A stretch of DNA of 64,000 bases from a virus, in the IMG/VR virus record IMGVR_UViG_3300017751_003243, positions 19,021-83,020 of that record; one strand, 5' to 3'. This document shows, piece by piece, positions 1 to 64,000 of this stretch. Both the position numbers and the translations under genes were made by a program. A model generated the notes under the pieces. The model worked only from the letters and a program-made list of their open reading frames with translations. It did not search any database and had not been told where the DNA came from. Position 1 is the stretch's first letter. Each line of letters starts with the position of its first letter.

Positions 1-3000
1 TTTAAAACTTCATTCTTGAAAGCTAAACATAACGCAGGTGATTTAACACAGAAAATTACTTTCCAAAATGATAGCTTACCTAGTTATGAAGATTTTGTTG
101 AAGAAGCTAAACCATACAAAACAAAAATTAGAGAATACATTAGTTCTTACACAAAAACAGATCCAACTGCAACAGGTGTAACGGACTTTGATATACCACC
201 AGCTTACAGCATTGATGATGGTAAGATTGTTCCTTCAAGTTTAAAAGTTAAAGATGATTTAATATATGGACAAGATGCAAACATAGTTGATTACCCTAAC
301 AAGTATTGGGCTGAAAATGTTGGCTTTGAAGTATTAACGGTAAACATCAAGAATGGCGGAACAGGTTATTTAGATGTACCAGTAATTAAATTTACAGGCG
401 GCGGCGGATCAGGTGCAACTGCAACAGCAACACTTGGTACAGGCGGAGCAATAAAATATATTACAGTTACAAATCCAGGAAGTGGATATCTAAGTGCTCC
501 TACAGTTAGCATTAATGGAACACAGTCAACAGGTTCGGTTGCGGCAGTTGTTTCAGCACAGTTAGGTAACAGCAAGGTTAGAGCATTACATCACGTATCT
601 AAGTTTGATAGAGTAACAGGAACGTTCTTAATTACTACACTATCGCAGACAGAAAACTTTACAGGTACAGGAAGTAAAACAACATTTAACCTAACATGGC
701 CAATGGATTTAAGAAAGACTCAAATAGAAGTTACTGTAGATGGTGTTGAATCATTACAAAGTGAATACACATACAGCAACGTTGAATACTCAGATAAGTC
801 CTATGTTAGAACCAAAGGACAAATCATGTTTGCTGAACCTCCGGCAAATAATGCTGTGATTGTTGTTAAGTATTCTAAAGAAATTACTATGCTACAAGCA
901 CAGGATAGAATTAACTTGTTCTATACTCCATCAACAGGTATGTTAGGAAATGACGTATCGCAGTTAATGGACGGTATTGATTACGGAGGAATTGAAGTTA
1001 AGAGTTTCACGTTTGGAGCAGGTACAGGTTGGGCTAGTGATCCTTACTACACAACAACTTGGGACACTTATGATAACACATACGAAGATGAAGTTTTTGT
1101 ATTAGACGGAAGTACAAATGTATTTGCACTTGCTAAACCATTAGCGAATGGCGTAGTATATAACGTATACAAAAATGGTATTAGAGTAGATGATCCGCAA
1201 TACGATGGTTCAACAGTTCCTACAAATGTAAATGCTGTAATGCAAAGTATTACAGGAACAGGACAAACTACAGTACAGTTAGACGAAGAAAAAATTCCAA
1301 CAGTAGCAAATGATGTTATTGTAATTAGAAAAGCATCAAGTGACGGTTCGTTTATTCCAGATCCAGATGGATATGATACATTAGTACAAGGTGGTGACCT
1401 AGCTTATGCTACTGCCAAAGGTATTAGTGCAGAAGAAATTGTTATTGACGGTGACGGATTTGTTACTCCACTAACTTCAAAAGGACCTGAAGAGCTTGTT
1501 CCAGGACAAGTTTTAGATACACTAGATATTAAGGTTTATGAAAGAACTGGAGACGGTTCAAGTGTGTTACATAGTTACAACTATTTAGGTGACGGAACTA
1601 ATAAAGACTTTGATATTAATTACGTACCATTAAGTCAAAAGGACGTTTGGGTAAAAGTACATGGCACTATTTTATCACACTCAGAGTTTACAGTTGACTA
1701 TCAAAACAAAAAACTTAAATTAACAACTGCACCAGGTGACAAACAACAGGTACACATTATTACAATGAGTAACAATGGTGAGAAAATACTTGATGTTGAT
1801 CAGTTTATAGGTGACGGTTCAACTGCACAGTTTGTTACAAGCATTCCATTTAAATCAACATTAAGTTTCTTCTTAACAGTTGACGGTGTAACAACAAACG
1901 TTGACATGGCAGAAACAGATGGCACTTATGCACAAAAAGGAATGTGTGTGTTTAAACTAGGTACTGCACCTCTTAACAGTACTGTAATACAATATGCAAT
2001 ATTTGATAGTGCAAGTAAATCATTCTCACAGATTGCAACAGATACATTTACAGGTGACGGAACAAACAAAGAATTTGCTCTTGCACAAACTCCACTAAAT
2101 CAAAAACCATTAGAACATAATGTAATTGTTAAAGTTGGAAACAAAGTATTAAATGCAGGATACAATCAACAGTTTAAAGTAACAACAGGAGTAAGAGAAT
2201 ATCAATTAAGAGATTATCAAATTACTCAAGCTGGTGTTGGTGCAAACCAAGTTAGAGTTTTCTTAAACGGAACAGAACTTACACTTTCAACTGCTTGGAA
2301 CTGGAATACGTTTAATGCTTCAGTAGAACTGTTCTCTGACATAGGTGTTGACGGTGATGTATTAGATGTTTATGTAATTGACGGTGGCGAATACGCATTT
2401 GGTTTCTTAGACGGTAACGGCTTATGGGTTGAAACTCCAGGTAAAGTTTATCTTGATACTGCTCCTGCAAACAATGAAAGTGTAACTGTATATCAGTTAA
2501 CAAATCATGATGTAAGACAAATTGAAAGAGAAAACTTAGACATAGTTACACGTAACCCAATTACAGTTGGTACAGATAATTACACAGAATATCATCAACT
2601 TACAAACGGTATCATCAAGTTGCGTAAAGCGGCCATCGATGCTGAATATGTTTGGTTAGTAGTAAATGGCGCCTTGTTAACTCCAAGTGTTGATTATTAC
2701 TTACAAGATGATAAACAAACTATTAGAGTTGTAGTAGATCTTAATGCAAATGATGTAATTGAGTTGATACACTTCTCAAACAGCACAATAGTTGGCAAGT
2801 TTGGATTTAGACAGTTTAAAGATATGCTTAATAGAACACACTTCAAACGTTTGGGTGATGATGTTGAATACACACTAGCACAGAACTTAAACTGGTATGA
2901 TACTAAAATATTTGTAACTAACGCAGACGGATTACCACAGCCAAACAGAGATAAAGGTATTCCAGGCATCATATTCATTGGCGGAGAACGTATTGAATAC

Positions 3001-3498
3001 TATCTAAAAGAAGAAGGTGCTATTAGACAGTTACGCAGAGGTACACTAGGTACAGGTATTAAAACACTACACACAGCTGGAGCACAGGTGCTAGATCAGA
3101 GTGTGTACCAGACTGTACCGTATAAAGATGAGATGAGAACACAGACATTTACAGCAGATGGCTCAACTAGAGCTGTAACTGTAGACTTTATACCAAACAA
3201 CGTAAACGAATTTGAGATTTTTGTAGGTGGACGTAGATTACGCAAGAATGCGATAAGTTCCTTCAATCCAAGCAATGATTTGGACAGTCCAGAGGGAGAT
3301 ATTACACTACCAGCAGAATTTAGTGTTGATGGAGTCAATCCAGTAGTAACACTAACAGACACACCAGCGATTAACACCAAGATAATGGTGGTTAGACGCA
3401 TAGGTAAAAAATGGACTGATAACGGAACTCCACTAAGATTGCAAGAAAATAACATCGGAAGGTTCTTAAGAAACAAAGAGGTGGCGTTACCTAAATAA
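1..3498 (+). CDS. Giant baseplate/tail structural protein, 5' truncated
   Basis: The reading frame is open from the first base of the window. The earliest start-like codon, TTG at 16, has no ribosome site, so the true start lies upstream and at least 1,165 residues of the C-terminal part are seen. There is no signal peptide. The protein is built of beta-rich modules. A motif of the type (F/Y)xGDGTxxxF followed by a (V/I)xVxG strand recurs near residues 215, 413, 525, 597, 679 and 1045 (counting from base 16), as in repeat-built phage tail proteins. A glycine-rich stretch lies at about residues 110-185. Position directly before four fibre genes supports a baseplate wedge or tail-fibre attachment role, possibly gp10-like. 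I cannot assign a T4 number. A late promoter overlaps its stop codon. Confidence 0.85.
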   Translation, partial: FKTSFLKAKHNAGDLTQKITFQNDSLPSYEDFVEEAKPYKTKIREYISSYTKTDPTATGVTDFDIPPAYSIDDGKIVPSSLKVKDDLIYGQDANIVDYPNKYWAENVGFEVLTVNIKNGGTGYLDVPVIKFTGGGGSGATATATLGTGGAIKYITVTNPGSGYLSAPTVSINGTQSTGSVAAVVSAQLGNSKVRALHHVSKFDRVTGTFLITTLSQTENFTGTGSKTTFNLTWPMDLRKTQIEVTVDGVESLQSEYTYSNVEYSDKSYVRTKGQIMFAEPPANNAVIVVKYSKEITMLQAQDRINLFYTPSTGMLGNDVSQLMDGIDYGGIEVKSFTFGAGTGWASDPYYTTTWDTYDNTYEDEVFVLDGSTNVFALAKPLANGVVYNVYKNGIRVDDPQYDGSTVPTNVNAVMQSITGTGQTTVQLDEEKIPTVANDVIVIRKASSDGSFIPDPDGYDTLVQGGDLAYATAKGISAEEIVIDGDGFVTPLTSKGPEELVPGQVLDTLDIKVYERTGDGSSVLHSYNYLGDGTNKDFDINYVPLSQKDVWVKVHGTILSHSEFTVDYQNKKLKLTTAPGDKQQVHIITMSNNGEKILDVDQFIGDGSTAQFVTSIPFKSTLSFFLTVDGVTTNVDMAETDGTYAQKGMCVFKLGTAPLNSTVIQYAIFDSASKSFSQIATDTFTGDGTNKEFALAQTPLNQKPLEHNVIVKVGNKVLNAGYNQQFKVTTGVREYQLRDYQITQAGVGANQVRVFLNGTELTLSTAWNWNTFNASVELFSDIGVDGDVLDVYVIDGGEYAFGFLDGNGLWVETPGKVYLDTAPANNESVTVYQLTNHDVRQIERENLDIVTRNPITVGTDNYTEYHQLTNGIIKLRKAAIDAEYVWLVVNGALLTPSVDYYLQDDKQTIRVVVDLNANDVIELIHFSNSTIVGKFGFRQFKDMLNRTHFKRLGDDVEYTLAQNLNWYDTKIFVTNADGLPQPNRDKGIPGIIFIGGERIEYYLKEEGAIRQLRRGTLGTGIKTLHTAGAQVLDQSVYQTVPYKDEMRTQTFTADGSTRAVTVDFIPNNVNEFEIFVGGRRLRKNAISSFNPSNDLDSPEGDITLPAEFSVDGVNPVVTLTDTPAINTKIMVVRRIGKKWTDNGTPLRLQENNIGRFLRNKEVALPK

Positions 3499-3501
3499 AT
3501 A
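3494..3501 (+). promoter_or_regulatory. T4-type late promoter AATAAATA
   Basis: The octamer AATAAATA matches the NATAAATA consensus of T4-like late promoters. It overlaps the stop codon of the preceding structural gene and lies about 18 bp before the ATG at 3520. No -35 element is expected for this class. Confidence 0.6.
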
Positions 3502-3519
3502 CACTTGTAGGATATAAAC

Positions 3520-4134
3520 ATGACAGACAATTTTAAAGACAATTCAGGAGTTCTTTTGCAAGGACACATAAAGATACATAACCCAGAAAGCGGTGAAATC
3601 TTTGTGGATAAGCGAAATGCTATCCACTATGAGAATATGAGTATTTCACTAGCAGAAAGTTTAGCTAACCAAGGGCAAGGAATGATATATTCCATGAACT
3701 TTGGTAATGGTGGAACATCAGTTGATCCAACTGGTATTATTACATACCTTTCACCAAATAGCACAGGAACAAATGCTAGTTTGTACAACCAAACATACAC
3801 TAAAGTAATTGATGACAATTCAATCAACAACACAGATCCTACAAGAAATAAGATTGAAACTCGTCATGTTAGTGGTACAAATTACACAGATATTATTGCA
3901 ACTTGTTTACTAGACTACGGTGAACCTTCAGGACAAGATGCATTGGATAACGCAACAAGTTCAGACAGCTTATATGTATTTGATGAGCTAGGACTAGTAA
4001 GTTATGCAACAAGTGGTACAGGTAGATTATTAACACACGTAATATTCCACCCAGTACAAAAAAGTTTAAACAGACTAATCCAGATTGATTATACAGTTAG
4101 AGTACAATCATTAACTGGTTTTAACGAGGCGTAA
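3520..4134 (+). CDS. Virion structural protein, hypothetical
   Basis: A 204-residue soluble protein with no membrane segment or signal peptide. It is rich in Asn, Thr, Ser and Gly, as are virion beta-structures, and contains a GQGMIYSMNFGNGGT segment near residue 52. It sits between the giant tail protein and the fibre cluster, with the next ATG only 3 nt beyond its stop. A late promoter lies immediately upstream. The context suggests a small tail or baseplate component; the sequence alone gives no family I can name. ATG with a TAGGAT upstream supports the start. Confidence 0.8.
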   Translation: MTDNFKDNSGVLLQGHIKIHNPESGEIFVDKRNAIHYENMSISLAESLANQGQGMIYSMNFGNGGTSVDPTGIITYLSPNSTGTNASLYNQTYTKVIDDNSINNTDPTRNKIETRHVSGTNYTDIIATCLLDYGEPSGQDALDNATSSDSLYVFDELGLVSYATSGTGRLLTHVIFHPVQKSLNRLIQIDYTVRVQSLTGFNEA

Positions 4135-4137
4135 TAG

Positions 4138-6165
4138 ATGGCATATACAGTTAACCATACAGACGTTGCTAACAAGGGTAGCATAACGGTTGAAGATAAT
4201 ACAATCAACCAACAGACGTCGTTGTCACTGCCAGGCAGAAATACAACTGCTTATGGTACTGCTATTGCTGAAAACTTTTTACACCTATTAGAAAATTTTG
4301 CAAACACAACTGCACCAAACAATCCTACAGAAGGACAGTTATGGTATGATAATACAGCAGGTGTTGATCAATTAAAATTATATGATGGTACTACTTGGAT
4401 TAGTGCATCAGGATTAAAGAAAGCTACAACGGCACCAGGTGCGGCACAATCAGTTACAGGCGACCTTTGGGTTGATACTGATAACCAACAACTATACTTG
4501 TACACAGGTTCAGGTTGGGTATTAGTAGGTCCAACATTTAGTGATGGACTGTCAACAGGTGTTAAGCCTGAATCAATAGTTGGAACAAACAATGTAAGTT
4601 ATACTTGTTTGGTTATAGAAATTAGTGCCAAGACATTAGCAATTTATTCAACAGCGGCATTTACACCTAAGACAACCATTGCAGGATTTACAACAATCAA
4701 TCCTGGCTTTAATTTAAGTTCAGCAGATATTACAGGTGCAGGTGCAGGAAAATATTACGGAACTGCGGAAAAGGCAGAAGCATTAGTTATTAATAACGAA
4801 AGCATACCTGCAACAAACTTTATGCGTAACGACAGTACTTCACAAAGTTTATATCCGATAACAGTTAAAAACAATGGTGGTATTACAGTTGGTGCTTCAA
4901 GTTTCTTTACAATGGGAGTTGAAGGACAAGCGGGTATTATTAGTCACCAAACTTCAGGATCAAACATTGACGTAAGAGTAAACAACAACGGTTCAGCAAC
5001 GACTGTAATGAGAATTGACTCAACTGCTAAAGTTGGTATTAATAATTTAAGTCCGGATCAAGCATTAGACGTTACAGGAAACATACAACTTTCAAACTCA
5101 TTATTGGTTGACGGTACTACAGATGCTTCTACTATATCAACAGGAAGTATTATTACTAAAGGTGGTGTTGGTATTGCTAAGAAACTATTTGTTGGCAGTG
5201 ATACAAACCTTTCAGGACTTACAACTACAGCAAACATTGTACCAAACGCAAATACATCACGTAACTTAGGTACAGCTAACGAACAATGGTTAAACGTTTA
5301 TGCACAGAACCTTATAGGTAACTTAACAGGTAACGTTACAGGAACAGTTTCAGGACGTTCTGGATCAACAGACAAACTTGCAAGTTCAACAACATTCCAA
5401 ATGAATGGTGATGTAACTGCACCGTCATTTACATTTGACGGACAAGATGCAAGTAGCAAAACATTTACAACAACGATTTCAAATACATTTGTTGCTAATA
5501 AAACAGAAGTTTCTAGTTCATTATCAACAGACGAAATATTATTAAACAGAGTAACAGGCGATACTGGTGTTTATAAAGTTTCAAGAACTAATTTGTTTAA
5601 AGCAATTCCTACATTACCGATTGGAATGATATCACCATTTGGTGGCGATACTGCTCCAGTTGATTGGGTATTATGTTACGGACAAGAAGTAACTATTGCA
5701 ACATATCAAAACTTGTTTAACGTGATTGGCTACAACTTTAAAGATCAATCATTGGTAGCGGCAGGTAAATTTGCATTACCTGATTTAAGAGGTAGATTCC
5801 CACTAGGTAAAGATAACATGGGTGGCGGATCAGCAAACGTTGTAACATCAGCGGCGGCCGACACAATGGGAAGTGTTGAAGGACAACAGAACCAAACTAT
5901 TGCAATTAATAATTTACCAGAACACGAACACGATTTAAGAGGACCAAGTGGAGATCAGTACTATACTTTAAGAGATGTAACAGGTACTCCAAACGATGCA
6001 CAGGGTATTCAATACGATGCTCCGACAGGCACAGGTGCAGGTCAGGCATATCCTACTTCAGGTGGTGTGTTAACAAACAACGCATTGGGAACAGCTATAG
6101 ATGTTATGAACCCATACATGACTGTTAACTATATTATCTATGCCGGGGAGAATACAGCGATATGA
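4138..6165 (+). CDS. Tail fibre protein with C-terminal phage tail collar domain
   Basis: 675 residues. The N-terminal 140 or so residues (ENFLHLLENFANTTAP, then GQLWYDNTAG and a second GDLWVDTDNQQLY unit) are shared with the next two gene products and probably attach the fibre to the baseplate. The middle is repetitive beta-structure with VTGNIQLSNSLLVDG-type strands. From about residue 494 there is a clear phage tail collar domain: PIGMISPFGG, APVDWVLCYGQ, FALPDLRGRFPLGKD and NLPEHEHD, ending MNPYMTVNYIIYAG. Such collar-bearing proteins are receptor-binding fibre tips in T4-like phages. It overlaps the next gene by 4 bp (ATGA). Confidence 0.92.
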   Translation: MAYTVNHTDVANKGSITVEDNTINQQTSLSLPGRNTTAYGTAIAENFLHLLENFANTTAPNNPTEGQLWYDNTAGVDQLKLYDGTTWISASGLKKATTAPGAAQSVTGDLWVDTDNQQLYLYTGSGWVLVGPTFSDGLSTGVKPESIVGTNNVSYTCLVIEISAKTLAIYSTAAFTPKTTIAGFTTINPGFNLSSADITGAGAGKYYGTAEKAEALVINNESIPATNFMRNDSTSQSLYPITVKNNGGITVGASSFFTMGVEGQAGIISHQTSGSNIDVRVNNNGSATTVMRIDSTAKVGINNLSPDQALDVTGNIQLSNSLLVDGTTDASTISTGSIITKGGVGIAKKLFVGSDTNLSGLTTTANIVPNANTSRNLGTANEQWLNVYAQNLIGNLTGNVTGTVSGRSGSTDKLASSTTFQMNGDVTAPSFTFDGQDASSKTFTTTISNTFVANKTEVSSSLSTDEILLNRVTGDTGVYKVSRTNLFKAIPTLPIGMISPFGGDTAPVDWVLCYGQEVTIATYQNLFNVIGYNFKDQSLVAAGKFALPDLRGRFPLGKDNMGGGSANVVTSAAADTMGSVEGQQNQTIAINNLPEHEHDLRGPSGDQYYTLRDVTGTPNDAQGIQYDAPTGTGAGQAYPTSGGVLTNNALGTAIDVMNPYMTVNYIIYAGENTAI

Positions 6166-7979
6166 GTTATAAACTAAACAAAACTGACGGCACGTTACTC
6201 GTAGATCTAGTTGATGGACAATTAGATACTACAACGTCAAGCATTGGTCTTATTGGAAAAAACTATTCAGGATTTGGTGAAACACTAAACGAAAATCAAA
6301 TCAAGATGTTAGAAAACTTTGCTTCTACATCAGCACCAACAGTTCCGTTAATTGGACAGTTATGGTATGATAAAACACAAGGTAGAATAAAAGTTTATGA
6401 CGGAACATCATTTAGAGAAAGTGGCGGACCTATTGTTGCTACGGCACAACCGGCAACACTTGTAAGTGGTGACCTTTGGTTAGACAGTTTAAAGAATCAA
6501 TTATATTTTTATGATGGTACAGACTTAGAATTAGCTGGACCTATATACTCTGCACAACAAGGCAAGACAGGGTTTGAAACATTTACAGCATTAGATACAC
6601 AAAACAACAGCAAGGTGGTTGCAAAATTATTCATAGGCGGAGCACTTAACGGTGTATGGTCAAATGAAGAATTTACTCCAGCAGTAGGTTATACTATTGC
6701 AGGATTGACTGGAACAATCAAAAAAGGATTTACTCCAATTGATGCATCATCAACGGGAACTGTTTTCAGAGGCGTATCAAATGCCGCACTAAACTTAATT
6801 AACGCCGCAGGTGTTGAAAAGAGTGCATCACAGTTTTTACCAGCTGACTCAAACGGTACCACAACAGGTGCATTAACAGTTAGTAACAGTGGCGGGGTTA
6901 CAATAGGACCTGCACAAAACAATATTATGAAAATTATTGGTACTTCATTTGTAACTGAAAACCAATTATCCAATCATGACTGGAAAGTTAGAGTTAGACA
7001 ACCAACTGGATACCTTGATGCTATCGTAGTTGATACATCAGAATCACACGTAGGATTGTTTAAAACTTCTCCACAGTATACTTTACACGTGGGCGGAGAT
7101 GCTAAAATTGATGGCGACTTAATCATTGGTGGTACAAGTTTAGCAGTAGAAACAACAGTTTTAAGAGTTGAAGACAAGAACATTGAACTTGCTATACAAT
7201 CAGATAGTTCAACAGGTAACAATGCCGCGGTAGACGGTGGTGGTATTATTCTTAAATCTTCAGACTTAGATAAAGAATTTTTATGGCGTAATACTGAACA
7301 GGCTTGGACATCAAGTGAAAACATTGACTTGGCAGTAACTAAAGGTTACAAGGTTAATGGAAACGAAGTATTAAACGAAACAGCATTAGGATCAACTGTA
7401 ACATCAGCATTAGGCTTGACACAGGTAGGTACATTATCTACACTATCAGTTGACAACGTAACAATTAATAACTATGCAATATCTACATCAGGTAGCGGTT
7501 TGCAAATAACAAGTGATGGTTCAATTACTATTACTAATAACCAAAAAATTACAGGATTAGCTGAACCTACAACTAATACTGATGCCGCAACTAAATTTTA
7601 TGTAGATGATTCACTAGATAATGAGCCAGTTATTGTACCATTGGATATTACAGGGTTAAGTAATGCCAATATTGCTACAATTATTGAGGACATTTATCCG
7701 GCGGCAACTAAAAAGACAGGATCATATGCGTATGTTCCAACAAGCACATTAACTGGAGCAACAGTTAGTGGAATTGATGTAAACACGGTTGCAAGTAAAT
7801 CATTCATTGCTGTAGACTCAAATGGTGTACAGAATGAAAGTGTTTTACAGGATATTGCGTTTAGTAATGCTTCAGGTACTGTTAATGCTTCAGTGGCTAG
7901 AGGTTTAAAAAGATTCAAGGTTCAAGCTGGATCTTGGGTGTTTGACACTGATCTAGGTAGCAGTGGCGGACTATGGTAA
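6162..7979 (+). CDS. Tail fibre protein, paralogue of its neighbours
   Basis: 605 residues. Residues 1-140 are homologous to the N-termini of the flanking fibre proteins (ENQIKMLENFASTSAP, GQLWYDKTQGRIKVYDGTSF, GDLWLDSLKNQLYFYDG). The centre carries fibre-like strands (YTLHVGGDAKIDGDLIIGG) followed by a segment resembling the stem of trimeric fibres (TNTDAATKFYVDD, about residue 470). The C-terminal 130 residues differ from the neighbours and end FDTDLGSSGGLW. There is no collar domain, so this is a different tip on a shared base. Translationally coupled to the preceding gene. Confidence 0.9.
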   Translation: MSYKLNKTDGTLLVDLVDGQLDTTTSSIGLIGKNYSGFGETLNENQIKMLENFASTSAPTVPLIGQLWYDKTQGRIKVYDGTSFRESGGPIVATAQPATLVSGDLWLDSLKNQLYFYDGTDLELAGPIYSAQQGKTGFETFTALDTQNNSKVVAKLFIGGALNGVWSNEEFTPAVGYTIAGLTGTIKKGFTPIDASSTGTVFRGVSNAALNLINAAGVEKSASQFLPADSNGTTTGALTVSNSGGVTIGPAQNNIMKIIGTSFVTENQLSNHDWKVRVRQPTGYLDAIVVDTSESHVGLFKTSPQYTLHVGGDAKIDGDLIIGGTSLAVETTVLRVEDKNIELAIQSDSSTGNNAAVDGGGIILKSSDLDKEFLWRNTEQAWTSSENIDLAVTKGYKVNGNEVLNETALGSTVTSALGLTQVGTLSTLSVDNVTINNYAISTSGSGLQITSDGSITITNNQKITGLAEPTTNTDAATKFYVDDSLDNEPVIVPLDITGLSNANIATIIEDIYPAATKKTGSYAYVPTSTLTGATVSGIDVNTVASKSFIAVDSNGVQNESVLQDIAFSNASGTVNASVARGLKRFKVQAGSWVFDTDLGSSGGLW

Positions 7980-7981
7980 AA

Positions 7982-7989
7982 GATAAATA
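7982..7989 (+). promoter_or_regulatory. Late promoter GATAAATA
   Basis: GATAAATA fits the NATAAATA late consensus. It lies in the 31-bp gap before the third fibre gene, 21 bp ahead of its ATG at 8011. Confidence 0.6.
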
Positions 7990-8010
7990 ACATTATAGGG
8001 GTTTATAACA

Positions 8011-9498
8011 ATGGCATATACTATAGATAGATACAGTGGCGTTACTTTGACAACAGTCGAAGACGGAACTGTTGACCAAACTACCGATATTAAGTTAGTA
8101 GGTAAAAACTACGCTGGATACGGTGAAATACAAAACGAGAATTTTTTACATCTGCTAGAAAACTTTAGCGGAACTTCACAACCACCTAAAGCGATTTCAG
8201 GACAAGTTTGGTTTGATGCTACAGCATCTAAACTTAAATTTTATGATGGTTCTAAGTTTAGAACAACAGGTGGAGCAGAAGTAAGTGCAACACAACCGGC
8301 TGGTTTAGCTACTGGTGATTTATGGTGGGATAGCACAAACGAACAATTATACGCATACAACGGAACTGGTTACGTATTAGTTGGACCACAAGGTTCAGGT
8401 ACTAGTGTAACACAGATGAAAACTGTAACTATAAGAGATACAACAAGCACAAATAGACTAGTCATTCAAGCCATTGTTAACGACGAAGTCATTTATATGA
8501 TTAGTGCAGTTTCATTTACTATTGATAGTACAGATCCAACTAACGCAGTTACAGGATTTGACGTTGTTAAAAAAGGAATAACCCTAAGAAATACACAAAA
8601 CGCAACAGGCGGTGTTACAAGTACTACAGATTACTACTGGGGTACAGCAAGTAACTCATTAAAACTTGGTGGATATACTGCTTCAGATTTTGCATTAGCA
8701 GGATCAGGATCATTTACTTCACTTGTTAACTTTGCAGATGCTGGTATTTCAATTGGTGATTCCAACGATCTTAAAATTTACGTTGAAAATGATAACGAAG
8801 GTGTTATACAAAACGACGTAGGTACAGTAATTAAAATTAAAGTTGATGATTCAGTAGGAACAGTTGCACAACCGTTAGCGATTGAATCAACTGGTATGCA
8901 CCCAGGTGCAGATAATACCTATAACATAGGTAAGTCTGGTAATAAATTTGCAACAGTTTACGCAACTTCATTTGCAGGACTGGCAACACAGGCTTCAACA
9001 TTAGCAGTTGGATCAAATTACCGTTCAGGATCAACAGCGGCAACTAATGATACAGTAGCAGTTAGAGATGGTTCAGGTAACTTGGTAGCAAACTTATTTA
9101 CAGGTACAGCTACACAGGCACAATACGCTGACTTGGCAGAGAAATACACAACTAAAGAAGAGTATCCAGTAGGTACTATTATGACAGTAGTCAAAGCTGA
9201 TCAAGAAGAAAGCATTGATGCTGAGATGGAGGCTTGCGGTGAAGGTGAAATACCATGCGGAGTTATATCTGAGAAACCAGCTTACTTGATGAATGCAGAA
9301 GCAGACGGTCAAGCAGTTGCACTTAAAGGTAGAGTGCCAGTTAGAGTTGAAGGACTTATTGTTAAAGGTGAGCCTATTTACACAGCAATGGACGGAATAG
9401 GTAATCAAGATAATAGACACGGTACAATGATTGGTATTGCACTAGAAAATGATGACAAAGACGGCGAAAAACTAGTAGAAGTATTTTTAAAGGTATAA
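8011..9498 (+). CDS. Tail fibre protein, third paralogue
   Basis: 495 residues. The N-terminal 140 residues match the other two fibres (ENFLHLLENFSGTSQPP, GQVWFDATASKLKFYDGSKF, GDLWWDSTNEQLYAYNGTGYVLVGP). The middle has a fibre repeat (NTYNIGKSGNKFATVYATSF, near residue 302). The C-terminal 130 residues (from YADLAEKYTTKEEYPVGTIM) form a separate domain seen at the ends of marine T4-like fibres and reminiscent of the self-cleaving or chaperone C-termini of phage fibres. Autoprocessing is only a possibility; I see no proven catalytic set. It has its own late promoter. Confidence 0.9.
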   Translation: MAYTIDRYSGVTLTTVEDGTVDQTTDIKLVGKNYAGYGEIQNENFLHLLENFSGTSQPPKAISGQVWFDATASKLKFYDGSKFRTTGGAEVSATQPAGLATGDLWWDSTNEQLYAYNGTGYVLVGPQGSGTSVTQMKTVTIRDTTSTNRLVIQAIVNDEVIYMISAVSFTIDSTDPTNAVTGFDVVKKGITLRNTQNATGGVTSTTDYYWGTASNSLKLGGYTASDFALAGSGSFTSLVNFADAGISIGDSNDLKIYVENDNEGVIQNDVGTVIKIKVDDSVGTVAQPLAIESTGMHPGADNTYNIGKSGNKFATVYATSFAGLATQASTLAVGSNYRSGSTAATNDTVAVRDGSGNLVANLFTGTATQAQYADLAEKYTTKEEYPVGTIMTVVKADQEESIDAEMEACGEGEIPCGVISEKPAYLMNAEADGQAVALKGRVPVRVEGLIVKGEPIYTAMDGIGNQDNRHGTMIGIALENDDKDGEKLVEVFLKV

Positions 9499-9503
9499 AT
9501 TAA

Positions 9504-10394
9504 ATGGCAATCGGCGATATTATTACAGCGGCAAGGTATAACAACTTGCAATCAAGAGTAGCAACTATTATGGGAACAGGTTCCGGCGATGACGGATACG
9601 GACAGTCGCTGAATTCAAGCCAAGTAGGTGCATCAGATGTAATCAATGCAACTCATATGTCAACACTTTACACAGATATTGCTAATGGTAGAGTACACCA
9701 AACAGGTACAGCACCAAGTCAAATAGCAGTTATCAGTTCAACAGATACTATTTTAGACAGCGACACTATTAATAAGAAGGGTGTTGCACAGTTTGAAAAT
9801 TTAACAACTACCTTAGAGAACGAAAAGTTTCAAATACACGCCTCTCAGGCAACAGCAGAAGCAACAACTTCCGCAACTTATACATCAAACTGGAATGGTA
9901 CATTAATACATTTACTAAACGTAACGTTTAGCACATCTGATCATAGAAGACAGTTTTTTAATGCAGGTGGAGAAATCCGTTTTGCAAGTAACATTACATA
10001 CTTAGGCTCTAGTGCAAAAACTATTGACTGGATGGGTATGCTTGTTAACATGGGAACTATTAAGATGGGGTACACATCAACTAGCTCAACAGGATCAGGA
10101 TCAGGTTCAACAGTAGGATTTCATGATCTTACAACAGCTTTCCAGACATTGTTTACTAAATCAGGTACTGGTTTATATGCGGCCAACAACTATACATTAA
10201 AAGCTAAATTGGTTGGTACTACTCAAGTCCAATTCCAAGCAGAATGGAATGACGCAAACACTGGTAATCCAAACTACGATGAAGATGTACTAGGTACTTT
10301 AAACAGCACAATTACTCAATTACGTCCTACAGGGACATACGTTGAGCTTCCTACACCAACACACAGCACAGACGCTGGTTCAAACTTAACATAG
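9504..10394 (+). CDS. Fibre-like virion structural protein
   Basis: 296 residues, soluble. An N-terminal helical segment (MAIGDIITAARYNNLQSRVATIMG) is followed by Thr/Ser/Gly-rich beta-sequence with a (GS)n-type linker near residue 200. It follows the three fibre genes by 5 bp and is probably co-transcribed from the promoter at 7982. The N-terminus differs from the three paralogues, so it is likely a distinct fibre or fibre-associated component. It ends the virion block; the accessory island begins downstream. Confidence 0.82.
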   Translation: MAIGDIITAARYNNLQSRVATIMGTGSGDDGYGQSLNSSQVGASDVINATHMSTLYTDIANGRVHQTGTAPSQIAVISSTDTILDSDTINKKGVAQFENLTTTLENEKFQIHASQATAEATTSATYTSNWNGTLIHLLNVTFSTSDHRRQFFNAGGEIRFASNITYLGSSAKTIDWMGMLVNMGTIKMGYTSTSSTGSGSGSTVGFHDLTTAFQTLFTKSGTGLYAANNYTLKAKLVGTTQVQFQAEWNDANTGNPNYDEDVLGTLNSTITQLRPTGTYVELPTPTHSTDAGSNLT

Positions 10395-10409
10395 TCCACT
10401 AAAAATTTA

Positions 10410-10430
10410 TCTAAATAGTAGTACAACTAC
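10410..10430 (+). promoter_or_regulatory. Possible late promoter TCTAAATA with adjacent short hairpin
   Basis: TCTAAATA at 10410-10417 differs by one base from TATAAATA. It is followed at once by a 5-bp inverted repeat with a 3-nt loop (GTAGT at 10418-10422, ACTAC at 10426-10430). It is the only plausible promoter in the 47-bp gap that separates the virion block from the accessory operon starting at 10442. The match is weak. Confidence 0.3.
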
Positions 10431-10441
10431 GGATTACTATT

Positions 10442-10801
10442 ATGGATGAAAGATTAAAAAAAGCCTTAGACTTTTCTAATTATATGGTGACTCTTAATAA
10501 CCAAAAAAGAGTGTTAAAAGAGAAGTTTCTTGAAAGCAGAATTTACTATTTTAATGGTGGACAATTTTCTGTTACACAAGAACTATTGACTTTTGTAAAA
10601 ATTCTGTGTGATAACGATGACTCAAACGTTGTTATTGTAGACGATAATGACACTCCAATAAGAATAGAACAGCTTCATGAATTCTACGATAATATTAGTG
10701 ACGTTTATTTTACATCTACTAACGAATACGAAACAGAATACCAAAAGCTAAGAGCTAAACGCAAGGTTTCGGGATTAGTAGATTATGACAAAGAAGACTA
10801 A
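10442..10801 (+). CDS. Conserved phage hypothetical protein
   Basis: 119 residues, charged and mainly helical, with no membrane segment. The N-terminus is helical and lysine-rich (MDERLKKALDFSNYMVTLNN) and a VVIVDDNDTPIRIEQL segment lies near residue 65. It resembles small proteins commonly found beside fibre genes in T4-like marine phages. No function is visible. Its stop overlaps the next gene by 17 bp, so the two are translationally coupled. Confidence 0.78.
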   Translation: MDERLKKALDFSNYMVTLNNQKRVLKEKFLESRIYYFNGGQFSVTQELLTFVKILCDNDDSNVVIVDDNDTPIRIEQLHEFYDNISDVYFTSTNEYETEYQKLRAKRKVSGLVDYDKED

Positions 10802-11645
10802 AGGTGCATTAATCTTTGCACGTAACAATGCACAGATTGATTACATAAAACAAGCTCACTATTCAGCTAAAAGAATAAGAAAATATTTAGATATACCAAC
10901 TAGCATAGTTACGGATAGTGTAGATTACCTAAAGGAAACGTACAAGGACTATGAAGAAGTTTTTGATAAAGTCATTGAAGTGCCTTTCACAAACAATTCG
11001 ACTACTAAAAGATATTTTGATGGGTCGGGAGTAGCAAAGCACTTACAATTTAAGAATGACCTACGCACACAGTCATATGAACTAACACCATATGACGAAA
11101 CAATACTACTAGACAGTGATTATATTATAGCAAATAGCTTATTTAAAAATTGCTTTGAACAAGATCACAATTTTCTAATATTTAAAAATGCAAAAGACCT
11201 AACAGCCTGGAGAGATACTGCTGAGTTTGAAAAGATTAGTGATAGTAGCATAGACTTTTATTGGGCTACTGTTATATTCTTTAGAAAGTCAGAAGAGAAC
11301 AAGGTATTCTTTGAACTAACAAAGCACATACAAGAAAACTGGGACCACTATAACAGCATCTTTCAAGTAAACAGAGGTCTTTTCCGTAACGACCATGTGT
11401 TTAGTGTAGCAATACACATAATGAATGGTTACCAAGAAGGAGACTTTGCACATAAGTTACCAGGTACAAAGTATTACACAGCAGATAGAGATATTTTGTG
11501 GGAACTTGACCAGGATAATTTTTTATTCTTACTAGAAAAAGAGAATCACCTAGGAGAATATACACCATTGCGTATCAAAGGCAGTAACATTCATGTTATG
11601 AACAAGTTTAGCCTTAACAGAATTATAGATAGAGGAGTAGTGTAA
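10785..11645 (+). CDS. GT8-like glycosyltransferase (DSD motif)
   Basis: 286 residues. The pattern matches a GT-A fold. An N-terminal ALIFARNNAQIDYIKQAHYSAKRIRKYL strand-helix is followed by PTSIVTDSV. The metal- and nucleotide-sugar-binding DxD is ETILLDSDYII near residue 107, and an NDHVFSVAIHIM segment lies near 205. It is the diverged paralogue of the protein at 12599-13441 (TIVLDTDMLV). It probably transfers a sugar from a nucleotide donor to a phage or host surface glycan; acceptor unknown. Coupled to the kdsA gene by TAATG. Confidence 0.68.
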   Translation: MTKKTKGALIFARNNAQIDYIKQAHYSAKRIRKYLDIPTSIVTDSVDYLKETYKDYEEVFDKVIEVPFTNNSTTKRYFDGSGVAKHLQFKNDLRTQSYELTPYDETILLDSDYIIANSLFKNCFEQDHNFLIFKNAKDLTAWRDTAEFEKISDSSIDFYWATVIFFRKSEENKVFFELTKHIQENWDHYNSIFQVNRGLFRNDHVFSVAIHIMNGYQEGDFAHKLPGTKYYTADRDILWELDQDNFLFLLEKENHLGEYTPLRIKGSNIHVMNKFSLNRIIDRGVV

Positions 11646-12418
11646 TGAGAATAATTGCAGGTCCTTGTCAACATGAAACACTTACTGACAGTTTGATGAT
11701 TGCAAAAGAATGTAAACGTGTATGTGATAAACACGAGATAGAATATTACTTCAAAGCAAGTTTTGACAAAGCAAATAGGACTTCAGCTGATGGTACAAGG
11801 GGTGTTGGTCTTGCAACTACCATGGAAGACTTTATAGTTCTTAAAAATGACCTTGGTATAAAAACTTTAACTGATGTGCATACCCAAAACGAAGTATTAA
11901 AAATTGCGGCATACTACAACGAAGCTGTAGACGTTTTACAAATACCTGCTTTCTTGTGTAGGCAAACAGATTTAATCAAGGCGGCTTGTAAAACAGGAAA
12001 GATTGTTAACATCAAGAAAGGACAATTCCTAGCACCATGGGATGTCAAGGGCATATTAAGTAAAACAAACGGTGCAAACGAAGTATGGATAACTGAAAGA
12101 GGAACTAGTTTTGGTTATAATACATTAGTGTCTGACTTTACAGGACTACAATATATGTTAGATAATTTTGATGTACCAATAGTATATGATGTTACGCACT
12201 CTGTTCAAAAGCCAGGAGGCAAAGGAGACAGTAGTGGGGGTAACAGAGCATACGTTCCAGGTTTATCAAGAGCCGGAGCGGCATTAGGAATAGATAGTTT
12301 CTTTATGGAGGTTCATAATGATCCAGACAATGCACCTAGTGACGGACCTAACATGGTTAGGATTGAAGACTTTGAAAAAATTATAGGCGACATTGTAAAA
12401 ATAAGAGGAGTACTGTAA
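11645..12418 (+). CDS. kdsA: 3-deoxy-8-phosphooctulonate (KDO-8-P) synthase
   Basis: 257 residues. Condenses phosphoenolpyruvate and arabinose-5-phosphate to KDO-8-phosphate, the first committed step to the KDO of lipopolysaccharide. Family motifs run the full length: AGPC (5-8), KASFDKANRTS (about 37-47), TDVH, QIPAFLCRQTDL, NIKKGQFLAPWD, ERGTSFGYN, VYDVTHSVQ and SDGPNM. It lacks 20 or so N-terminal residues compared with the usual 280-residue enzymes but keeps the catalytic barrel. The AGPC cysteine is present, hinting at a metal-dependent form. Its place between two glycosyltransferases suggests a role in sugar synthesis for a surface glycan. Confidence 0.93.
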   Translation: MRIIAGPCQHETLTDSLMIAKECKRVCDKHEIEYYFKASFDKANRTSADGTRGVGLATTMEDFIVLKNDLGIKTLTDVHTQNEVLKIAAYYNEAVDVLQIPAFLCRQTDLIKAACKTGKIVNIKKGQFLAPWDVKGILSKTNGANEVWITERGTSFGYNTLVSDFTGLQYMLDNFDVPIVYDVTHSVQKPGGKGDSSGGNRAYVPGLSRAGAALGIDSFFMEVHNDPDNAPSDGPNMVRIEDFEKIIGDIVKIRGVL

Positions 12419-12606
12419 TGGAATTCATTTGGCATATACTACTTACTGTATGTTTAGGTAGTGATTGCAAAACACAAGACGTACAGTGGTTCAAAGATGA
12501 AAAAGAATGTAATACAATGCTTATATTATACAAAGAAATACCACAAGATGGTGAATGGGACACAGTAGAATATGTGTGTAAACCAGTAGGGAGCAAAAGT
12601 GCCTAG
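12418..12606 (+). CDS. Small Cys-containing protein, possibly exported (DUF1482-like)
   Basis: 62 residues. A short hydrophobic N-terminus (MEFIWHILLTVCLGSDC) is followed by an acidic body with four cysteines (12, 17, 31 and 53). The pattern LTVCLGxDCxxxxVxxFxxExEC resembles small DUF1482-type phage proteins from memory; function unknown. Start and stop overlap both neighbours (TAATG with kdsA, 8 bp with the next gene), which supports real translation. A disulfide-bonded periplasmic or membrane protein is possible. As a small Cys-containing peptide inside a radical SAM-rich island it could also be a modification substrate, but nothing shows this. Confidence 0.6.
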   Translation: MEFIWHILLTVCLGSDCKTQDVQWFKDEKECNTMLILYKEIPQDGEWDTVEYVCKPVGSKSA

Positions 12607-13441
12607 TAAAGGATTCGTATTAATAGCACAAAACAGCGAATACGATTACGTACAGCAGGCGTGTGTGTTAGCTATGAGTATTAAAGCTACTAATGACGCC
12701 AACATTTGTTTAATAACCAACGATAAAGTGCCATCTAGGTATGAAAAATTGTTTGATGTTATCAAACCCATACCTTGGTTAGATGATGCAAAGGACAATG
12801 CTTGGAAGGTAGACAACCGCTGGAAGTTATACCATGCAAGTCCTTATGATAGAACTATTGTGTTGGATACCGATATGTTAGTATTGCAGAACATAGACAC
12901 ATGGTGGAAGTTTTTAGAAAACTATGAAGTGTTCTATACCTCAAATGTTTATACATATAGAGGTGAAAAGGTAATAGACAACCATTATAGAAAAACATAC
13001 AAAGCAAATAACCTTCCTAATGTATATGCAGGATTCCATTACTTTAAAAAATGTAATTTTGCAAAAGAATTTTATACGTTGCTAGAAATTGTAATGAATA
13101 ACTGGCAGATGTTTTACGGAAAGTATGCAAAGGAACAATATCAAAAGTTTTTAAGTGTGGATACAAGCACAGCTATAGTAACAAAGATACTAGACTGTGA
13201 AGATAAGATTACAAATAAACGTGTTAAGTTTCCTACGTTTACACACATGAAGCCACACATACAAGGTTGGAGAAACGGTAGTGCTACTTGGCGTAGCAGA
13301 GTAGGATCATATCTTACAGATGACCTAACACTAAAGATAGGTAATCATTTACAATCAGGAATCTTTCATTACACAGAAAAAGAGTTCTTAACCGAAGAGA
13401 AAATTAAAAAATATGAAAACTATATTACAAAGAACTATTAA
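12599..13441 (+). CDS. GT8-like glycosyltransferase (DTD motif)
   Basis: 280 residues. Starts with GTG inside the end of the preceding small ORF. GT-A features: GFVLIAQNSEYDYVQQACVLAMSI at the N-terminus, ICLITNDKVPSRYEKLFDVI, and DxD in RTIVLDTDMLVLQNIDTWW near residue 87. Later VYAGFHYFKKCNFAKEFY (about 140) and FTHMKPHIQGW (about 218) resemble acceptor and catalytic loops of GT8 and glycogenin-type enzymes. Paralogue of the protein at 10785-11645. Donor and acceptor are unknown. Confidence 0.72.
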   Translation: MPSKGFVLIAQNSEYDYVQQACVLAMSIKATNDANICLITNDKVPSRYEKLFDVIKPIPWLDDAKDNAWKVDNRWKLYHASPYDRTIVLDTDMLVLQNIDTWWKFLENYEVFYTSNVYTYRGEKVIDNHYRKTYKANNLPNVYAGFHYFKKCNFAKEFYTLLEIVMNNWQMFYGKYAKEQYQKFLSVDTSTAIVTKILDCEDKITNKRVKFPTFTHMKPHIQGWRNGSATWRSRVGSYLTDDLTLKIGNHLQSGIFHYTEKEFLTEEKIKKYENYITKNY

Positions 13442-14354
13442 AGATAAGGAAACAAACTTATACCCTGTGTGGTTAATGCGTCAGGCTGGAAGATATATGC
13501 CTGAGTACATGGCAATCAAAGAAGCTAGTAACGGATTCTTGGATATGGCACTTACACCAAGCAAGGCAACAGAGATAACAATGCAACCCATCAAAGCATT
13601 TGATATGGATGCGGCAATAATTTTTTCTGACATACTTGTTATTCCTTATGCACTCGGACAAGAACTAGATTATAATCCTGCACCAAAGCTAGGACCTTAT
13701 AATGAAGATATGCTAAACACGGATAGGTTTCTTTTTATAGAAAGATGTCAACCTGTGTATGATGCAATCAAACAAACTAGGCAAGAACTAGATAGTAACA
13801 AGAGCTTGATAGGATTTGTTGGAGCACCTTATACACTTTGTAAGTATATGTGTGGTAACAAAGATCAAAAAGTTATAGAAGGATTAGTTCCTTACATAAT
13901 TGAACACCTAGTACACCAAATAGAAGCAGGGTGCGACACAGTACAGATATTTGATAGTTGGGCAGGAGATCTAACAGAACAAGAACTAGATAAACTATGT
14001 TATTCTCCAACAGCAAAGATAGTAGAAGCTATAAGAAAGATATACCCTGAAGTTAGCATAATTGCTTTTCCAAGGCTGATAGGTAAAAATATAAATGACT
14101 TTGCAAAAATAGTAAATCCTGACTGCATCAATTTAAGTGATGACATACCTGTAGAAGAAGTATCTACTAACGTTGTTTTACAAGGAGGCATACCCATTAG
14201 TGAATTACTTGCTGATGCTAATCCTACATCAATGTTAGAAAAAATGAAAGACAAACCTTACATAGTTAATCTAGCACACGGAGTTAACAAAGAAACTCCT
14301 GTAGAAAATGTTAGAAACTTTGTACAAACTGTAAAGGACTTTAGATGCAACTAG
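13413..14354 (+). CDS. hemE: Uroporphyrinogen decarboxylase
   Basis: 313 residues, slightly shorter than the usual 340-350. Removes four carboxylates from uroporphyrinogen III to give coproporphyrinogen III in haem synthesis. Signature VWLMRQAGRYMPEY (about 19-32) carries the substrate-binding arginines R23 and R27. FSDIL carries the conserved catalytic Asp (D73). GFVGAPYTLCKYM (about 130) and the C-terminal NLAHGVNKETPVENV with its conserved His are intact. The start ATG overlaps the preceding glycosyltransferase by 29 bp, and the stop overlaps the next ORF by 10 bp. No other haem gene is adjacent; hemC lies 15 kb away. Confidence 0.95.
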   Translation: MKTILQRTIKDKETNLYPVWLMRQAGRYMPEYMAIKEASNGFLDMALTPSKATEITMQPIKAFDMDAAIIFSDILVIPYALGQELDYNPAPKLGPYNEDMLNTDRFLFIERCQPVYDAIKQTRQELDSNKSLIGFVGAPYTLCKYMCGNKDQKVIEGLVPYIIEHLVHQIEAGCDTVQIFDSWAGDLTEQELDKLCYSPTAKIVEAIRKIYPEVSIIAFPRLIGKNINDFAKIVNPDCINLSDDIPVEEVSTNVVLQGGIPISELLADANPTSMLEKMKDKPYIVNLAHGVNKETPVENVRNFVQTVKDFRCN

Positions 14355-14932
14355 GTATTACAGTAGTCAATGAACGTTATGCAGTATTTGATCCTACAAC
14401 AGGAGAACTACTGTCATTGCCAAACATCAAACCCACTGAAGGAAGTTTTATTCCTGTAGCAGACGAGGAAGTAAAGGGTATAATCGAAGGCAGAGAAAGT
14501 ATGCACTTCTATTATGTACACTATATTAAAAGAGCTAATACATACGAACTAAGGCAACGTAGCAATCATGACATAGACAGTTACTTTGTTGACGACTTAA
14601 TATACGAGCTACCAACAACAGGAAACAATGCGGATATAACAGTTACTAAAAATGTAAAAGATACCTGCTGGAAGATAACAATAGGTGGCGATTTAGAAAT
14701 GAACATTTTAGCACAAAAAATTAGCTTAACAAATGGACATTTATCATTTAGTATAACCAAGAAAGACGATCCAAACATTCTTTATAAAACACTACAATTT
14801 ACGTTTGACAAACTTATAGGTGGAAAATACATTGTTTTACCATTTAGCGAACAATTTGAGTTTGACAACAAGCCGATTTCAGTGTATACTATAAAGAAGT
14901 TCGACAGTTACAAATATGAGGTTATAGAATGA
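14345..14932 (+). CDS. Hypothetical protein
   Basis: 195 residues, soluble and beta-rich, with no signal peptide, membrane segment or recognisable catalytic motif. The N-terminus reads as beta-strands (LGITVVNERYAVFDPTTGELLSL). It overlaps hemE by 10 bp and the following GIY-YIG-like gene by 4 bp (ATGA), so it is part of the same coupled operon. Confidence 0.75.
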   Translation: MQLGITVVNERYAVFDPTTGELLSLPNIKPTEGSFIPVADEEVKGIIEGRESMHFYYVHYIKRANTYELRQRSNHDIDSYFVDDLIYELPTTGNNADITVTKNVKDTCWKITIGGDLEMNILAQKISLTNGHLSFSITKKDDPNILYKTLQFTFDKLIGGKYIVLPFSEQFEFDNKPISVYTIKKFDSYKYEVIE

Positions 14933-15570
14933 AGTCAAAAATATTAGCAGAAAACATTGTAAAAGGTTCTGGTGGGCATGGTCTTAAACAGGATCAGCTT
15001 GTAAAGATATTTGATAAAATAGATAACTTGGAAGACTTTGCATACACTATGAAAAAGGTGTTAGAGCATGGTGGAAAAGAATATCTTACAACACAATCTT
15101 ACAAACTAGGTATGCCAAAGTTTGACAAGTTTACAACATGGCATCATATTGATGAGAAGTATGACGCTAGTTGGGGGTTTGATAAAAAAGATGCCGGCTG
15201 TTATATGTATGGAATGTTTAAGGATTCAGCTCCCGAAGTAGCAGACATTTTACAACCAGGTGTAATATACATTGGCGAAAGCAGAGCAACAACTAGAAAC
15301 TGTATGCTAGGTAGACGCACAGATTTTAAAGGTACAGTACGTAACGATAGGTTATCACCATATGGTTGTGGTACTGCATTTAAGGAAAAGATAGGTAAGG
15401 AATACATTGATAACGTATATCAAGCATACTTGCCAATGCACAACAGTCTTGTAAAAGAAGCTGAAATGCAGATGCTAATTAACTATTATAGATACTATGG
15501 TCGTATTCCTGCTTGTAATCCAGTGAGTGATTTGCGTAGGGTTGAACTAAGGATAAAGAATGAAAATTAA
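14929..15570 (+). CDS. GIY-YIG-like nuclease domain protein (tentative)
   Basis: 213 residues. The segment GVIYIGES (about 111-118), a basic region with several arginines (about 120-141) and EAEMQMLINYYRYYGRIPACN (about 185-206) together resemble a GIY-YIG nuclease core, with the first strand, the Arg helix, the catalytic Glu and the terminal PxCN. The first Tyr is shifted relative to the canonical GIY. An N-terminal extension of 105 residues contains a KGSGGHGLKQDQL segment and has no assignment. It may be a homing-type or restriction-type nuclease or a degenerate relative. Coupled on both sides. Confidence 0.5.
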   Translation: MKSKILAENIVKGSGGHGLKQDQLVKIFDKIDNLEDFAYTMKKVLEHGGKEYLTTQSYKLGMPKFDKFTTWHHIDEKYDASWGFDKKDAGCYMYGMFKDSAPEVADILQPGVIYIGESRATTRNCMLGRRTDFKGTVRNDRLSPYGCGTAFKEKIGKEYIDNVYQAYLPMHNSLVKEAEMQMLINYYRYYGRIPACNPVSDLRRVELRIKNEN

Positions 15571-16441
15571 TATTGCTGAACAAGATATCATATTCTTAAG
15601 TTATGATGAACCTAATGCAGAAAAAAATTATGTTGATCTGTGTAAGAAGGTGCCCTGGGCAAAACGTGTACACGGTGTAGACGGTTCAGATGCGGCACAC
15701 AAAGTCTGTGCAGAGCAATCAGAAACTAAACACTTTGTTACTGTAGACGGCGACACAATAATTGATCAAAAGTTTTTAGACGTAGTACTTGATCTAGACG
15801 AACTAGGTGTAGATGATGACTATCAGTTTAGTTGGTGTGGTAACATTGACATCAACGGATTAAAATACGGCAACGGAAGTCTAAAGATGTGGACTAAAGA
15901 CTTTGTTAGAAATATGAAAACACACGAAAACACAGACGGGTCAGACGATACACAGATAGAGTTTTGTTACTTTGACAACTACTATCAGCTTAATCAAAAC
16001 TATTCAACAAGCATTATTAGTTCAACACCACATCAGGCTTGGAGAGCAGGTTTCAGAGAAGGTGTTAAGATGTCACTAAACAGAGGTGCAAAGGTACAGG
16101 ATCTTGCAAACAATACTTGGTGGCAAAATTATCATAGATTACTTGTTTGGTTAAATGTTGGTGCAGATGTTGACAACGGACTATATGCTATCATGGGTGC
16201 TAGAGATGGTTGCCAAAAGATATTAGCAACCGATTGGGATCATTCTGTAACAAGAGATTTTAAATGGCTTAATGAATATTGGAACGAGATTAAAGACTAT
16301 CCTGTAGAACAAATGATTGCCGAGTATGGCGAAGTATTACAAGAGCAAGGATTACCTATAAGTAAAGTTGCACTAGATGAGGAGCAAAGTAAATTCTTTA
16401 AAACTGTTTATGTAAACAGTGATAGAGTACTAGGTAGGTAA
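15560..16441 (+). CDS. Glycosyltransferase-like protein, DGD family, copy 1
   Basis: 293 residues. Clear paralogue of the 231-residue protein at 24105-24800. Shared blocks are LSYDEPNAEKNYVDL against ISYNEPDADERYKRL, KRVHGV, HFVTVDGDTIID against FWVIDGDADLLP, YGNGSLKMW against YGYGGVKLL, AWRAGFREGVKMS against TWKSAFRECVKLS, and GLYAIMGARDG against GLFCIRGARSG. The V(x)DGD motif fits a GT-A nucleotide-sugar site. Copy 1 has about 60 more residues, mainly at the C-terminus. Adjacent to a radical SAM gene (TAATG overlap), as is copy 2. Confidence 0.6.
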   Translation: MKINIAEQDIIFLSYDEPNAEKNYVDLCKKVPWAKRVHGVDGSDAAHKVCAEQSETKHFVTVDGDTIIDQKFLDVVLDLDELGVDDDYQFSWCGNIDINGLKYGNGSLKMWTKDFVRNMKTHENTDGSDDTQIEFCYFDNYYQLNQNYSTSIISSTPHQAWRAGFREGVKMSLNRGAKVQDLANNTWWQNYHRLLVWLNVGADVDNGLYAIMGARDGCQKILATDWDHSVTRDFKWLNEYWNEIKDYPVEQMIAEYGEVLQEQGLPISKVALDEEQSKFFKTVYVNSDRVLGR

Positions 16442-17817
16442 TGAGCGAACTAGAAAAAATTAAAAAATTAATGCCTGTGATTGAGGAGCAAACATCTCCT
16501 ACATTCTGCTTGGCCAAATGGCATCACACCACAATATATCTAGCAACAGGTGAAACGCATAGTTGTTATCACCCTGCTCCGCACCCTATACCATTAGAAG
16601 AACTAAAAGATAATCCAAGTGCATTACATAACACCATAGAAAAGAAAGACCAACGTAAGAAAATGTTATGTGGCGAAAAGCCAGACGGTTGTAATTACTG
16701 TTGGAAGATTGAAGCTATGGGTAAAGACTATGTAAGTGATAGACATATTAAAACAACAAGCATTTATAATGAAGAAAGATTAGCGGAAATAAAACAAAAA
16801 GGGGCGGATTTTAATGTAAATCCGGAATACATTGAAATAAGTTTTAGTAATGAATGTAATTTTAAATGCGGATATTGTCACCCTAAAGCATCTAGCAGAT
16901 ACTATAATGAAATAAAACAACACGGACCATACAGTATGTCTACTTCACATAGACAAGATATTGATTGGTTTAAGATTTACAAGAAGGAAGAAGAGAATCC
17001 ATACGTAGACGCATGGTGGAGATGGTGGCCTGAAGTAAGTAAGACACTAAACATATTGCGTATAACAGGTGGCGAACCTCTAATGCACAAGAGCTTATGG
17101 GAATTGTTTGATAAGCTAGAAGCAGATCCAAAACCACACATACAAATAGAAGTCAACAGTAACATGGGTGTTAAGCCCAAGCTAGTAGAAAAGTTAACTT
17201 CTACTGTTAAAAGATTAAAAGAAAAGAATTGTATTAAAAGTTTTAAACTGTATACAAGCATTGACACTTGGGGACCTAGGGCCGAATATGCTCGTACAGG
17301 ACTAGATATAAAGTTATGGGAACAGAACTTAGATCACTATCTAAGTAACACAGGATGGCCTGTAACGTTTATGATTACATTTAATATATTTGGTGTAACT
17401 AGTTTTAATTTATTATTAGAAAAAATACTAGAATGGCGACACAAATATAATAGTGATGACAATGCCACACAATGGCAACGTGTTAGATTTGATACTCCTC
17501 ATTTGAAAGAGCCAATCATATATGACATGAACATATTACCCAAGGAAGAATTTATGCCGTATATGGAAAGTCACTTAAAATATATGCACGACTATCAAGA
17601 TGATCAAGACAGAACAAAGTTTAGTTCATTAGAAGTAGAAAAATTTAGACGTGTGGTTGACTATATGCGTACAACAAACATTGAACCTGCTAAATTAGAT
17701 CAAGGACGTAGAGATTTTTATCGTTGGTTTACAGAGTTCGATAAACGTAGAGACTGTAACTTAACTGAAACGTTTCCTGAATTAAAAGGGTTCTATAATG
17801 AATGTTCTAAAACCTAA
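16441..17817 (+). CDS. Radical SAM protein with N-terminal twitch/SPASM-like domain
   Basis: 458 residues, the longest radical SAM protein here. The core CNFKCGYC places the 4Fe-4S cysteines at 139, 143 and 146, followed by LRITGGEPLMHKSLW (about 203) and an EVNSNMG strand. Before the core lies a Cys cluster (FCLAKWHHT, SCYHP, and CNYC in GEKPDGCNYCWKIEAMG), the twitch/SPASM type of auxiliary cluster site, here N-terminal rather than C-terminal. FKLYTSIDTWGPRAEYARTGLD is shared with the proteins at 18718 and 29933. Substrate unknown. It abuts a DGD glycosyltransferase upstream and an SGNH-like gene downstream (20-bp overlap). Confidence 0.85.
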   Translation: MSELEKIKKLMPVIEEQTSPTFCLAKWHHTTIYLATGETHSCYHPAPHPIPLEELKDNPSALHNTIEKKDQRKKMLCGEKPDGCNYCWKIEAMGKDYVSDRHIKTTSIYNEERLAEIKQKGADFNVNPEYIEISFSNECNFKCGYCHPKASSRYYNEIKQHGPYSMSTSHRQDIDWFKIYKKEEENPYVDAWWRWWPEVSKTLNILRITGGEPLMHKSLWELFDKLEADPKPHIQIEVNSNMGVKPKLVEKLTSTVKRLKEKNCIKSFKLYTSIDTWGPRAEYARTGLDIKLWEQNLDHYLSNTGWPVTFMITFNIFGVTSFNLLLEKILEWRHKYNSDDNATQWQRVRFDTPHLKEPIIYDMNILPKEEFMPYMESHLKYMHDYQDDQDRTKFSSLEVEKFRRVVDYMRTTNIEPAKLDQGRRDFYRWFTEFDKRRDCNLTETFPELKGFYNECSKT

Positions 17818-18718
17818 GTACTACAAATACACACCTGGAGCAAATGATCAAGATAGGTTGTTTAAGGATTTACAAGAAGTATTAGTAAATGACAACAATA
17901 AAAAGCCTCTGCATATTAATCAAAATGTAAAGAATACAGAGTTCTGGGTCAAACGTGGCAAGAGAGAATGCACACTAGTATTGGGTGAAAGCTGGACATA
18001 TGGTGAAAGCCTTGAAGGCCGTGTACAATCAGCATTAATGAAATGGGACTTAGATACACAGATAAGATACTGTTGGGGTACACAGGTTGCTACACTACTG
18101 GACACAGATTACTATCAGTATGCTATACCAGGAAACAACAATTTTTATATCTTTGGCAACGTAGAAAGATTACTAAAATATCTATCACCTCAATACGATA
18201 AAATATATTTGTTAGTACAAATGACAGAGCCAAGTAGAGAAGATATTGTTATCAACGAATTAGGTGATCATCCTATTGCTAGGTTATATGATATAAATTA
18301 TGTAAGTGGCATGAGTGTTAAAGACTGGTGTGTTGAAAACGAACACATTTTTTACACACAATTAAACGATACTATTGCAAAGTTTAATAACGTAAAAGCC
18401 ACTGCCTGGAAAAACTTTTGTACGCAACAAAATGAAAACTATTGGGGATTTACTATGATTAAAGAAACATGGATGGAATTTAGTGCTAGGATGTCTGGCT
18501 TTAAATTACAAAGTCCTGATTTTTATGTTGCGGCTTGGTTAAAGAACTTTGTAAGTGATTATCCTGTAGTTCAAGAAAATAAATATTTCAATAAGCAATT
18601 AGACAAGATTGAAGCGTCAAATAACTTTTTAAAACAAAGCCAAGATCATTGTCCTCACCCTGTAGCGGCCGCACACAAGGTTTGGGGATATAATGTCTAT
18701 ACACTGATGGACAAGTAA
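17798..18718 (+). CDS. SGNH-like hydrolase/acyltransferase
   Basis: 306 residues. LVLGESWTYGESL gives the block I serine (S65). YAIPGNNNFYIFGNVERLL fits the Gly and Asn blocks, KIYLLVQMTEP follows, and a C-terminal DHCPHPVAAAHKVWG supplies Asp/His. This resembles the SGNH/GDSL fold that adds or removes acyl groups on glycans. Three other SGNH-like proteins are encoded in this window. It is sandwiched between two radical SAM genes with 20- and 1-bp overlaps, so all three are probably made together. No signal peptide, so it would act in the cytoplasm. Confidence 0.62.
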   Translation: MNVLKPKYYKYTPGANDQDRLFKDLQEVLVNDNNKKPLHINQNVKNTEFWVKRGKRECTLVLGESWTYGESLEGRVQSALMKWDLDTQIRYCWGTQVATLLDTDYYQYAIPGNNNFYIFGNVERLLKYLSPQYDKIYLLVQMTEPSREDIVINELGDHPIARLYDINYVSGMSVKDWCVENEHIFYTQLNDTIAKFNNVKATAWKNFCTQQNENYWGFTMIKETWMEFSARMSGFKLQSPDFYVAAWLKNFVSDYPVVQENKYFNKQLDKIEASNNFLKQSQDHCPHPVAAAHKVWGYNVYTLMDK

Positions 18719-19893
18719 TGAGTAAGACACTTTGCATACTACCCTGGATTCATATGTACGTCAATGCTGACGGAAGTGTGTTACCTTGTTGCATAGGTGA
18801 TTACAAACAGCCTTTAGGAAATACACACAATCGTAGCATAGAAGATATTTGGAACAGTCATGAATATAAAACATTAAGAAAGCAATTACTTAATGGAGAA
18901 AAGCCTAGTATATGTAATCAATGTTGGAAACATGAAGAAGCAGGTAACACTAGCTCACGCATGAGTAACAATAAACGTTTCAAAGAAGAATTAAAATTTA
19001 TAGAAACAACTAACGAAGATGGTAGCTTAGATGAAATGAATCTACGTTACTTTGATGTGCGTTGGAGTAACATTTGTAATTTTAAATGTAGAACGTGTAG
19101 TTCAACATATAGTTCTAGCTGGGCTCAAGAAGATAACTCAACAAAGTTTGCACCTGAAAAACCTGTTTATATATTTGCAGGAGGTAATAACAATGATAAC
19201 CTGTATCAACAATTCAAACCTCATTTTAAAAACATAAAAGTATTTTACTTTGCAGGTGGCGAGCCGTTGCTTACTGATAAGCACTATGATATACTAGAAC
19301 ATTTAATTGAAACAGGAAATACTAAAGTAAGATTAGAATACAACTCAAACGTAAGTAAATTAAAATATAAAAAGAAAAGCATTATAGATTTATGGAATCA
19401 GTTCGAAGACGTTCAAGTAAGTGCTAGTTTAGATAGTTACGGACCAAGAGCAGAATATATTAGAGCAGGAACTGATTGGGATCTAATTACGACTAATTTA
19501 AAAGTAATACGTGAACAAGCACCTCATGTAAAAATAAGTTTTAACACAGTAGTAAGTATTTTTAATCTGTGTACACTAACAGACTTCTTAAATGAAATAC
19601 AAAACGTAGATCCTAATAGTGCTAGTATGTATAACATTGTTGATCCACATTACTATAGTGTAAACGCATTACCTGAAGAATACAAGACTATTGCGTTAGA
19701 AAAGATACAAAAATATATGAATAGTAATCCAGGAAAATATAAGTGGCAACTAGAAGGTGTTGTACGTTATATTGAAAATAGTAAGTTTGATGAAAGTGCG
19801 TTAAAGCAGTTTAGAGCAAAGACTCAACACTATGACTTTATTAGAAATCAAAAATTTATTGAAACGTTTCCTGAACTTAAAAGTGTATTATAG
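18718..19893 (+). CDS. Radical SAM protein with N-terminal twitch/SPASM-like domain
   Basis: 391 residues. N-terminal cluster domain: CILPWIHMYVNADGSVLPCC, then SIEDIWNSHEYKTLRKQLLNGEKPSICNQCWKHE. Radical SAM cysteines are C120, C124 and C127 (CNFKCRTC), followed by FYFAGGEPLLTDKHYDIL and SASLDSYGPRAEYIRAG. The C-terminus (ETFPELKS) matches that of the 16441 and 29933 proteins. It ends the first + strand operon of the island; its 3' end overlaps the convergent SGNH gene by 17 bp. Confidence 0.87.
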   Translation: MSKTLCILPWIHMYVNADGSVLPCCIGDYKQPLGNTHNRSIEDIWNSHEYKTLRKQLLNGEKPSICNQCWKHEEAGNTSSRMSNNKRFKEELKFIETTNEDGSLDEMNLRYFDVRWSNICNFKCRTCSSTYSSSWAQEDNSTKFAPEKPVYIFAGGNNNDNLYQQFKPHFKNIKVFYFAGGEPLLTDKHYDILEHLIETGNTKVRLEYNSNVSKLKYKKKSIIDLWNQFEDVQVSASLDSYGPRAEYIRAGTDWDLITTNLKVIREQAPHVKISFNTVVSIFNLCTLTDFLNEIQNVDPNSASMYNIVDPHYYSVNALPEEYKTIALEKIQKYMNSNPGKYKWQLEGVVRYIENSKFDESALKQFRAKTQHYDFIRNQKFIETFPELKSVL

Positions 19894-20755
19894 GATCTGG
19901 TTTTTCATCAGGCTTTATATTAGTTTCGTAATAAAACATATCCAACCAACGTTGTTGCATATTAAACAAATGAAAATCCTTTTTATCATTACTTGCATCT
20001 CGCAATAGTTTGATCCATTTGTTTTGTGCTTCTTCTACTGCTCTATCAGTAGTGTCCTTCCAGTCGTGTTTAAATGTATCCTTTAGAAATACATAGTGTT
20101 CCATAGGACTAGGATGTCCGTCTTGAAAGTTTTTATGAACTGTTTTTCTATCTCTTTTAAATTTACTTTCAATATTATTGTTATATAATGTTTGATAAAA
20201 GCTAGGCAATATTTCTCCTAGACTAGGAGCATAGTATTTCATCATGTCATCTATTCTATGATTCTTATCCCGTGTTGCACCAGACCACTGATCTGTTTGC
20301 TCTAGTATATCACACATTTGTAGAAAGTGATATTGTGTTTTATGTTTTAGCATTTCATGTCCTGCTTTTATAAATGCTAAATCTCTTACGTATGCACCAT
20401 ACTCACTAAAGTAATCTCTTACAAATTCTTCTCTGTATTGTTTTTGTGAGTAAATATTACCTGGAGTCATCCAAGGTCCGTTTGGATCCTGCGGAACATA
20501 TCTATCTTCTCTACAAACATTGGTCCATTGTACAATAACTAAATCTTCATGCGTAAAGTCATAAACAGCATCGGCCTGCATAAGCATATTGAATATAAAG
20601 TGATTACCTGCACCACTTCTACCAAAGTTTACAAAAGTACAGTCTAGTTCTTGCCCTAGTGCGTTTGCCCAGGTTCCCCACATATAGTGAGTAAAGCTAC
20701 AACCAAACGTAAACAGTCTTTTTGGTTTGTTATGATATAATACTTTCTTACTCAT
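19877..20755 (-). CDS. SGNH-like hydrolase
   Basis: 292 residues. FTFGCSFTHYMWGTWANAL holds the block I serine (S20). FVNFGRSGAGNHFI is block II (Gly), VIVQWTN is block III, and FQDGHPSPMEHYVFLKD supplies the C-terminal Asp/His. All four SGNH blocks are therefore visible. It is the second gene of a two-gene - strand operon and overlaps its upstream partner by 8 bp. Probably an esterase or acyltransferase acting on a glycan; substrate unknown. Confidence 0.68.
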   Translation of the reverse strand: MSKKVLYHNKPKRLFTFGCSFTHYMWGTWANALGQELDCTFVNFGRSGAGNHFIFNMLMQADAVYDFTHEDLVIVQWTNVCREDRYVPQDPNGPWMTPGNIYSQKQYREEFVRDYFSEYGAYVRDLAFIKAGHEMLKHKTQYHFLQMCDILEQTDQWSGATRDKNHRIDDMMKYYAPSLGEILPSFYQTLYNNNIESKFKRDRKTVHKNFQDGHPSPMEHYVFLKDTFKHDWKDTTDRAVEEAQNKWIKLLRDASNDKKDFHLFNMQQRWLDMFYYETNIKPDEKPDPIIHF

Positions 20756-22016
20756 CTGCTAGATCTCTCATTTTAAGTGCCACATTTTTAAACTTTTCTT
20801 TAGTATACTTACCTTCTAAAAGTGTTTTAAAGTTATGCACCAATACCTGTTCGTTTTTAAACTTCCATCGTATGTGTTGTTTTACAGTTGGTAATGTTCT
20901 AATGTAATCTATTTGTTTGCATACTTCTTTCCACAAAGCTCTCCAACGTTTTACAGGGTCATGGATATCATCAAAACTTAAATCAAACCAATCGTCATAT
21001 AATTTATATCCGTAATCTACCATGCGTTTGTTAATGCCAGGTTGTCCCCATATAACAAAAGGTTGCATATGATATATGCTTCTAAAAGTTTTTTCACTCC
21101 AGAACAAACTAGTTCCATGCCAATCATTTACAAACGTTTCGTTTACTATTTGAAACAATGATTGATCATTTAGATCACTGTGTAATGCAGTTGCATGATT
21201 AGTTTTAAAATCTTCCGTGTCTACAATCAAAGGTAGATGTTTCTTAAAATTTTTTAATTGCTGAAAATTTACACCACTGTTTGGAAAAGGCATCTCAGTA
21301 AGATAATAATCTAAGTTCATACCTTTTAAACTTCCATGACTAACATACATATCTTTAAAATGTTTGCTGTTGAATATTTCCATAGCACTAAAAGTTCTGT
21401 GTGGTCTGTTTACCCTACTTAAACTTAATCCTAGTTTATTGAATTGAGGGTGATGGTATTTTAACTTTGTTCTTTTTACTGCGGTATTAATTCTTTTATC
21501 TACAATAGCATCAACGTCTATGTTCCCACTCAACTCGACTTCTGTTTGTCCAGCTGTGCCAAATATCATCTGTTCAAAGTTTAGATATGTAAACACGTTA
21601 ATACTTGTTTTTATGTTATGTTCCATGTTATAACGCATGATGTTATCATTGTCTTTCATGTTACTGCTGGTAAAAAATATCCTGCGTGGATCTATGTCAT
21701 ACTTTTTAGCCATCTTATATAGAATATCAAAATACGGTTCTCCGTAGATAGTGCTAAATCCTTCAGTACTTGCATCAAAAAGAAAGAAACATTTCTTATC
21801 TTCCTTCATTTGATTTTGGACTTTTTTCTTAACATAGGTAAAAAAGTCAGTATCAGGGTACCATTTTGGATAGCCAATTAGCACAGTAATAACAGTGATA
21901 TCGTCATGTACTATTTCATTCGTTCTAAAAGCCTTCTCCAATTCTACTGTAGTCTGAGTAAACTCGGGATCTTGTACAAAAGAGTTGAATCTTAAGAAGC
22001 CACGTATACGTTTCAT
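20748..22016 (-). CDS. Putative glycosyltransferase-like protein
   Basis: 422 residues. VITVLIGYPKWYPDTDFFTYVKKKV lies near the N-terminus. FFLFDASTEGFS and RRIFFTSSNMKDNDNIMRYN follow, with the form of a GT-B nucleotide-binding half. Near residue 320, SLFWSEKTFRSIYHMQPFVIWGQPGI resembles the donor-site SEKxFxxI..PFVxxG block of fucosyltransferase-type enzymes. I do not recognise a named family. It opens a - strand operon with a perfect late promoter 28 bp upstream; the SGNH protein is made with it. Confidence 0.55.
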   Translation of the reverse strand: MKRIRGFLRFNSFVQDPEFTQTTVELEKAFRTNEIVHDDITVITVLIGYPKWYPDTDFFTYVKKKVQNQMKEDKKCFFLFDASTEGFSTIYGEPYFDILYKMAKKYDIDPRRIFFTSSNMKDNDNIMRYNMEHNIKTSINVFTYLNFEQMIFGTAGQTEVELSGNIDVDAIVDKRINTAVKRTKLKYHHPQFNKLGLSLSRVNRPHRTFSAMEIFNSKHFKDMYVSHGSLKGMNLDYYLTEMPFPNSGVNFQQLKNFKKHLPLIVDTEDFKTNHATALHSDLNDQSLFQIVNETFVNDWHGTSLFWSEKTFRSIYHMQPFVIWGQPGINKRMVDYGYKLYDDWFDLSFDDIHDPVKRWRALWKEVCKQIDYIRTLPTVKQHIRWKFKNEQVLVHNFKTLLEGKYTKEKFKNVALKMRDLADE

Positions 22017-22029
22017 ATTAATAATCTTC

Positions 22030-22037
22030 CATAAATA
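22030..22037 (+). promoter_or_regulatory. Late promoter CATAAATA (+ strand)
   Basis: CATAAATA fits NATAAATA and lies 40 bp before the GTG at 22078. It shares the 61-bp divergent gap with the opposite-strand promoter at 22044-22051. Confidence 0.5.
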
Positions 22038-22043
22038 TTACTA

Positions 22044-22051
22044 TATTTATA
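22044..22051 (-). promoter_or_regulatory. Late promoter TATAAATA (- strand)
   Basis: A perfect TATAAATA on the - strand, 28 bp before the ATG at 22016. Together with CATAAATA on the + strand it forms a compact back-to-back late promoter pair. Confidence 0.65.
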
Positions 22052-22077
22052 TACGCATTTAATGGTAGGAGATTAGT

Positions 22078-23220
22078 GTGAAGATTAGTTTTATCGGATT
22101 GGGTAAACTTGGTTTACCTTGTGCAGAAGCAGTAGCACAAAAAGGACATACAGTAAGCGGTTACGACATAGTAAACGTAACTAGCGACACAATTAACGTA
22201 AAAGATAGCATAGCAGAAGCAGTAGCAGGTCAAGACATAGTGTTTGTTGCTGTACCAACACCACACGACCCAGCCTATGATGGCAGAGCTCCTACGGCTC
22301 ATTTAGAACCCAAAGACTTTTCATATGACATTGTAAAAGAGTGTTTAGAAGAAGCCAACAAGTTTATGACAAAGAATCAACTGCTTGTTCTTATTAGTAC
22401 AGTATTACCTGGCACAACACGTAGAGAATTTGTACCGTTAGTAAACAACACAAGATTTGTTTACAATCCATATCTTATTGCTATGGGTACAGTTGCTTGG
22501 GATATGATTAATCCTGAAATGATTATGATTGGAACCGAAGATGGAAGTGCTACAACTGATGCTAGAGAGTTAGTAAAATTTTATCAAAGCATTATGGAAA
22601 ACAATCCACGTTACGAAATAGGTACTTGGGACGAATGTGAATGTATAAAAGTTTTCTACAACACATTTATTAGTACAAAGATTGGACTAGTCAATATGAT
22701 GCAGGACGTAGCACAGAAGCAAGGCAACATTAATGTTGATGTTGTAACAAGAGCTCTTTCAAAGTCAACAATGCGTATCATTAGTAAAGCATATATGAAA
22801 GCAGGTATGGGCGATGGCGGTGCTTGTCACCCACGTGATAATATTGCTCTACGTTACATGGCACAAGAACTTGGACTAGGTTACGATTTATTTGATAGTG
22901 TAATGAATGCAAGAGAGAAACAAGCAGAAAACATGGCTATTGAAATATTAAAATACGGAAACAAGGTTCAGTTTAGTAGCGATAGTTATAAGCCAGGTGT
23001 TGATTATGTTGACGGTAGCTACAGTTTACTAGTACAACACTACATAAAAAAACATGGCGGTTATGTTGTAAAAGAAAAGCCAATGATCTATGTGTTGGTA
23101 CATGAAGGAGATACAGTTCCTGATAACGTACCTGTGTTCGATCCTTGGAGAACATACAAAGGAACCAACGTAGTTTATTATGGAAACACAAGGAAAAACA
23201 AAGGTATAATTTGTGAGTAA
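22078..23220 (+). CDS. Nucleotide-sugar (UDP-glucose/GDP-mannose type) dehydrogenase
   Basis: 380 residues, GTG start with TAGGAG 7 bp upstream. Rossmann GLGKLG (7-12) binds NAD. VAVPTPHDP and STVLPGTTRREFVP follow the family pattern, and the catalytic cysteine is C250 in GMGDGGACHPRD, where the usual PKD Lys is Arg. The enzyme would oxidise a UDP- or GDP-sugar twice to the uronic acid. The C-terminal NDP-binding third is diverged (SYSLLVQHYIKK, MIYVLVHEGD), so the donor is uncertain. It opens the second + strand operon of the island from the promoter at 22030. Confidence 0.82.
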   Translation: MKISFIGLGKLGLPCAEAVAQKGHTVSGYDIVNVTSDTINVKDSIAEAVAGQDIVFVAVPTPHDPAYDGRAPTAHLEPKDFSYDIVKECLEEANKFMTKNQLLVLISTVLPGTTRREFVPLVNNTRFVYNPYLIAMGTVAWDMINPEMIMIGTEDGSATTDARELVKFYQSIMENNPRYEIGTWDECECIKVFYNTFISTKIGLVNMMQDVAQKQGNINVDVVTRALSKSTMRIISKAYMKAGMGDGGACHPRDNIALRYMAQELGLGYDLFDSVMNAREKQAENMAIEILKYGNKVQFSSDSYKPGVDYVDGSYSLLVQHYIKKHGGYVVKEKPMIYVLVHEGDTVPDNVPVFDPWRTYKGTNVVYYGNTRKNKGIICE

Positions 23221-24112
23221 AATACTAATAGCAGGTGATAGCAACGCACTAGGAGAATGGGGAACTATTGTTCCAGGACCTGCCTGTGCGAATCCTAATC
23301 ACCCAGAAGTATTTCGTCCATGGAATAAAGAAAAATATTTAGAAGGCGATCATGCTAAACCCTTTCAGGTTGTTTGGCCAGGCTTTGGATATTACTTAGA
23401 TCAAAAAGGACACGCAACAGTTAACTATGCGTTTGGCGGCTGTGGTAACTTTCAAGCATTATATAAAGTAGAAGAAGCACTAGGACTAGCACCTTGCTTT
23501 ACAAGTCCTGTATTTTACAATCCTGATTGTATTGTATGGATGATTTCAGAACCTTGTAGAGATTTAAAACAGCTATCAGATGAAGCAGGGTTATATGACC
23601 TAGACAAGTACTACAAAGCATCAGATGATCTTGTACAAAATGCAAAAACAATTAAAGAAATAAATGACGGATTATTACAACACGCATTAGATGGTGCACA
23701 AAAAATATATGAAGAAACCAACATACCTTGGGTAATAATAGAAGGTTGGACCAAAGTAGAATTAAAAGAACACCACACATTTGTGAAACATATTCACAAA
23801 GACTGGATGGCCAAACTTATTAATAGACCTGTACCAATGTTTAGTAGTTGGCAGACTATAGATAATATTAGAAGGCGTAGACCTGACCTAACTGAAAGTG
23901 CGTCAGAAAGTTTACGTTTATTTCAACGACAAAAACCAGAGCTAGGTATTCCAGATATACCAGAAGGCCCTGACAATGAATTTAAAAGAATAGTTGATGA
24001 TTACGAAGAAGTAATTAAGATTATGAATGAAAGTCCGTTGTTTCCTGATAACTGTCACCCAGATAGAACTTTACAGGAGCAACTGGCGTACGAGCTAGAA
24101 CTTTATGTATGA
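23213..24112 (+). CDS. SGNH-like hydrolase
   Basis: 299 residues, GTG start overlapping the dehydrogenase by 8 bp. ILIAGDSNALGEWG gives the nucleophile block (S10). VNYAFGGCGNFQALYKV is the Gly/Asn block, CIVWMISEPCRD is block III, and FPDNCHPDRTLQEQLAYEL is the C-terminal DxxH. No export signal. Third SGNH-type protein of the island; coupled to the DGD glycosyltransferase that follows. Confidence 0.66.
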   Translation: MSKILIAGDSNALGEWGTIVPGPACANPNHPEVFRPWNKEKYLEGDHAKPFQVVWPGFGYYLDQKGHATVNYAFGGCGNFQALYKVEEALGLAPCFTSPVFYNPDCIVWMISEPCRDLKQLSDEAGLYDLDKYYKASDDLVQNAKTIKEINDGLLQHALDGAQKIYEETNIPWVIIEGWTKVELKEHHTFVKHIHKDWMAKLINRPVPMFSSWQTIDNIRRRRPDLTESASESLRLFQRQKPELGIPDIPEGPDNEFKRIVDDYEEVIKIMNESPLFPDNCHPDRTLQEQLAYELELYV

Positions 24113-24800
24113 TGCAGTTTTTATAAGTTATAATGAACCTGACGCAGATGAAAGATATAAACGTTTACTAGAACGTTATCCTAATACAAAGAGAGTTCAC
24201 GGTGTAAAAGGAATACACCAAGCACACATCAAGGCCGCAAAGAAATGTCATACAAAGATGTTTTGGGTCATTGACGGTGATGCAGACTTATTACCAGAAT
24301 TCAATTTAGATCATAAAGTAAGTGATTATGATTTAGATTGTGTCCATGTTTGGCGTAGCCAGAATCCTATCAACAATTTAGTTTACGGGTATGGGGGTGT
24401 TAAACTCCTACCAAGACGACTCACCATGAACGTAGACGTTAGCAGTACTGATATGACTACCAGTATAAGTGATAGATTCAAGGCTATGCCAATCGTGAGT
24501 AACATCACTAGTTTTAACACAGATGAGTTTAGTACTTGGAAAAGTGCTTTTAGAGAATGTGTTAAGTTATCTAGCAAAGTAATACAAGGACAAGAAAATG
24601 AAGAAACAGAACAACGACTCAACGCATGGTGTACAAAAGGAGAAGAAAAAGAGTTCGGACTATTTTGTATACGAGGTGCTAGGAGCGGTCGTGACTTTGG
24701 TCATACTAATAGGACTGCACCTAGCTTACTAGCAAAAATAAATGATTTTGATTGGTTACAAGAACGTTTCCATATGGACGAGATGAATGATACCATTTAA
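24105..24800 (+). CDS. Glycosyltransferase-like protein, DGD family, copy 2
   Basis: 231 residues. Paralogue of the protein at 15560-16441 (see there for matched blocks). FWVIDGDADLLPEF near residue 57 is the presumed nucleotide-sugar and metal site. It is shorter at the C-terminus. As with copy 1, the gene is directly upstream of and overlaps a radical SAM gene (14 bp), so the gene pair has been kept together in both places. Confidence 0.6.
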   Translation: MYDAVFISYNEPDADERYKRLLERYPNTKRVHGVKGIHQAHIKAAKKCHTKMFWVIDGDADLLPEFNLDHKVSDYDLDCVHVWRSQNPINNLVYGYGGVKLLPRRLTMNVDVSSTDMTTSISDRFKAMPIVSNITSFNTDEFSTWKSAFRECVKLSSKVIQGQENEETEQRLNAWCTKGEEKEFGLFCIRGARSGRDFGHTNRTAPSLLAKINDFDWLQERFHMDEMNDTI

Positions 24801-25764
24801 GGATATTACAAAACTAGGACATAAGAATATGTTAGACAAAGGTGTGTTTAACGTAAGCTGGATCCTTGGACGTTTTTGTAACTATAATTGTAGCTATTGT
24901 TGGCCGTATGCTAGAAGCAGTACAGTTGACCACAGACCATTTGAAGTGTACACTAGAGCAATAGATGAAATAAAACGTCAAGCAAGAGCAAATGGATTTG
25001 ACAAGTTTCATTTTAGTTTCAGTGGCGGAGAACCTACAGCATATAAAAAATTTATAGATCTAGTAAAACACTATGAGGATTATGAAAGCAAATATTTAAG
25101 CATACACATGACAAGTAATTGCAGTCCTGCAAAACGCTGGTGGCAACGCTGGCTCGACGCAACGCACATTATGGACAGAAGAACCATTACTGCAAGTTAC
25201 CATGCTGAGTTTTCAAATGAAGAAGAATTTGGTGACAAGTTATTATTCTTACAGGATAATGATGTTGGTGTCACTATTAATCAGGTAATGGTACCTGAAC
25301 ATTGGGAGGAATATTATGATAGAAGCAATCGATTCATTGAACGTGGTCTTCACGTTACTCTTAAGCCTCAGTCTGATCCTACCGCTAGTTTTGTCGTTAG
25401 TGGTTATACTGATGCCCAAAAGAAAATATTACAAGAAGACAGTCAGCAAGATGAAAAACAAATGCGGTTACAAGATGTTAATGGAGTAGAGTATTGGGTT
25501 GACCAAGCAGAAAGATTAAATGCTTTTGGCTTCAACAAGTTCAAAGGTTGGAACTGTTGGGCTGGTTATCAAAGCTGTATTATACGAGAACCAGGCGGAG
25601 AAGTAAAACGTGCATATAGTTGCCATGATGAGCCTCTAGGCACGTTAGACGACGGATTTGAGCTGTTTAAAGCACCAATGCCGTGCATAACTCCAACCTG
25701 TGTTAGTAGTGCAGATAGCAAAATACCAAAAGAAAGGACGATAAGTAATAGTAATGGACTATAG
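24787..25764 (+). CDS. Radical SAM protein (CNYNCSYC)
   Basis: 325 residues. Cluster cysteines 31, 35 and 38 lie in FCNYNCSYCWPYARSS; the SAM-binding glycines are in FSFSGGEPTAYKKFIDL (about 77). No N-terminal twitch domain; the C-terminal part holds extra cysteines (NCWAGYQSCI, YSCHDE, CITPTC) in the manner of a degenerate SPASM. Its closest relative in the window is the protein at 32880-33812, which shares KGWNCWAG against VGWKCWAG and a similar C-terminal cysteine layout. Substrate unknown. Confidence 0.82.
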   Translation: MIPFKDITKLGHKNMLDKGVFNVSWILGRFCNYNCSYCWPYARSSTVDHRPFEVYTRAIDEIKRQARANGFDKFHFSFSGGEPTAYKKFIDLVKHYEDYESKYLSIHMTSNCSPAKRWWQRWLDATHIMDRRTITASYHAEFSNEEEFGDKLLFLQDNDVGVTINQVMVPEHWEEYYDRSNRFIERGLHVTLKPQSDPTASFVVSGYTDAQKKILQEDSQQDEKQMRLQDVNGVEYWVDQAERLNAFGFNKFKGWNCWAGYQSCIIREPGGEVKRAYSCHDEPLGTLDDGFELFKAPMPCITPTCVSSADSKIPKERTISNSNGL

Positions 25765-26371
25765 AGATTTAAGCCAATTCGGAAATCAAGTAGAATTAGA
25801 AACAACAACAGATGCAGAAATGCTGGTTGCTTGGGCTAATGACTTTGACTGGCAAAAATACAACCCACGTAAAGATGTTAATCGTTGGGGACTGAGTGTT
25901 ACAAGTTCAGACGGTACTTTTAATGGTATTGATTTAGATAGCTTGTATGAATACAACAAGGAGCATGGTACAGAGTACGGAGAAAAGGACTTTAACAAAG
26001 CAACTCCTGTACTAAACAAACAGATACACGATTTGTTATTACCATGGGAAGGACATTATTACAGAACACACTTTTTAAAATTTGGTCCAGGTGGATTCTT
26101 TCCTCCACACAGGGATTGGGATTACAGCGGAGAGGCCATTGATACGTTTAGATTAATAATGCCATTACGTAATGTAAATCCTCCACAGTTTAATTTTATA
26201 TTAGAAGGACAACAGTTACATTGGGAAGTAGGTAGAATGTATTTCATAGATACTTTGAAAATGCACTACTTGTTCAACAGTAGTTTTACAGATAGTTACT
26301 GGCTAATAGTAAATGTTGCCGCCAATGACGAAACAATAGAAGCAACAATGCGAAGGTTCAATCAAAAGTAA
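25754..26371 (+). CDS. 2OG-Fe(II) oxygenase-like protein
   Basis: 205 residues. LKFGPGGFFPPHRDWDYSG holds the HxD iron-binding pair (near residue 117). LIMPLRNVNPPQFNFILEG follows, and MYFIDTLKMHYLFNSSFTDSYWLIVNV supplies the distal His but no obvious 2OG-binding Arg. The double-stranded beta-helix pattern is convincing. Expected to hydroxylate a protein or small molecule; substrate unknown. Overlaps the radical SAM genes on both sides (11 bp and 1 bp). Confidence 0.7.
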   Translation: MDYRDLSQFGNQVELETTTDAEMLVAWANDFDWQKYNPRKDVNRWGLSVTSSDGTFNGIDLDSLYEYNKEHGTEYGEKDFNKATPVLNKQIHDLLLPWEGHYYRTHFLKFGPGGFFPPHRDWDYSGEAIDTFRLIMPLRNVNPPQFNFILEGQQLHWEVGRMYFIDTLKMHYLFNSSFTDSYWLIVNVAANDETIEATMRRFNQK

Positions 26372-27363
26372 TGTATAACCTAACGGATATAAGAGCAATT
26401 CATTTAGAAGTGACTAGTCGCTGTCAGGCAAAGTGCCCTATGTGTGCTAGAAGAATGAATGGCGGTCCGTTAAATCCTTTTATGGGCTTAGATGAAATAA
26501 ACATTGACAAATTTATGGAATGGTTTGATGTAGATTTTATTAAACAGTTAAATCATTTAGGAATGTGTGGTAACTTGGGTGATCCTATAGTTGCAAAGGA
26601 CACACTACAGATATATGAATACCTACGTGAGTCAAATCCTCACATGGGATTACAAATGCACACCAACGGCAGTGGTCGTACAGACAAATGGTGGAAAGAA
26701 TTAGCAAAATTAAAAGTAAATGTTGTGTTTGGCATAGATGGCCTGGCAGACACACACGCAAAATATAGAATTAACACAGACTGGAAGAAGATCATACACA
26801 ATGTTATGACCTTTGTAGACGCAGGTGGAAAAGCAAGATGGGATATGCTGGTGTTTGAACATAATCAACATCAGATAGATGAATGTAGAGAACTATCTAA
26901 ACGTTTAGGTATGGAAAACTTCTCTGTCAAGCACACTACACGTTTCAAAGACGGAAAGTTTGCTGTGTTAAATGAACAAGGACAACAAATAGATACTTTG
27001 TATCCATCACAAAAGAGTAAAGAGATGACCAGCAAAGTAAAACAAGCATCTGCAGAAACATTACCAACCATAAACTGTAAAGCAGTTAAGGACAGTATGT
27101 TATACGTAAGTGCATTAGGTACAGTTACTCCTTGTTGTTGGTTAGATCAACAATTTTATCCACCGTCACACGAGAATCGTATAGACTATTTGAATAAAAT
27201 TAAGATATGGCCAAACTTAAACGACACTAGCTTGAAAAGTATCTTTGCAAGTGGGTACTTTGATCTTATTGCAGGGTGTTGGAACAGTACAGGACTTAAA
27301 GAGTGTTCAAAACAATGTGGTAGTTTTGACAAATTAAACGAACAGTTCGTGGAGAGATCATGA
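26371..27363 (+). CDS. Radical SAM/SPASM-type protein
   Basis: 330 residues. LEVTSRCQAKCPMCAR places cluster cysteines at 18, 22 and 25. NHLGMCGNLGDPIVAKDTLQIYEYL replaces the usual GGEP segment, and LQMHTNGSGR and VFGIDGLADTHAKYRINTDW follow. The C-terminal SPASM-like part has SALGTVTPCCWLDQQF and LKECSKQCGSF. It resembles the protein at 36918-37913 closely (GAYGDPL, HTNGG, FSIDGLEDTNHLYRRN, ARWRMLVFKHNAHQ). This pair forms a second radical SAM subfamily in the island. Confidence 0.84.
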   Translation: MYNLTDIRAIHLEVTSRCQAKCPMCARRMNGGPLNPFMGLDEINIDKFMEWFDVDFIKQLNHLGMCGNLGDPIVAKDTLQIYEYLRESNPHMGLQMHTNGSGRTDKWWKELAKLKVNVVFGIDGLADTHAKYRINTDWKKIIHNVMTFVDAGGKARWDMLVFEHNQHQIDECRELSKRLGMENFSVKHTTRFKDGKFAVLNEQGQQIDTLYPSQKSKEMTSKVKQASAETLPTINCKAVKDSMLYVSALGTVTPCCWLDQQFYPPSHENRIDYLNKIKIWPNLNDTSLKSIFASGYFDLIAGCWNSTGLKECSKQCGSFDKLNEQFVERS

Positions 27364-28106
27364 AAATATTAGTAGCAGGATATGGAACAGTAGGAAAAGC
27401 ACATGAAACATATCTAAGACCTTCCTTTGATGTTGAGATATACGATCCAATGAAGGGCTATAACGATATAAGCAAGGACATAGACGGAGTAATCATATGT
27501 ACAGCAACACCATCATTTGAAAATGGTGCTTGTATAGTAAACTCTGTGTATGATGTAATAAGCAGAGTACCTAACGTGCCTATAATAATTAAAAGCACAA
27601 TAAGTTTAGAAGGTTGGAAGGCAATAAAACAAGACTTCCCCAAACATGATATTACATTTAGTCCGGAGTTTTTAAGAAACAAAACAGCAACAGAAGATTT
27701 AGCTAATTCAGAATATTTTATGTTAGCAGAAGGTAACACACAGTTTTGGAGTACAATATTAGTAACTATGTTTGGTACGCCAACAATTAACCTTTACAAT
27801 AAAGCAGAAGAATTAATACTTGTTAAATATTTCCGCAACAGTTTTCTAGCAAACAAGGTTGCTTTCTTTAATCAAGTTTATGATCTGTGTAAAGCTACAG
27901 GTGTAGACTATGATAAGGTTGCTGAAGGTGTAGGAAAAGATAGACGAATAGGTTCAAGCCACACAGAAGTTACAGAGGAAAGAGGCTTTGGTGGTCATTG
28001 TTTTCCTAAAGACATACAAGCAATAATTTATACTGCAAAACAAAACGGCGTTGACTTAACTTTGTTACAAGAAGCATTGGAGTATAATAAGAAAGTTAGA
28101 AAATGA
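27360..28106 (+). CDS. Short nucleotide-sugar dehydrogenase homologue
   Basis: 248 residues against 390-440 in the family. The Rossmann start is AGYGTVGKAH, followed by IKSTIS and FSPEFLRNKTA (family FNPEFLRE). The central helix is LVKYFRNSFLANKVAFFNQVYDLC, and the catalytic cysteine C214 lies in GFGGHCFPKD. The C-terminal UDP-binding domain is absent. It may act on an unusual or smaller substrate, or pair with another subunit. Overlaps its neighbours by 4 bp on both sides. Confidence 0.78.
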   Translation: MKILVAGYGTVGKAHETYLRPSFDVEIYDPMKGYNDISKDIDGVIICTATPSFENGACIVNSVYDVISRVPNVPIIIKSTISLEGWKAIKQDFPKHDITFSPEFLRNKTATEDLANSEYFMLAEGNTQFWSTILVTMFGTPTINLYNKAEELILVKYFRNSFLANKVAFFNQVYDLCKATGVDYDKVAEGVGKDRRIGSSHTEVTEERGFGGHCFPKDIQAIIYTAKQNGVDLTLLQEALEYNKKVRK

Positions 28107-28492
28107 GATTATTATTAGTAGCAATTTTTATGTGTATTATAGTTTCGGTAGGAGACAGTAAAGCATTAGATTTAAAACAGTTTTACAAAGAACCTTTAAC
28201 AGAAACTGATAAGGCAGGTATCATTGCTTTTAATATATTACAAACAATAGATATGTTACAGACTTTAGAAATAGCAAACAATGACAACTATTATGAAAAG
28301 AATAAAATATTAGGTAAGCACCCAAATGAGTTTCAAGTTATAACTTATTTTATTGCTAGAGGATTTGCACACTATGAAGCAACAAAGATGATACCTGAGA
28401 AATATAGATCCATATGGCATACGTATAATGTTGTTTATAATTATGATGTTATTAGAGATAATCACAGTATAGGAATAAGAATAGGCTTTTAA
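28103..28492 (+). CDS. Small exported/membrane-associated hypothetical protein
   Basis: 129 residues with a likely N-terminal signal (MRLLLVAIFMCIIVSVGDSKA). The rest has the phage pattern TLEIA..NYYEKNKILGKHPNEFQVITYFIARGFAHYEATKMIPEKYRS, which recurs in small phage proteins from memory, and ends in beta-like VIRDNHSIGIRIGF. Function unknown; probably periplasmic or inner-membrane associated. Coupled by ATGA to its upstream neighbour and abutting the methyltransferase. Confidence 0.75.
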   Translation: MRLLLVAIFMCIIVSVGDSKALDLKQFYKEPLTETDKAGIIAFNILQTIDMLQTLEIANNDNYYEKNKILGKHPNEFQVITYFIARGFAHYEATKMIPEKYRSIWHTYNVVYNYDVIRDNHSIGIRIGF

Positions 28493-29100
28493 TGAAAATA
28501 GATATACACGATATAAAGTTCTGGATGGACGCAATACGTAACAGCGAAGATAAAGAACGTACACTTGAGAGTTTCTGGGACGGTCAGATTAAAAGTAAGC
28601 TCTGGCTAATTGAAGCACTTGAAAAACACAAGTCTATTAGAAATGCAGAGTTTGTAATACATGGCGGTTGGAACGGAGTACTAGCTTGTATGATGTTCAA
28701 TAGTGAACTAGGTTGCAAACACATAACAAGCATTGACATAGATCCTAAGTGTAAAGAGATAGCAAGTACAATGAACAAACGTTATGAGATGGAAGGTAAG
28801 TTTGAAAGTGTAACTGCTGATATGTGTGAATATGAATATACTAGAGAGCCTTACTTTGTTATCAATACAAGCTGTGAACACATCACACAAGAACAATACA
28901 ACACTTGGTTAGACAAAGTACCAGATGGAGCACAAATTATTTTACAAAGTAACAATTACTTTGAATTAGATGAACACGTAAACTGTAGCAAGGACCTTAA
29001 AGAGTTTGAATGGAAAAGTAAATTAAATGTATCTGAAAAAGCAGAACTTGAACTGCCTAAGTATACAAGGTATATGTTAGTTGGAAGGAAAAACAAATGA
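28492..29100 (+). CDS. Class I SAM-dependent methyltransferase-like protein
   Basis: 202 residues. Motif I-like FVIHGGWNGVLACMMF (about 56), the acidic post-I strand ITSIDIDPKCKEIA (about 80), SVTADMCEY, and INTSCEHITQEQYNTWLDKVPDGAQIILQSNNYF. The layout is that of small Rossmann methyltransferases. Target unknown; glycan, lipid or small molecule are all possible in this setting. Overlaps hemC by 4 bp. Confidence 0.68.
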   Translation: MKIDIHDIKFWMDAIRNSEDKERTLESFWDGQIKSKLWLIEALEKHKSIRNAEFVIHGGWNGVLACMMFNSELGCKHITSIDIDPKCKEIASTMNKRYEMEGKFESVTADMCEYEYTREPYFVINTSCEHITQEQYNTWLDKVPDGAQIILQSNNYFELDEHVNCSKDLKEFEWKSKLNVSEKAELELPKYTRYMLVGRKNK

Positions 29101-29936
29101 AAGTAAGGGTAGGAGTTAGAGGTAGTGAACTAGCATTGTCAATGGCAGAAATAGTAACTAGAAAATTAGAACAACTAAACTGTACTGTAGAAATTGTTCC
29201 AATCAAATCAGATGGAGATATCCACGAAGATAAAGTTATTGCTGATATAGGTGGCAAAGGAGTGTTTTGTAAACGCATAGAAGATGAATTGTACAATGGT
29301 GCTGTTGATGTAGCTGTACACAGCACAAAGGACTTACCAACTGTAATGCCAAAAGAGTTAATACTTGCGGCAGTATTAAAACGTAACGATCCAAGAGATT
29401 GTTACTTGGGTAAATTCTTTCCAGGTGCAAGAGTAGGAACAGGTAGTCCAAGAAGAATAGCACAACTTAAAAATAACTTTAAGGTAGACTTTGAGATAAA
29501 ACATATCAGAGGAAATATTGCAACACGCATTAAGAAATTAAATGACGGTGATTATGATGCCATTATTTTGGCAAGAGCAGGACTTGAAATACTAGGATTA
29601 GAAAAATATATAACACATACATTTGACTTTGATAAAATGTTACCAGCGGTTGGACAAGGTGTTATTGCTGTACAGACACGTACTATGAGCCCTTACACAG
29701 CTCTAGTAAGGCAAATAAACCACTTGGATACATTTTATAGTGTATTAGCAGAACGTACAGCATTGAAGTTCTTAGACGGTGATTGTCATAGTGCAGTAGG
29801 AGTACTTGCACAGGTAGTAGGAGATTGTATTACACTAAAAGGAATCAACTACGAAAACATGAAACAGTCTACAGTTACAGGAAAGATATTGGAATATAAA
29901 CAAATAGGTGAACAAGTAGGATTAGCAATAAAATGA
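29097..29936 (+). CDS. hemC: Porphobilinogen deaminase (hydroxymethylbilane synthase)
   Basis: 279 residues, about 30 shorter than typical. Joins four porphobilinogen units into hydroxymethylbilane. RVGVRGSELALSMAE is the N-terminal signature. DVAVHSTKDLPTVMP holds the catalytic Asp (D79). VGTGSPRRIAQL, IRGNIATRIKKL, LPAVGQGVIAVQTR and DGDCHSAVG are present; C230 of the last attaches the dipyrromethane cofactor. All key residues are present, so activity is expected. The shortening is in domain 3. Second haem gene in the window, with hemE at 13413. Confidence 0.95.
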   Translation: MKVRVGVRGSELALSMAEIVTRKLEQLNCTVEIVPIKSDGDIHEDKVIADIGGKGVFCKRIEDELYNGAVDVAVHSTKDLPTVMPKELILAAVLKRNDPRDCYLGKFFPGARVGTGSPRRIAQLKNNFKVDFEIKHIRGNIATRIKKLNDGDYDAIILARAGLEILGLEKYITHTFDFDKMLPAVGQGVIAVQTRTMSPYTALVRQINHLDTFYSVLAERTALKFLDGDCHSAVGVLAQVVGDCITLKGINYENMKQSTVTGKILEYKQIGEQVGLAIK

Positions 29937-31237
29937 GTAAAACATTTTGCCCACTACCCTGGATACATTTAGCGACACGACCTAACGGAGATGTTAGAGT
30001 TTGCTGTACTGCCAATGCCAGTGGTGCGGGTAAACAAGATGAAAAGACAGCAGGACTTGTTAAGAAAGATGGTATTGCTATGAACCTACGTGACCATACA
30101 ATAGAAGAAGTATGGAACAGCGAACACATGAGAAGAACAAGACTTCAAATGCTCAATGGCGAAATACCTGCTAGTTGTACTAAATGCTTTAATGAAGAAG
30201 CAAAAGGTATTTCAAGTAAACGCCAATGGGAAAGTGCAGAATGGAAAGAACGTTTAGACTTTGATAAACTTATTGCAAGTACAAAGGAAGATGGTACTGC
30301 ACCTGTAAACATTCCTTACTTCGATTTACGTTTAGGTAACCTATGCCAATTGAAATGCGTTATGTGTAGTCCACATGATAGTTCAAGTTGGATTAAAGAA
30401 TGGAAACTACAGTATCCGCAGTATAAGAACAAGGACCTAGTTGCTGACCAAGGTTGGGACGATCAATATGATTATACCTGGTATAAAAAAGGATCGTTTA
30501 TAGATTCAATGAAAGACCAGGCACAGCATATACAAGAACTGTACTTTGCAGGCGGAGAACCGTTACTAATACCTGAACATTATAAAATATTAGAGTTTAT
30601 GGTCGACGAAGGATATGCAAAAAATTGCAACCTACGATATAATTCAAATGGATTAGAATTACCAGACAAGTTATTTAAACTATGGGATCATTTTAAGGAA
30701 GTACGTTTTAATTTTAGCATTGACGCATATGGTGAACGTAATGATTATATACGTTACCCAAGCAAGTGGTCGGACGTTGAAACCAACTTAAAGAGATTAG
30801 ATCAAAATACAAAGGATAATACGGTTATCAATATTGCCTGTGCAATACAATTATTAAACGTAGGTTACATAGATGAATTAGCTGAATGGAAAATGGATCA
30901 AGGCTTTAGCAAGATTAATCCATCAATGTTTGGCGGCGGAATCATAGGAACGCATTTGGTTTATTTGCCATCGTACCTAAATGTACAAGTACTACCACAA
31001 GAAGCAAAACTATGGGCTAAACAAAAGATTGAAAATTTTATTGACAGACAGAAGTTTAATTTAGAATTTAATCAACACCCATACGGTGCTCAACGTTGGA
31101 GAGGACTAATTAAATACATGATGCAAGATGATTGGGGAAACAAACTTCCTGCACTACAAGAATACTTAAAGATAACAGATGAAAGACGTGAAACAGACTT
31201 TAGAAAAACATTTCCAGAGCTTGGGAGATATATGTAA
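29933..31237 (+). CDS. Radical SAM protein with N-terminal twitch/SPASM-like domain
   Basis: 434 residues. N-terminal cluster region FCPLPWIHLATRPNGDVRVCC, TIEEVWNSEHMRRTRLQML and PASCTKCFNEEAKG. The core cysteines are C138, C142 and C145 (CQLKCVMC), followed by LYFAGGEPLLIPEHYKIL and FSIDAYGERNDYIRYPSKW. The tail FRKTFPELGRYM resembles the 18718 protein. It directly precedes a class III aminotransferase gene (1-bp overlap), which may act on the same product. Confidence 0.88.
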   Translation: MSKTFCPLPWIHLATRPNGDVRVCCTANASGAGKQDEKTAGLVKKDGIAMNLRDHTIEEVWNSEHMRRTRLQMLNGEIPASCTKCFNEEAKGISSKRQWESAEWKERLDFDKLIASTKEDGTAPVNIPYFDLRLGNLCQLKCVMCSPHDSSSWIKEWKLQYPQYKNKDLVADQGWDDQYDYTWYKKGSFIDSMKDQAQHIQELYFAGGEPLLIPEHYKILEFMVDEGYAKNCNLRYNSNGLELPDKLFKLWDHFKEVRFNFSIDAYGERNDYIRYPSKWSDVETNLKRLDQNTKDNTVINIACAIQLLNVGYIDELAEWKMDQGFSKINPSMFGGGIIGTHLVYLPSYLNVQVLPQEAKLWAKQKIENFIDRQKFNLEFNQHPYGAQRWRGLIKYMMQDDWGNKLPALQEYLKITDERRETDFRKTFPELGRYM

Positions 31238-32358
31238 TGGAATATAAAGGACTAATACTAGGACAACAGACTGACGTAAGTGTAGACACTGAACACTGGA
31301 AGTTTGGCACAATTAAAGACGGAGTCAAGTTAATTGACAACCTTTTATATTATAGTGCGTTTAGTCTAGGATATGACGACCATGGTATCATTGATAAAGT
31401 ATGTACTAGAATGAAAGGATTCAAACACGAGACAGGTGACAGTTTGTTTTTTGGTCATTCAGGACCAGCTGTAAATTCACCACACATTGATTTAGCAAAT
31501 AGATTGTATAACATGACCGATGGATACAGACCTGTGTTTGCATTATCAGGAAGTGACGGAGTAGAAGTTGCTATCAAGTTAGCCTTTGCATATCATCAAA
31601 GATGTGGAAATACTAGAAAGAAAATAGTATCATTTGACGATGCGTATCATGGATCAACTTTACTGTCAATGAGTGTTGGAGATGTACACTTTCAAAGTGC
31701 ATACTACGGAATGGATCCATATCAAAACGTAATTAAATTATCACGCAATAATTTAGAACAGGAAGTTGATTGGGACGATGTTGCTTGTATCGTTGTAGAA
31801 ACTTGTCCACATGATCAAGATATATCACCTTATGGGTATGACGTTTGGAATAAAGTAAATGAGATACAAGCCAAACATGATGTACTCGTAATCATAGATG
31901 ATGTGTTTATGGGTGGCGGTAAAACAGGAGACTTCTTTGGTTGGAGTAAACAACCTGTTAAGCCTGATCTATTTGTAATGGGCAAGGCAATTACAGGAGG
32001 CTTCTTTCCGTTATCAATGGCTATGTTTAATGAGAAAGTACATGAAAAAATAAAAGACGGAAAGTGGTTACATGGACACACATACAGTATGACCCTGTCA
32101 GGTGTATTGTGTATGGACGAATACTTAAACGTTTTAGAAAATTACAAGTATATGGATAACGTTAATAATGTTATAGAACTTGCAAGACAGAATTTATCAA
32201 TCGATGGTTGGAACATCAGCGGAAACTTTGGCACTACTTTTATGATAAACAAAAGTGATAAGCATTTTAGGTTTATTGTACCTATTAATGCAGACCAAGA
32301 ATACTTTGATGCAATACCAGATACGTTAAAAGAAATGGAAAAGGTACACGGATTATGA
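31237..32358 (+). CDS. Class III PLP-dependent aminotransferase
   Basis: 373 residues. FALSGSDGVEVAIKLAF (about 103), SFDDAYHGSTL, the PLP-binding Asp (D221) in VIIDDVFMGGGKTGDFFG, the Schiff-base lysine K250 in GKAITGGFFPLSMA, and HGHTYSMTLSGVLC. These define the ornithine/acetylornithine/BioA/HemL fold. The window also has hemC and hemE, but the active-site neighbourhood is not distinctively HemL-like. A sugar or amino-acid aminotransferase is equally likely. About 50-60 residues shorter than BioA or HemL. Confidence 0.8.
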   Translation: MEYKGLILGQQTDVSVDTEHWKFGTIKDGVKLIDNLLYYSAFSLGYDDHGIIDKVCTRMKGFKHETGDSLFFGHSGPAVNSPHIDLANRLYNMTDGYRPVFALSGSDGVEVAIKLAFAYHQRCGNTRKKIVSFDDAYHGSTLLSMSVGDVHFQSAYYGMDPYQNVIKLSRNNLEQEVDWDDVACIVVETCPHDQDISPYGYDVWNKVNEIQAKHDVLVIIDDVFMGGGKTGDFFGWSKQPVKPDLFVMGKAITGGFFPLSMAMFNEKVHEKIKDGKWLHGHTYSMTLSGVLCMDEYLNVLENYKYMDNVNNVIELARQNLSIDGWNISGNFGTTFMINKSDKHFRFIVPINADQEYFDAIPDTLKEMEKVHGL

Positions 32359-32879
32359 GAGTAGGAATCACAGGACATTTGTCAGGACTAGGTAAAGAAC
32401 TTTATACACGCATACCAGATAGTATAGGATTTGACTTAGGCAGTCATCATGACATAAAAAATCCTGATCCTTGGATTGACGCCTTATTAAGTTGTGACGT
32501 TTTTATTAACAATGCGTATGATGGATTTCATCAAGCTAATATGTTAGAAAAAGTTTTTTTAAAGTGGATGAATGAGGATAAAACAATTATAAACATTAGC
32601 AGTACTGCTTCTGAAATAAAACATATAAATTATCAAATGGGATTTTATCCTATACATAAAAAAGCACTAGACGAAGCCTGCATGAGATTACAACACATAG
32701 AGAAAAAGTGTAGAGTAGTAAATATTAAAATAGGTTGGATGGACACGCCTATGACAGAAGGATTTGATACAGCTAAATTGCCCGTTGATGGTGTAGCCAC
32801 AAAGATTATAGATGTAATGAATGATAAAGATATAACATCAATAACAATAGAAGGTCCATGGCAAAAGTGGGATTACTAA
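32355..32879 (+). CDS. Short-chain dehydrogenase/reductase
   Basis: 174 residues, compact for the family (about 250). GITGHLSGLGKEL is a TGxxxGxG NAD(P) site. VFINNAYDG is the NNAG-like motif, IINISSTAS holds the serine, and YPIHK gives YxxxK. VNIKIGWMDTP follows. Likely reduces or epimerises a small sugar or keto intermediate. Paralogue of the protein at 33809-34360; the two flank a radical SAM gene. Confidence 0.74.
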   Translation: MRVGITGHLSGLGKELYTRIPDSIGFDLGSHHDIKNPDPWIDALLSCDVFINNAYDGFHQANMLEKVFLKWMNEDKTIINISSTASEIKHINYQMGFYPIHKKALDEACMRLQHIEKKCRVVNIKIGWMDTPMTEGFDTAKLPVDGVATKIIDVMNDKDITSITIEGPWQKWDY

Positions 32880-33812
32880 ATGAAACTAGTATACAAGGAC
32901 ATTACAAAAAACGATTGGTTCTTAGTTAGTTGGACACTATCTAATAAGTGTAACTATCGTTGTGAGTACTGCCCCGACATACTACACAATGGTAGCACAG
33001 GACAACCACGTTGGGAAACTGTAGAACGTTTTATAAAAAATTTAAAAGTAAACAAGGATATCTGTTTTAGAATAAGTGGTGGTGAACCTACGTATTGGAA
33101 ACACTTTATAGACATGGCAAAGTGTGCCAAGGAGCAAGGACATAAGTTTACATTTGTAAGTAATGGAAGTCAAAAGCCAGAGTACTTCAAACGTATTGCA
33201 CCCTATACAGATGCTATGATGTTAAGCTATCATAAAGCATACGCAGATCCAGAACATTTTATAAAAGTAATAAATGAAAGCGGAATCAATACAGTTGTAA
33301 ACATGATGTTATTGCCAACAGACTTTGAAGAAGCATTTAAGATATCAGAACTAATTTATAGCAATACAGATATAGCAAGTATTGAGCCTAAAGTTATTGT
33401 AGATAAAACATCTAGTGAAAGTATTACAAATGAAGTTGTTACATATACACAGCAACAAAAGGATACAATTAAGAATTGGCCCTTTAGTAGAGATATACAT
33501 TTCGGAGATGTACACAGAGGCGAAATGCAATTACAATACAATGACTGGTTCAAGGATAGCAAAGACGTAGACGCTAATCAACTAATACTAGAAGGTAAGA
33601 ACAAATTTGTAGGTTGGAAATGTTGGGCAGGTGTTGACGGAGTAAATATAGATATGTGGGGCAATATGTATAGAGCAGACTGTCAGTTCGGTGGAGCAAT
33701 AGGTAATTTAGAAAGATACAAGTTGCCAACAGAACCTATAGTATGTGGTAAAAGCATTTGCAGTTGTCTAAGCGACATATACATTAAGAAAGAACAAGTA
33801 GCAGAACTATGA
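32880..33812 (+). CDS. Radical SAM protein (CNYRCEYC)
   Basis: 310 residues. Cluster cysteines 24, 28 and 31 lie in LSNKCNYRCEYCPDIL. FRISGGEPTYWKHFIDMAK is the SAM-binding segment, and FVSNGSQKPEYF follows. The C-terminal cysteines (VGWKCWAG, ADCQFGG, CGKSICSC) align with those of the 24787 protein. It starts directly at the stop of one SDR gene and overlaps the next SDR gene by 4 bp. This suggests a three-gene functional unit. Confidence 0.84.
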   Translation: MKLVYKDITKNDWFLVSWTLSNKCNYRCEYCPDILHNGSTGQPRWETVERFIKNLKVNKDICFRISGGEPTYWKHFIDMAKCAKEQGHKFTFVSNGSQKPEYFKRIAPYTDAMMLSYHKAYADPEHFIKVINESGINTVVNMMLLPTDFEEAFKISELIYSNTDIASIEPKVIVDKTSSESITNEVVTYTQQQKDTIKNWPFSRDIHFGDVHRGEMQLQYNDWFKDSKDVDANQLILEGKNKFVGWKCWAGVDGVNIDMWGNMYRADCQFGGAIGNLERYKLPTEPIVCGKSICSCLSDIYIKKEQVAEL

Positions 33813-34360
33813 GCAAAATATTAGTAACAGGAAATCCTAACTACGAAGGTTTATGCAAAGGTATCTATGAAGCATATAATCATAATAGGGTAGAGTTCAT
33901 TGGCAGATGGAATGACTGGGATCTAGGAGACTTTGAAAAAGTCGCCAACTATGCGAAAGACTTTGATGTATTTGTAAACAGTCAGTATGGTCCTGATGGA
34001 GAACAGGTAGATATATTAAATGCTGTATACGATAAGTTTGAAAGAGGACATATAATTAATATCAGCAGTACAACAAGTTTCTGGGGTGACGGTTATAGTC
34101 CGGAAGGGTATCTTGAAAACAAAACTGCACTTGATAAAAGAAGCAAAGAACTTTGTAAGAATGTATGTTGGGGTAATAGTAAAATACGTATGAGCAATAT
34201 TGCTTTTGGTCAACTAAATTCTAAAACACAAAAATTAAAAGACGATAAACACAAAATTAGTTTACAACAAGCAGGGCAACTTGTTAAGTGGGTAATTGAT
34301 AGTCCTACTTACACCAACGTTCACTATATAGCACTTGATCCTATACAAACAGATCTTTAA
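33809..34360 (+). CDS. SDR-like protein with degenerate NAD(P) site
   Basis: 183 residues. The N-terminus ILVTGNPNYEGLCKGIY has lost the regular TGxxxGxG spacing. VFVNSQYGPDG takes the place of NNAG, IINISSTTS holds the serine, and the YxxxK is in GYLENKTALDKRS. It resembles the SDR at 32355 and may be a subunit or a specialised paralogue. Last gene of the second + operon; its end overlaps a convergent radical SAM gene by 20 bp. Confidence 0.66.
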   Translation: MSKILVTGNPNYEGLCKGIYEAYNHNRVEFIGRWNDWDLGDFEKVANYAKDFDVFVNSQYGPDGEQVDILNAVYDKFERGHIINISSTTSFWGDGYSPEGYLENKTALDKRSKELCKNVCWGNSKIRMSNIAFGQLNSKTQKLKDDKHKISLQQAGQLVKWVIDSPTYTNVHYIALDPIQTDL

Positions 34361-35468
34361 GTTCAGGACAATAATCTAACACACTTGTATTTCTAATCTT
34401 ATCTAGATCTTTAGTATAGTTTACAAACAAGTCTATATGTTTACCTAGTTCCTTATCTTGTTCATATGTAATCTTAGGAAATCTAAAATCAATCTTATCT
34501 AGTATCTCGTTAGGTAATATTCTAGGATTCAAGTAAGGCGGTTTAGCAACTACATTATTAAAATATATTTCCCAGTTGTCTTTTTTATTTTCTTCAAACC
34601 ACCACCATATCTTATCTAGGTGTGCAATATTATATGCCATAACAGTTACAGCAATAATAATTCTATCAAAGTCGTACTGCTTTAGGTTTTCATTTAGTTG
34701 ATCAAACGTAAAGTTCTTTCCACCTCTAATGTATTCATACAGCTTACCTGTTCCTTCTAAACTTACTGTCCATTTAGTTTCGCCAAAGTGTCTAGCAAGT
34801 TCCTGTATTTCTTCATCAACGATCGTACCATTCGTTGTCCAGTCAAGTGTAACATTTTTTGCAACTCCTAAGTCTATAAACTTCTGCAATATCTTTTTGT
34901 TTGCAGGCTCCATGTAAGGTTCTCCACCCTTGATACTTAGATAACGTAAGTTCATAAATGGTGTGGGATCCTCGAATAATTTTTCTATGATCTGATCGCT
35001 TTTATTAGTGTAACCAAATTCTGGATCGTCAGTTCTTCTAAAATACGGGTTACCATTTTGTGCAAGTTTAAGATCGTCCTTGACCCAAGCACTAGAATTG
35101 ATACCGTCACACATACGACATTTTAGGTTACATATATTACTCATATTAAACTCCAAAAAGTAGATATCTGTGAAGTCTTTTGAGTAATCATATCCCTTGT
35201 CCTTAACCATAGGATTCAAAATATCTTCAAAAAATTTACGCCTGCTATGACCCACAGAAGCTTCTTTTAAAGCACATTGTTCGCACTCGGGCGGTAACAC
35301 TCCACTACGGATAGAATCACGTGTGTATGACGCTGTATAGCTGTTTAAAAGGTCATTTAAAGGTGTTTGTAGCACGTTTCCGTAACGTTTTAAGTACACT
35401 CCGTCCGGTACTATATCACCGTTAAAACGTACCAAAATACTATGCCAAGGTGCCAAGCATTTCATCAT
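34341..35468 (-). CDS. Radical SAM protein with N-terminal twitch/SPASM-like domain
   Basis: 375 residues from the ATG at 35468, which has GGAG 6 bp upstream; a GTG 18 bp further up is less likely. N-terminal CLAPWHSILVRFNGDIVPDG and CEQCALKEASVGHSRR; core cysteines C113, C117 and C120 (CNLKCRMC); then YLSIKGGEPYMEP, DWTTNGT and VSLEGTGKLYEYIRGG. It is the last gene of a - strand operon with two other radical SAM genes and a kinase-like gene, overlapping the latter by 29 bp. Confidence 0.86.
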   Translation of the reverse strand: MMKCLAPWHSILVRFNGDIVPDGVYLKRYGNVLQTPLNDLLNSYTASYTRDSIRSGVLPPECEQCALKEASVGHSRRKFFEDILNPMVKDKGYDYSKDFTDIYFLEFNMSNICNLKCRMCDGINSSAWVKDDLKLAQNGNPYFRRTDDPEFGYTNKSDQIIEKLFEDPTPFMNLRYLSIKGGEPYMEPANKKILQKFIDLGVAKNVTLDWTTNGTIVDEEIQELARHFGETKWTVSLEGTGKLYEYIRGGKNFTFDQLNENLKQYDFDRIIIAVTVMAYNIAHLDKIWWWFEENKKDNWEIYFNNVVAKPPYLNPRILPNEILDKIDFRFPKITYEQDKELGKHIDLFVNYTKDLDKIRNTSVLDYCPELKDLFV

Positions 35469-35904
35469 ATTTCTCTCCAAAAGCACTCCTTAGATCACTA
35501 TCCAATTTCTTGTGTATATCTAACGGTTCGTGCAATCCTACGTTATCCCAATCTATAAGATACATATTATCTCCGTCAATTAAGATGTTACTCAACACCC
35601 AATCATAATGCACATAAGGTGACGTTTGTTTAATGCTGTCTATACAGAAGTCATATATCTTTCTAACAAACTCCGGGGTATGTTCAAATGTATTTGCAGG
35701 TACACCTGGAACTATATGGTAATCAATCCATGTTGAGTTTGTAGTTACTCCACAATCAATTACCCAACCCTCCATTACTGTATTCAATACCGCAACGTGT
35801 TCTTCCATCATTTCTTGATGTACGCCTTCCCAGACTTTTCTATATCTATCTTCTAGCTTATAGACCTTACGTTGCTTTTCTTTGTTCTCTTTAATTAATT
35901 CCAT
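35440..35904 (-). CDS. APH/choline-kinase-like phosphotransferase fragment
   Basis: 154 residues. VHYDWVLSNILIDGDNMYLIDWDNVGLHEPL shows the kinase HxDxxxxN catalytic loop and a ID(W)D metal-binding segment (about 98-127). The N-terminal lobe is nearly absent, retaining only a possible hinge (WIDYHIVPG), so ATP binding may be altered. It may phosphorylate a small sugar or amino alcohol, or be a remnant. Overlaps the radical SAM genes on both sides (14 and 29 bp), which argues for retained translation. Confidence 0.6.
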   Translation of the reverse strand: MELIKENKEKQRKVYKLEDRYRKVWEGVHQEMMEEHVAVLNTVMEGWVIDCGVTTNSTWIDYHIVPGVPANTFEHTPEFVRKIYDFCIDSIKQTSPYVHYDWVLSNILIDGDNMYLIDWDNVGLHEPLDIHKKLDSDLRSAFGEKYDEMLGTLA

Positions 35905-36928
35905 AATACCCTGCTACTTCTGGTAAGTAATCTTTTATGTTTACGCCTCTGTGTTTATCTAACACTCCTATCCACTTTCTAAATTCGTCTTGCTTTTCTA
36001 TGCTTGTTGGTTGTGACATCCAATAATCAAAATGCTTTATGTTATCCTTCATAGCCTGAGGTGCATTTTTAATATGTAAGCTATCAGGTGTCATTAATAA
36101 GTTATCAAATATTTCTAGGTCGTTAGCCTGTGCGTATTCTATGTAAGTGTCGTGATCTAGTACATTCATTATTTGTACTGTTGGTCCTAAACTTACATCA
36201 GCTACTTCTCTAAACTTGTTTAAGTTGTATTCGATAGTATCCCAATCACTGCCCCAACGTATGTAATCGTTTGTTTTACCTATACCGTCAATGCTAAAGT
36301 TCATGTTAACACGATCAAATCTTTTTAATTCGTTAAACACCTTAGGATTGAATAGTGTACCGTTAGTGTTAAATCTTACTTCCACTGAAGGGTCTAGTTT
36401 TCCTAAGAACTTGTTTAAGCCCTTGACCATCATAGGTTCACCACCTGTTAGGTATACTTCTCTTAGATTAGGATTACGTGCAAGTGTTTCGCCTTGTTCA
36501 TCAGTATACCAATTATACAATCCGTAATCAAACCAACCCCATGGGCTTTCTTGACCTTTAGCTTTTAGCTCGTTGTGTTCTTCATACAAGCTACTTGAAC
36601 TACCAGGATAGCACATAGTACAACGTAGGTTACATTGATTACCAAACCGTATGTCTAAATGGCTTATGCCTGGACCATACTCTCTTGGTCTTTGACGCAT
36701 ACTTGGTTTACCTGCTAGTTCCATAAGCTCACATTTTTGACAAGCCTTTGGAAACTGATTGTTTGCTAATTGTTCTCTAGCCTTTGTAGGAGTTTCACTA
36801 GCTAACCATTCTTCAGGAGACATATCGTTTATGTTTTCTTTATTAGTCTTTTCTGTACTAATACAACACATACGGAACTCTCCGTCAGGACGTATCATTG
36901 CCTGATGTTCTAAATATTTACACTTCAC
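35891..36928 (-). CDS. Radical SAM protein with N-terminal twitch/SPASM-like domain
   Basis: 345 residues, GTG start at 36928 overlapping the previous gene by 11 bp, with GAGGT 8 bp upstream. MKCKYLEHQAMIRPDGEFRMCC and CQKCELMELAGKPSMRQR form the N-terminal cluster region. Core cysteines are C99, C103 and C106 (CNLRCTMC), followed by VYLTGGEPMMVKGLNKFL, RFNTNGTLF and FSIDGIGKTNDYIRWG. Compact member of the five-protein N-twitch subfamily. Confidence 0.86.
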   Translation of the reverse strand: MKCKYLEHQAMIRPDGEFRMCCISTEKTNKENINDMSPEEWLASETPTKAREQLANNQFPKACQKCELMELAGKPSMRQRPREYGPGISHLDIRFGNQCNLRCTMCYPGSSSSLYEEHNELKAKGQESPWGWFDYGLYNWYTDEQGETLARNPNLREVYLTGGEPMMVKGLNKFLGKLDPSVEVRFNTNGTLFNPKVFNELKRFDRVNMNFSIDGIGKTNDYIRWGSDWDTIEYNLNKFREVADVSLGPTVQIMNVLDHDTYIEYAQANDLEIFDNLLMTPDSLHIKNAPQAMKDNIKHFDYWMSQPTSIEKQDEFRKWIGVLDKHRGVNIKDYLPEVAGYYGIN

Positions 36929-37913
36929 CGCAAGTTACCTCACAAATTTTAAATCTCTTGTTCATAGGATCTGTTAATGTATTACTTTCTAATATATCTG
37001 TTAGTGGCATATCGTTTACGTTTAACCATTTAATAGTGTTTATGTCTTTACCATACGGACTGTTTAGGTCTTTAGGATATCTATCTGCTAGTGTATAGCA
37101 ACATGGAAACACTTCGCCCATATGGCTTATTTGTATCTTGCCTTTTTTCTGCCACTTACAAGTAATACAACCTTTATCAAATCCTTTTTCTAATAATCCT
37201 TCAACACGTTTTACGTTATCTAAATGTTTCTTTTCATATGTAATAGTACGTGCAGTATCCTTCTTACTAGCCTTAAACTGCTCCATAGCTGTATTTACTA
37301 CACTATCTATAGCACTAAACGTATAACCGCCATTTATATCAAACGCACCAAAGCCCATGTCTTTGCTTAACTGTTCTGCTTCTTCTAGTTGGTGTGCATT
37401 ATGCTTGAACACTAGCATACGCCAACGTGCAAGTCCACCTGCGTCTATGAATGCTTTTGCATTTTCCATAACCTTGTGCCATTGTACATTACGTCTATAC
37501 AGATGATTAGTATCCTCCAATCCGTCTATGCTAAAAACAACATGGGTTGGAAATGGAAAGGGTTTCAAACATTCTGCCAACTCTGCAAAAAATTGAGGAC
37601 CATTCATTCCACCGTTAGTATGTATATGTATTTCAGGCATCTTATAATTACGCAAATAATTTAAGCACTCAAATATATAAGGGTTACGTAGTGGATCTCC
37701 ATACGCACCATTTAAAACAATCTTGTTTATATTTTCACATATCTCCTCTGTAAACAATTTCTTCCATGTATTAGGCTTCATGTGTTCGAGAGGCATCTGT
37801 GGATTAACTTCTGTACCACCTATATTACGACTGCAATTCCCACACATAGCATTACAATAGCTCGTAAAGTCAACAGTTATTGTATCTATGTCCTTTGGAT
37901 TTAAATATGGCAT
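36918..37913 (-). CDS. Radical SAM/SPASM-type protein
   Basis: 331 residues from the ATG at 37913. The longer frame reaches 37979 but would run into the divergent + strand gene, so the internal start is preferred. Core cysteines C20, C24 and C27 (CNAMCGNC); LNGAYGDPLRNPYIFECL instead of GGEP; IHTNGGMNGPQFFAEL; VFSIDGLEDTNHLYRRN. C-terminal SPASM-like CITCKWQ, GEVFPCCYTLADRY and KICEVTC. Paralogue of the protein at 26371. First gene of the four-gene - operon. Confidence 0.83.
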   Translation of the reverse strand: MPYLNPKDIDTITVDFTSYCNAMCGNCSRNIGGTEVNPQMPLEHMKPNTWKKLFTEEICENINKIVLNGAYGDPLRNPYIFECLNYLRNYKMPEIHIHTNGGMNGPQFFAELAECLKPFPFPTHVVFSIDGLEDTNHLYRRNVQWHKVMENAKAFIDAGGLARWRMLVFKHNAHQLEEAEQLSKDMGFGAFDINGGYTFSAIDSVVNTAMEQFKASKKDTARTITYEKKHLDNVKRVEGLLEKGFDKGCITCKWQKKGKIQISHMGEVFPCCYTLADRYPKDLNSPYGKDINTIKWLNVNDMPLTDILESNTLTDPMNKRFKICEVTCGEV

Positions 37914-37923
37914 ACTACTATTT

Positions 37924-37965
37924 AAGCTCAAAACTGAGCATTTAACTGGGACCTGGCGGTAAATA
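37924..37965. promoter_or_regulatory. Divergent intergenic region with small hairpin and weak late-like boxes
   Basis: The 57-bp gap between the divergent starts at 37913 (-) and 37971 (+) holds a perfect 5-bp inverted repeat with a 4-nt loop (GCTCA...TGAGC, about 37926-37939). GGTAAATA at 37958-37965 on + and TTAAATA on - each differ slightly from the late consensus. A divergent regulatory region is likely; the exact promoters are uncertain. Confidence 0.35.
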
Positions 37966-37970
37966 TTACT

Positions 37971-38690
37971 ATGAAACATCTCATGTCATTCCACAAAGAA
38001 AACGGTAAAATCATTAACAAACAATACCCAGATCTATTTGACGTACAATGGTTACTTGAAGAATCACAGTGGCCTTACTTTCATTTAAGTGCATTAGACA
38101 AACAACCTTTTAATGGTATGTATGTAGAAGCAGAAAACTTAATTGATAAGTTTCACAGTCATAGGGATGATTACGGACATGGTTGGAAGAGCCTTACACT
38201 ACACGGACTTAATGAAGATACGCAATCGCTAAACAGTTACGGACTAGAACGTGACGAAGTTTTAAAACAATTAGATTGGACTTGGGTAGCAGATAACTGT
38301 CCCGAAACTAAAAAGTTTTTAACAGATGTATGGCCAGCAGAATATCTTAACAGAGTAAGATTTATGTTATTGGAACCAGGTGGATACATTATGCCACACC
38401 AAGATCGCAAGGACGAAGAAAAACGTTTAAGTGTATGCAACATCAGTTTAAATAATCCTGAAGGTTGTGTATTTGTAATGAAGGACCAAGGTATAGTTCC
38501 TTTCAAAGATCAAGGTAGTGCTTTCTTAATGGATATAAGCAACGTACATAGTGTATGGAATCAAAGCGACAAACCAAGAATACATATGATAATACATTCT
38601 GAAATAGGTAGACGTGCAAGAGACTTCTTCTATATTTTAAGAAAAAGTTATTACACGAATAAGGATAGACTGCATGAAGGATTGGAATAG
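37971..38690 (+). CDS. Aspartyl/asparaginyl beta-hydroxylase-like 2OG oxygenase
   Basis: 239 residues. FMLLEPGGYIMPHQDRKDEEKRLSVCNISLNNPEGCVFVM contains HxD (near residue 142) and the typical NxSLNxP strand. DISNVHSVWNQSDKPRIHMIIHSEIG supplies the distal His and the 2OG-binding Arg. This matches the JmjC-like Asp/Asn hydroxylase family more closely than the prolyl hydroxylases. Possible substrate: a protein or peptide side chain. Opens the last + operon of the island, overlapping the next gene by 17 bp. Confidence 0.8.
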   Translation: MKHLMSFHKENGKIINKQYPDLFDVQWLLEESQWPYFHLSALDKQPFNGMYVEAENLIDKFHSHRDDYGHGWKSLTLHGLNEDTQSLNSYGLERDEVLKQLDWTWVADNCPETKKFLTDVWPAEYLNRVRFMLLEPGGYIMPHQDRKDEEKRLSVCNISLNNPEGCVFVMKDQGIVPFKDQGSAFLMDISNVHSVWNQSDKPRIHMIIHSEIGRRARDFFYILRKSYYTNKDRLHEGLE

Positions 38691-40134
38691 TCTATCAGTA
38701 GATAGATACTACGAGGATTTATCAAACAATAACGAAGTAGGTATAGGTATACTTGACATATCTCGTGATATAGAAAGCGAGTTTGTAAGTAAACGTACAT
38801 TCGACATGACATACTTTTATGTTAATCGTATGTTAAAAATGAAACTAGCTTCATACGTTGGCTTTGATAGTAGTGTAAAACAGTTATTAGAAAATGCAAT
38901 ACAAAAGAATAAAAAATATTGCATGATTGCTTGTCAAGGTCTTTTGTTATTTAGAGGACCTAGTTTAGTTACAAAAAGTTTAGAATACGCAAAAGACAAA
39001 CCAGACTTTTTTGTAGTTGGACATATCATGGACAAGAAAAGTCAACACCATTATATAACACATGGTGCTTATCCCGGATTGCACAGACAATACCTATTTG
39101 TTAATTTAGACAAATGGACAGAACTAGGAAAGCCAGAGTTTGATGAACTAGGCATATTCCATGATAGAAAACCTACATACAGAAATGTAACGTTCAGTAA
39201 AAATACAGTAAACAGTGAATACACTCCAGCTTGGGTAAGATCAGATACAGGCGAATCTAAATGGGAAATAACATCAGACGGTAGCAACTGGATTGACCTA
39301 GCTTGTAGAAACAATATTCAAATAGACAACCTTACTTTAGATATGCGTGAGTGCAAGGTATTCTTATATCCATACAATAAAAGCAAGTCATTAGAAAAAG
39401 TATGGTTAAACAAACGATATGATCCTATAGTAGATACATTAGAGTATAATCAAAAGGCGTGGATACGCAAACTAGGATATCAAGAAGAAATTGAAAAGGA
39501 TAGAGTATATGCGTTTAACACAGAAACATTATCAGCAGAAGGTAAACGCACAGGAACTATAGATCACTTGTTTAGTGCGGCCGCAGGCTTTAAGCCTTTA
39601 GCAATATTAAACACAAACGGATTCAACGAACTTACAAGGGTACACTACTTTGATTGGTGCGATGCTAGTTTACTATACAAAAGACACCTATTAGAGACGT
39701 GGGATGGCTTGGATTTACACCTATGGCTACTGGAACACGACCTAAAGTATAACTTCAGCTCAACGTATAGAGGCAATTACGAGTCATATTGGCATCAAGA
39801 ATTAAATGAATTTGGTGGTGCAATAGCATTTAAACAGTTGTGGGATAGGTATGTAGAACTTGAACATAACTTCTACAAAATAGATATTGTTAACGAAAGT
39901 GAAAACTTGTTTAACCTTATACAAGCCCAACAGGGTAACAAAGTATTATGGACCACAAACATTTGGTCAAGCGAAATGTTACATTGGAATGAAGAGCCGG
40001 AGCAGTTAGAATTAAAGTATAAAAAGTTTAAAGGACTTATTCCTCCAGACCTTACATTGTACGGACATGATTACGTGGCTATGGATCTAAACGAAAGTAT
40101 AAAGAATGATTATACCCATGTGAGGTACAGATGA
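38674..40134 (+). CDS. Large hypothetical protein, possibly glycosyltransferase-related
   Basis: 486 residues with no membrane segment. YCMIACQGLLLFRG (about 89) and DFFVVGHIMDKKSQHHYITHGAYPGLHRQYLFVNLDKW look like a GT-A-type core with an acidic residue after a hydrophobic strand. The C-terminal half (KPLAILNTNGFNEL, HYFDWCDASLLYKRHLLETWDG) is not recognised. Its place between an Asp/Asn hydroxylase and another glycosyltransferase-like gene fits glycan work, but this is context rather than proof. Confidence 0.6.
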   Translation: MKDWNSLSVDRYYEDLSNNNEVGIGILDISRDIESEFVSKRTFDMTYFYVNRMLKMKLASYVGFDSSVKQLLENAIQKNKKYCMIACQGLLLFRGPSLVTKSLEYAKDKPDFFVVGHIMDKKSQHHYITHGAYPGLHRQYLFVNLDKWTELGKPEFDELGIFHDRKPTYRNVTFSKNTVNSEYTPAWVRSDTGESKWEITSDGSNWIDLACRNNIQIDNLTLDMRECKVFLYPYNKSKSLEKVWLNKRYDPIVDTLEYNQKAWIRKLGYQEEIEKDRVYAFNTETLSAEGKRTGTIDHLFSAAAGFKPLAILNTNGFNELTRVHYFDWCDASLLYKRHLLETWDGLDLHLWLLEHDLKYNFSSTYRGNYESYWHQELNEFGGAIAFKQLWDRYVELEHNFYKIDIVNESENLFNLIQAQQGNKVLWTTNIWSSEMLHWNEEPEQLELKYKKFKGLIPPDLTLYGHDYVAMDLNESIKNDYTHVRYR

Positions 40135-40886
40135 AAAAGAAAACACTAGCATACGTTATTGGCGGTGAAGCTAGACTAGTAGCAGAAACATACAAGCAAG
40201 ATGAAATCTATAAACAGTTATGTGAGAAGTACAAGGTACACACATACATACACAGTTGGACACAAATTGGTAAGTGGACCAAAGACAATGAGAAGTATCG
40301 CTACGGTGACGGTACACGCCCAGAAACATCTGCGGTAACAAAATACTATCCGCCCGATTGGGAGATAGTAAAAAATAACAAGGAAACTATTCTTAATCAG
40401 TATAGCATATACAATCCTAAGTTTATTGAAGTAGAAGATTACGATCCTAGTTTTAATGTTGACAATTTTCCTTGTGGACAATATATTAGCAGAGCCAAAG
40501 CATTTAGAAGCATAGCTGGTTTTAATTTAAAGAATGCAAACAAGTATGATTATGTTTGGCTAGGAAGATCTGATGCGGCAGGCAAAGGTCCGTTGCCTGA
40601 ATTCCAAGAAGGTAAGATACATTGTCCAGAGATAAGTTTTGATGACGATTGCTTTAGAGCTGAGGATTGGTACTATGCAGGTCCGTACGAAATGTTTAAG
40701 AATTTACTTCCGTGGGCTGATGATCCTTTAACATCAATAGAGTCAATTCAAGAAAATCCCTGGCTCATGGAACTTGGAGAACGCAGGGTAAAGAATACAC
40801 ATATTTGGCAAGCCATACTAACTGGTGATGCAGGAGAAAATATTTTCCTAAGAGATGAGATAGAATGGAAACTGTTAACTTACTAA
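40131..40886 (+). CDS. Glycosyltransferase-like hypothetical protein
   Basis: 251 residues. LAYVIGGEARLVAETY at the N-terminus, KVHTYIHSWTQIGKW, QYISRAKAFRSI and YDYVWLGRSDAAGKG (about 139) resemble the family of putative surface-polysaccharide transferases in which a (R/K)xD motif follows a hydrophobic strand. No named family recognised. Overlaps its neighbours by 4 and 22 bp. Confidence 0.55.
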   Translation: MKKKTLAYVIGGEARLVAETYKQDEIYKQLCEKYKVHTYIHSWTQIGKWTKDNEKYRYGDGTRPETSAVTKYYPPDWEIVKNNKETILNQYSIYNPKFIEVEDYDPSFNVDNFPCGQYISRAKAFRSIAGFNLKNANKYDYVWLGRSDAAGKGPLPEFQEGKIHCPEISFDDDCFRAEDWYYAGPYEMFKNLLPWADDPLTSIESIQENPWLMELGERRVKNTHIWQAILTGDAGENIFLRDEIEWKLLTY

Positions 40887-41449
40887 TATTAGACTTTGAT
40901 GGTACGTTGGCAGACTGTAAGCCATTACACCAACAGGCCTTTAGAAGGGCTTGTACCAAAGTCAACAATGCAATACAATACACCGACGAAGAAGTCGAAG
41001 GAATGCCTACCTTTGGTAAGATAGAACATATCAAAGCAAAAGGTTACAAGTTTGATGAAACCTTGTTAATGGATCTTAAACAAGAATATACAATGAACGA
41101 TTTAAGCAAGTATATCAAGTTTGATCAAGAACTTAAAGATATATTTGTTAGATTAAGTAAAAAATATAAACTTGCAGTTTGCTCAAATGCAACACGTAAG
41201 TTTGTTGAAAGAAGTTTAAAGATACAAGAGTTAGATATGTTTGATCCTGTATTAACTGCAACGGAACACAGAGCAAAGCCTGAAGTTGATATGTACTATT
41301 ATGCTATGTATCATTATGGAGTTGCACCTACACAAACAGTTATATTCGAGGATAGTCCCGTTGGTATACAAGCCGCAACATCTACTACGGCTACCGTAAA
41401 ACAAGTAAGTAATGTAGAACATTTAAAGAGGTTATTAAATGAGTATTAA
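40865..41449 (+). CDS. HAD-superfamily phosphatase
   Basis: 194 residues. LLILDFDGTLADCKPLHQQAF is HAD motif I (nucleophile DxDGT), AVCSNATRKFVERSL is motif II (Ser/Asn), HRAKPEVDMYYYAM carries the motif III lysine, and VIFEDSPVGIQAA is motif IV. The helical cap after motif I fits the beta-phosphoglucomutase/phosphoglycolate phosphatase type. Next to a sugar nucleotidyltransferase gene (11-bp overlap), it may dephosphorylate a sugar intermediate. Confidence 0.88.
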   Translation: METVNLLILDFDGTLADCKPLHQQAFRRACTKVNNAIQYTDEEVEGMPTFGKIEHIKAKGYKFDETLLMDLKQEYTMNDLSKYIKFDQELKDIFVRLSKKYKLAVCSNATRKFVERSLKIQELDMFDPVLTATEHRAKPEVDMYYYAMYHYGVAPTQTVIFEDSPVGIQAATSTTATVKQVSNVEHLKRLLNEY

Positions 41450-42143
41450 GTTAATAATGCCTATGGCAGGCGAAGGAAACAGATTTAAAGAAAAAGGATA
41501 TGATACACCTAAGCCTTTAGTTCCTGTAAAAGGAATTCCTATGTTTCAATATACTGAACAACAGATAGGTATTGATTTTGATGAACGTATTTTTATAGTA
41601 CGTAAGGATCATAATATCACAGACACAATAAAAGATTTATATTCTAATGCAACAGTTATAGAGTTGGACGAACTCACAGAAGGTACTGCTTGTACACTAT
41701 ACAAAGCCAAAGAGCTATTTGCTGAAGGCGATAGTGTGTTTGTTAGTAACTGTGATCAGAGTGTAGAATGGGATAGCAATAAAGTTAGAACAATTATAGA
41801 CAATGGCATTGACGGACTTATAGCAACGTTTGAATGTCCTGACAGAAATCCTAAATGGAGTTTTGCAAAAACTGTCGCAGACAAAGTTGTAGAGGTTGCA
41901 GAAAAGAAAGCAATATCAGATAGAGCTACAGTAGGATATTATTATTGGCGTGATGCTGGACAGATGTTTAGAAACATAGATCAAATGATAGAAGCCAATG
42001 ATAGGGTAAACAATGAATTTTACACTTGCCCTGTGTATAACTACACTATAAAGGAAGGTGCGAATGTTTGTGCATTTGACGTAGTGTCAATGCAAGGTAT
42101 TGGAACACCAGAAGATTTAGAAAGTTACGTAAATGAAGATTAA
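41439..42143 (+). CDS. Sugar-phosphate nucleotidyltransferase
   Basis: 234 residues. LIMPMAGEGNRFKEKGYDTPKPLVPVKGIPMFQYT is the NTP-binding signature (GxGxRF...PKPL). VFVSNCDQSVEW (about 104) gives the metal-binding Asp and DGLIATFECPDRNPKWSF follows. It activates a sugar 1-phosphate to an NDP-sugar. It is of the glucose-1-phosphate uridylyl/thymidylyl type, not the CMP-KDO synthetase (KdsB) type, so it does not complete a KDO pathway with kdsA. Probably feeds the local glycosyltransferases. Confidence 0.85.
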   Translation: MSIKLIMPMAGEGNRFKEKGYDTPKPLVPVKGIPMFQYTEQQIGIDFDERIFIVRKDHNITDTIKDLYSNATVIELDELTEGTACTLYKAKELFAEGDSVFVSNCDQSVEWDSNKVRTIIDNGIDGLIATFECPDRNPKWSFAKTVADKVVEVAEKKAISDRATVGYYYWRDAGQMFRNIDQMIEANDRVNNEFYTCPVYNYTIKEGANVCAFDVVSMQGIGTPEDLESYVNED

Positions 42144-42969
42144 TTACTTAAATGATTGGGCCATAGAGCTAGAAGATTTAAATCTAGCAGATGTTGATAT
42201 TGCTACTGCAAAAGAGATAGCAAGTTTAATTTTATCTAATATGGTAGTTGTGGTAAAGAATCAAACTCTTACACCAGAGCAGGAAGTTAATTTTTGTAAA
42301 CACATTGGTAACGTACAATACATACTAGATCCTACGAAGCCCAAAGAAGGGCAACGCACAGAACATCTAGCAGTTGGTAATCATATACTTCGTGTTACAG
42401 GACAAAAGAATGACAAGGGTGAAGAAGGATTGTTTGGACATACATCTGCATTAGATTGGCACGCCAACCAGGCAAGTAACTATGAACGTGATCCTTTGAT
42501 ATGGTTATACGGAGTTGAAGGTACTAAAGGTAGCAAAACAAGTTGGCTTAATAATATTGCTAGTTACGAAGCAATGAGTGACTCGCTTAAACACGAAATA
42601 AAAGACTCGTTAATAACACTAGGATATAAAAGCGGATCATACAGTCCTAGCAAGTTCTTTATAGAACATCATGCAGAAGATAAACCTTTTAGTTTGGTAC
42701 ACACCAATGACGCAGGTAAGACAGGTATGTATTTTCCTTTCTTGCAAATACTTGGTATGCCAGGAAAAACAAAAGACGAATTTGAAGACCTAATGGGTAG
42801 GCTTATAGAACACGTTACACAACCACAGTTCATCTACGATCATCATTGGGAAGATGGTGATGTTGTAATTAGTGAACAATGGTTAAGCATACACAAACGT
42901 TGGGCATACGAAAAGATGGAAGATAGAATACTTCACAGAATAGCATTTAATTATGAAAACATATTATAA
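42133..42969 (+). CDS. TauD/TfdA-family 2OG-Fe(II) dioxygenase
   Basis: 278 residues. MVVVVKNQTLTPEQEVNFCKHIG (about 37) is the family N-terminal block and LDWHANQASNYERDPLIWLYGVE holds the first His. DGDVVISEQWLSIHKRWAYEKMEDRILHRIAFNYE holds the distal His and the 2OG-binding Arg. The usual HxD reads HAN, so one iron ligand may be replaced or taken from elsewhere. Substrate unknown. In marine phages such enzymes are frequent but unassigned. Confidence 0.8.
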   Translation: MKINYLNDWAIELEDLNLADVDIATAKEIASLILSNMVVVVKNQTLTPEQEVNFCKHIGNVQYILDPTKPKEGQRTEHLAVGNHILRVTGQKNDKGEEGLFGHTSALDWHANQASNYERDPLIWLYGVEGTKGSKTSWLNNIASYEAMSDSLKHEIKDSLITLGYKSGSYSPSKFFIEHHAEDKPFSLVHTNDAGKTGMYFPFLQILGMPGKTKDEFEDLMGRLIEHVTQPQFIYDHHWEDGDVVISEQWLSIHKRWAYEKMEDRILHRIAFNYENIL

Positions 42970-43522
42970 ACTTTTAGAACATAGTCCGGACATGGACCTA
43001 ACAGATTTTTACAAGGAAGCGGCCGAACAGGGTTACGTAAACAACTCAAATCAAAAAATTATGATTGATGCTTTTAACAATGAAGAAAAGAGTCAAGTGT
43101 TTATATTGTTTAAAGATGACAAAGCCATGGGAGCAACCGCAGTACATACATTTCCAGAGATGGGAGAAAACAGTTATCGTATACTAACAAGAACCTGTGC
43201 AGTTGGCGGTATGTTACACAATGCAGGATCAATGGGAAGAATGAAACGTTGTGAAGATCTTAGTTCACGTTTTTACGTTCCTAAGATGATTGAATGGTGT
43301 GGTATGGATAGCAATATGTATTGTACTACAAACGATTCAGAGGGCGGGTCACAAAGAGCAGTACATAGAGTATGGTTGCCTATAATGACCAAGCAAGGAT
43401 TGTTTACAAAGATTAAAGAAATAGATTATAGAGGTGTAAAACAAACGGTATGGAAACTTAATCCAAAAGAGTTTCTAGCACATTTAGATAAACACCCGTG
43501 GGAAGATCATGTTTTATTATAA
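42953..43522 (+). CDS. Hypothetical protein, possibly GNAT-like acyltransferase
   Basis: 189 residues. QVFILFKDDKAMGATAVHTFPEMGENSYRILTRTCAV has the strand-turn-strand of a GNAT core, and later SRFYVPKMIEWCGMDSNMYCTTND is compatible, but the acetyl-CoA loop (Q/RxxGxG/A) is not evident. No other family recognised. Coupled to the oxygenase genes on both sides (17 and 14 bp overlaps). Confidence 0.6.
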   Translation: MKTYYKLLEHSPDMDLTDFYKEAAEQGYVNNSNQKIMIDAFNNEEKSQVFILFKDDKAMGATAVHTFPEMGENSYRILTRTCAVGGMLHNAGSMGRMKRCEDLSSRFYVPKMIEWCGMDSNMYCTTNDSEGGSQRAVHRVWLPIMTKQGLFTKIKEIDYRGVKQTVWKLNPKEFLAHLDKHPWEDHVLL

Positions 43523-44057
43523 GCACATTGACATAGATGATAGGGTCTCACAAGAGATCAAAGAGTGGGGATTAGAAAACATACAGACCTCTGATGATCC
43601 TGTTGTTAAACTAGACGTGGATAAGTTTAAAACAGATTGTCCTTTGTTCCTAGAATGGTGTAAATGGAACGATTGTGAAGTGGGTTGGTTAGTAGGTATC
43701 AAGGTTCATAAACATAATGAACAACCTGCTACTAAATTGCCACATACTGATTACAGACCCGTTGATCAAAATTACGGACTAAACTTTCCTGTACAGAACT
43801 GTGAAGATACACATACAGAAATGTATAAGCATCTAACAGGTAAAGAAATTATCATTGAAGATGAAACTGTAGCAGGTGGGGGTAAAAGCTATAAAGTTTT
43901 TAGTCCTGATAGTACGTTTGAAGAAGTAGCTAGGTTCACTTTAAACAAACCTGTATTGTTTGATATTAATCAACCACACAAAGTTATAAACAATACTGAT
44001 AAGACACGGCTAGCCTTAAGCATTCGCTTTATAAAAAATCCTTATAATTTAGTGTAA
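43509..44057 (+). CDS. 2OG-Fe(II) oxygenase-like protein
   Basis: 182 residues. ATKLPHTDYRPVDQNYGLNFPVQNCEDTHTEMYKHL holds HxD (near residue 78). FDINQPHKVINNTDKTRLALSIRF supplies the distal His and the Arg expected to bind 2OG. Fits the same broad family as the 25754 protein. It closes the accessory island; its end overlaps the convergent fibre gene by 9 bp. Confidence 0.72.
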   Translation: MFYYKHIDIDDRVSQEIKEWGLENIQTSDDPVVKLDVDKFKTDCPLFLEWCKWNDCEVGWLVGIKVHKHNEQPATKLPHTDYRPVDQNYGLNFPVQNCEDTHTEMYKHLTGKEIIIEDETVAGGGKSYKVFSPDSTFEEVARFTLNKPVLFDINQPHKVINNTDKTRLALSIRFIKNPYNLV

Positions 44058-45428
44058 GTCGACCCAAGCAACGCCTGTGCGTCCTTGGAATTTACTTGCA
44101 GTAGTATTGTAGATTACCATACCTTGAGCAACACTACCTAAAGCGTCTCTTTGTACAGTTGTCATACTTGCAAATTTTACTGTTCCTGAAAATTCAGCAG
44201 TACCTTCTACGTCTAAGTTTGACGCAGGATTCTGTTTGTTTACACCAAGTCTACCTTGTGCATCAAATATCATAACACTTGAAACAACTGATGTACCTGT
44301 TCCTTTGTTATTAACAAATTCAATTTGACCTTTTGCAGTATCATTTGTTACTGTTTCATCTGGATCAAGTCTAAATGCAATCTGTGATGAAATAATACTT
44401 GTTCCACCATTGTGTACTGGGTCATATGTTTGTGAGTTAATTTGACCTAGGTAATCACCTGCACTCATTTGTACTTCATTGCCTGATCCTATGAAGCCAC
44501 CTGCATAACCTCTAAATCCAATTCCTCCTGGATCTAGTGATTCACTTCCTCCAATTGAGTGAAACTTCTGTGAACTAAAGTTTCCACCTGGTCCGTGATA
44601 TAAATGTAATTCTGTGTTAATGTTTTCTGTTGTGTCACTAATTTGAAAAATACTCTGTGTAGCTTTTAGCACTCCACCAACAATAGCAATCTCGCCGTTA
44701 GCTAAATTTACAGTACTGTTGACAGCATCAACTAGTACAGTTGAATCATCTCCAACAATAGTACCTTTGAAGTTACCAACAATGCTTTCAGCAGTTATAC
44801 TTGGAGCACTAATGGCCCCTGTTGCCGTAATAGAACCTGCGTTAACAGCCTTTGAAGTTGCATTAAAGAAACTTGAGTTATCAGTTGCTTTGACATCACC
44901 TTTAAAAGTTCCTGTAGCATTAATGGCTCCAGTTGCTTTATTTAAAATTACTGTACTATCGTCACCAATGATGTTAGCATTAACGGATCCAGCATTAATA
45001 TCATCAGTTACTGCTAAAGTACCAAAGTGTCCTTGTCCCCATCTTAATACACTAGAACCTACGTTTCTAGCACTATCAACATCTGGTAATAAGTGTGACT
45101 CGATCTTAGCAGTTAAATTTAAGGTATCTGTATTAGCATCACCAACAGTTAAATTACCACCCAACGTTAAGTTACCATCAGCAGTAATATTGCCGGTAAG
45201 TGTCATGTTACCGTCTACGTTAATGTTACCTGTTCCGTTTAAGTTGTAGTTGTTTAATGAAAGATTTGAACCTAGCTCAGTACCAGCAGTATCAACTGGA
45301 TTACCTCCAGCAGTAGAGCCATCACCTACGAACAACTTCTTGGTGTCTGTTGTATAAACTAATTCACCATCAGCTGGCGTGATTAGCTGTCTTTGTGAGT
45401 CTGTACCTCGTCTAAGTTTTAATGCCAT
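44049..45428 (-). CDS. Fibre-like virion protein with MTD-type N-terminus
   Basis: 459 residues. MALKLRRGTDSQRQLITPADGELVYTTDTKKLFVGDGSTAGG is the N-terminal attachment signature seen in marine phage fibres and major-tropism-determinant-like proteins. Residues 60-270 are beta-solenoid-like repeats (GNITADGNLTLGGNLTVGD, ATGTFKGDVKATDNS). A C-terminal tip MTTVQRDALGSVAQGMVIYN...GVAWVDL is typical of fibre ends. Although on the opposite strand from the other virion genes it has a perfect late promoter and AGGAG, so it should be made with them. Confidence 0.88.
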   Translation of the reverse strand: MALKLRRGTDSQRQLITPADGELVYTTDTKKLFVGDGSTAGGNPVDTAGTELGSNLSLNNYNLNGTGNINVDGNMTLTGNITADGNLTLGGNLTVGDANTDTLNLTAKIESHLLPDVDSARNVGSSVLRWGQGHFGTLAVTDDINAGSVNANIIGDDSTVILNKATGAINATGTFKGDVKATDNSSFFNATSKAVNAGSITATGAISAPSITAESIVGNFKGTIVGDDSTVLVDAVNSTVNLANGEIAIVGGVLKATQSIFQISDTTENINTELHLYHGPGGNFSSQKFHSIGGSESLDPGGIGFRGYAGGFIGSGNEVQMSAGDYLGQINSQTYDPVHNGGTSIISSQIAFRLDPDETVTNDTAKGQIEFVNNKGTGTSVVSSVMIFDAQGRLGVNKQNPASNLDVEGTAEFSGTVKFASMTTVQRDALGSVAQGMVIYNTTASKFQGRTGVAWVDLH

Positions 45429-45456
45429 TTCAAATAACTCCTGGATCTGTTATATG

Positions 45457-45464
45457 TATTTATA
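45457..45464 (-). promoter_or_regulatory. Late promoter TATAAATA
   Basis: A perfect TATAAATA on the - strand, 29 bp before the ATG of the fibre-like gene, with AGGAG between them. This is one of the two exact octamers in the window. Confidence 0.7.
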
Positions 45465-45478
45465 CCTTTTTGCATATA

Positions 45479-45802
45479 TTACTTACGATGCTTAATGAAC
45501 TTTCTGGTACGTTTTTGTACATCTTTTTTAAGCCTATCTGTATCTAGCTTAAAATCAACGTGCTTAATACTGCTATCATAAGTATTAAACAGGTCTTTTA
45601 GCGTCTTTTCTAGTTGTTTAACAGGGTTCTTAGTTAAGTCTACTGTTACTTCCCAGCTCTTGCCGTTATTAAAACGAACTCTTAATGAGTCTAAGTACTC
45701 TAACGGAATGGCATGAACGTCTACGTCTCCGAATACGTCGGGCCATTTGGAAACAACCTCTACAGGAAGCCTTTTACTCTTGGGCTTACTAACCCTTGGC
45801 AC
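45479..45802 (-). CDS. Conserved phage hypothetical protein
   Basis: 107 residues, basic at both ends (PRVSKPKSKRLPVE, RLKKDVQKRTRKFIKHRK), with a central VRFNNGKSWEVTVDLTKNPVKQLEKTLKDLF. It resembles a small protein conserved beside fibre or structural genes in T4-like marine phages. No function assigned; the strongly basic tail could bind nucleic acid. Overlaps the upstream gene by 14 bp. Confidence 0.75.
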   Translation of the reverse strand: MPRVSKPKSKRLPVEVVSKWPDVFGDVDVHAIPLEYLDSLRVRFNNGKSWEVTVDLTKNPVKQLEKTLKDLFNTYDSSIKHVDFKLDTDRLKKDVQKRTRKFIKHRK

Positions 45803-46400
45803 TGGATTTGGCCTTCTTACTTGGGCTTAAATCCTCAGCTTCTTTACGTAGTCTTTCTGCTTCTTTGAACATCCTATCAGCATCAGCTCTCATATTTTTA
45901 GCTAAATCTTCATCTGATAAAGGTTTTTCATTTGCCGCATTTACAGTAGCCGCCGCTTCTCCGCTTGGTACTGTAGTGCTTGGTGCAGACATAGATCCTA
46001 CTTCTTCCACTGATGTTCCACCAACAGCCAAGTCAGCAACCGATACGCCTTTTTGTTCTGCAATTACCTTGTTTAATTCATCAAGTGAAATTGTAGTTGA
46101 CATATCAGGTGTCATCTCGACATCGCTAGTTTTCACCTTAGTTAACTTGCCGTTAACATGAAAGTTTGGCAACATAACACTACCATCGTTTAGTTGTGTT
46201 CGTTGCATAGCATCTGCTAATTCGTCAGCAGTTTGTCCTGTGTTAGACTCTAACATATTGATTAGAGTATCGTGGTCTCCATCACTCAGGTTCTCAGTTT
46301 GTACTACTAAAGCACTATCTGGATCGTCTGGTAATGTTCTAAAGACAACGGCAACTTTACGTCCCGTTTCTTTGAATCTTCCTATGTGTTTTAAGGCCAT
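45789..46400 (-). CDS. Conserved phage hypothetical protein with C-terminal coiled coil
   Basis: 203 residues. The folded N-terminal half (IGRFKETGRKVAVVFRTLPDDPDSALVVQTENLSD, LINMLESNTGQTADELADAMQRTQL) resembles a domain common in T4-like marine phages. An Ala/Pro/Ser-rich linker follows, then a charged helix (AKNMRADADRMFKEAERLRKEAEDL) likely to form a coiled coil. Coupled by TAATG to the upstream gene. Possibly virion- or assembly-related, from context only. Confidence 0.75.
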   Translation of the reverse strand: MALKHIGRFKETGRKVAVVFRTLPDDPDSALVVQTENLSDGDHDTLINMLESNTGQTADELADAMQRTQLNDGSVMLPNFHVNGKLTKVKTSDVEMTPDMSTTISLDELNKVIAEQKGVSVADLAVGGTSVEEVGSMSAPSTTVPSGEAAATVNAANEKPLSDEDLAKNMRADADRMFKEAERLRKEAEDLSPSKKAKSSAKG

Positions 46401-46735
46401 TATTTTACCTCTCCTGTAGTTGGATCAATTGGCTCACTTGCAGGAGCAGTTGCTGGTGCAGTTGCTGATGCTTGAGCTGGATCTTTTGCTACTTGTTGAT
46501 TTTGAATTGAAGCTAAAAATGATTCTAGTTTAGAATACGTCTTTCCAACAGCCTCAAGTTCGTTGGCTTTAAATGCCCCACGACTTTGTGCTACTTCAAT
46601 GATTGTTTTTAATACTCCCAAGTCTTGAACTGTAAGTTCTTGAACTGGAGCACCAGCTGGAGCACCCGTCGGTGCTGTCGCCATACTTGGTTCCGGAGTT
46701 GCCGGAGCCGTTGCAGTTTTATTTTCTTCTGACAT
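46400..46735 (-). CDS. Ala/Pro-rich conserved phage protein
   Basis: 111 residues. Low-complexity Ala/Thr/Pro tails at both ends flank a folded helical core (VQDLGVLKTIIEVAQSRGAFKANELEAVGKTYSKLESFLASIQNQ, about 35-80). Similar core-plus-tails proteins occur in T4-like marine phages. Function unknown. A late promoter lies 46 bp upstream and TAGGAG precedes the ATG, so it heads a three-gene late unit. Confidence 0.75.
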   Translation of the reverse strand: MSEENKTATAPATPEPSMATAPTGAPAGAPVQELTVQDLGVLKTIIEVAQSRGAFKANELEAVGKTYSKLESFLASIQNQQVAKDPAQASATAPATAPASEPIDPTTGEVK

Positions 46736-46780
46736 TTATGTCTCTCCTATTAATAGTAGTATAATTATATACCTACTTAA

Positions 46781-46788
46781 TATTTATT
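46781..46788 (-). promoter_or_regulatory. Late promoter AATAAATA
   Basis: AATAAATA on the - strand overlaps the stop codon of the upstream gene and lies 46 bp before the ATG at 46735. A TATAAT between them has no matching -35, so I favour the late class. Confidence 0.5.
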
Positions 46789-47053
46789 AATACTTCAGAT
46801 GTGGACACGCCAACATGAAATAAGATAGTTCTTTTGGATCTTCAAATCCAACCGTTAAATGATTTTGGTATTGGTTCTGTGTGTCCAAAACCATTTCTTT
46901 ACCTATGTTAAATCTGCCTTTTAAATTGGTTAGAATCCATTTACGTAAAGCATCTTCTAGATTATACTGTTGCTTTAGATTCATAACTTCGAAATGAGGG
47001 CCGGCAAATTTAGTCTCCCTCATATCAAAAAAGTTTAGTGCATTTGGCTTCAA
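46787..47053 (-). CDS. Small conserved phage hypothetical protein
   Basis: 88 residues. The start is TTG at 47053 with GGAG 9 bp upstream, directly after the VWA gene's stop; the first internal ATG is at residue 11 and has no ribosome site. Helical LKQQYNLEDALRKWILTNLKGRFNIGKEMVL is followed by a short C-terminal NHLTVGFEDPKELSYFMLACP. Function unknown. Co-transcribed with the VWA gene. Confidence 0.7.
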   Translation of the reverse strand: MKPNALNFFDMRETKFAGPHFEVMNLKQQYNLEDALRKWILTNLKGRFNIGKEMVLDTQNQYQNHLTVGFEDPKELSYFMLACPHLKY

Positions 47054-48373
47054 TTATTTTTGCTCCTCATAATGAGTTGTAATACCAAAAGGCGCCTGCA
47101 AGTTTTTATCATGATGTGAATGAATTACAAATATTGTGTCACAATAGTTTTCATCACCCCAGTTATCCCAAGGATAACCATCTGTAAACATAATAAATCT
47201 TTTAGGTTGTATGTCCTGTTCTTTCATGTACTCCCAATTACACATGAAGTCAGTACCACCGCCACCGAAGATTTCATAGTTCATTAAGTCTTGACCATTG
47301 TCAGGACTAAAGTCTTGCTCGTTGTAAACCTTAGTATCAAAGCACCATAGTTTAATGTTATAGTCTTGATACTCGTCCATAATACCTTTTACTTCACCTA
47401 AGAAGTCCTGTGCCTGTTCGTTCATAATAGAACCTGACATATCAATTGCAATAGCAATATCAATTGTTTCATCATAGTTCATACCAGGAAGAACTACACC
47501 ACTATGCCAAGCCTTACGTGAAGGTCTTTGGAATGTGTAATCATTCTTAATAGTACTTTGTATTTGTTGTCTAAGTAATTCTCTCCAAGTAATCTTAGGC
47601 TCTGTAAGTTCCTTGATCATTCTTTCAACTTCTTTAGGAACTTTACCAGCACCAGCCGCCTGTGCAGATGCCATCATATTCTCTTTGATCTCGTCACGTA
47701 TCTTACGTAATTCATCTTTAGAGTAACTAGGCTTGTCACCAGCTTTTTTACCCTTACCTTTTTTGCTAGGAGCATTATCATCTTGGGTATCTTTATCCCA
47801 ATCAATATGCTCGTCAAGTAATTGACCTAATTGTTTTAATTCTTCTTCATCATATTTGTTATAAATCTCATCATAGATTTCTTCTGATGTTTTACCATCA
47901 TATTTAAAGTCTTGGAAAATTGGAATGTCTTTAGGCTTTTCACCAATGTTATCTCTAACAAGTGTATTGTTAACAATGTAGTCAGCCGCGATATTATGTA
48001 CCTGCGGATCTCTATCTTCTCTACGTGTCATATGATCATATACACAATGTAATATCTCGTGTGCAATAACAAACTCAACTTCTTTGTTAGTCATCTTAGC
48101 AAAGAAAGGAACACTATAAAACAAGTGTCTACCATCAGTGGCCGCAGTAGGACACCAATCACTTGCTTCTTTAATGATAAGTCTTGTAGCCATGTTACCA
48201 AAGAATGGATGTCTAAGTAGTAAGCCTACTCTTGCTACAATAATTTTATCTAAAACTTCTGCTTTAAGTTCGTCAGTAATCTCAGGAAGTTGATCAGCTT
48301 TTTCCTTGATCTCTTCCCATCTGTCTAAAACTTCTTGCCCTTGATCTGTTGCTATATTAGTCATGTGTGCCAT
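47054..48373 (-). CDS. VWA-domain protein with metallopeptidase-like N-terminus
   Basis: 439 residues. N-terminal half with FVIAHEILHCVYDHMTR (HEILH at 105-109), a zinc-binding HExxH-type motif followed by HNIAADYIVN. A Lys/Asp-rich linker spans about 190-225. The C-terminal von Willebrand A domain has the MIDAS DMSGS at 311-315 and GGGGTD near 372. Such proteins pair with MoxR ATPases, here the gene just upstream, to remodel or insert metals into target complexes. It has its own sigma70-type promoter. Confidence 0.88.
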   Translation of the reverse strand: MAHMTNIATDQGQEVLDRWEEIKEKADQLPEITDELKAEVLDKIIVARVGLLLRHPFFGNMATRLIIKEASDWCPTAATDGRHLFYSVPFFAKMTNKEVEFVIAHEILHCVYDHMTRREDRDPQVHNIAADYIVNNTLVRDNIGEKPKDIPIFQDFKYDGKTSEEIYDEIYNKYDEEELKQLGQLLDEHIDWDKDTQDDNAPSKKGKGKKAGDKPSYSKDELRKIRDEIKENMMASAQAAGAGKVPKEVERMIKELTEPKITWRELLRQQIQSTIKNDYTFQRPSRKAWHSGVVLPGMNYDETIDIAIAIDMSGSIMNEQAQDFLGEVKGIMDEYQDYNIKLWCFDTKVYNEQDFSPDNGQDLMNYEIFGGGGTDFMCNWEYMKEQDIQPKRFIMFTDGYPWDNWGDENYCDTIFVIHSHHDKNLQAPFGITTHYEEQK

Positions 48374-48395
48374 CTTTCCTAATTGTTATATGTAT

Positions 48396-48424
48396 ATTAT
48401 AGTATATTTAAATGGATTTGTCAA
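48396..48424 (-). promoter_or_regulatory. Sigma70-type promoter, perfect consensus
   Basis: On the - strand, TTGACA (48419-48424), a 17-bp spacer and TATAAT (48396-48401). Predicted start of transcription is near 48389, 16 bp before the VWA gene's ATG. A perfect match to the bacterial housekeeping consensus, as expected for a phage early promoter. Confidence 0.85.
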
Positions 48425-48426
48425 CC

Positions 48427-48460
48427 AAAAAGATGGGGAGAACCAAAAAAGATTCTCCCC
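48427..48460 (-). terminator. Rho-independent terminator after moxR-type gene
   Basis: Inverted repeat GGGGAGAA (48435-48442) and TTCTCCCC (48453-48460), a perfect 8-bp stem with a 10-nt loop. On the - strand it is followed by a T-rich run (48427-48431). It lies 14 bp past the ATPase stop codon and abuts the promoter of the next unit, insulating the two genes. Confidence 0.85.
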
Positions 48461-48473
48461 TAAAACTACCAAA

Positions 48474-49568
48474 TTAGGCAGTTTCTCCTTGAGCGGCCTT
48501 AATGTACTTGCCGTATCTTTCATGGAACTCATCAAAGCACTCAACTTCATCTGGATCGATTGGAAGTTGATATTGAGTAAGAGCAAGTTTAATACCCATG
48601 ACAACCAATTCGGTATCAAAGTTATCCATCGCAAAACGTAAAAAGTTATTGACTTTATCGTCAAACTTCTTATCGCTCTTATCAATCGCTTCTTTCAACT
48701 CGTAACAAAGAGAGACAGTCAAGGAATACATGGCACTGATTTCTTTAGTCTCCATTGTTTTTACCTTACCAACAAGTATATCACTTGGGTTAGGTAAGTG
48801 AGCTGACACTTTTCTGTGTGCCATAAATTTAACGGCTAGTCCTTCGCCGACTGAACCACTTACAAGATCTGTAGTGGTTGCTTCATCGTCATCGTCTTCC
48901 AATAAATCGGAAACAAATGACCACGAACGAGGTGTTGCAAATGAACGACTTGGACTCTTAGGATCAAAGTCATATAAGTCTTTCTTTGCAAATGTCAAGT
49001 AACCTACAACATCTTTATGGATGTCGTTAGCAACTGCCCAAGCAAACCAGTCATCAAAGTCCACTTTAATTTCTAAGTGAACAAACCTGTTTGACAATGG
49101 AGCAGGCATTCTGTAAGTTACACCCTTATCTGCTTCTCTGTTACCAGCGGCAACAATCATAACATTATCGGGTAATTTATAAGTACCAACACGTCTGTTA
49201 AGAATTAGTTGGTATGCCGCGGCTTGTACACTAGGTGCCGCAGAATTCATTTCGTCTAAGAACAAAACAATGGTCTTATATTTCTTAGCCATCTTTGCGT
49301 CTGGCAATTCAATAGGCGGTGCCCATTTCATTGTATTATCATTAGCTGAATAATATGGCATACCTTTAATATCTGTAGGTTCCCATAAACTCAATCTAAT
49401 ATCAATTAAGTGTGAATTATCAAATGTATCTGTAATCTGTGATACAATGTCCGACTTACCAATACCTGGAGGTCCCCAAATAAAAATAGGTCTTTGTTTC
49501 TTGAATGCCCTAACAATGCTTTTCTTTGCACCATTTGGACTAACTTGTCTTATTGCGATGTTTTCCAT
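48474..49568 (-). CDS. MoxR-family AAA+ ATPase
   Basis: 364 residues. Walker A GPPGIGKS (32-39), Walker B VLFLDE (101-106), sensor-1 region VMIVAAGNREAD, and the arginine-finger region MPAPLSNRFVHLEIKVDFDDW. MoxR ATPases act with VWA partners; the downstream VWA gene is the obvious partner. An acidic DDDDE loop lies near 223-228. It has its own promoter and 5' hairpin upstream and a strong terminator downstream, so the two partners are transcribed separately. Function in phage infection unknown. Confidence 0.92.
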   Translation of the reverse strand: MENIAIRQVSPNGAKKSIVRAFKKQRPIFIWGPPGIGKSDIVSQITDTFDNSHLIDIRLSLWEPTDIKGMPYYSANDNTMKWAPPIELPDAKMAKKYKTIVLFLDEMNSAAPSVQAAAYQLILNRRVGTYKLPDNVMIVAAGNREADKGVTYRMPAPLSNRFVHLEIKVDFDDWFAWAVANDIHKDVVGYLTFAKKDLYDFDPKSPSRSFATPRSWSFVSDLLEDDDDEATTTDLVSGSVGEGLAVKFMAHRKVSAHLPNPSDILVGKVKTMETKEISAMYSLTVSLCYELKEAIDKSDKKFDDKVNNFLRFAMDNFDTELVVMGIKLALTQYQLPIDPDEVECFDEFHERYGKYIKAAQGETA

Positions 49569-49598
49569 AATGTACTCCTTATATGTTTATTTCAGTGC

Positions 49599-49619
49599 CA
49601 TACTTAATTTCTAAGTATG
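49599..49619 (-). promoter_or_regulatory. 5'-end mRNA hairpin upstream of the MoxR-type gene
   Basis: Perfect 8-bp inverted repeat (CATACTTA at 49599-49606, TAAGTATG at 49612-49619) with a 5-nt loop. Given the promoter at 49625, the transcript would begin within or one base before this stem, about 30 nt before the ATG. A 5'-terminal stem commonly protects mRNA from decay; that role is inferred here. Confidence 0.5.
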
Positions 49620-49624
49620 TATAT

Positions 49625-49653
49625 ATAATAACACCATTGAGCCAAAAGGTCAA
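49625..49653 (-). promoter_or_regulatory. Sigma70-type promoter for the MoxR-type gene
   Basis: On the - strand, TTGACC (49648-49653), 17-bp spacer, TATTAT (49625-49630); each hexamer has one mismatch. Start of transcription near 49618. The surrounding 126-bp gap is the longest non-coding stretch in the window. Confidence 0.7.
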
Positions 49654-49694
49654 CCAGAAAATGCACTTTTTTTAAGAAAAATTATGTAGTAAAA

Positions 49695-50084
49695 TCAAGG
49701 GTTTGTTACTTCATCTGTCCGTTTTAGAGCTTTATTTAGGCCGTACTTGCGAACATCACCACTGAAAAGATGCAGTTCGAGTGCCTTCTTTTCCTCCGTA
49801 ACAGTGATTCCTTTATTGGTAACGTAATATGGACAGTCAATAAACTTGTCCAAAAATAAAATAACTTGAGTTGTTATTTTGAATTCGGGCGGAAAAGGAA
49901 CTTCATAAGTTGCTAGTTCTATCTTTTCCATTAAGAATAACATACCTTCTTCTGTTAATCTAAGACCACCAACTTCTCTTGTATTCTGCCACCATAATGG
50001 CATATACTCTTTCAATGAGCTTTCGCTTATTGCTATGTTGGCCTGCTTCAAGAACACCTTTGTATAGGTTTCTTTCCAGTTCAT
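49695..50084 (-). CDS. Conserved phage hypothetical protein
   Basis: 129 residues, soluble. N-terminal helical MNWKETYTKVFLKQANIAISESSLKEYMPLWWQNTREVGGLRL followed by TEEGMLFLMEKIEL, and a C-terminal KKALELHLFSGDVRKYGLNKAL. It looks like a small winged-helix-sized conserved protein of T4-like marine phages, but no DNA-binding motif is certain. Downstream of a late promoter at 50394 in a two-gene unit. Confidence 0.75.
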   Translation of the reverse strand: MNWKETYTKVFLKQANIAISESSLKEYMPLWWQNTREVGGLRLTEEGMLFLMEKIELATYEVPFPPEFKITTQVILFLDKFIDCPYYVTNKGITVTEEKKALELHLFSGDVRKYGLNKALKRTDEVTNP

Positions 50085-50085
50085 T

Positions 50086-50376
50086 CTAAACTTCTTTTAC
50101 TGTTTCGCCAGCAGTAAGTTTGACTACTGAAAAGTCTTCGCAGTTGAATAGGTCGTTTAATTTTTTAGCTAGATTGTGTGCATGACCTGGATTTGAAAAA
50201 GATACTTTCTTGTATTTAGGTCCAGGATAGTTTGTTAACACATTTGAACTTTTTAAATTAAAAGGTTTGTCCTTGAAGAATACTGCCCAAATGGCTTCCG
50301 CATCTAAGACTTGCTCAGATTTATAAGTTTTTTTGTTAACGTGCTCTAGCACTACTGTTGGTTTAGGTCTGCTCAT
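50086..50376 (-). CDS. Conserved phage hypothetical protein
   Basis: 96 residues. A mixed alpha/beta small protein (VVLEHVNKKTYKSEQVLDAEAIWAVFF, YKKVSFSNPGHAHNLAKKLNDLFN) with no catalytic motif. It seems widely kept in T4-like marine phages from memory. Late promoter GATAAATA 18 bp upstream with GAGGA before the ATG. Confidence 0.72.
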   Translation of the reverse strand: MSRPKPTVVLEHVNKKTYKSEQVLDAEAIWAVFFKDKPFNLKSSNVLTNYPGPKYKKVSFSNPGHAHNLAKKLNDLFNCEDFSVVKLTAGETVKEV

Positions 50377-50393
50377 CTTTTCCTCTATACATA

Positions 50394-50401
50394 TATTTAT
50401 C
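50394..50401 (-). promoter_or_regulatory. Late promoter GATAAATA
   Basis: GATAAATA on the - strand, 17 bp before the ATG at 50376, fits NATAAATA. An adjacent perfect palindrome (50412-50431) lies just upstream. Confidence 0.55.
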
Positions 50402-50411
50402 TCTTTTCAAG

Positions 50412-50431
50412 AGTAATATACGTATATTACT
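50412..50431. repeat. Perfect 20-bp palindrome
   Basis: AGTAATATAC followed by its exact reverse complement, with no loop. It lies in the 74-bp gap between 50451 and 50376, 10 bp from the late promoter. A second small inverted repeat (CTCTT-TTC-AAGAG) overlaps its left edge. With no T-run it is a poor terminator; a dimeric repressor operator or protein-binding site is more plausible. Confidence 0.6.
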
Positions 50432-50450
50432 AGGTTATGAGCTTATAGGA

Positions 50451-50690
50451 TTACCAGGATTGACCGCCATCTGCGGTAACGTTAATTACTTCTTCTGTCT
50501 TGTTTTGTTGGTCTACTAGCTTCTCTAGATCGCCGTGTAGTCTAGACATTACTTCGCCTAGTGTAAATGCAAGTATCTTAGACTCTTGTAGTGTAAGTCT
50601 AATCTCTGGAGTCTTTTGCATATCTGCTACTTTCACCTTATCAATGAACTGTTGTAGCGGAATAGGATTTAAAGGTTTAACTTCTGACAT
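50451..50690 (-). CDS. Small conserved phage hypothetical protein
   Basis: 79 residues. Mostly helical (PLQQFIDKVKVADMQKTPEIRLTLQESKILAFTLGEVMSRLHGDLEKLVDQQ), likely a two-helix coiled protein, with a short flexible tail ending GGQSW. Overlaps its upstream neighbour by 1 bp (TAATG). Function unknown. Confidence 0.7.
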   Translation of the reverse strand: MSEVKPLNPIPLQQFIDKVKVADMQKTPEIRLTLQESKILAFTLGEVMSRLHGDLEKLVDQQNKTEEVINVTADGGQSW

Positions 50691-50905
50691 TATTTGACAC
50701 TCCTTTTTAGATCATCTCTATTATTTACAAATACTCTAACAAGTCTTGAAACATCTACTTCTTCAGTTTTAAGTGTCTTAGGGTTAGTAAAGATTACTTT
50801 GCTTTTGTTTACTTCTAATTTGATTCCTATATCTGAAGCAACAACAATGGCGTCATCTGTGTTCTTACGCCAATCGTGTGAACTATAATTAGCCTCTGTT
50901 GACAT
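50690..50905 (-). CDS. Small conserved phage hypothetical protein
   Basis: 71 residues. ANYSSHDWRKNTDDAIVVASDIGIKLEVNKSKVIFTNPKTLKTEEVDVSRLVRVFVNNRDDL; beta-rich with no motif I can name. Overlaps the next upstream gene by 17 bp, giving tight coupling in the operon transcribed from 52388. Confidence 0.68.
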   Translation of the reverse strand: MSTEANYSSHDWRKNTDDAIVVASDIGIKLEVNKSKVIFTNPKTLKTEEVDVSRLVRVFVNNRDDLKRSVK

Positions 50906-51371
50906 TACTTAACTCCTGACGCATTTCTAATTCAGTCTTAAATGGTCCTTTATACTGATACTTCTCTAGTGTAACTAGCTTAGGACAAAAACTTTTTACC
51001 CAACCTTTTTCAAAGTGTATACAAAAATAACCTGCACAATATAAACTCTTAGACTTTTTACTTTTAGTAAACAGACCAAATTTACGTTTAATATCGTACA
51101 TAGTATTATATGGAGTAGTTGATGTAGGTAAGTTATAGATCTCTTTGCTTGGTGATACCTTATCTGAGATACTACCTTTTGTCCATAGTATATTACCTAA
51201 TGTGTTTTCTACTGCATTTTTATTATCATAGAAATAAGAACCAGTATCGCAACTATACATATATCTATTATCGTTGTCTTTGGATAGAGTACCAACTTTA
51301 GTTTTACTATCAGTGTCCTCGATGATCCAAAATTTATTTTTTAATATTTCATTTGCTTTTAAATGTGTCAT
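50889..51371 (-). CDS. Conserved phage hypothetical protein
   Basis: 160 residues. FWIIEDTDSKTKVGTLSKDNDNRYMYSCDTGSYFYDNKNAVENTLG (about 14-58) and a basic KKSKSLYCAGYFCIHFEKGWVKSFCPKLVTLEKYQYKGPFKTELEMRQEL end. Four to five cysteines are present but in no clear metal site. Shape is typical of small conserved T4-like marine phage proteins. Function unknown; overlaps the 5' nuclease gene by 4 bp. Confidence 0.7.
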   Translation of the reverse strand: MTHLKANEILKNKFWIIEDTDSKTKVGTLSKDNDNRYMYSCDTGSYFYDNKNAVENTLGNILWTKGSISDKVSPSKEIYNLPTSTTPYNTMYDIKRKFGLFTKSKKSKSLYCAGYFCIHFEKGWVKSFCPKLVTLEKYQYKGPFKTELEMRQELSNVNRG

Positions 51372-52354
51372 AGTACAGGATACCTCGCTTGTAATGGCTC
51401 GGCGTAAGCCTGAGCATTATCAGTTATTCTTTGCATATCATACAATGCACAGAACTTCATAAGACGCAAACCTACTTGTTTAATGTTCTTAGGTTGTGCA
51501 TTCTCTTGAATAGTTGTTGTAATTTTCTCTTTAATGTTCTCAGGTTGTGCAGTAAGATCACATAGTATTACATTACGATTATAATCATCTAATACTCTAT
51601 GTTCTACACCTTCATGATCAACCCAACGTTGTAACATTAAGTTATTCCAAGCATAGCCTTTATTGCTTTTATCTGCAAATGCTTCTTGTAAGCCTACCTT
51701 GTTCTTAGTGCCTTTTACTCTTACACCAGGATAAGCACTAAACACGTTGTCACTAGTGTCGCCTCGCATACACTTTTCAAACAGTAACCACTCAGGGTTA
51801 GGTGCAAGTTTTTCTGCTTTAGTTTTCTTATCTATAATCTTCTTACCCTTGTCATCAAAGTAACCTTCGTGTGTAATAGTTGTATTGCTAACACCGTTAT
51901 ACTGTGTAACCTTAGGGCTAATAAGTTGTGCAAAGTCTCCGTCTGTGCTGATAATAACGTGTTCGTCATCTGGGTGTGCTTGTACCCAACCTGCAATAAG
52001 ATCATCTGCTTCTAGTTCATTGTGTTGCAGTACAGTACAGTTAGTCTTTTCTGTAACAAAGTTTTTAAAGTTATCAAATGTTTCCCAGAACACTTTTTCT
52101 TCTTCTGCCTGTGCTTCTGTTAGTGCATCTCTACTTTCTTTTCTGTTACGTTTGTAAGGCTCATAAAAATCCTTACGCCAGCTTCTGCCTTCTAAACAGA
52201 ACACAACATGACTGCCATCAAAGTCTTGCCATGCCTTTTTAATACTATTGAACGTAATATGAAATGCCATACCTACCTTTATGTCCAATTCGCCTCGTAC
52301 TACATGGCGAGCTCTAAAGAAAGTATTCGCAGTATCTATAAGAACATATTTCAT
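51368..52354 (-). CDS. 5'-3' exonuclease/RNase H (T4 Rnh, FEN family)
   Basis: 328 residues. VLIDTANTFFRAR (about 4-16) gives the first metal-binding Asp. FCLEGRSWRKDFYEPYKRNR, LEADDLIAGWVQ (about 118) and IISTDGDFAQLI supply the acidic cluster, and MRGDTSDNVFSAYPGVRVKGTK the downstream DNA-binding H3TH segment. It removes RNA primers and flap 5' ends in phage replication, as does T4 Rnh. Length is close to T4's 305 residues. First gene of a unit driven by a perfect sigma70-type promoter, so expected early. Confidence 0.92.
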   Translation of the reverse strand: MKYVLIDTANTFFRARHVVRGELDIKVGMAFHITFNSIKKAWQDFDGSHVVFCLEGRSWRKDFYEPYKRNRKESRDALTEAQAEEEKVFWETFDNFKNFVTEKTNCTVLQHNELEADDLIAGWVQAHPDDEHVIISTDGDFAQLISPKVTQYNGVSNTTITHEGYFDDKGKKIIDKKTKAEKLAPNPEWLLFEKCMRGDTSDNVFSAYPGVRVKGTKNKVGLQEAFADKSNKGYAWNNLMLQRWVDHEGVEHRVLDDYNRNVILCDLTAQPENIKEKITTTIQENAQPKNIKQVGLRLMKFCALYDMQRITDNAQAYAEPLQARYPVL

Positions 52355-52387
52355 TTTATTACCTATTTAATTTTCTATTATGTTTAA

Positions 52388-52416
52388 ATTATAGCACAAA
52401 ATTAACACGTTGTCAA
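52388..52416 (-). promoter_or_regulatory. Sigma70-type promoter, perfect consensus
   Basis: On the - strand, TTGACA (52411-52416), 17-bp spacer, TATAAT (52388-52393). Its -35 box overlaps the stop codon of the upstream gene (52413). Start of transcription is near 52381, 26 bp before the nuclease ATG. Confidence 0.85.
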
Positions 52417-52796
52417 GAAACTTCTGTCTTGCCATCTTTACGTTTATTGATCTTTATATGACCAGCATCTCTCTTAGGATCCAAACCTTGTTCTTCCAAA
52501 ATGTTTCTTGCAATAGTCTTAAACCATGCATCAACAATCTGCTCGTTTGTTTCTCCAGAGTATCCTGCGTCTAGTAGTTGTTCAATAAATTCGTTATTCC
52601 AATCCAATTCAAAGAATCCGTTTTTGATATCCTTTGGATTAACATGGGTATTCAAAACTGCAACCCAAGGCTTTTTATCCTTTGTTGCTTGTTTCTTTTC
52701 TTCCTGTAAAATACGTAGTCTTTTCTCTTCAGACGTTTCTTCTACTGGACCTTTCTTAACGAACTTATCTTTGACCTTGTTTATAAAGTCTTTCAT
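52413..52796 (-). CDS. Conserved phage hypothetical protein
   Basis: 127 residues from the ATG at 52796, which overlaps the upstream stop (ATGA) and has AAGGAG 7 bp before it; a longer frame begins 8 codons earlier. A basic, Lys-rich N-terminal helix with KRLRILQEEKKQATKDKKPW is followed by AVLNTHVNPKDIKNGFFELDWNNEFIEQLLDAGYSGETNEQIVDAWF, a domain common in T4-like marine phages. Function unknown. Confidence 0.75.
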   Translation of the reverse strand: MKDFINKVKDKFVKKGPVEETSEEKRLRILQEEKKQATKDKKPWVAVLNTHVNPKDIKNGFFELDWNNEFIEQLLDAGYSGETNEQIVDAWFKTIARNILEEQGLDPKRDAGHIKINKRKDGKTEVS

Positions 52797-53134
52797 AAGT
52801 TTTCTCCTTCTATTCTCCAATCATTACCAAAACTAAGAATACAATGTGATTGATAACTTGGATGAAACTCTAGTATTGTATACGAATTTGTTTTTGGATT
52901 GACCCAAACTGACATTGGTATAAATGCAGTAGTATCTGATAGTCCTTCACCACCATATACCTTTGTTGCCTGTGTTCCTTGAAAACGAAGTATCTCTCCT
53001 CTATTGAGCAACCCCTGTTTCACTGTTTCCCAATCCGCACACATAACAGGCTTCTGATTCCATTCAGCCGCCTTTGTGTCTGTGTAAACTGCCACCGCAG
53101 TAAACAAAACTAATATAGCTATTAACATTTTCAT
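52793..53134 (-). CDS. Small exported hypothetical protein
   Basis: 113 residues with a clear signal peptide (KMLIAILVLFTAVAVYTDTKA, cleavage near residue 23). The mature part has two cysteines (CADWETV, HCILSFG), consistent with a periplasmic disulfide, and aromatic-rich strands (TSYTILEFHPSYQ-like). Strong AGGAGGTG precedes the ATG. Might act on the host envelope, but no enzymatic motif is seen. Confidence 0.74.
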   Translation of the reverse strand: MKMLIAILVLFTAVAVYTDTKAAEWNQKPVMCADWETVKQGLLNRGEILRFQGTQATKVYGGEGLSDTTAFIPMSVWVNPKTNSYTILEFHPSYQSHCILSFGNDWRIEGENL

Positions 53135-53145
53135 AATAACACCTC

Positions 53146-54042
53146 CTAAGTGCCTATCGCATTACCAAACAAGTATACGTGTACTCTTGCCGCCACGTTA
53201 TAACCTCTTTGAAATGCCAGTTTAGCAACGTCACCTGCTGTCGCAGTTTGCTCTTCTTCTCTAGCCCCAACGGGCATGATCCATACAGGCCAATTACAAC
53301 CTGCTGATCTAAATTTCTCTATAGCTTCGTCCATCTCGTCCCATTGTCTTTGTTCACTACCTACAACAAACTTTAATTGTCCTTTGTTAGAAACTTGATA
53401 ATATTCTCCAACTACTTCTGGAATAATAGCTTTCTTAGTTTGTTCACCTGATACTGTAAACAGTTTAGGACTACAACTAAAGAATACTTCTTGATCAATT
53501 CCTGTAGCCCATTCTTTAAAAGGCTCTCTTAACTTTTGTGTACCGTTAGTTTCAAAAGTCATTGACTCTGGTAAATTACCTTGTTTTAATAATTCTTCAT
53601 ATATACCAACACTTGCCTGTTGTCCAGTAATCATTAAAGGCTCACCACCTGTAAAGCATAAGTGTTGTCTTTGCTTACTCATAGGATGTAAGAACTTGCC
53701 TTCTGGGTTCGACTCTGTCTTTAGTATATCAACAATCTTGTTTGCTAAAGAATCAGGAGTTTCTTGACCCATCAAGTGTTTATACTTCTTAGCCCAAGTA
53801 TAACTAGAATCACAACCTTTTTCCCAAACAGGTAAGTCTTCAACTCTTTTTACTTGGCTTACATCATAATCTAAAAACGGAAGATCATATGTGTCAGGAT
53901 TTGTAGGATCTACTTGTCCAAACCCACTACATTGTAAGTTACACAAGAAGAAACGTATCCAAGCAGTAGGCACACCTGTATAGTGTCCTTCACCCTGTAT
54001 CGAATGAAATATTTCACTGTAATAATATTTCTTCTCTGCCAT
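53146..54042 (-). CDS. queE: 7-carboxy-7-deazaguanine synthase
   Basis: 298 residues. Radical SAM enzyme that converts carboxy-tetrahydropterin to 7-carboxy-7-deazaguanine. IFHSIQGEGHYTGVPTAWIRF is the family N-terminus. Cluster cysteines are C34, C38 and C77, the last in GCDSSYTW; a 38-residue insertion separates the second from the third. CFTGGEPLMITGQQ binds SAM and MTFETNGTQKL follows. Typical bacterial QueE is 210-220 residues, so this is enlarged. With folE and queD in this window it supplies a deazaguanine route for tRNA queuosine or phage DNA modification; no transglycosylase is in view. Confidence 0.92.
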   Translation of the reverse strand: MAEKKYYYSEIFHSIQGEGHYTGVPTAWIRFFLCNLQCSGFGQVDPTNPDTYDLPFLDYDVSQVKRVEDLPVWEKGCDSSYTWAKKYKHLMGQETPDSLANKIVDILKTESNPEGKFLHPMSKQRQHLCFTGGEPLMITGQQASVGIYEELLKQGNLPESMTFETNGTQKLREPFKEWATGIDQEVFFSCSPKLFTVSGEQTKKAIIPEVVGEYYQVSNKGQLKFVVGSEQRQWDEMDEAIEKFRSAGCNWPVWIMPVGAREEEQTATAGDVAKLAFQRGYNVAARVHVYLFGNAIGT

Positions 54043-54044
54043 TT

Positions 54045-54233
54045 CTATTCACTTATTTTAACTAATGGTTCATGGTAGTAACTATCGTTATAGTCACCGT
54101 CTGTTCCTCTAAAAGTTCTAATAGTAGATTCTTTTATAAGCATACCATCTTTCTTACGATACGTAATGAATTCTTGTTTGATCACGCCGTCAGTATCTCT
54201 ATCGATATGTTGTTTCATTGGACCTTCCTTCAT
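54045..54233 (-). CDS. Small hypothetical protein
   Basis: 62 residues from the ATG at 54233 (TAATG overlap with the upstream gene, GGAG 7 bp before). A second in-frame ATG 5 codons later also has a fair ribosome site, so the start is uncertain. Beta-rich and charged (KQEFITYRKKDGMLIKESTIRTFRG). Function unknown; between the small membrane protein gene and queE. Confidence 0.55.
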   Translation of the reverse strand: MKEGPMKQHIDRDTDGVIKQEFITYRKKDGMLIKESTIRTFRGTDGDYNDSYYHEPLVKISE

Positions 54234-54436
54234 TAAACTATCTCCTCTATTATTCCTAAGACCTCTGCAATAAACAAGATGGCTCCTGCGGCCATAAAAG
54301 GCCAGCCCCATGCTTCTAACATATATCCGCCGTAGACTAAACAGCCACAGGCTACCATTCGGAATATACTTTTAACAAGGCTTACACTAAAGTGATTATC
54401 ACCTGGGTCTTTGTTTGCTATACTAATTTTACTCAT
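54233..54436 (-). CDS. Small two-helix membrane protein
   Basis: 67 residues. Two hydrophobic segments (SIFRMVACGCLVYGGYMLEAW and PFMAAGAILFIAEVLGIIEEIV, about 23-67) predict an inner-membrane hairpin; the N-terminal 20 residues are polar. Coupled by 8-bp overlap to the preceding membrane protein gene. Function unknown. Confidence 0.68.
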   Translation of the reverse strand: MSKISIANKDPGDNHFSVSLVKSIFRMVACGCLVYGGYMLEAWGWPFMAAGAILFIAEVLGIIEEIV

Positions 54437-54812
54437 GTTCTCCTCCTGGATCTCCTTTAGGTAAATCTACTTTATAAGGAAGACCATTTTTATCTCTCAT
54501 AATAACATGACCTCTGCCTCTGCCATATGAGTGATAACCTTTAACAAAGTTAAAGGCGTTTGGATTACTTTCAACAACTTTAAATGTTGCAACAGTAATA
54601 ACAACTCCTGCAACGAAAAGCATATGAGCAATAGCACTAATGCCAAATGCCCAAACACTATCAACAATTAAAATTGCAAAAATACTTGACCACATAAATG
54701 CTAGTATCTGCATCATCATGTGACGTACTTGCAAGTCTGGGATATGTCTTAATGGATTAACTTTATGATCCATAATACCATTCCAACCTGATACAATCCA
54801 TTCTCTAATCAC
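54429..54812 (-). CDS. Membrane protein, hypothetical
   Basis: 127 residues from GTG at 54812, which overlaps the folE stop and has AGGAG 7 bp upstream; the longer frame from 54887 lies inside folE and is less likely. Two transmembrane helices (MQILAFMWSSIFAILIVDSVWAFGI and AIAHMLFVAGVVITVATFKVV, about 35-80) and a charged, Gly-rich C-terminal tail. Function unknown. The two membrane genes between folE and queE may be co-regulated only by position. Confidence 0.66.
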   Translation of the reverse strand: MIREWIVSGWNGIMDHKVNPLRHIPDLQVRHMMMQILAFMWSSIFAILIVDSVWAFGISAIAHMLFVAGVVITVATFKVVESNPNAFNFVKGYHSYGRGRGHVIMRDKNGLPYKVDLPKGDPGGEHE

Positions 54813-55491
54813 GTGCAAACTCCTGTTGTAATTTGATGTTATCCATAAACTCTTTTTTAGTACCCATGTCTTTTTCAAATGCACCACGTAAGACTGTAGT
54901 TTGTGTTAAACTACTTCTTGCCATAATACCTCTGTTCTCACAACAACCATGTGTTGCTTGAATGTAAACACCTACGTTAGGACTGTTAGTTGCCTTACCA
55001 ATCTCATTAGCAATAACATTATTAAGTTCTTCTTGTAGTGTACCTCTTCTTGCACACCATTGAGCAATACGTGTATACTTAGAAAGTCCAATAAGTGTTT
55101 CCGCGGCAATAATACCAATGTATGCAACACCACTCACTGGTTGGTGATGATGTGAACACATACTTTTAATTTCGCTTCTTACAACAAGCATACCCTTATA
55201 ACCATCTTCTACATGGTTCGGAAATGCAGTTGCATTAGGCATTGGGTTATAACGTCCTTGCATAAGTTCATTGATATACATCTTTGCAAGACGTCTACCA
55301 GTGTCCATACTGTTAGGATCATTAAAACGATCTATAACCAAGCTGTCTAACACTTCTTCAAACTTTGGTGTAAGTTCTTCGATTAGTGCATCTTTGTCGC
55401 CCGGTTGTAGATGCTGTGATATGTTGTCACCAGCCCAGAATCTATCTCCTGAGTCTTGTAACCTCTGTATTATTTCTTCACTTTTCTTCAA
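54805..55491 (-). CDS. folE: GTP cyclohydrolase I
   Basis: 228 residues. Converts GTP to dihydroneopterin triphosphate, the entry to folate and deazaguanine synthesis. Motifs: RSEIKSMCSHHHQPVSG with the zinc Cys and His (about 106-122), GLSKYTRIAQWCARRGTLQEEL, and THGCCENRGIMARS with the second zinc Cys. Start is TTG at 55491 with GGAG 7 bp upstream; no nearer in-frame ATG is supported. It heads the operon continuing to queE, from the promoter at 55538. Confidence 0.94.
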   Translation of the reverse strand: MKKSEEIIQRLQDSGDRFWAGDNISQHLQPGDKDALIEELTPKFEEVLDSLVIDRFNDPNSMDTGRRLAKMYINELMQGRYNPMPNATAFPNHVEDGYKGMLVVRSEIKSMCSHHHQPVSGVAYIGIIAAETLIGLSKYTRIAQWCARRGTLQEELNNVIANEIGKATNSPNVGVYIQATHGCCENRGIMARSSLTQTTVLRGAFEKDMGTKKEFMDNIKLQQEFARD

Positions 55492-55509
55492 TTCTCTTCT
55501 CCGATGTTA

Positions 55510-55525
55510 AGGCAGTGGATTGCCT
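55510..55525 (-). promoter_or_regulatory. Short 5' leader hairpin before folE
   Basis: A 5-bp perfect stem (AGGCA and TGCCT) with a 6-nt loop, just inside the predicted start of the folE transcript and 19 bp before the TTG start. It may stabilise the 5' end or modulate initiation; too small to be a riboswitch. Confidence 0.3.
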
Positions 55526-55537
55526 GTACTTGTTTAT

Positions 55538-55566
55538 AGTATACACTTATTTAGGTTTTTTGTCAA
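55538..55566 (-). promoter_or_regulatory. Sigma70-type promoter for the folE operon
   Basis: On the - strand, TTGACA (55561-55566), 17-bp spacer, TATACT (55538-55543; one mismatch). Predicted start near 55531. It lies directly after the stop of the upstream operon's last gene. Confidence 0.8.
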
Positions 55567-55568
55567 GT

Positions 55569-55778
55569 TTATTCTGAAAAGTATCTGTTCAATACTTCCA
55601 ATTCATCCATGTACTGAGCAATAACGGCTAATTCTTTTTCGATTGCTTCTAATACGTCCGGATGCTCGCCAATCCCTACACTATTATTTAGGTACACTTC
55701 AACATTCATTTTATGTTTGTCGATGTGTCCTTGTGCATGGCTCTTGAGTGCTTCTATCATTTTAGCTCTGTTGGACAT
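55569..55778 (-). CDS. Small conserved phage hypothetical protein
   Basis: 69 residues from the ATG at 55778 (AAAGGA upstream); a longer in-frame start is 5 codons earlier. Helical (NRAKMIEALKSHAQGHIDKHKMNVEVYLNNSVGIGEHPDVLEAIEKELAVIAQYMDELEVLNRYFSE), probably a coiled-coil. Similar small proteins occur in T4-like marine phages. Overlaps the SGNH gene's end by 17 bp. Confidence 0.72.
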   Translation of the reverse strand: MSNRAKMIEALKSHAQGHIDKHKMNVEVYLNNSVGIGEHPDVLEAIEKELAVIAQYMDELEVLNRYFSE

Positions 55779-56649
55779 TTGATTTCCTTTCAAATTGTTG
55801 TGGCAGATATTCTAAGGCAATAATCTTATGGATGTCTTCTCCGAAGTGTTCTCCATCGATTGTTTCTTTAGTAATATCCACGTTCTTTTCACGTAGAAAC
55901 CATTCTTCTACATGATTGGTTGCGACCTGGATGTAGTCAAAGTTATAAAAAGAATTTCTTAACTTTGGAATAAGCATTTCATCTGGTATCCAAGTCCATT
56001 TGTTTAGACTGAATAATTTAAGTTCAGCCCCATTGTTTCTGCATAACTCTTGCAGTATATACATCTCCTTAAACCACTCACGTTGTGCTTTAAGTGACAT
56101 AATTTCCATCCAAGTCTTTACTTTCATAAACGGCTCTGCTCTTAAGTCAGGTTCGTCAACCATAAACCTTGGATTGAATTTTACGTTAAAATGTAACCTA
56201 TCAGAATAGTCCTGAGGGTAACATTGGAAAGGAATATCAAATACATCTCTCTTTTCGTTGTGTATTCTTTTTAACCATAAGTCGATATTGCCTTTTTTAT
56301 GTTCCAGATGATACAGTTCATCTAAAGGAACCATGTTCTCATAATCCGGTGGATCCATCATGCTTAATCTAAAACGATTCCAGTATGTGTTCTGTACGAC
56401 AACTTCTTTTATGTCATCGTATGTCTTAAACAAATGACTTAACCATTCGCTATATTCCCACCAGCCATTACTACTGTTAGCAAATATAACTCCGTCAGCA
56501 TCTTTGTTATTGATGTAGAATTCTGCCCAGTTGTTGTCATTCCACTTGCCACTGAAAGGCCAAGTGTTAATATCCAACACTTTATCCTCAGGCATATCCT
56601 TAACATGATATCCGCAAGTATGACTACAACCTAGAGCCGCAATTCTCAT
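55762..56649 (-). CDS. SGNH-like hydrolase
   Basis: 295 residues. IAALGCSHTCGYHV holds the block I serine (S9). VIFANSSNGWWEYSEWL is the Gly/Asn block and KEVVVQNTYWNRFRL follows. The terminal Asp/His is IDGEHFGEDIHKIIA. Fourth SGNH-type protein of the window, but outside the accessory island. No signal peptide. Substrate unknown; overlaps the HIT gene by 4 bp. Confidence 0.65.
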   Translation of the reverse strand: MRIAALGCSHTCGYHVKDMPEDKVLDINTWPFSGKWNDNNWAEFYINNKDADGVIFANSSNGWWEYSEWLSHLFKTYDDIKEVVVQNTYWNRFRLSMMDPPDYENMVPLDELYHLEHKKGNIDLWLKRIHNEKRDVFDIPFQCYPQDYSDRLHFNVKFNPRFMVDEPDLRAEPFMKVKTWMEIMSLKAQREWFKEMYILQELCRNNGAELKLFSLNKWTWIPDEMLIPKLRNSFYNFDYIQVATNHVEEWFLREKNVDITKETIDGEHFGEDIHKIIALEYLPQQFERKSNVQQS

Positions 56650-57068
56650 TTATTTAAGATCCTCTCTTGTGCTTCAATAATTTCTTCTGTTGTAAATTTA
56701 CCTTCACGTATATTTAGATCCTTATCTATATATTTTTGCTTATGTGGCAACACTCCTCGCACACCTCCTTTAGGATCTGCCATATCACCTTCACGCCTAG
56801 GAATCAAATGTACGTGTGGCCACATTACACTTTGTCCTGCTTCTTTGCCTACGTTCTGTCCTATGTTAAAAGCATCACAGTATCCACGTTCAACCCAATC
56901 ATAGCCCCATTTGTAAGCGGCCTTAAAACATTCTGTCAAATGATCCCAGTCTTCTACTTTAGGTACAAAAAGAATATGTCCTTCTGTAACCGGATACTTG
57001 TCCTTAAACACAGTAAATTGTCTAGTGTCTACTAACACGTCTTTCCAAGGTATTTGACTAAACTCCAT
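56646..57068 (-). CDS. HIT-family nucleotide hydrolase with altered first His
   Basis: 140 residues. HILFVPKVEDWDHLTECFKAA and FNIGQNVGKEAGQSVMWPHVHLIPRREGD show a HIT fold. The family triad HxHxH is W83-P-H85-V-H87: the first histidine is Trp, while the presumed nucleophile H85 and the last His remain. HIT enzymes hydrolyse or transfer nucleoside phosphates (Ap4A, adenylated intermediates). Retention of the nucleophile suggests possible but altered activity. Confidence 0.82.
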   Translation of the reverse strand: MEFSQIPWKDVLVDTRQFTVFKDKYPVTEGHILFVPKVEDWDHLTECFKAAYKWGYDWVERGYCDAFNIGQNVGKEAGQSVMWPHVHLIPRREGDMADPKGGVRGVLPHKQKYIDKDLNIREGKFTTEEIIEAQERILNK

Positions 57069-57453
57069 AAAACTCTTCCTTAATGTATCTTTTTAATTCA
57101 TGATCACCTACGTTCTCAGGTACACGTTTGTTATAGAATAACTCGTAACTATCTGATCCGTATTTGCCGATGCCATATAACTTTGTAGCATCTACCTTAT
57201 CCCAAGTTAGAAAGTCTTTTGTCATCTTTCTAATTGCGTTCTCACGTCTATTATAAAATCCTAAACTTTTTATTACGTTAATAACAGTTGCTTTTCTGCT
57301 TCTAAGAAACTTCTCTGGCGTTGGCCATCTATCAAAAAACTCTGGTAGTACTCTTTTAACTTGTATTCTACCTGTTTGATTTAAACATATAACACCTACA
57401 AAGTGTTGCCATAAGTTTTCTACCTGTTGTTGAACCATTAAGTCTTCACGCAT
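57058..57453 (-). CDS. MBD4/EndoIII-like HhH-GPD DNA glycosylase
   Basis: 131 residues. FVGVICLNQTGRIQVKRVLPEFFDRWPTPEKFL resembles the helical N-part; helix-hairpin-helix KLYGIGKYGSDSYELF (about 91-106) and PENVGDHELKRYI with the catalytic Asp (D117) are close in form to the mammalian MBD4 glycosylase (GIGKYxNDSYxIF, PEDHKLxxY). It lacks the Fe-S loop of EndoIII. It could excise T or U opposite G, or a modified pyrimidine, in phage or host DNA. Overlaps the HIT gene by 11 bp. Confidence 0.8.
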   Translation of the reverse strand: MREDLMVQQQVENLWQHFVGVICLNQTGRIQVKRVLPEFFDRWPTPEKFLRSRKATVINVIKSLGFYNRRENAIRKMTKDFLTWDKVDATKLYGIGKYGSDSYELFYNKRVPENVGDHELKRYIKEEFYGV

Positions 57454-57688
57454 CTATGTCAATCCATTCAGTAACTTTGATCATATCGTGTAGTTTCCTT
57501 TTAGCTTCTGTTATATTCTTTGCAGGTACCCAGGCTTGTCCTATACCTTCGTGTTCATTCAAACGTCTTATTTCCAATGCTATATCGCTATCTGCTTTTT
57601 TGTGCATACTGATAACCGCTGGCACTTTAAAGTTTAATACGTGTACCCTATCTTTTATATCAGGAAATTTAACTATATTATCGGTCAT
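57446..57688 (-). CDS. Small conserved hypothetical protein
   Basis: 80 residues. VHVLNFKVPAVISMHKKADSDIALEIRRLNEHEGIGQAWVPAKNITEAKRKLHDMIKVTEWIDID; compact alpha/beta with no motif I know. ATG overlaps the upstream stop (ATGA), and a perfect promoter lies about 60 bp upstream inside that upstream gene, so this gene can be read as the head of the unit containing the MBD4-like and HIT genes. Confidence 0.68.
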   Translation of the reverse strand: MTDNIVKFPDIKDRVHVLNFKVPAVISMHKKADSDIALEIRRLNEHEGIGQAWVPAKNITEAKRKLHDMIKVTEWIDIDA

Positions 57689-58386
57689 ATCTTGGGTTTA
57701 ATTTTAATTAATTTTTTTGGTCTTAATTTCAAAGCTCTAGTCATTAAGTTTATTATACCACCTTTTTTGAATTGTGTCAAGAATCTTTTTCTATCTAATT
57801 CCTTAATAATGTCATCTGTAAGAATACATTCTTTTAATTGGACAAATGAATTTAATTTTGGTGTTGTAAACTTAACGTAGCATAATGGATCTCCACGTTT
57901 AATAACCAATTTCTTTTTGGTATCGTTAAACACAAATCCCCAACTAATACTTCTTATCCAACTATGTATGTTATAACTACCGCCAATAACTTCACCTGGA
58001 AATTTATCCATGTGCATAAAAGGTGGCAGTATTTCCATTAAGCATGGATCATCTGCTATAAACAAATAGTTTAAATTAAATTGAAACATAGGCTTTTTAA
58101 CATCATACATTTCATTAGGCTGATGTAGTGTAACTAAATTTTGTAATTGTTGTGTATCTACTTCGTCACTTGAAATTTCTACTGCACCATCTTTAGGCGT
58201 AGCAGTAAAAGACACAGGCGACTTTAAAAGAAATAGATTATTATAGAAGCCTTGATAAGAAGGACAATCTATTACACCTCTATTATTATAATCTTTGTTT
58301 ACTATCTTTGGTGTCTTGAATCTTTCAGGCTCTACAACCAGTAGTTCTGGTATACTTCCTGTCCAACACCAACCTATGTTAATCAT
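57685..58386 (-). CDS. Conserved phage hypothetical protein
   Basis: 233 residues, soluble, no recognised catalytic motif. IGWCWTGSIPELLVVEPERF near the start, FLLKSPVSFTATPKDGAVEIS, and a C-terminal basic tail (FLTQFKKGGIINLMTRALKLRPKKLIKIKPKI). The region coding for GGIINL also contains an intact promoter for the next genes. The DDPCLMEILPPFMHMDKFPGEVIGG segment may bind a small ligand. Overlaps its neighbours by 4 and 8 bp. Confidence 0.7.
   Translation of the reverse strand: MINIGWCWTGSIPELLVVEPERFKTPKIVNKDYNNRGVIDCPSYQGFYNNLFLLKSPVSFTATPKDGAVEISSDEVDTQQLQNLVTLHQPNEMYDVKKPMFQFNLNYLFIADDPCLMEILPPFMHMDKFPGEVIGGSYNIHSWIRSISWGFVFNDTKKKLVIKRGDPLCYVKFTTPKLNSFVQLKECILTDDIIKELDRKRFLTQFKKGGIINLMTRALKLRPKKLIKIKPKI
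57752..57780 (-). promoter_or_regulatory. Perfect sigma70-type promoter embedded in coding sequence
   Basis: On the - strand, TTGACA (57775-57780), 17-bp spacer, TATAAT (57752-57757), fully inside the 3' end of the gene at 57685-58386. Start near 57745, 57 bp before the ATG at 57688. Exact consensus with exact spacer is unlikely by chance and the strand and place are sensible. Confidence 0.8.
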
Positions 58387-58921
58387 ACTTTCCCACGTTC
58401 TCCCAAGGATAAACTAACCAAACGTCTTCCTCAGCTTTGTTAACTTCGTCACAGAAGTAAGAAACAGATCCAAACTTACTAGCTAGGTTTTCTGTAAGTG
58501 TAGCAAATTTAACATTGCCACCCCATATCCTAGCCCACTTGTCTGGGTCATTGTGTCTTGACTCCCAATCTTTTTTAATCCAGTTAAATGTAGCACCAGT
58601 GTCGTTGATGTCATCTACGATTAAAATTTTCTTACTAGTTGGGCTACCTGATGCAACCTTGCCATCTAGAATACCAAAAGCATCATCGGCCATCCAGTCA
58701 ACACTATCACCTGCTCTACCTGATTCGTTATCACGTAGACTAATCTTAATAGACTCACAACGTATGCCAGTCATGTTACTAATAATAGTTGCTGGTACAT
58801 TACCACCTCTGGTAATACCTACAATATAGTCGGGTCTCCAAGAGTCATTGTACATATCGCTTACGATACTTGTACACATATTCTCCACGTCTTTCCAACT
58901 ATAATATTTTTTCTTAATCAT
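58379..58921 (-). CDS. Phosphoribosyltransferase-like protein
   Basis: 180 residues from the ATG at 58921 (GGAG 5 bp upstream). PDYIVGITRGGNVPATIISNMTG and KILIVDDINDTGATFNWI (the 13-residue PRPP-binding motif with the paired acidic residues) define a type I PRTase. Closest in form to the xanthine/hypoxanthine types. Could recycle host purines during infection or serve deazapurine metabolism; base specificity cannot be read. Overlaps the 2OG oxygenase gene by 8 bp. Confidence 0.84.
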   Translation of the reverse strand: MIKKKYYSWKDVENMCTSIVSDMYNDSWRPDYIVGITRGGNVPATIISNMTGIRCESIKISLRDNESGRAGDSVDWMADDAFGILDGKVASGSPTSKKILIVDDINDTGATFNWIKKDWESRHNDPDKWARIWGGNVKFATLTENLASKFGSVSYFCDEVNKAEEDVWLVYPWENVGKYD

Positions 58922-60092
58922 TATTACTCCTAATATTAAAGTTACCACTGATAGAATACCTATCACTGTTTGTTACATTTTTCCCTGTGTAGTGAGAAAT
59001 CTTTGAATCAAATATTAAGAGCATACCCGGCTTAGGTTGTATCTCTTTTTCGAAACGTGGCATATCATTTACAAATACTGTGAAGTGTAAGTTACCTTGG
59101 CCTTCCACGTGTGCTGGGTAATACACAAAAGACCATTTGCTTTTAGTATGACTATGAAAGGCAGTACTACCATTTGGTTCTGTTTTGTGTGTCCAGATTC
59201 CTGTTAATTCTAAATCTTCATCTGTGTATTGCTTAACTGCTTTTTCTACTTCACTCATAAAGTGTAAACAACACGGATTGTTTGGAAACTCAAAATCTTC
59301 GTAGTGTGTGTCCTCAGGATTATTATCAATCCTTGTAACACGTCTACTAACACAATCTATTATTTGTTTATCGTCTACGTTAGTTAAGTTAGTTTCATAT
59401 ACATTAATGTTTACTATGTTATGTAATTCAGTTGTAATAGGCATAGGTGGAACATATTCTTTATGCCAAGGATAAGTTTCTTGCTTACCCATAACAATAC
59501 CACCCTCACCTTTGCCGTGCATTTCTTCTAAGAACTTAATAAATTTAAACGTAGGAGTAAATCTATGTGTGTTTCTCATAGGTGTTGCAGTATGTAATAC
59601 GTTGCTTTTCCAAAGAAGTATTCTACCTGGAATAGGCGGAATAGCAATTATCTCTGGATACTCTGTACCTTCATAGCCTTCTTTTTTATTTTGTAAGTTG
59701 GTAATAAACTTTGTTTCACCACCGTCATTTATATCCCAGTTATTGTTTGCATAAAACATAAAAGTCCATGCTTCATCACTTTCATCGTCTACGTGATAGT
59801 ACGCAGGCTCTCTTGGAGCAAATATATTTGCGTGTGATCTTTTTAGTATGCAACCATTTACTTGTGGTACATACTTTTCACAGAACTCCCAAAGTGCATG
59901 AAATGTTTTACTACCTGTATATTCTCCTGTACTCATTCCTGTTGGCGGTAAATCACCGTCATCAACTTCACCATATAAGTATGGCCAGTTTTGTACATCA
60001 CGAACAAGTTCATTTAGTTCAGGTGGCTCAAATGCATCATCAAAGATGTACATTCTTCCATCTAGCATTTCTGTTACTTTAGGCTGTCTCAT
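58914..60092 (-). CDS. Two-domain 2OG-Fe(II) oxygenase
   Basis: 392 residues, two cupin-type units in one chain. Domain 1: AYYHVDDESDEAWTFMFYANNNWDINDGGETKF has HxD near residue 99, and ILLWKSNVLHTATPMRNTHRFTPTFKF has the distal His and Arg. Domain 2: FHSHTKSKWSFVYYPAHVEGQGNL has HxH in place of HxD, and LLIFDSKISHYTGKNVTNSDRYSISGNFNI the distal His and Arg, the same form as the single-domain protein at 63275. A fusion of two 2OG oxygenase types. Substrate unknown; may be nucleobase or protein. Confidence 0.8.
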   Translation of the reverse strand: MRQPKVTEMLDGRMYIFDDAFEPPELNELVRDVQNWPYLYGEVDDGDLPPTGMSTGEYTGSKTFHALWEFCEKYVPQVNGCILKRSHANIFAPREPAYYHVDDESDEAWTFMFYANNNWDINDGGETKFITNLQNKKEGYEGTEYPEIIAIPPIPGRILLWKSNVLHTATPMRNTHRFTPTFKFIKFLEEMHGKGEGGIVMGKQETYPWHKEYVPPMPITTELHNIVNINVYETNLTNVDDKQIIDCVSRRVTRIDNNPEDTHYEDFEFPNNPCCLHFMSEVEKAVKQYTDEDLELTGIWTHKTEPNGSTAFHSHTKSKWSFVYYPAHVEGQGNLHFTVFVNDMPRFEKEIQPKPGMLLIFDSKISHYTGKNVTNSDRYSISGNFNIRSNND

Positions 60093-60561
60093 CTGTTTTC
60101 TTATCTTTCAAATAATCTGTATGAAGTATCCAACGATAACCTAAGTCCTTAACGTGTCGCATAAAGCCCCATTCTTTGGATTTCTTACCCATATAGAATA
60201 AACTCCAACACGGTATCTCGTTACCATCTTTGTCCTTCTCAAGTTCTAGCCAATGCAAATCATCAGCTTTTCTAAATCTTACAGTACCTGGTCCCCACCA
60301 TTTTTTTGTACTACCTACTACATGACCTTCCATGGCTCTTAACGGCGTGTGTTCCCAATACCCACCTTTTAGGATCATTGTACCCCAACTCCAGGGATGG
60401 TCATGTAGTACTGCCTCATCACTTACTAGTATTTTATGTAAAGTGATGTTGAACGGGAAGCTCTTACGATCCTTAAGGAATATATACCATCTAATTAGAT
60501 ATGGTACTGTTCCTGTTCGATCATATATTGTTCTTTTTCTATCCTTAAAAAAGTTCATCAT
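60079..60561 (-). CDS. Cupin-fold metal-binding protein
   Basis: 160 residues from the ATG at 60561; a GTG 12 bp upstream is possible. ITLHKILVSDEAVLHDHPWSWGTMILKGGYWEHTP (about 36-70) gives the cupin HxH and E/Y pattern, followed by DDLHWLELEKD with a second His and CWSLFYMG...WGFM. Resembles small cysteine-dioxygenase-like cupins of marine phages. Activity unknown. Overlaps the upstream gene. Confidence 0.68.
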   Translation of the reverse strand: MMNFFKDRKRTIYDRTGTVPYLIRWYIFLKDRKSFPFNITLHKILVSDEAVLHDHPWSWGTMILKGGYWEHTPLRAMEGHVVGSTKKWWGPGTVRFRKADDLHWLELEKDKDGNEIPCWSLFYMGKKSKEWGFMRHVKDLGYRWILHTDYLKDKKTDETA

Positions 60562-60976
60562 TTTGTTTACCACTGTAGTAATCGTCTTTACATAAATTGT
60601 AAAGCTCTATAAATCTATGATACTGCAAAGCCAATGCAGGATATTCTTTGATCATTTCTTCAATAGTGTGTTGTGAAGGCCATACTTCAGGTCTGCTTTC
60701 TAAGTCATCAAAGTTAATTGAAAACTCGCCACCCGTATCATTCACTCCTGATAACGTATCAACTGTAGAATCGAATGTGTATGTATACTGCGGTGTTGCA
60801 ATACCTGTGCTACAACCAGAAAAAGTTATATCATCTGCATCAATGCCAACAGTATTAATGCCGCCTACAGTTGAACCTGCCGTATATGTTACTGAAGGAA
60901 CTACTGATACCGTATCTGATACTGTACTTTTACCGATGTTAATAGTATATTTTTTATCATCACTAGTCTTTGTCAT
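60545..60976 (-). CDS. Conserved phage hypothetical protein
   Basis: 143 residues. The N-terminal half is Ser/Thr/Gly/Val-rich beta sequence with repeated short strands (SVVPSVTYTAGSTVGGINTVGIDADD), as in virion decoration proteins. The C-terminal half is helical (PSQHTIEEMIKEYPALALQYHRFIELYNLCKDDYYSG). ATG in gene overlap with GGAG 9 bp upstream. Similar C-terminal halves occur in small T4-like marine phage proteins. Confidence 0.66.
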   Translation of the reverse strand: MTKTSDDKKYTINIGKSTVSDTVSVVPSVTYTAGSTVGGINTVGIDADDITFSGCSTGIATPQYTYTFDSTVDTLSGVNDTGGEFSINFDDLESRPEVWPSQHTIEEMIKEYPALALQYHRFIELYNLCKDDYYSGKQNDELF

Positions 60977-62027
60977 TGCTTATTGCTCCATAAAGTTCAG
61001 TACCTGCAAAAAAGTCGTTTTGTAATTTTTTAACTTGTTTTTGTAAAGCTGGAAGATAAGTTTCATAATTTATCATGTAGTCATTTATTCTTTTAACAAG
61101 TTGTTCTCTATTTGCTTCGTATTCTTTAAAATCTGTAGTCCATCGACTTGGATACTTAAATTCATCTAGTGCCATTTCACTGTAACTTAATCTATCTGGA
61201 ACCATTGGTAGTGTGTCTACTATAGCACCTTCATACCAACTAATACCTAATGTTTCTTGTAAGTTAGCACTAAACACTAGCTTTGCTCTACCTAACAAGT
61301 TATGATATTCCATCTTAGAAAGTTCTTGTTCTTGACATATAATAAGCTCACAGTCTGGTAAGTGTGTTCTTAAATCTCTAAATATTTCAGGTTGTTTCTC
61401 AGGAGCAATCCTATGCGGAAACAGTATAATATTTTCCTTAGGCATACCTCTGTAACTATCTAAACTGTTACGTAAGTATTCCATAGGCCAACCTACACGT
61501 TGTACCTTACCATTGTTTAATTGTTTAGCTACTCCCCAAAATGCTTCTACAAACATATCTATATGAAAGTCACTTGCAAAGAAGTTGTTATCATAACATT
61601 CAAACATAGAACGTTCTGCATTTCTAACCCAAGGTTTGTCACCTATAAGTCTACCTAAAAAGTCTTGTGGATCATAACTACCTGCGTGCCACAAACCACC
61701 AATGCGAATGTCAACACCCAATAGTTCTGCCATATACCGTAGTTGAATAACTGTAGGATTCCAGGCATCGGTATAGAGAAAATAATCGCCGTCCTTAACT
61801 TGTCCTGCACAGAACATTTCCCCTATAATTTCTAACTGCTTACTCTTGTAGACATTTGTTCCGCCAAAGTTTAAGAAAGCACCAGGTGTTGTTGCCTGTG
61901 GAGTGTCACCTCCGTTAATTACTTGAACTTCTTTGTTGGTAGCACGTTTTAATTGCTTTGGAAGATATTCCTTCCACTGCTTTGTGTAACGTGTATCAAC
62001 TGCTTCAATATCTACAATATATATCAA
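60963..62027 (-). CDS. GT-B-type glycosyltransferase
   Basis: 354 residues, TTG start at 62027 with AGGAG 6 bp upstream. FLNFGGTNVYKSKQLEIIGEMF and DYFLYTDAWNPTVIQLRYMAELLGV occur in the N-terminal half. NIILFPHRIAPEKQPEIFRDLRTHLPDCELIICQEQ (about 196) is the GT4-like phosphate-binding segment. KLVFSANLQETLGISWYEGAIVDTLPMVPDRLSYSEM (about 255) has the ExxGxxxxE-type donor block. The target may be DNA, as in T4-type phages that glucosylate modified cytosine, or a surface glycan; nothing decides between them. Confidence 0.75.
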   Translation of the reverse strand: MIYIVDIEAVDTRYTKQWKEYLPKQLKRATNKEVQVINGGDTPQATTPGAFLNFGGTNVYKSKQLEIIGEMFCAGQVKDGDYFLYTDAWNPTVIQLRYMAELLGVDIRIGGLWHAGSYDPQDFLGRLIGDKPWVRNAERSMFECYDNNFFASDFHIDMFVEAFWGVAKQLNNGKVQRVGWPMEYLRNSLDSYRGMPKENIILFPHRIAPEKQPEIFRDLRTHLPDCELIICQEQELSKMEYHNLLGRAKLVFSANLQETLGISWYEGAIVDTLPMVPDRLSYSEMALDEFKYPSRWTTDFKEYEANREQLVKRINDYMINYETYLPALQKQVKKLQNDFFAGTELYGAISNDKD

Positions 62028-62284
62028 TTATATCTCCTTTTCTTAAAACGTGCTTGTTTCTTCTCACGTCTTTCTTTACGAGCTTTTACAGGATCTAAAA
62101 AAGCCTGATAAGCTCTAGCCTTTTCACTATACAGATCTTTTTCATTAAATCTGTAACCTTCGAAACGACAAAAGTCACGAAACTTGTCTAAGTCGTCAAA
62201 GATTTTTACGACTTCGGGGTTCTTAGCAAAATATGACACGTCAATATCTCCTCTAGTATTTTGCGTATACGATGTGAGCACCAT
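62024..62284 (-). CDS. Small basic conserved phage hypothetical protein
   Basis: 86 residues from the ATG at 62284 (GGAG close by); alternative ATG at 62293 and GTG at 62299. The N-terminal SYTQNTRGDIDVSYFAKNPEVVKIFDDLDKF and a strongly basic C-terminal tail (KARKERREKKQARFKKRRYN) suggest nucleic-acid binding. Start uncertain because it lies within the queD 3' end. Stop overlaps the glycosyltransferase start. Confidence 0.6.
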   Translation of the reverse strand: MVLTSYTQNTRGDIDVSYFAKNPEVVKIFDDLDKFRDFCRFEGYRFNEKDLYSEKARAYQAFLDPVKARKERREKKQARFKKRRYN

Positions 62285-62726
62285 TCTCTCCATCTTCACT
62301 TACGTCAATGTGAACTTCTCTTCCTGGATACTTTTCATTAATCTTAGCCCATAAATCATCACTGATCATTTCGCAAGATTTATAATCAAGTTCTAAAGTC
62401 TTTTCGCTATACATTTTTTCCAACCAACGTTTGAACTGAATAAATTCAATATCTCTATCATCGTGGAATACTTCAATAGCAACTTTAAAATGAAAAATAT
62501 GTCTGTGTGGGTAGCCTAAAAATGAAACATCATACTCGTCGCCTGTTGCAAGTTTAGGATCGTCAAGTGCCGCAGGATATTTGTGAATACCTTCTTTTCT
62601 AAAAGTAACCCAAATCATTCTCTTTGCATTATCCATAGTCTTTGCTTTGCCTTCCTCTTTGTATTTTTGCCTAATAAACTCGTCTGTAGACAAATGTTTA
62701 AGTTCTTTTATTGTAACATCATCCAT
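62253..62726 (-). CDS. queD: 6-carboxy-tetrahydropterin synthase-like protein
   Basis: 157 residues from the ATG at 62726; a TTG 12 bp up is also open. RMIWVTFRKEGIHKYP leads into LGYPHRHIFHFKVAIEVFHDDRDIEFIQFKRWLE, with the zinc-binding HxH (H-R-H) and the QueD/PTPS core, and ends VHIDVSEDGENGAHIV. Makes carboxy-tetrahydropterin from the FolE product for QueE. Shares the common phage form with an N-terminal 40-residue extension. No queC or transglycosylase in this window. Confidence 0.84.
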   Translation of the reverse strand: MDDVTIKELKHLSTDEFIRQKYKEEGKAKTMDNAKRMIWVTFRKEGIHKYPAALDDPKLATGDEYDVSFLGYPHRHIFHFKVAIEVFHDDRDIEFIQFKRWLEKMYSEKTLELDYKSCEMISDDLWAKINEKYPGREVHIDVSEDGENGAHIVYAKY

Positions 62727-62730
62727 AGTA

Positions 62731-63285
62731 TTAATCAACCTCTTTTATTGGTTTGTCTTTGGTATATTGTGTCCAATCTGTAAATTTTGAACGATCCATT
62801 AAGTCGTGTACTTGATGAACCCATACACCCGGGTTCGAATGGTTAAAGTCAGTGTCGTCAATCTTAATACAAGCATTATAGCTTAATTCAGATATGTTTG
62901 GAATCTTAACACTGATCTGCGGAATAAAATTACTGTTCACTGTAGAAAATGGTTGACTAGATTCGTGTAAGTTATCTAATACAAGTTCATGATACTTGAC
63001 ATCATAGTCTAGTGTAACTAACCAATTCTCGTCTAAAAGAACACTAATCATATCATGCCAGTCCTCTATGTTATCTGTATTCTTTGGATCAGGATTAAAA
63101 CTTTGATTAGCACCTAAGTAAATGTGTGTACAGTCTTGTTCTCTTGCTTTTTGCATCAAGTCAATTGGATTATGTATTCCTACTACAAACAAAGTCCTTT
63201 GTCCGTATGCAGGAGTATGTTCTACTTCAACACCAGTAAACAACGTTACGTTATCTTGTTCGCCGTCTGTGTAATCACGTTTCAT
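62731..63285 (-). CDS. Conserved phage hypothetical protein next to queD
   Basis: 184 residues. TLFVVGIHNPIDLMQKAREQDCTHIYLGANQSFNP, WHDMISVLLDENWLVTLDYDVKYHELVLDNL and SVKIPNISELSYNACIKIDDTDFNHSNPGVWVHQVHDL. An alpha/beta protein with no known catalytic motif. GGAG precedes the ATG, and the gene sits 5 bp before queD, so a link to deazaguanine metabolism is possible but unproven. Confidence 0.68.
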   Translation of the reverse strand: MKRDYTDGEQDNVTLFTGVEVEHTPAYGQRTLFVVGIHNPIDLMQKAREQDCTHIYLGANQSFNPDPKNTDNIEDWHDMISVLLDENWLVTLDYDVKYHELVLDNLHESSQPFSTVNSNFIPQISVKIPNISELSYNACIKIDDTDFNHSNPGVWVHQVHDLMDRSKFTDWTQYTKDKPIKEVD

Positions 63286-63859
63286 TTATGTCTCCGTTAA
63301 ATGCAATACTAATCCTATCTCTTTTGCTTTTGTTTGCATTAGCATTATGTAACAAGTAACTTGGAAAACAAACCAACTTGCCTGCTTGTGGTTGTATTCT
63401 AAACCTAGTGCTATTCCATTCATTAGGTTGTTTAATATATCTATACGGAACTGCATAATCATATAGCTGATGTGGTGCAAACAAAGTTAGGTTACCACAA
63501 TCATTATCTGCTTGTACATAGTAAACAAAACTTAAAACATTTCTATCGTGCATATGAACTTGATTAATATTAGTTTCTGCACCTTGCGGATAGTTAATGT
63601 TTATCCATTCAGCTTTTCTTTCTATAGTACAATTAAGATTATAGTATTCTTCTTGCACTTTCTTAGCCATATCATCGACTGCGTGTTTAAGACTGTTAAA
63701 TCTATCATCATCTAAAAGCCAATCGCTCTGCCAACCACCTTCTTGTTCATTATGTGGATTGTCTTGTTGTATATCATAACAAGCCTGTTTAATAGACTCG
63801 TTATCTAAATCAAGATGTTCCTCTAATAATAAAGTTGAAAATAGTGCAGTTGCGTTCAT
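63275..63859 (-). CDS. 2OG-Fe(II) oxygenase
   Basis: 194 residues. INQVHMHDRNVLSFVYYVQADNDCGNLTLFAP holds the HxHD iron-binding segment (about 106-109). GKLVCFPSYLLHNANANKSKRDRISIAFNGDI holds the distal His and Arg. Same type as the second domain of the 58914 protein. ATG overlaps the upstream stop (ATGA) of the partial gene at the window edge. A protein or nucleobase hydroxylase; substrate unknown. Confidence 0.8.
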   Translation of the reverse strand: MNATALFSTLLLEEHLDLDNESIKQACYDIQQDNPHNEQEGGWQSDWLLDDDRFNSLKHAVDDMAKKVQEEYYNLNCTIERKAEWININYPQGAETNINQVHMHDRNVLSFVYYVQADNDCGNLTLFAPHQLYDYAVPYRYIKQPNEWNSTRFRIQPQAGKLVCFPSYLLHNANANKSKRDRISIAFNGDINET

Positions 63860-64000
63860 TTTTTAGTATTTTCTATTTTATCTTTGATTGCTAATTTAAT
63901 TTTTTTAGTTCTTTTTAAAAGCTCTTCTGTTTGCCAAGACCTATCAAACTTACGTTCCTTCGTAAGTGATCCTGTGATCTTGTCATACCATTTGTGTTCT
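63856..64000 (-). CDS. C-terminal part of a gene running off the right edge
   Basis: An open - strand frame of 47 codons plus stop at 63856-63858, continuing beyond 64000. The visible end is helical and Lys-rich (SLTKERKFDRSWQTEELLKR, then KIKLAIKDKI), typical of a coiled C-terminus. The ATGA overlap with the 63275 gene supports it as coding. Function cannot be judged. Confidence 0.6.
   Translation of the reverse strand, partial: EHKWYDKITGSLTKERKFDRSWQTEELLKRTKKIKLAIKDKIENTKK

Follow-up and report, generated by a model that had tools for sequence, protein, structure and literature searches.

What does a virus make with nine radical SAM (rSAM) enzymes? Such enzymes are costly iron-sulfur proteins, and we know of few viruses with more than one or two of them. 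The analysed window, 64,000 nt of an 83-kb record that is itself a fragment, carries nine in a 33-kb block (the island, positions 10442-44057; features are on the plus strand unless marked minus). The product is probably an unusual sugar decoration, carried either by the virus particle or by the host surface. An earlier note on this DNA had offered two options, building or remodelling of a surface glycan or modification of a peptide or protein; this was the right pair, and the evidence leans to the glycan, the peptide (RiPP) option being weakened.

By its sequence, the window comes from a marine bacteriophage that has not been cultured and that belongs to a T4-like jumbo lineage. The description "marine T4-like" holds at the superfamily level, but the baseplate and capsid proteins gp6 and gp23 have their nearest matches in, and place the phage with, the jumbo T4-like phages; contigs of relatives measure 268 and 260 kb (jumbo limit >200 kb). 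Among cultured phages, it is closest to Sinorhizobium phage Phosso and the GAP32/CBB group; a megablast search of the window's first 25 kb against cultured phages gave no match. Bdellovibrionota, suggested as host by rSAM1 matches, were rejected as first choice because the phage HemE sequences nest with alphaproteobacterial HemE in a tree and Alphaproteobacteria are the hosts of its closest cultured relatives.

Coding sequence fills 99.8% of the island, which has a single intergenic gap of 61 bp. Its frames are open, overlap start-to-stop and evolve under purifying selection (dN/dS 0.04-0.14 for the rSAM genes, which are all intact). Several independent assemblies (L009, L010, L018, L025, L026) have the identical gene order at ~100% identity, therefore the island is not a mis-assembly. 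Of 29 dereplicated relatives, nearly all keep a syntenic core, with identities of 45-95%; it comprises rSAM3-9, glycosyltransferases with DxD motifs, an Asp/Asn-hydroxylase-family oxygenase and genes for a methyltransferase and a kinase-like protein. Within it, rSAM3-8, MT28492, GT24105 and APH35440 stand in fixed order in every relative with enough flank. (Presence counts given below refer to dereplicated relatives, n varying by gene with the available flank.) A distant clade (L127-L142) has a short island of four glycosyltransferase-like genes, rSAM1, usually SGNH1, rSAM2, SGNH2 and the sugar dehydrogenase. The refuting condition set in the earlier note, a gene set not conserved as a unit in related phages, therefore did not apply to this core. 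Judged by gene order, the island is not loose cargo: "accessory" is the wrong word for the rSAM/glycosyltransferase core, a unit conserved across the clade, and the right one for HemE, HemC, the KdsA-like gene, the class-III aminotransferase and several oxygenase genes, which by their distribution are optional cassettes.

All nine rSAM genes listed in the earlier note are real: each matches PF04055 (E 8e-8 to 8e-14) and has the CxxxCxxC motif, which is kept in practically all orthologues (rSAM1 40/40, rSAM2 50/50, rSAM3 66/67, rSAM4 86/87, rSAM5 92/92, rSAM6 68/68, rSAM7 52/52, rSAM8 44/44, rSAM9 37/37). Five score as members of the twitch-domain family NF033640 (N_Twi_rSAM; curated cut-off 170 bits, full length): rSAM1 (16441-17817, 318 bits), rSAM2 (18718-19893, 396 bits), rSAM5 (29933-31237, 431 bits, with 147 IMG/VR matches), rSAM7 (34341-35486, minus, 230 bits, core 19/19) and rSAM8 (35891-36928, minus, 245 bits, core 16/16). 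The remaining four, which fall into two related pairs, score below this cut-off at 21-49 bits; they are rSAM3 (24787-25764, core 13/13) and, also placed by synteny in relatives, rSAM4 (26371-27363, C-terminal SPASM, core 17/17), rSAM6 (32880-33812, core 19/19) and rSAM9 (36918-37979, minus, SPASM, 14/16). A tenth, QueE-like rSAM gene lies outside the island at 53146. The AF2 model of rSAM1 (pLDDT 80) retrieved only generic rSAM barrels in a Foldseek search, none at E <0.001; the nearest PDB fold was SkfB, with EpeE further down.

Calls of "several glycosyltransferases" draw on conserved DxD motifs and, for the 38674 gene, also on a GT-A-like predicted fold, but a Pfam scan at E 0.01 gave no match for the island glycosyltransferases. 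Those in the core are putative enzymes with an LDSD motif (10785-11645), a GT8-like invariant LDxD (12599-13441), a GT-A-type invariant VDxD (15560-16441) and an IDGD motif (24105-24800, 12/12). The conserved 486-aa protein at 38674-40134 has an N-terminal GT-A-like fold (AF2 pLDDT 84), whose PDB matches (Foldseek E about 0.003-0.02) include the PBCV-1 capsid glycosyltransferase and mimivirus R699, the viral matches being GT25s. Three further proteins are conserved by synteny: a small core protein encoded by the first island gene (10442-10801), a 195-aa protein (14345-14932) and a 422-aa core protein without database match (20748-22016, minus), for which a glycosyltransferase role is a guess.

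Of the three SGNH-like proteins proposed earlier, none matches Pfam, but conserved blocks align for SGNH2 (19877-20755, minus, core; FGCSxT and D.HP) and SGNH3 (23213-24112; GDSN and DN.HP); SGNH1 (17798-18718), called by eye and placed by synteny, is lost jointly with rSAM2 in L011/L012. Three of the four proposed 2OG oxygenases are confirmed, namely an optional Asp/Asn-hydroxylase-family gene (25754-26371, PF05118), a second with invariant HxD...H (37971-38690, PF05118 1.3e-13, 14/16) and 42133 (PF02668); 43509 is putative. PDB profile searches of SGNH2, SGNH3, GT12599, GT15560, 20748, 38674 and the oxygenase returned nothing solid, and a match of SGNH3 to a designed tendon repeat protein was discarded as spurious. 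The core further contains a UDP-glucose/GDP-mannose dehydrogenase family gene (22078-23220, PF00984 and PF03721), a methyltransferase-like gene (MT28492, 28492-29100, weak PF13649 and synteny, 22/22) and an APH-fold kinase-like gene (APH35440, 35440-35904, minus, weak PF01636, 18/18).

The optional cassettes comprise a KdsA-like gene of the KDO8P/DAHP synthase family (11645-12418, PF00793 1.2e-50; absent in L011 and located elsewhere in the relative G001, at G001:266841, 73%), a second UDP-sugar dehydrogenase (27360-28106, PF00984 7.2e-27, 6/17), a class-III aminotransferase (31237-32358, PF00202 7.1e-45, 6/20) and, from the Pfam scan and synteny in relatives, an SDR gene (32355-32879, 4/19); an SDR-like gene (33809-34360) is present by synteny in 15/19. 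The island's variable tail (40131-44057) encodes, by Pfam and relatives' contexts, a putative glycosyltransferase, a HAD protein (40865), a nucleotidyltransferase (41439), the TauD oxygenase (42133), an unknown protein and the putative 2OG oxygenase (43509). A tryptophan halogenase is encoded in G001. HemE (uroporphyrinogen decarboxylase, 13413-14354, PF01208 4.5e-71, 15 IMG/VR loci) and HemC (porphobilinogen deaminase, 29097-29936, PF01379 1e-65, 5/24) are both optional and, by family and phage neighbours, appear to be phage-encoded tetrapyrrole genes. In the "phages" collection they had only 25-42% matches, mostly to bacterial-looking sequence in draft "phage" records. Curli-bearing pelagimyophage-like contigs (L014/L016/L022) share with the window essentially only HemC and HemE; a whole tetrapyrrole pathway in the L014 group was rejected, the tested neighbours being curli and CHASE2-cyclase genes. 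HemE, HemC, the KdsA-like and aminotransferase genes, both UDP-sugar dehydrogenases, the HAD protein and the nucleotidyltransferase go beyond the earlier note, as do the promoters.

The visible promoters of the island are of the T4-type late type N[A/C]TAAATA, as are those of the flanking tail-fibre genes. Upstream lie virion/tail-fibre genes (3520, 4138, 6162, 8011 and 9504, spanning 3520-10394, with PHROGs tail fibre/collar matches), of which 3520 and 8011 are preceded by a late-promoter-like motif; Phosso and Agrobacterium phage Atu_ph07 have homologues in the corresponding position. The stretch 10395-10441 holds a late-promoter-like TCTAAATA 32 nt before the 10442 gene (CTAAATA and ATAAATA in relatives), and the sole gap (22017-22077) holds divergent late promoters, TATAAATA (minus) 35 nt before the 20748 gene and CATAAATA (plus) 48 nt before the 22078 gene. 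Beyond the island, TATAAATA (45457) recurs 36 nt upstream of a tail-fibre-like gene (44049-45428, minus) that was named from sequence and has no PHROGs match. A de novo search gave TATAAATA as the top enriched intergenic 8-mer, and in G001 it also lies 42 nt upstream of a sheath-like gene. In the whole window it is rarer than expected, with only two occurrences against a Markov expectation of 9.2, and each of the two precedes an operon start by 35-36 nt. The late promoters at island starts and before the flanking fibre genes are conserved between phages down to ~45% protein identity; a scan for sigma-70 promoters and terminators was at chance. Under the published definition of the NATAAATA late-promoter motif (PMC2984593), the island has such promoters at promoter distance and reads as a T4-type late unit; a similar late motif is described in jumbo phage CBB (PMC5259590). 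The island is thus probably switched on late with the tail genes.

We tentatively propose, at somewhat less than an even chance, that this late-expressed module serves to build a glycan in the host cytoplasm, to tailor it by radical chemistry and to attach it to new virion proteins, most likely the tail fibres encoded by the flanking genes. The UDP-sugar dehydrogenase and the optional KdsA, aminotransferase and nucleotidyltransferase would supply sugars, to be transferred by the DxD glycosyltransferases; the rSAMs would abstract hydrogen from C-H bonds of sugars, leading to epimerisation, oxidation or deoxygenation; and oxygenases, methyltransferase, kinase-like protein and SGNH proteins (acyl transfer or removal) may diversify the product further. 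Optional cassettes would make the sugar differ from phage to phage, with HemE and HemC as unrelated tetrapyrrole genes at the same insertion site. We count in favour of this model the alternation of rSAMs with DxD glycosyltransferases and the UDP-sugar dehydrogenase, the syntenic core with low dN/dS, the late promoters, the fold of 38674, the absence of multi-pass membrane proteins by hydropathy among the 42 island ORFs, and rSAM1 relatives that in some bacteria adjoin GT7/GT1/GT2 genes, sugar epimerases or a Wzm/Wzt-like ABC pair. Against it stand glycosyltransferase calls made from motifs and a weak fold match, the lack of a close structural match for the rSAM1 model, the lack of clear glycan-gene enrichment beside bacterial rSAM1 relative to distant control genes of the same contigs, and Bdellovibrionota chromosomes with large arrays of the same rSAM types and no recognised glycosyltransferases between them. 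A more specific claim, that a self-contained, late-expressed viral array of twitch and other rSAMs makes a radical-modified glycan for its own virion and is shared with the large chromosomal arrays of predatory Bdellovibrionota, we consider rather unlikely.

Late timing and soluble enzymes would also suit the building of a glycan on a host lipid carrier. The main rival, possible although on balance doubtful, is that the enzymes modify host LPS or capsule precursors (nucleotide sugars or a host-flipped lipid carrier), resulting in receptor change, exclusion of rival phages or aid to release. It would account for the KdsA-like enzyme, for the PagP gene (lipid A acylation) that is annotated next to the NF033640 array in the cultured Vibrio phage K566, and for the bacterial settings of rSAM1, which precedes a Wzm/Wzt-like ABC transporter in Bdellovibrio MAGs L171/L172 and lies within a polysaccharide-type locus in L211, a Pelagibacterales MAG contig. 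PF05118 could also include LpxO-like lipid A hydroxylases. Envelope remodelling has been proposed for pelagimyophage glycosyltransferases (PMC7029224). However, exclusion is normally an early function and sits oddly with late promoters, KdsA is optional, and among the 42 ORFs there is no flippase, polymerase, initiating transferase or exporter.

The independent gain and loss of HemE, HemC, KdsA, AT-III, SDRs, TauD and HAD/NTPT among relatives, and the different, non-NF033640 rSAM cluster at the homologous site of Phosso and Atu_ph07, would suit a late-expressed insertion site collecting unrelated metabolic genes kept by clade descent, but the fixed order of the core in every relative with enough flank, and the clustering of the same rSAM types in Bdellovibrionota chromosomes, make this improbable. 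Direct action of SPASM/twitch rSAMs on a virion or host protein (RiPP-like modification or enzyme maturation) is decidedly improbable because the coding density leaves no room for an extra small precursor gene, and a Pfam scan of the island found no RiPP recognition protein or protease, while glycosyltransferase-like genes and a sugar dehydrogenase are constant company, even though such rSAMs are often peptide modifiers (PMC8326336), SkfB and EpeE are among the rSAM1 fold matches, the island has Asp/Asn-hydroxylase-family oxygenases and G001 a tryptophan halogenase, and the Bdellovibrionota arrays lack recognised glycosyltransferases.

An aquatic jumbo phage clade that keeps up to nine rSAMs in fixed late-type operons is paying for a specific product. 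Should this be a virion or host-surface glycan, NF033640 would gain a function, testable substrates and a link to phage adsorption, and the late promoters allow a test of whether virion or host is the target. Bench work could start from Vibrio phage K566 or, for rSAMs of another set, from Phosso and Atu_ph07. The T4-type late promoters of the island, its 99.8% coding density and its lack of multi-pass membrane proteins are new here.

Chloroviruses and mimivirus encode glycans built for their own particles. The likeness to them is a functional analogy with GT-A fold similarity; they are eukaryotic viruses, and the similarity shown is that of a generic fold. In contrast to gtrABC-type O-antigen conversion modules, the island has no membrane flippase or membrane glucosyltransferase (hydropathy, 42 ORFs), and it differs from RiPP biosynthetic clusters in leaving no intergenic space for a small precursor ORF beside an rSAM gene. 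NF033640 is an NCBIfam family of unknown function, here present as multi-paralogue arrays interleaved with glycosyltransferase-like genes and with four other rSAMs outside the family. The cultured, 255-kb Vibrio phages K566/K567 pack five NF033640-like rSAMs, two of which exceed the cut-off, into about 17 kb, but rSAM1 is only 28% identical over half its length, different genes including PagP lie between or beside the rSAMs, and no shared synteny was found; a glycosyltransferase identity of the K566 genes between the rSAMs was rejected after negative PF00534 and PDB searches. Phosso, the nearest cultured phage by capsid, and Atu_ph07, with Phosso a baseplate relative, carry rSAM genes behind the tail fibre, at the homologous site, although these are not NF033640 and show weak similarity to rSAM6 only. 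The T4-like cyanomyoviruses have a plastic region in the structural module with the NATAAATA late promoter, LPS genes and a prnA halogenase (PMC2984593), its content being central carbon metabolism and LPS genes, with no nine-rSAM core described. There are earlier reports of rSAM cassettes within the "host recognition" islands of T4-like phages. The T4-like pelagimyophage "host recognition cluster" is a large island among tail-fibre genes with glycosyltransferases and, in one ecotype, porphobilinogen deaminase and another heme gene (PMC7029224). By the nearest matches of its gp6 and gp23, the phage studied here appears to belong to the jumbo lineage and not to that of the pelagimyophages. Both islands sit beside fibre genes, but whereas the pelagimyophage cluster is reported to be hypervariable and non-syntenic (PMC7029224), the rSAM/glycosyltransferase core described here is strongly syntenic across the 29 dereplicated relatives, and the cassettes alone vary.

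Scans of the translated island (10442-44057) against Pfam, NCBIfam and PHROGs confirmed all nine radical SAM genes (rSAM1-9) claimed in the earlier note. Five of them, at 16441, 18718, 29933, 34341 and 35891, score above the curated cut-off for NF033640, a family of twitch-domain radical SAM enzymes of unknown function, and the four at 24787, 26371, 32880 and 36918 fall below it; pairwise BLAST relates rSAM3 to rSAM6 and rSAM4 to rSAM9. The dN/dS ratios are 0.04-0.14 for the island radical SAM genes and ~0.2 for HemC and HemE. The glycosyltransferases of the same note are retained as putative: none has a match in the Pfam scan of the translated island, but their DxD motifs are invariant across aligned orthologues. 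The conserved 486-aa protein encoded at 38674 has an N-terminal GT-A-like fold in a confident predicted model (pLDDT 84), whose named structural neighbours are mostly glycosyltransferases, with weak PDB E-values. Previously overlooked enzymes include HemE (13413-14354), HemC (29097-29936), a KdsA-like enzyme, a class-III aminotransferase and two UDP-sugar dehydrogenases. The gene at 14929-15570, optional in relatives, looks GIY-YIG-like by eye (IYIGES motif) and may encode a homing endonuclease. In the early region, a QueE-like radical SAM gene (53146-54042) and a GTP cyclohydrolase gene (54805-55491) likely belong to a 7-deazaguanine pathway.

The proposal that the gene set is conserved as a unit holds for a core. 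Eighty contigs carrying rSAM5 formed 29 clusters at 97%, and genes were counted among clusters with enough flank around rSAM5; rSAM1, rSAM2, HemE and KdsA lie >10 kb from it, and their counts are limited by the 10-kb flanks. The core comprises rSAM3 (13/13 clusters), rSAM4 (17/17), the glycosyltransferase gene at 24105 (12/12), the methyltransferase (22/22), rSAM6 and rSAM7 (19/19 each), the APH-like gene (18/18), rSAM8 (16/16), and rSAM9 and the AspH gene at 37971 (14/16 each), whereas HemC (5/24), the aminotransferase (6/20) and the UDP-sugar dehydrogenase at 27360 (6/17) are optional. Variable slots in relatives also carry a tryptophan halogenase (PF04820, 2.6e-72; L159:18142-19302 in the long relative G001), an AMP-binding (adenylating) enzyme (L325:11720-12370), kelch-like propellers and further genes of the Asp/Asn-hydroxylase family. 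In a distant clade (L127-L142) the island is short, consisting of four glycosyltransferase-like genes, rSAM1, usually SGNH1, rSAM2, SGNH2 and the sugar dehydrogenase, and it directly abuts the same early region; the nine-rSAM island therefore looks like growth from a shared core, or the short form like its reduction.

The window covers bases 19,021-83,020 of a viral record of 83,020 bases; baseplate genes of the T4 type and a gene for a very large virion protein lie upstream of it. The nearest relatives of gp6, at ~35%, are in jumbo phages (Phosso, SCTP-2, Atu_ph07 and the CBB group). G004, another long clade relative, has a T4-type capsid protein that is 71% identical to that of Phosso and 66-68% to those of GAP32, CBB and Vibrio phage 2.275.O; G001, with 267,783 bases, has the same island. 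Judged from these relationships, the record is probably a piece of a T4-like jumbo phage genome. In the HemE tree, phage sequences form a single clade adjoining alphaproteobacterial HemE, separated from gamma and Bdellovibrionota sequences with a split support of 0.993. This placement suggests HemE exchange between phages and, taken with the fact that Phosso and Atu_ph07 infect Alphaproteobacteria, an alphaproteobacterial host. Two unrelated phage groups have HemE and HemC as optional cassettes. Among hits H30-H45 of the phages collection, several "phage" records that contain hemE/hemC resemble bacterial contamination or mislabelled drafts.

The top enriched intergenic 8-mer in G001 and the window, TATAAATA, lies 42 nt upstream of a sheath-like gene (named from its sequence) in G001. 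It occurs only twice in the 64-kb window, against a first-order Markov mean of 9.2 and minimum of 3 in 100 simulations. One copy, at 45457, precedes a tail-fibre-like gene and the other, at 22044, precedes the 20748-19877 operon, each 35-36 nt from the start. The 61-bp gap holding the 22044 motif also has CATAAATA on its + side, 48 nt before the sugar dehydrogenase gene. The first island gene has TCTAAATA 32 nt upstream. TATAAATA or NATAAATA, the latter being the late promoter of T4-like cyanophages (PMC2984593), is conserved at these sites in most relatives, to ~45% protein identity, and jumbo phage CBB is reported to have a similar late motif (PMC5259590). The island's visible predicted promoters thus match those of virion genes in type. 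No late-type motif was found upstream of the left-running rSAM7-9 operon. The motif is not exclusive to virion genes, since in G001 it also precedes 9/37 genes that head operons beyond the virion and island regions.

Bacterial homologues of rSAM1 were found mostly in Bdellovibrionota, and NF033640 is present in 5/19 Bdellovibrionota genomes versus 1/58 Alphaproteobacteria, each count including a centre genome already known to carry it. Tandem arrays of up to nine radical SAM genes of the phage-island types occur in Bdellovibrionota (L176:119-11374, L178:3900-10365, L183:3062-15000). Because these arrays combine types 1, 2, 3, 5 and 7, as does the island, the types may act together in phage and Bdellovibrionota alike.

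A cytosolic, late-acting module for glycan assembly and tailoring is the best-fitting reading; the glycan would be assembled and tailored in the cytosol, late, and the module would act on virion proteins. The main alternative is a glycan built on a host lipid carrier, favored by KdsA in the island, by PagP adjoining the NF033640 array of Vibrio phage K566, and by Wzm/Wzt-like or polysaccharide genes adjoining some bacterial rSAM1 homologues; general glycan-gene enrichment beside these homologues could not be shown. The lack of any encoded multi-pass membrane protein (by hydropathy only) speaks against an O-antigen module of the gtrABC type, and the 99.8% coding fraction of the island against a RiPP cluster that encodes its own precursor locally.

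No published description of this clade's island was found in the searchable literature. At the homologous site by the tail fibre, Phosso (L344:30272-37405) and Atu_ph07 (L345:15998-23070), cultured jumbo phages of Alphaproteobacteria, have a different cluster of radical SAM genes alternating with unknown genes. Cultured Vibrio phage K566 (L342:13543-32191) has five NF033640-like genes and, nearby, an annotated PagP lipid A acyltransferase. Tetrapyrrole genes in phages are already known (PMC11480375). Curli-bearing (CsgG) pelagimyophage-like contigs (L014:1171-12977, L016, L021 and L022) carry HemE adjoining a CHASE2-adenylate/guanylate cyclase gene, whose product may be a signalling enzyme encoded by the phage, and three of them (L014, L016, L022) also HemC. 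Pelagimyophages have been reported to carry heme genes as well as radical SAM "cassettes" and glycosyltransferases, the latter two within a hypervariable host recognition cluster (PMC7029224); in contrast, the present island belongs to a jumbo lineage and combines a fixed core of nine radical SAM genes with late-type predicted promoters and, by hydropathy, an absence of membrane steps.
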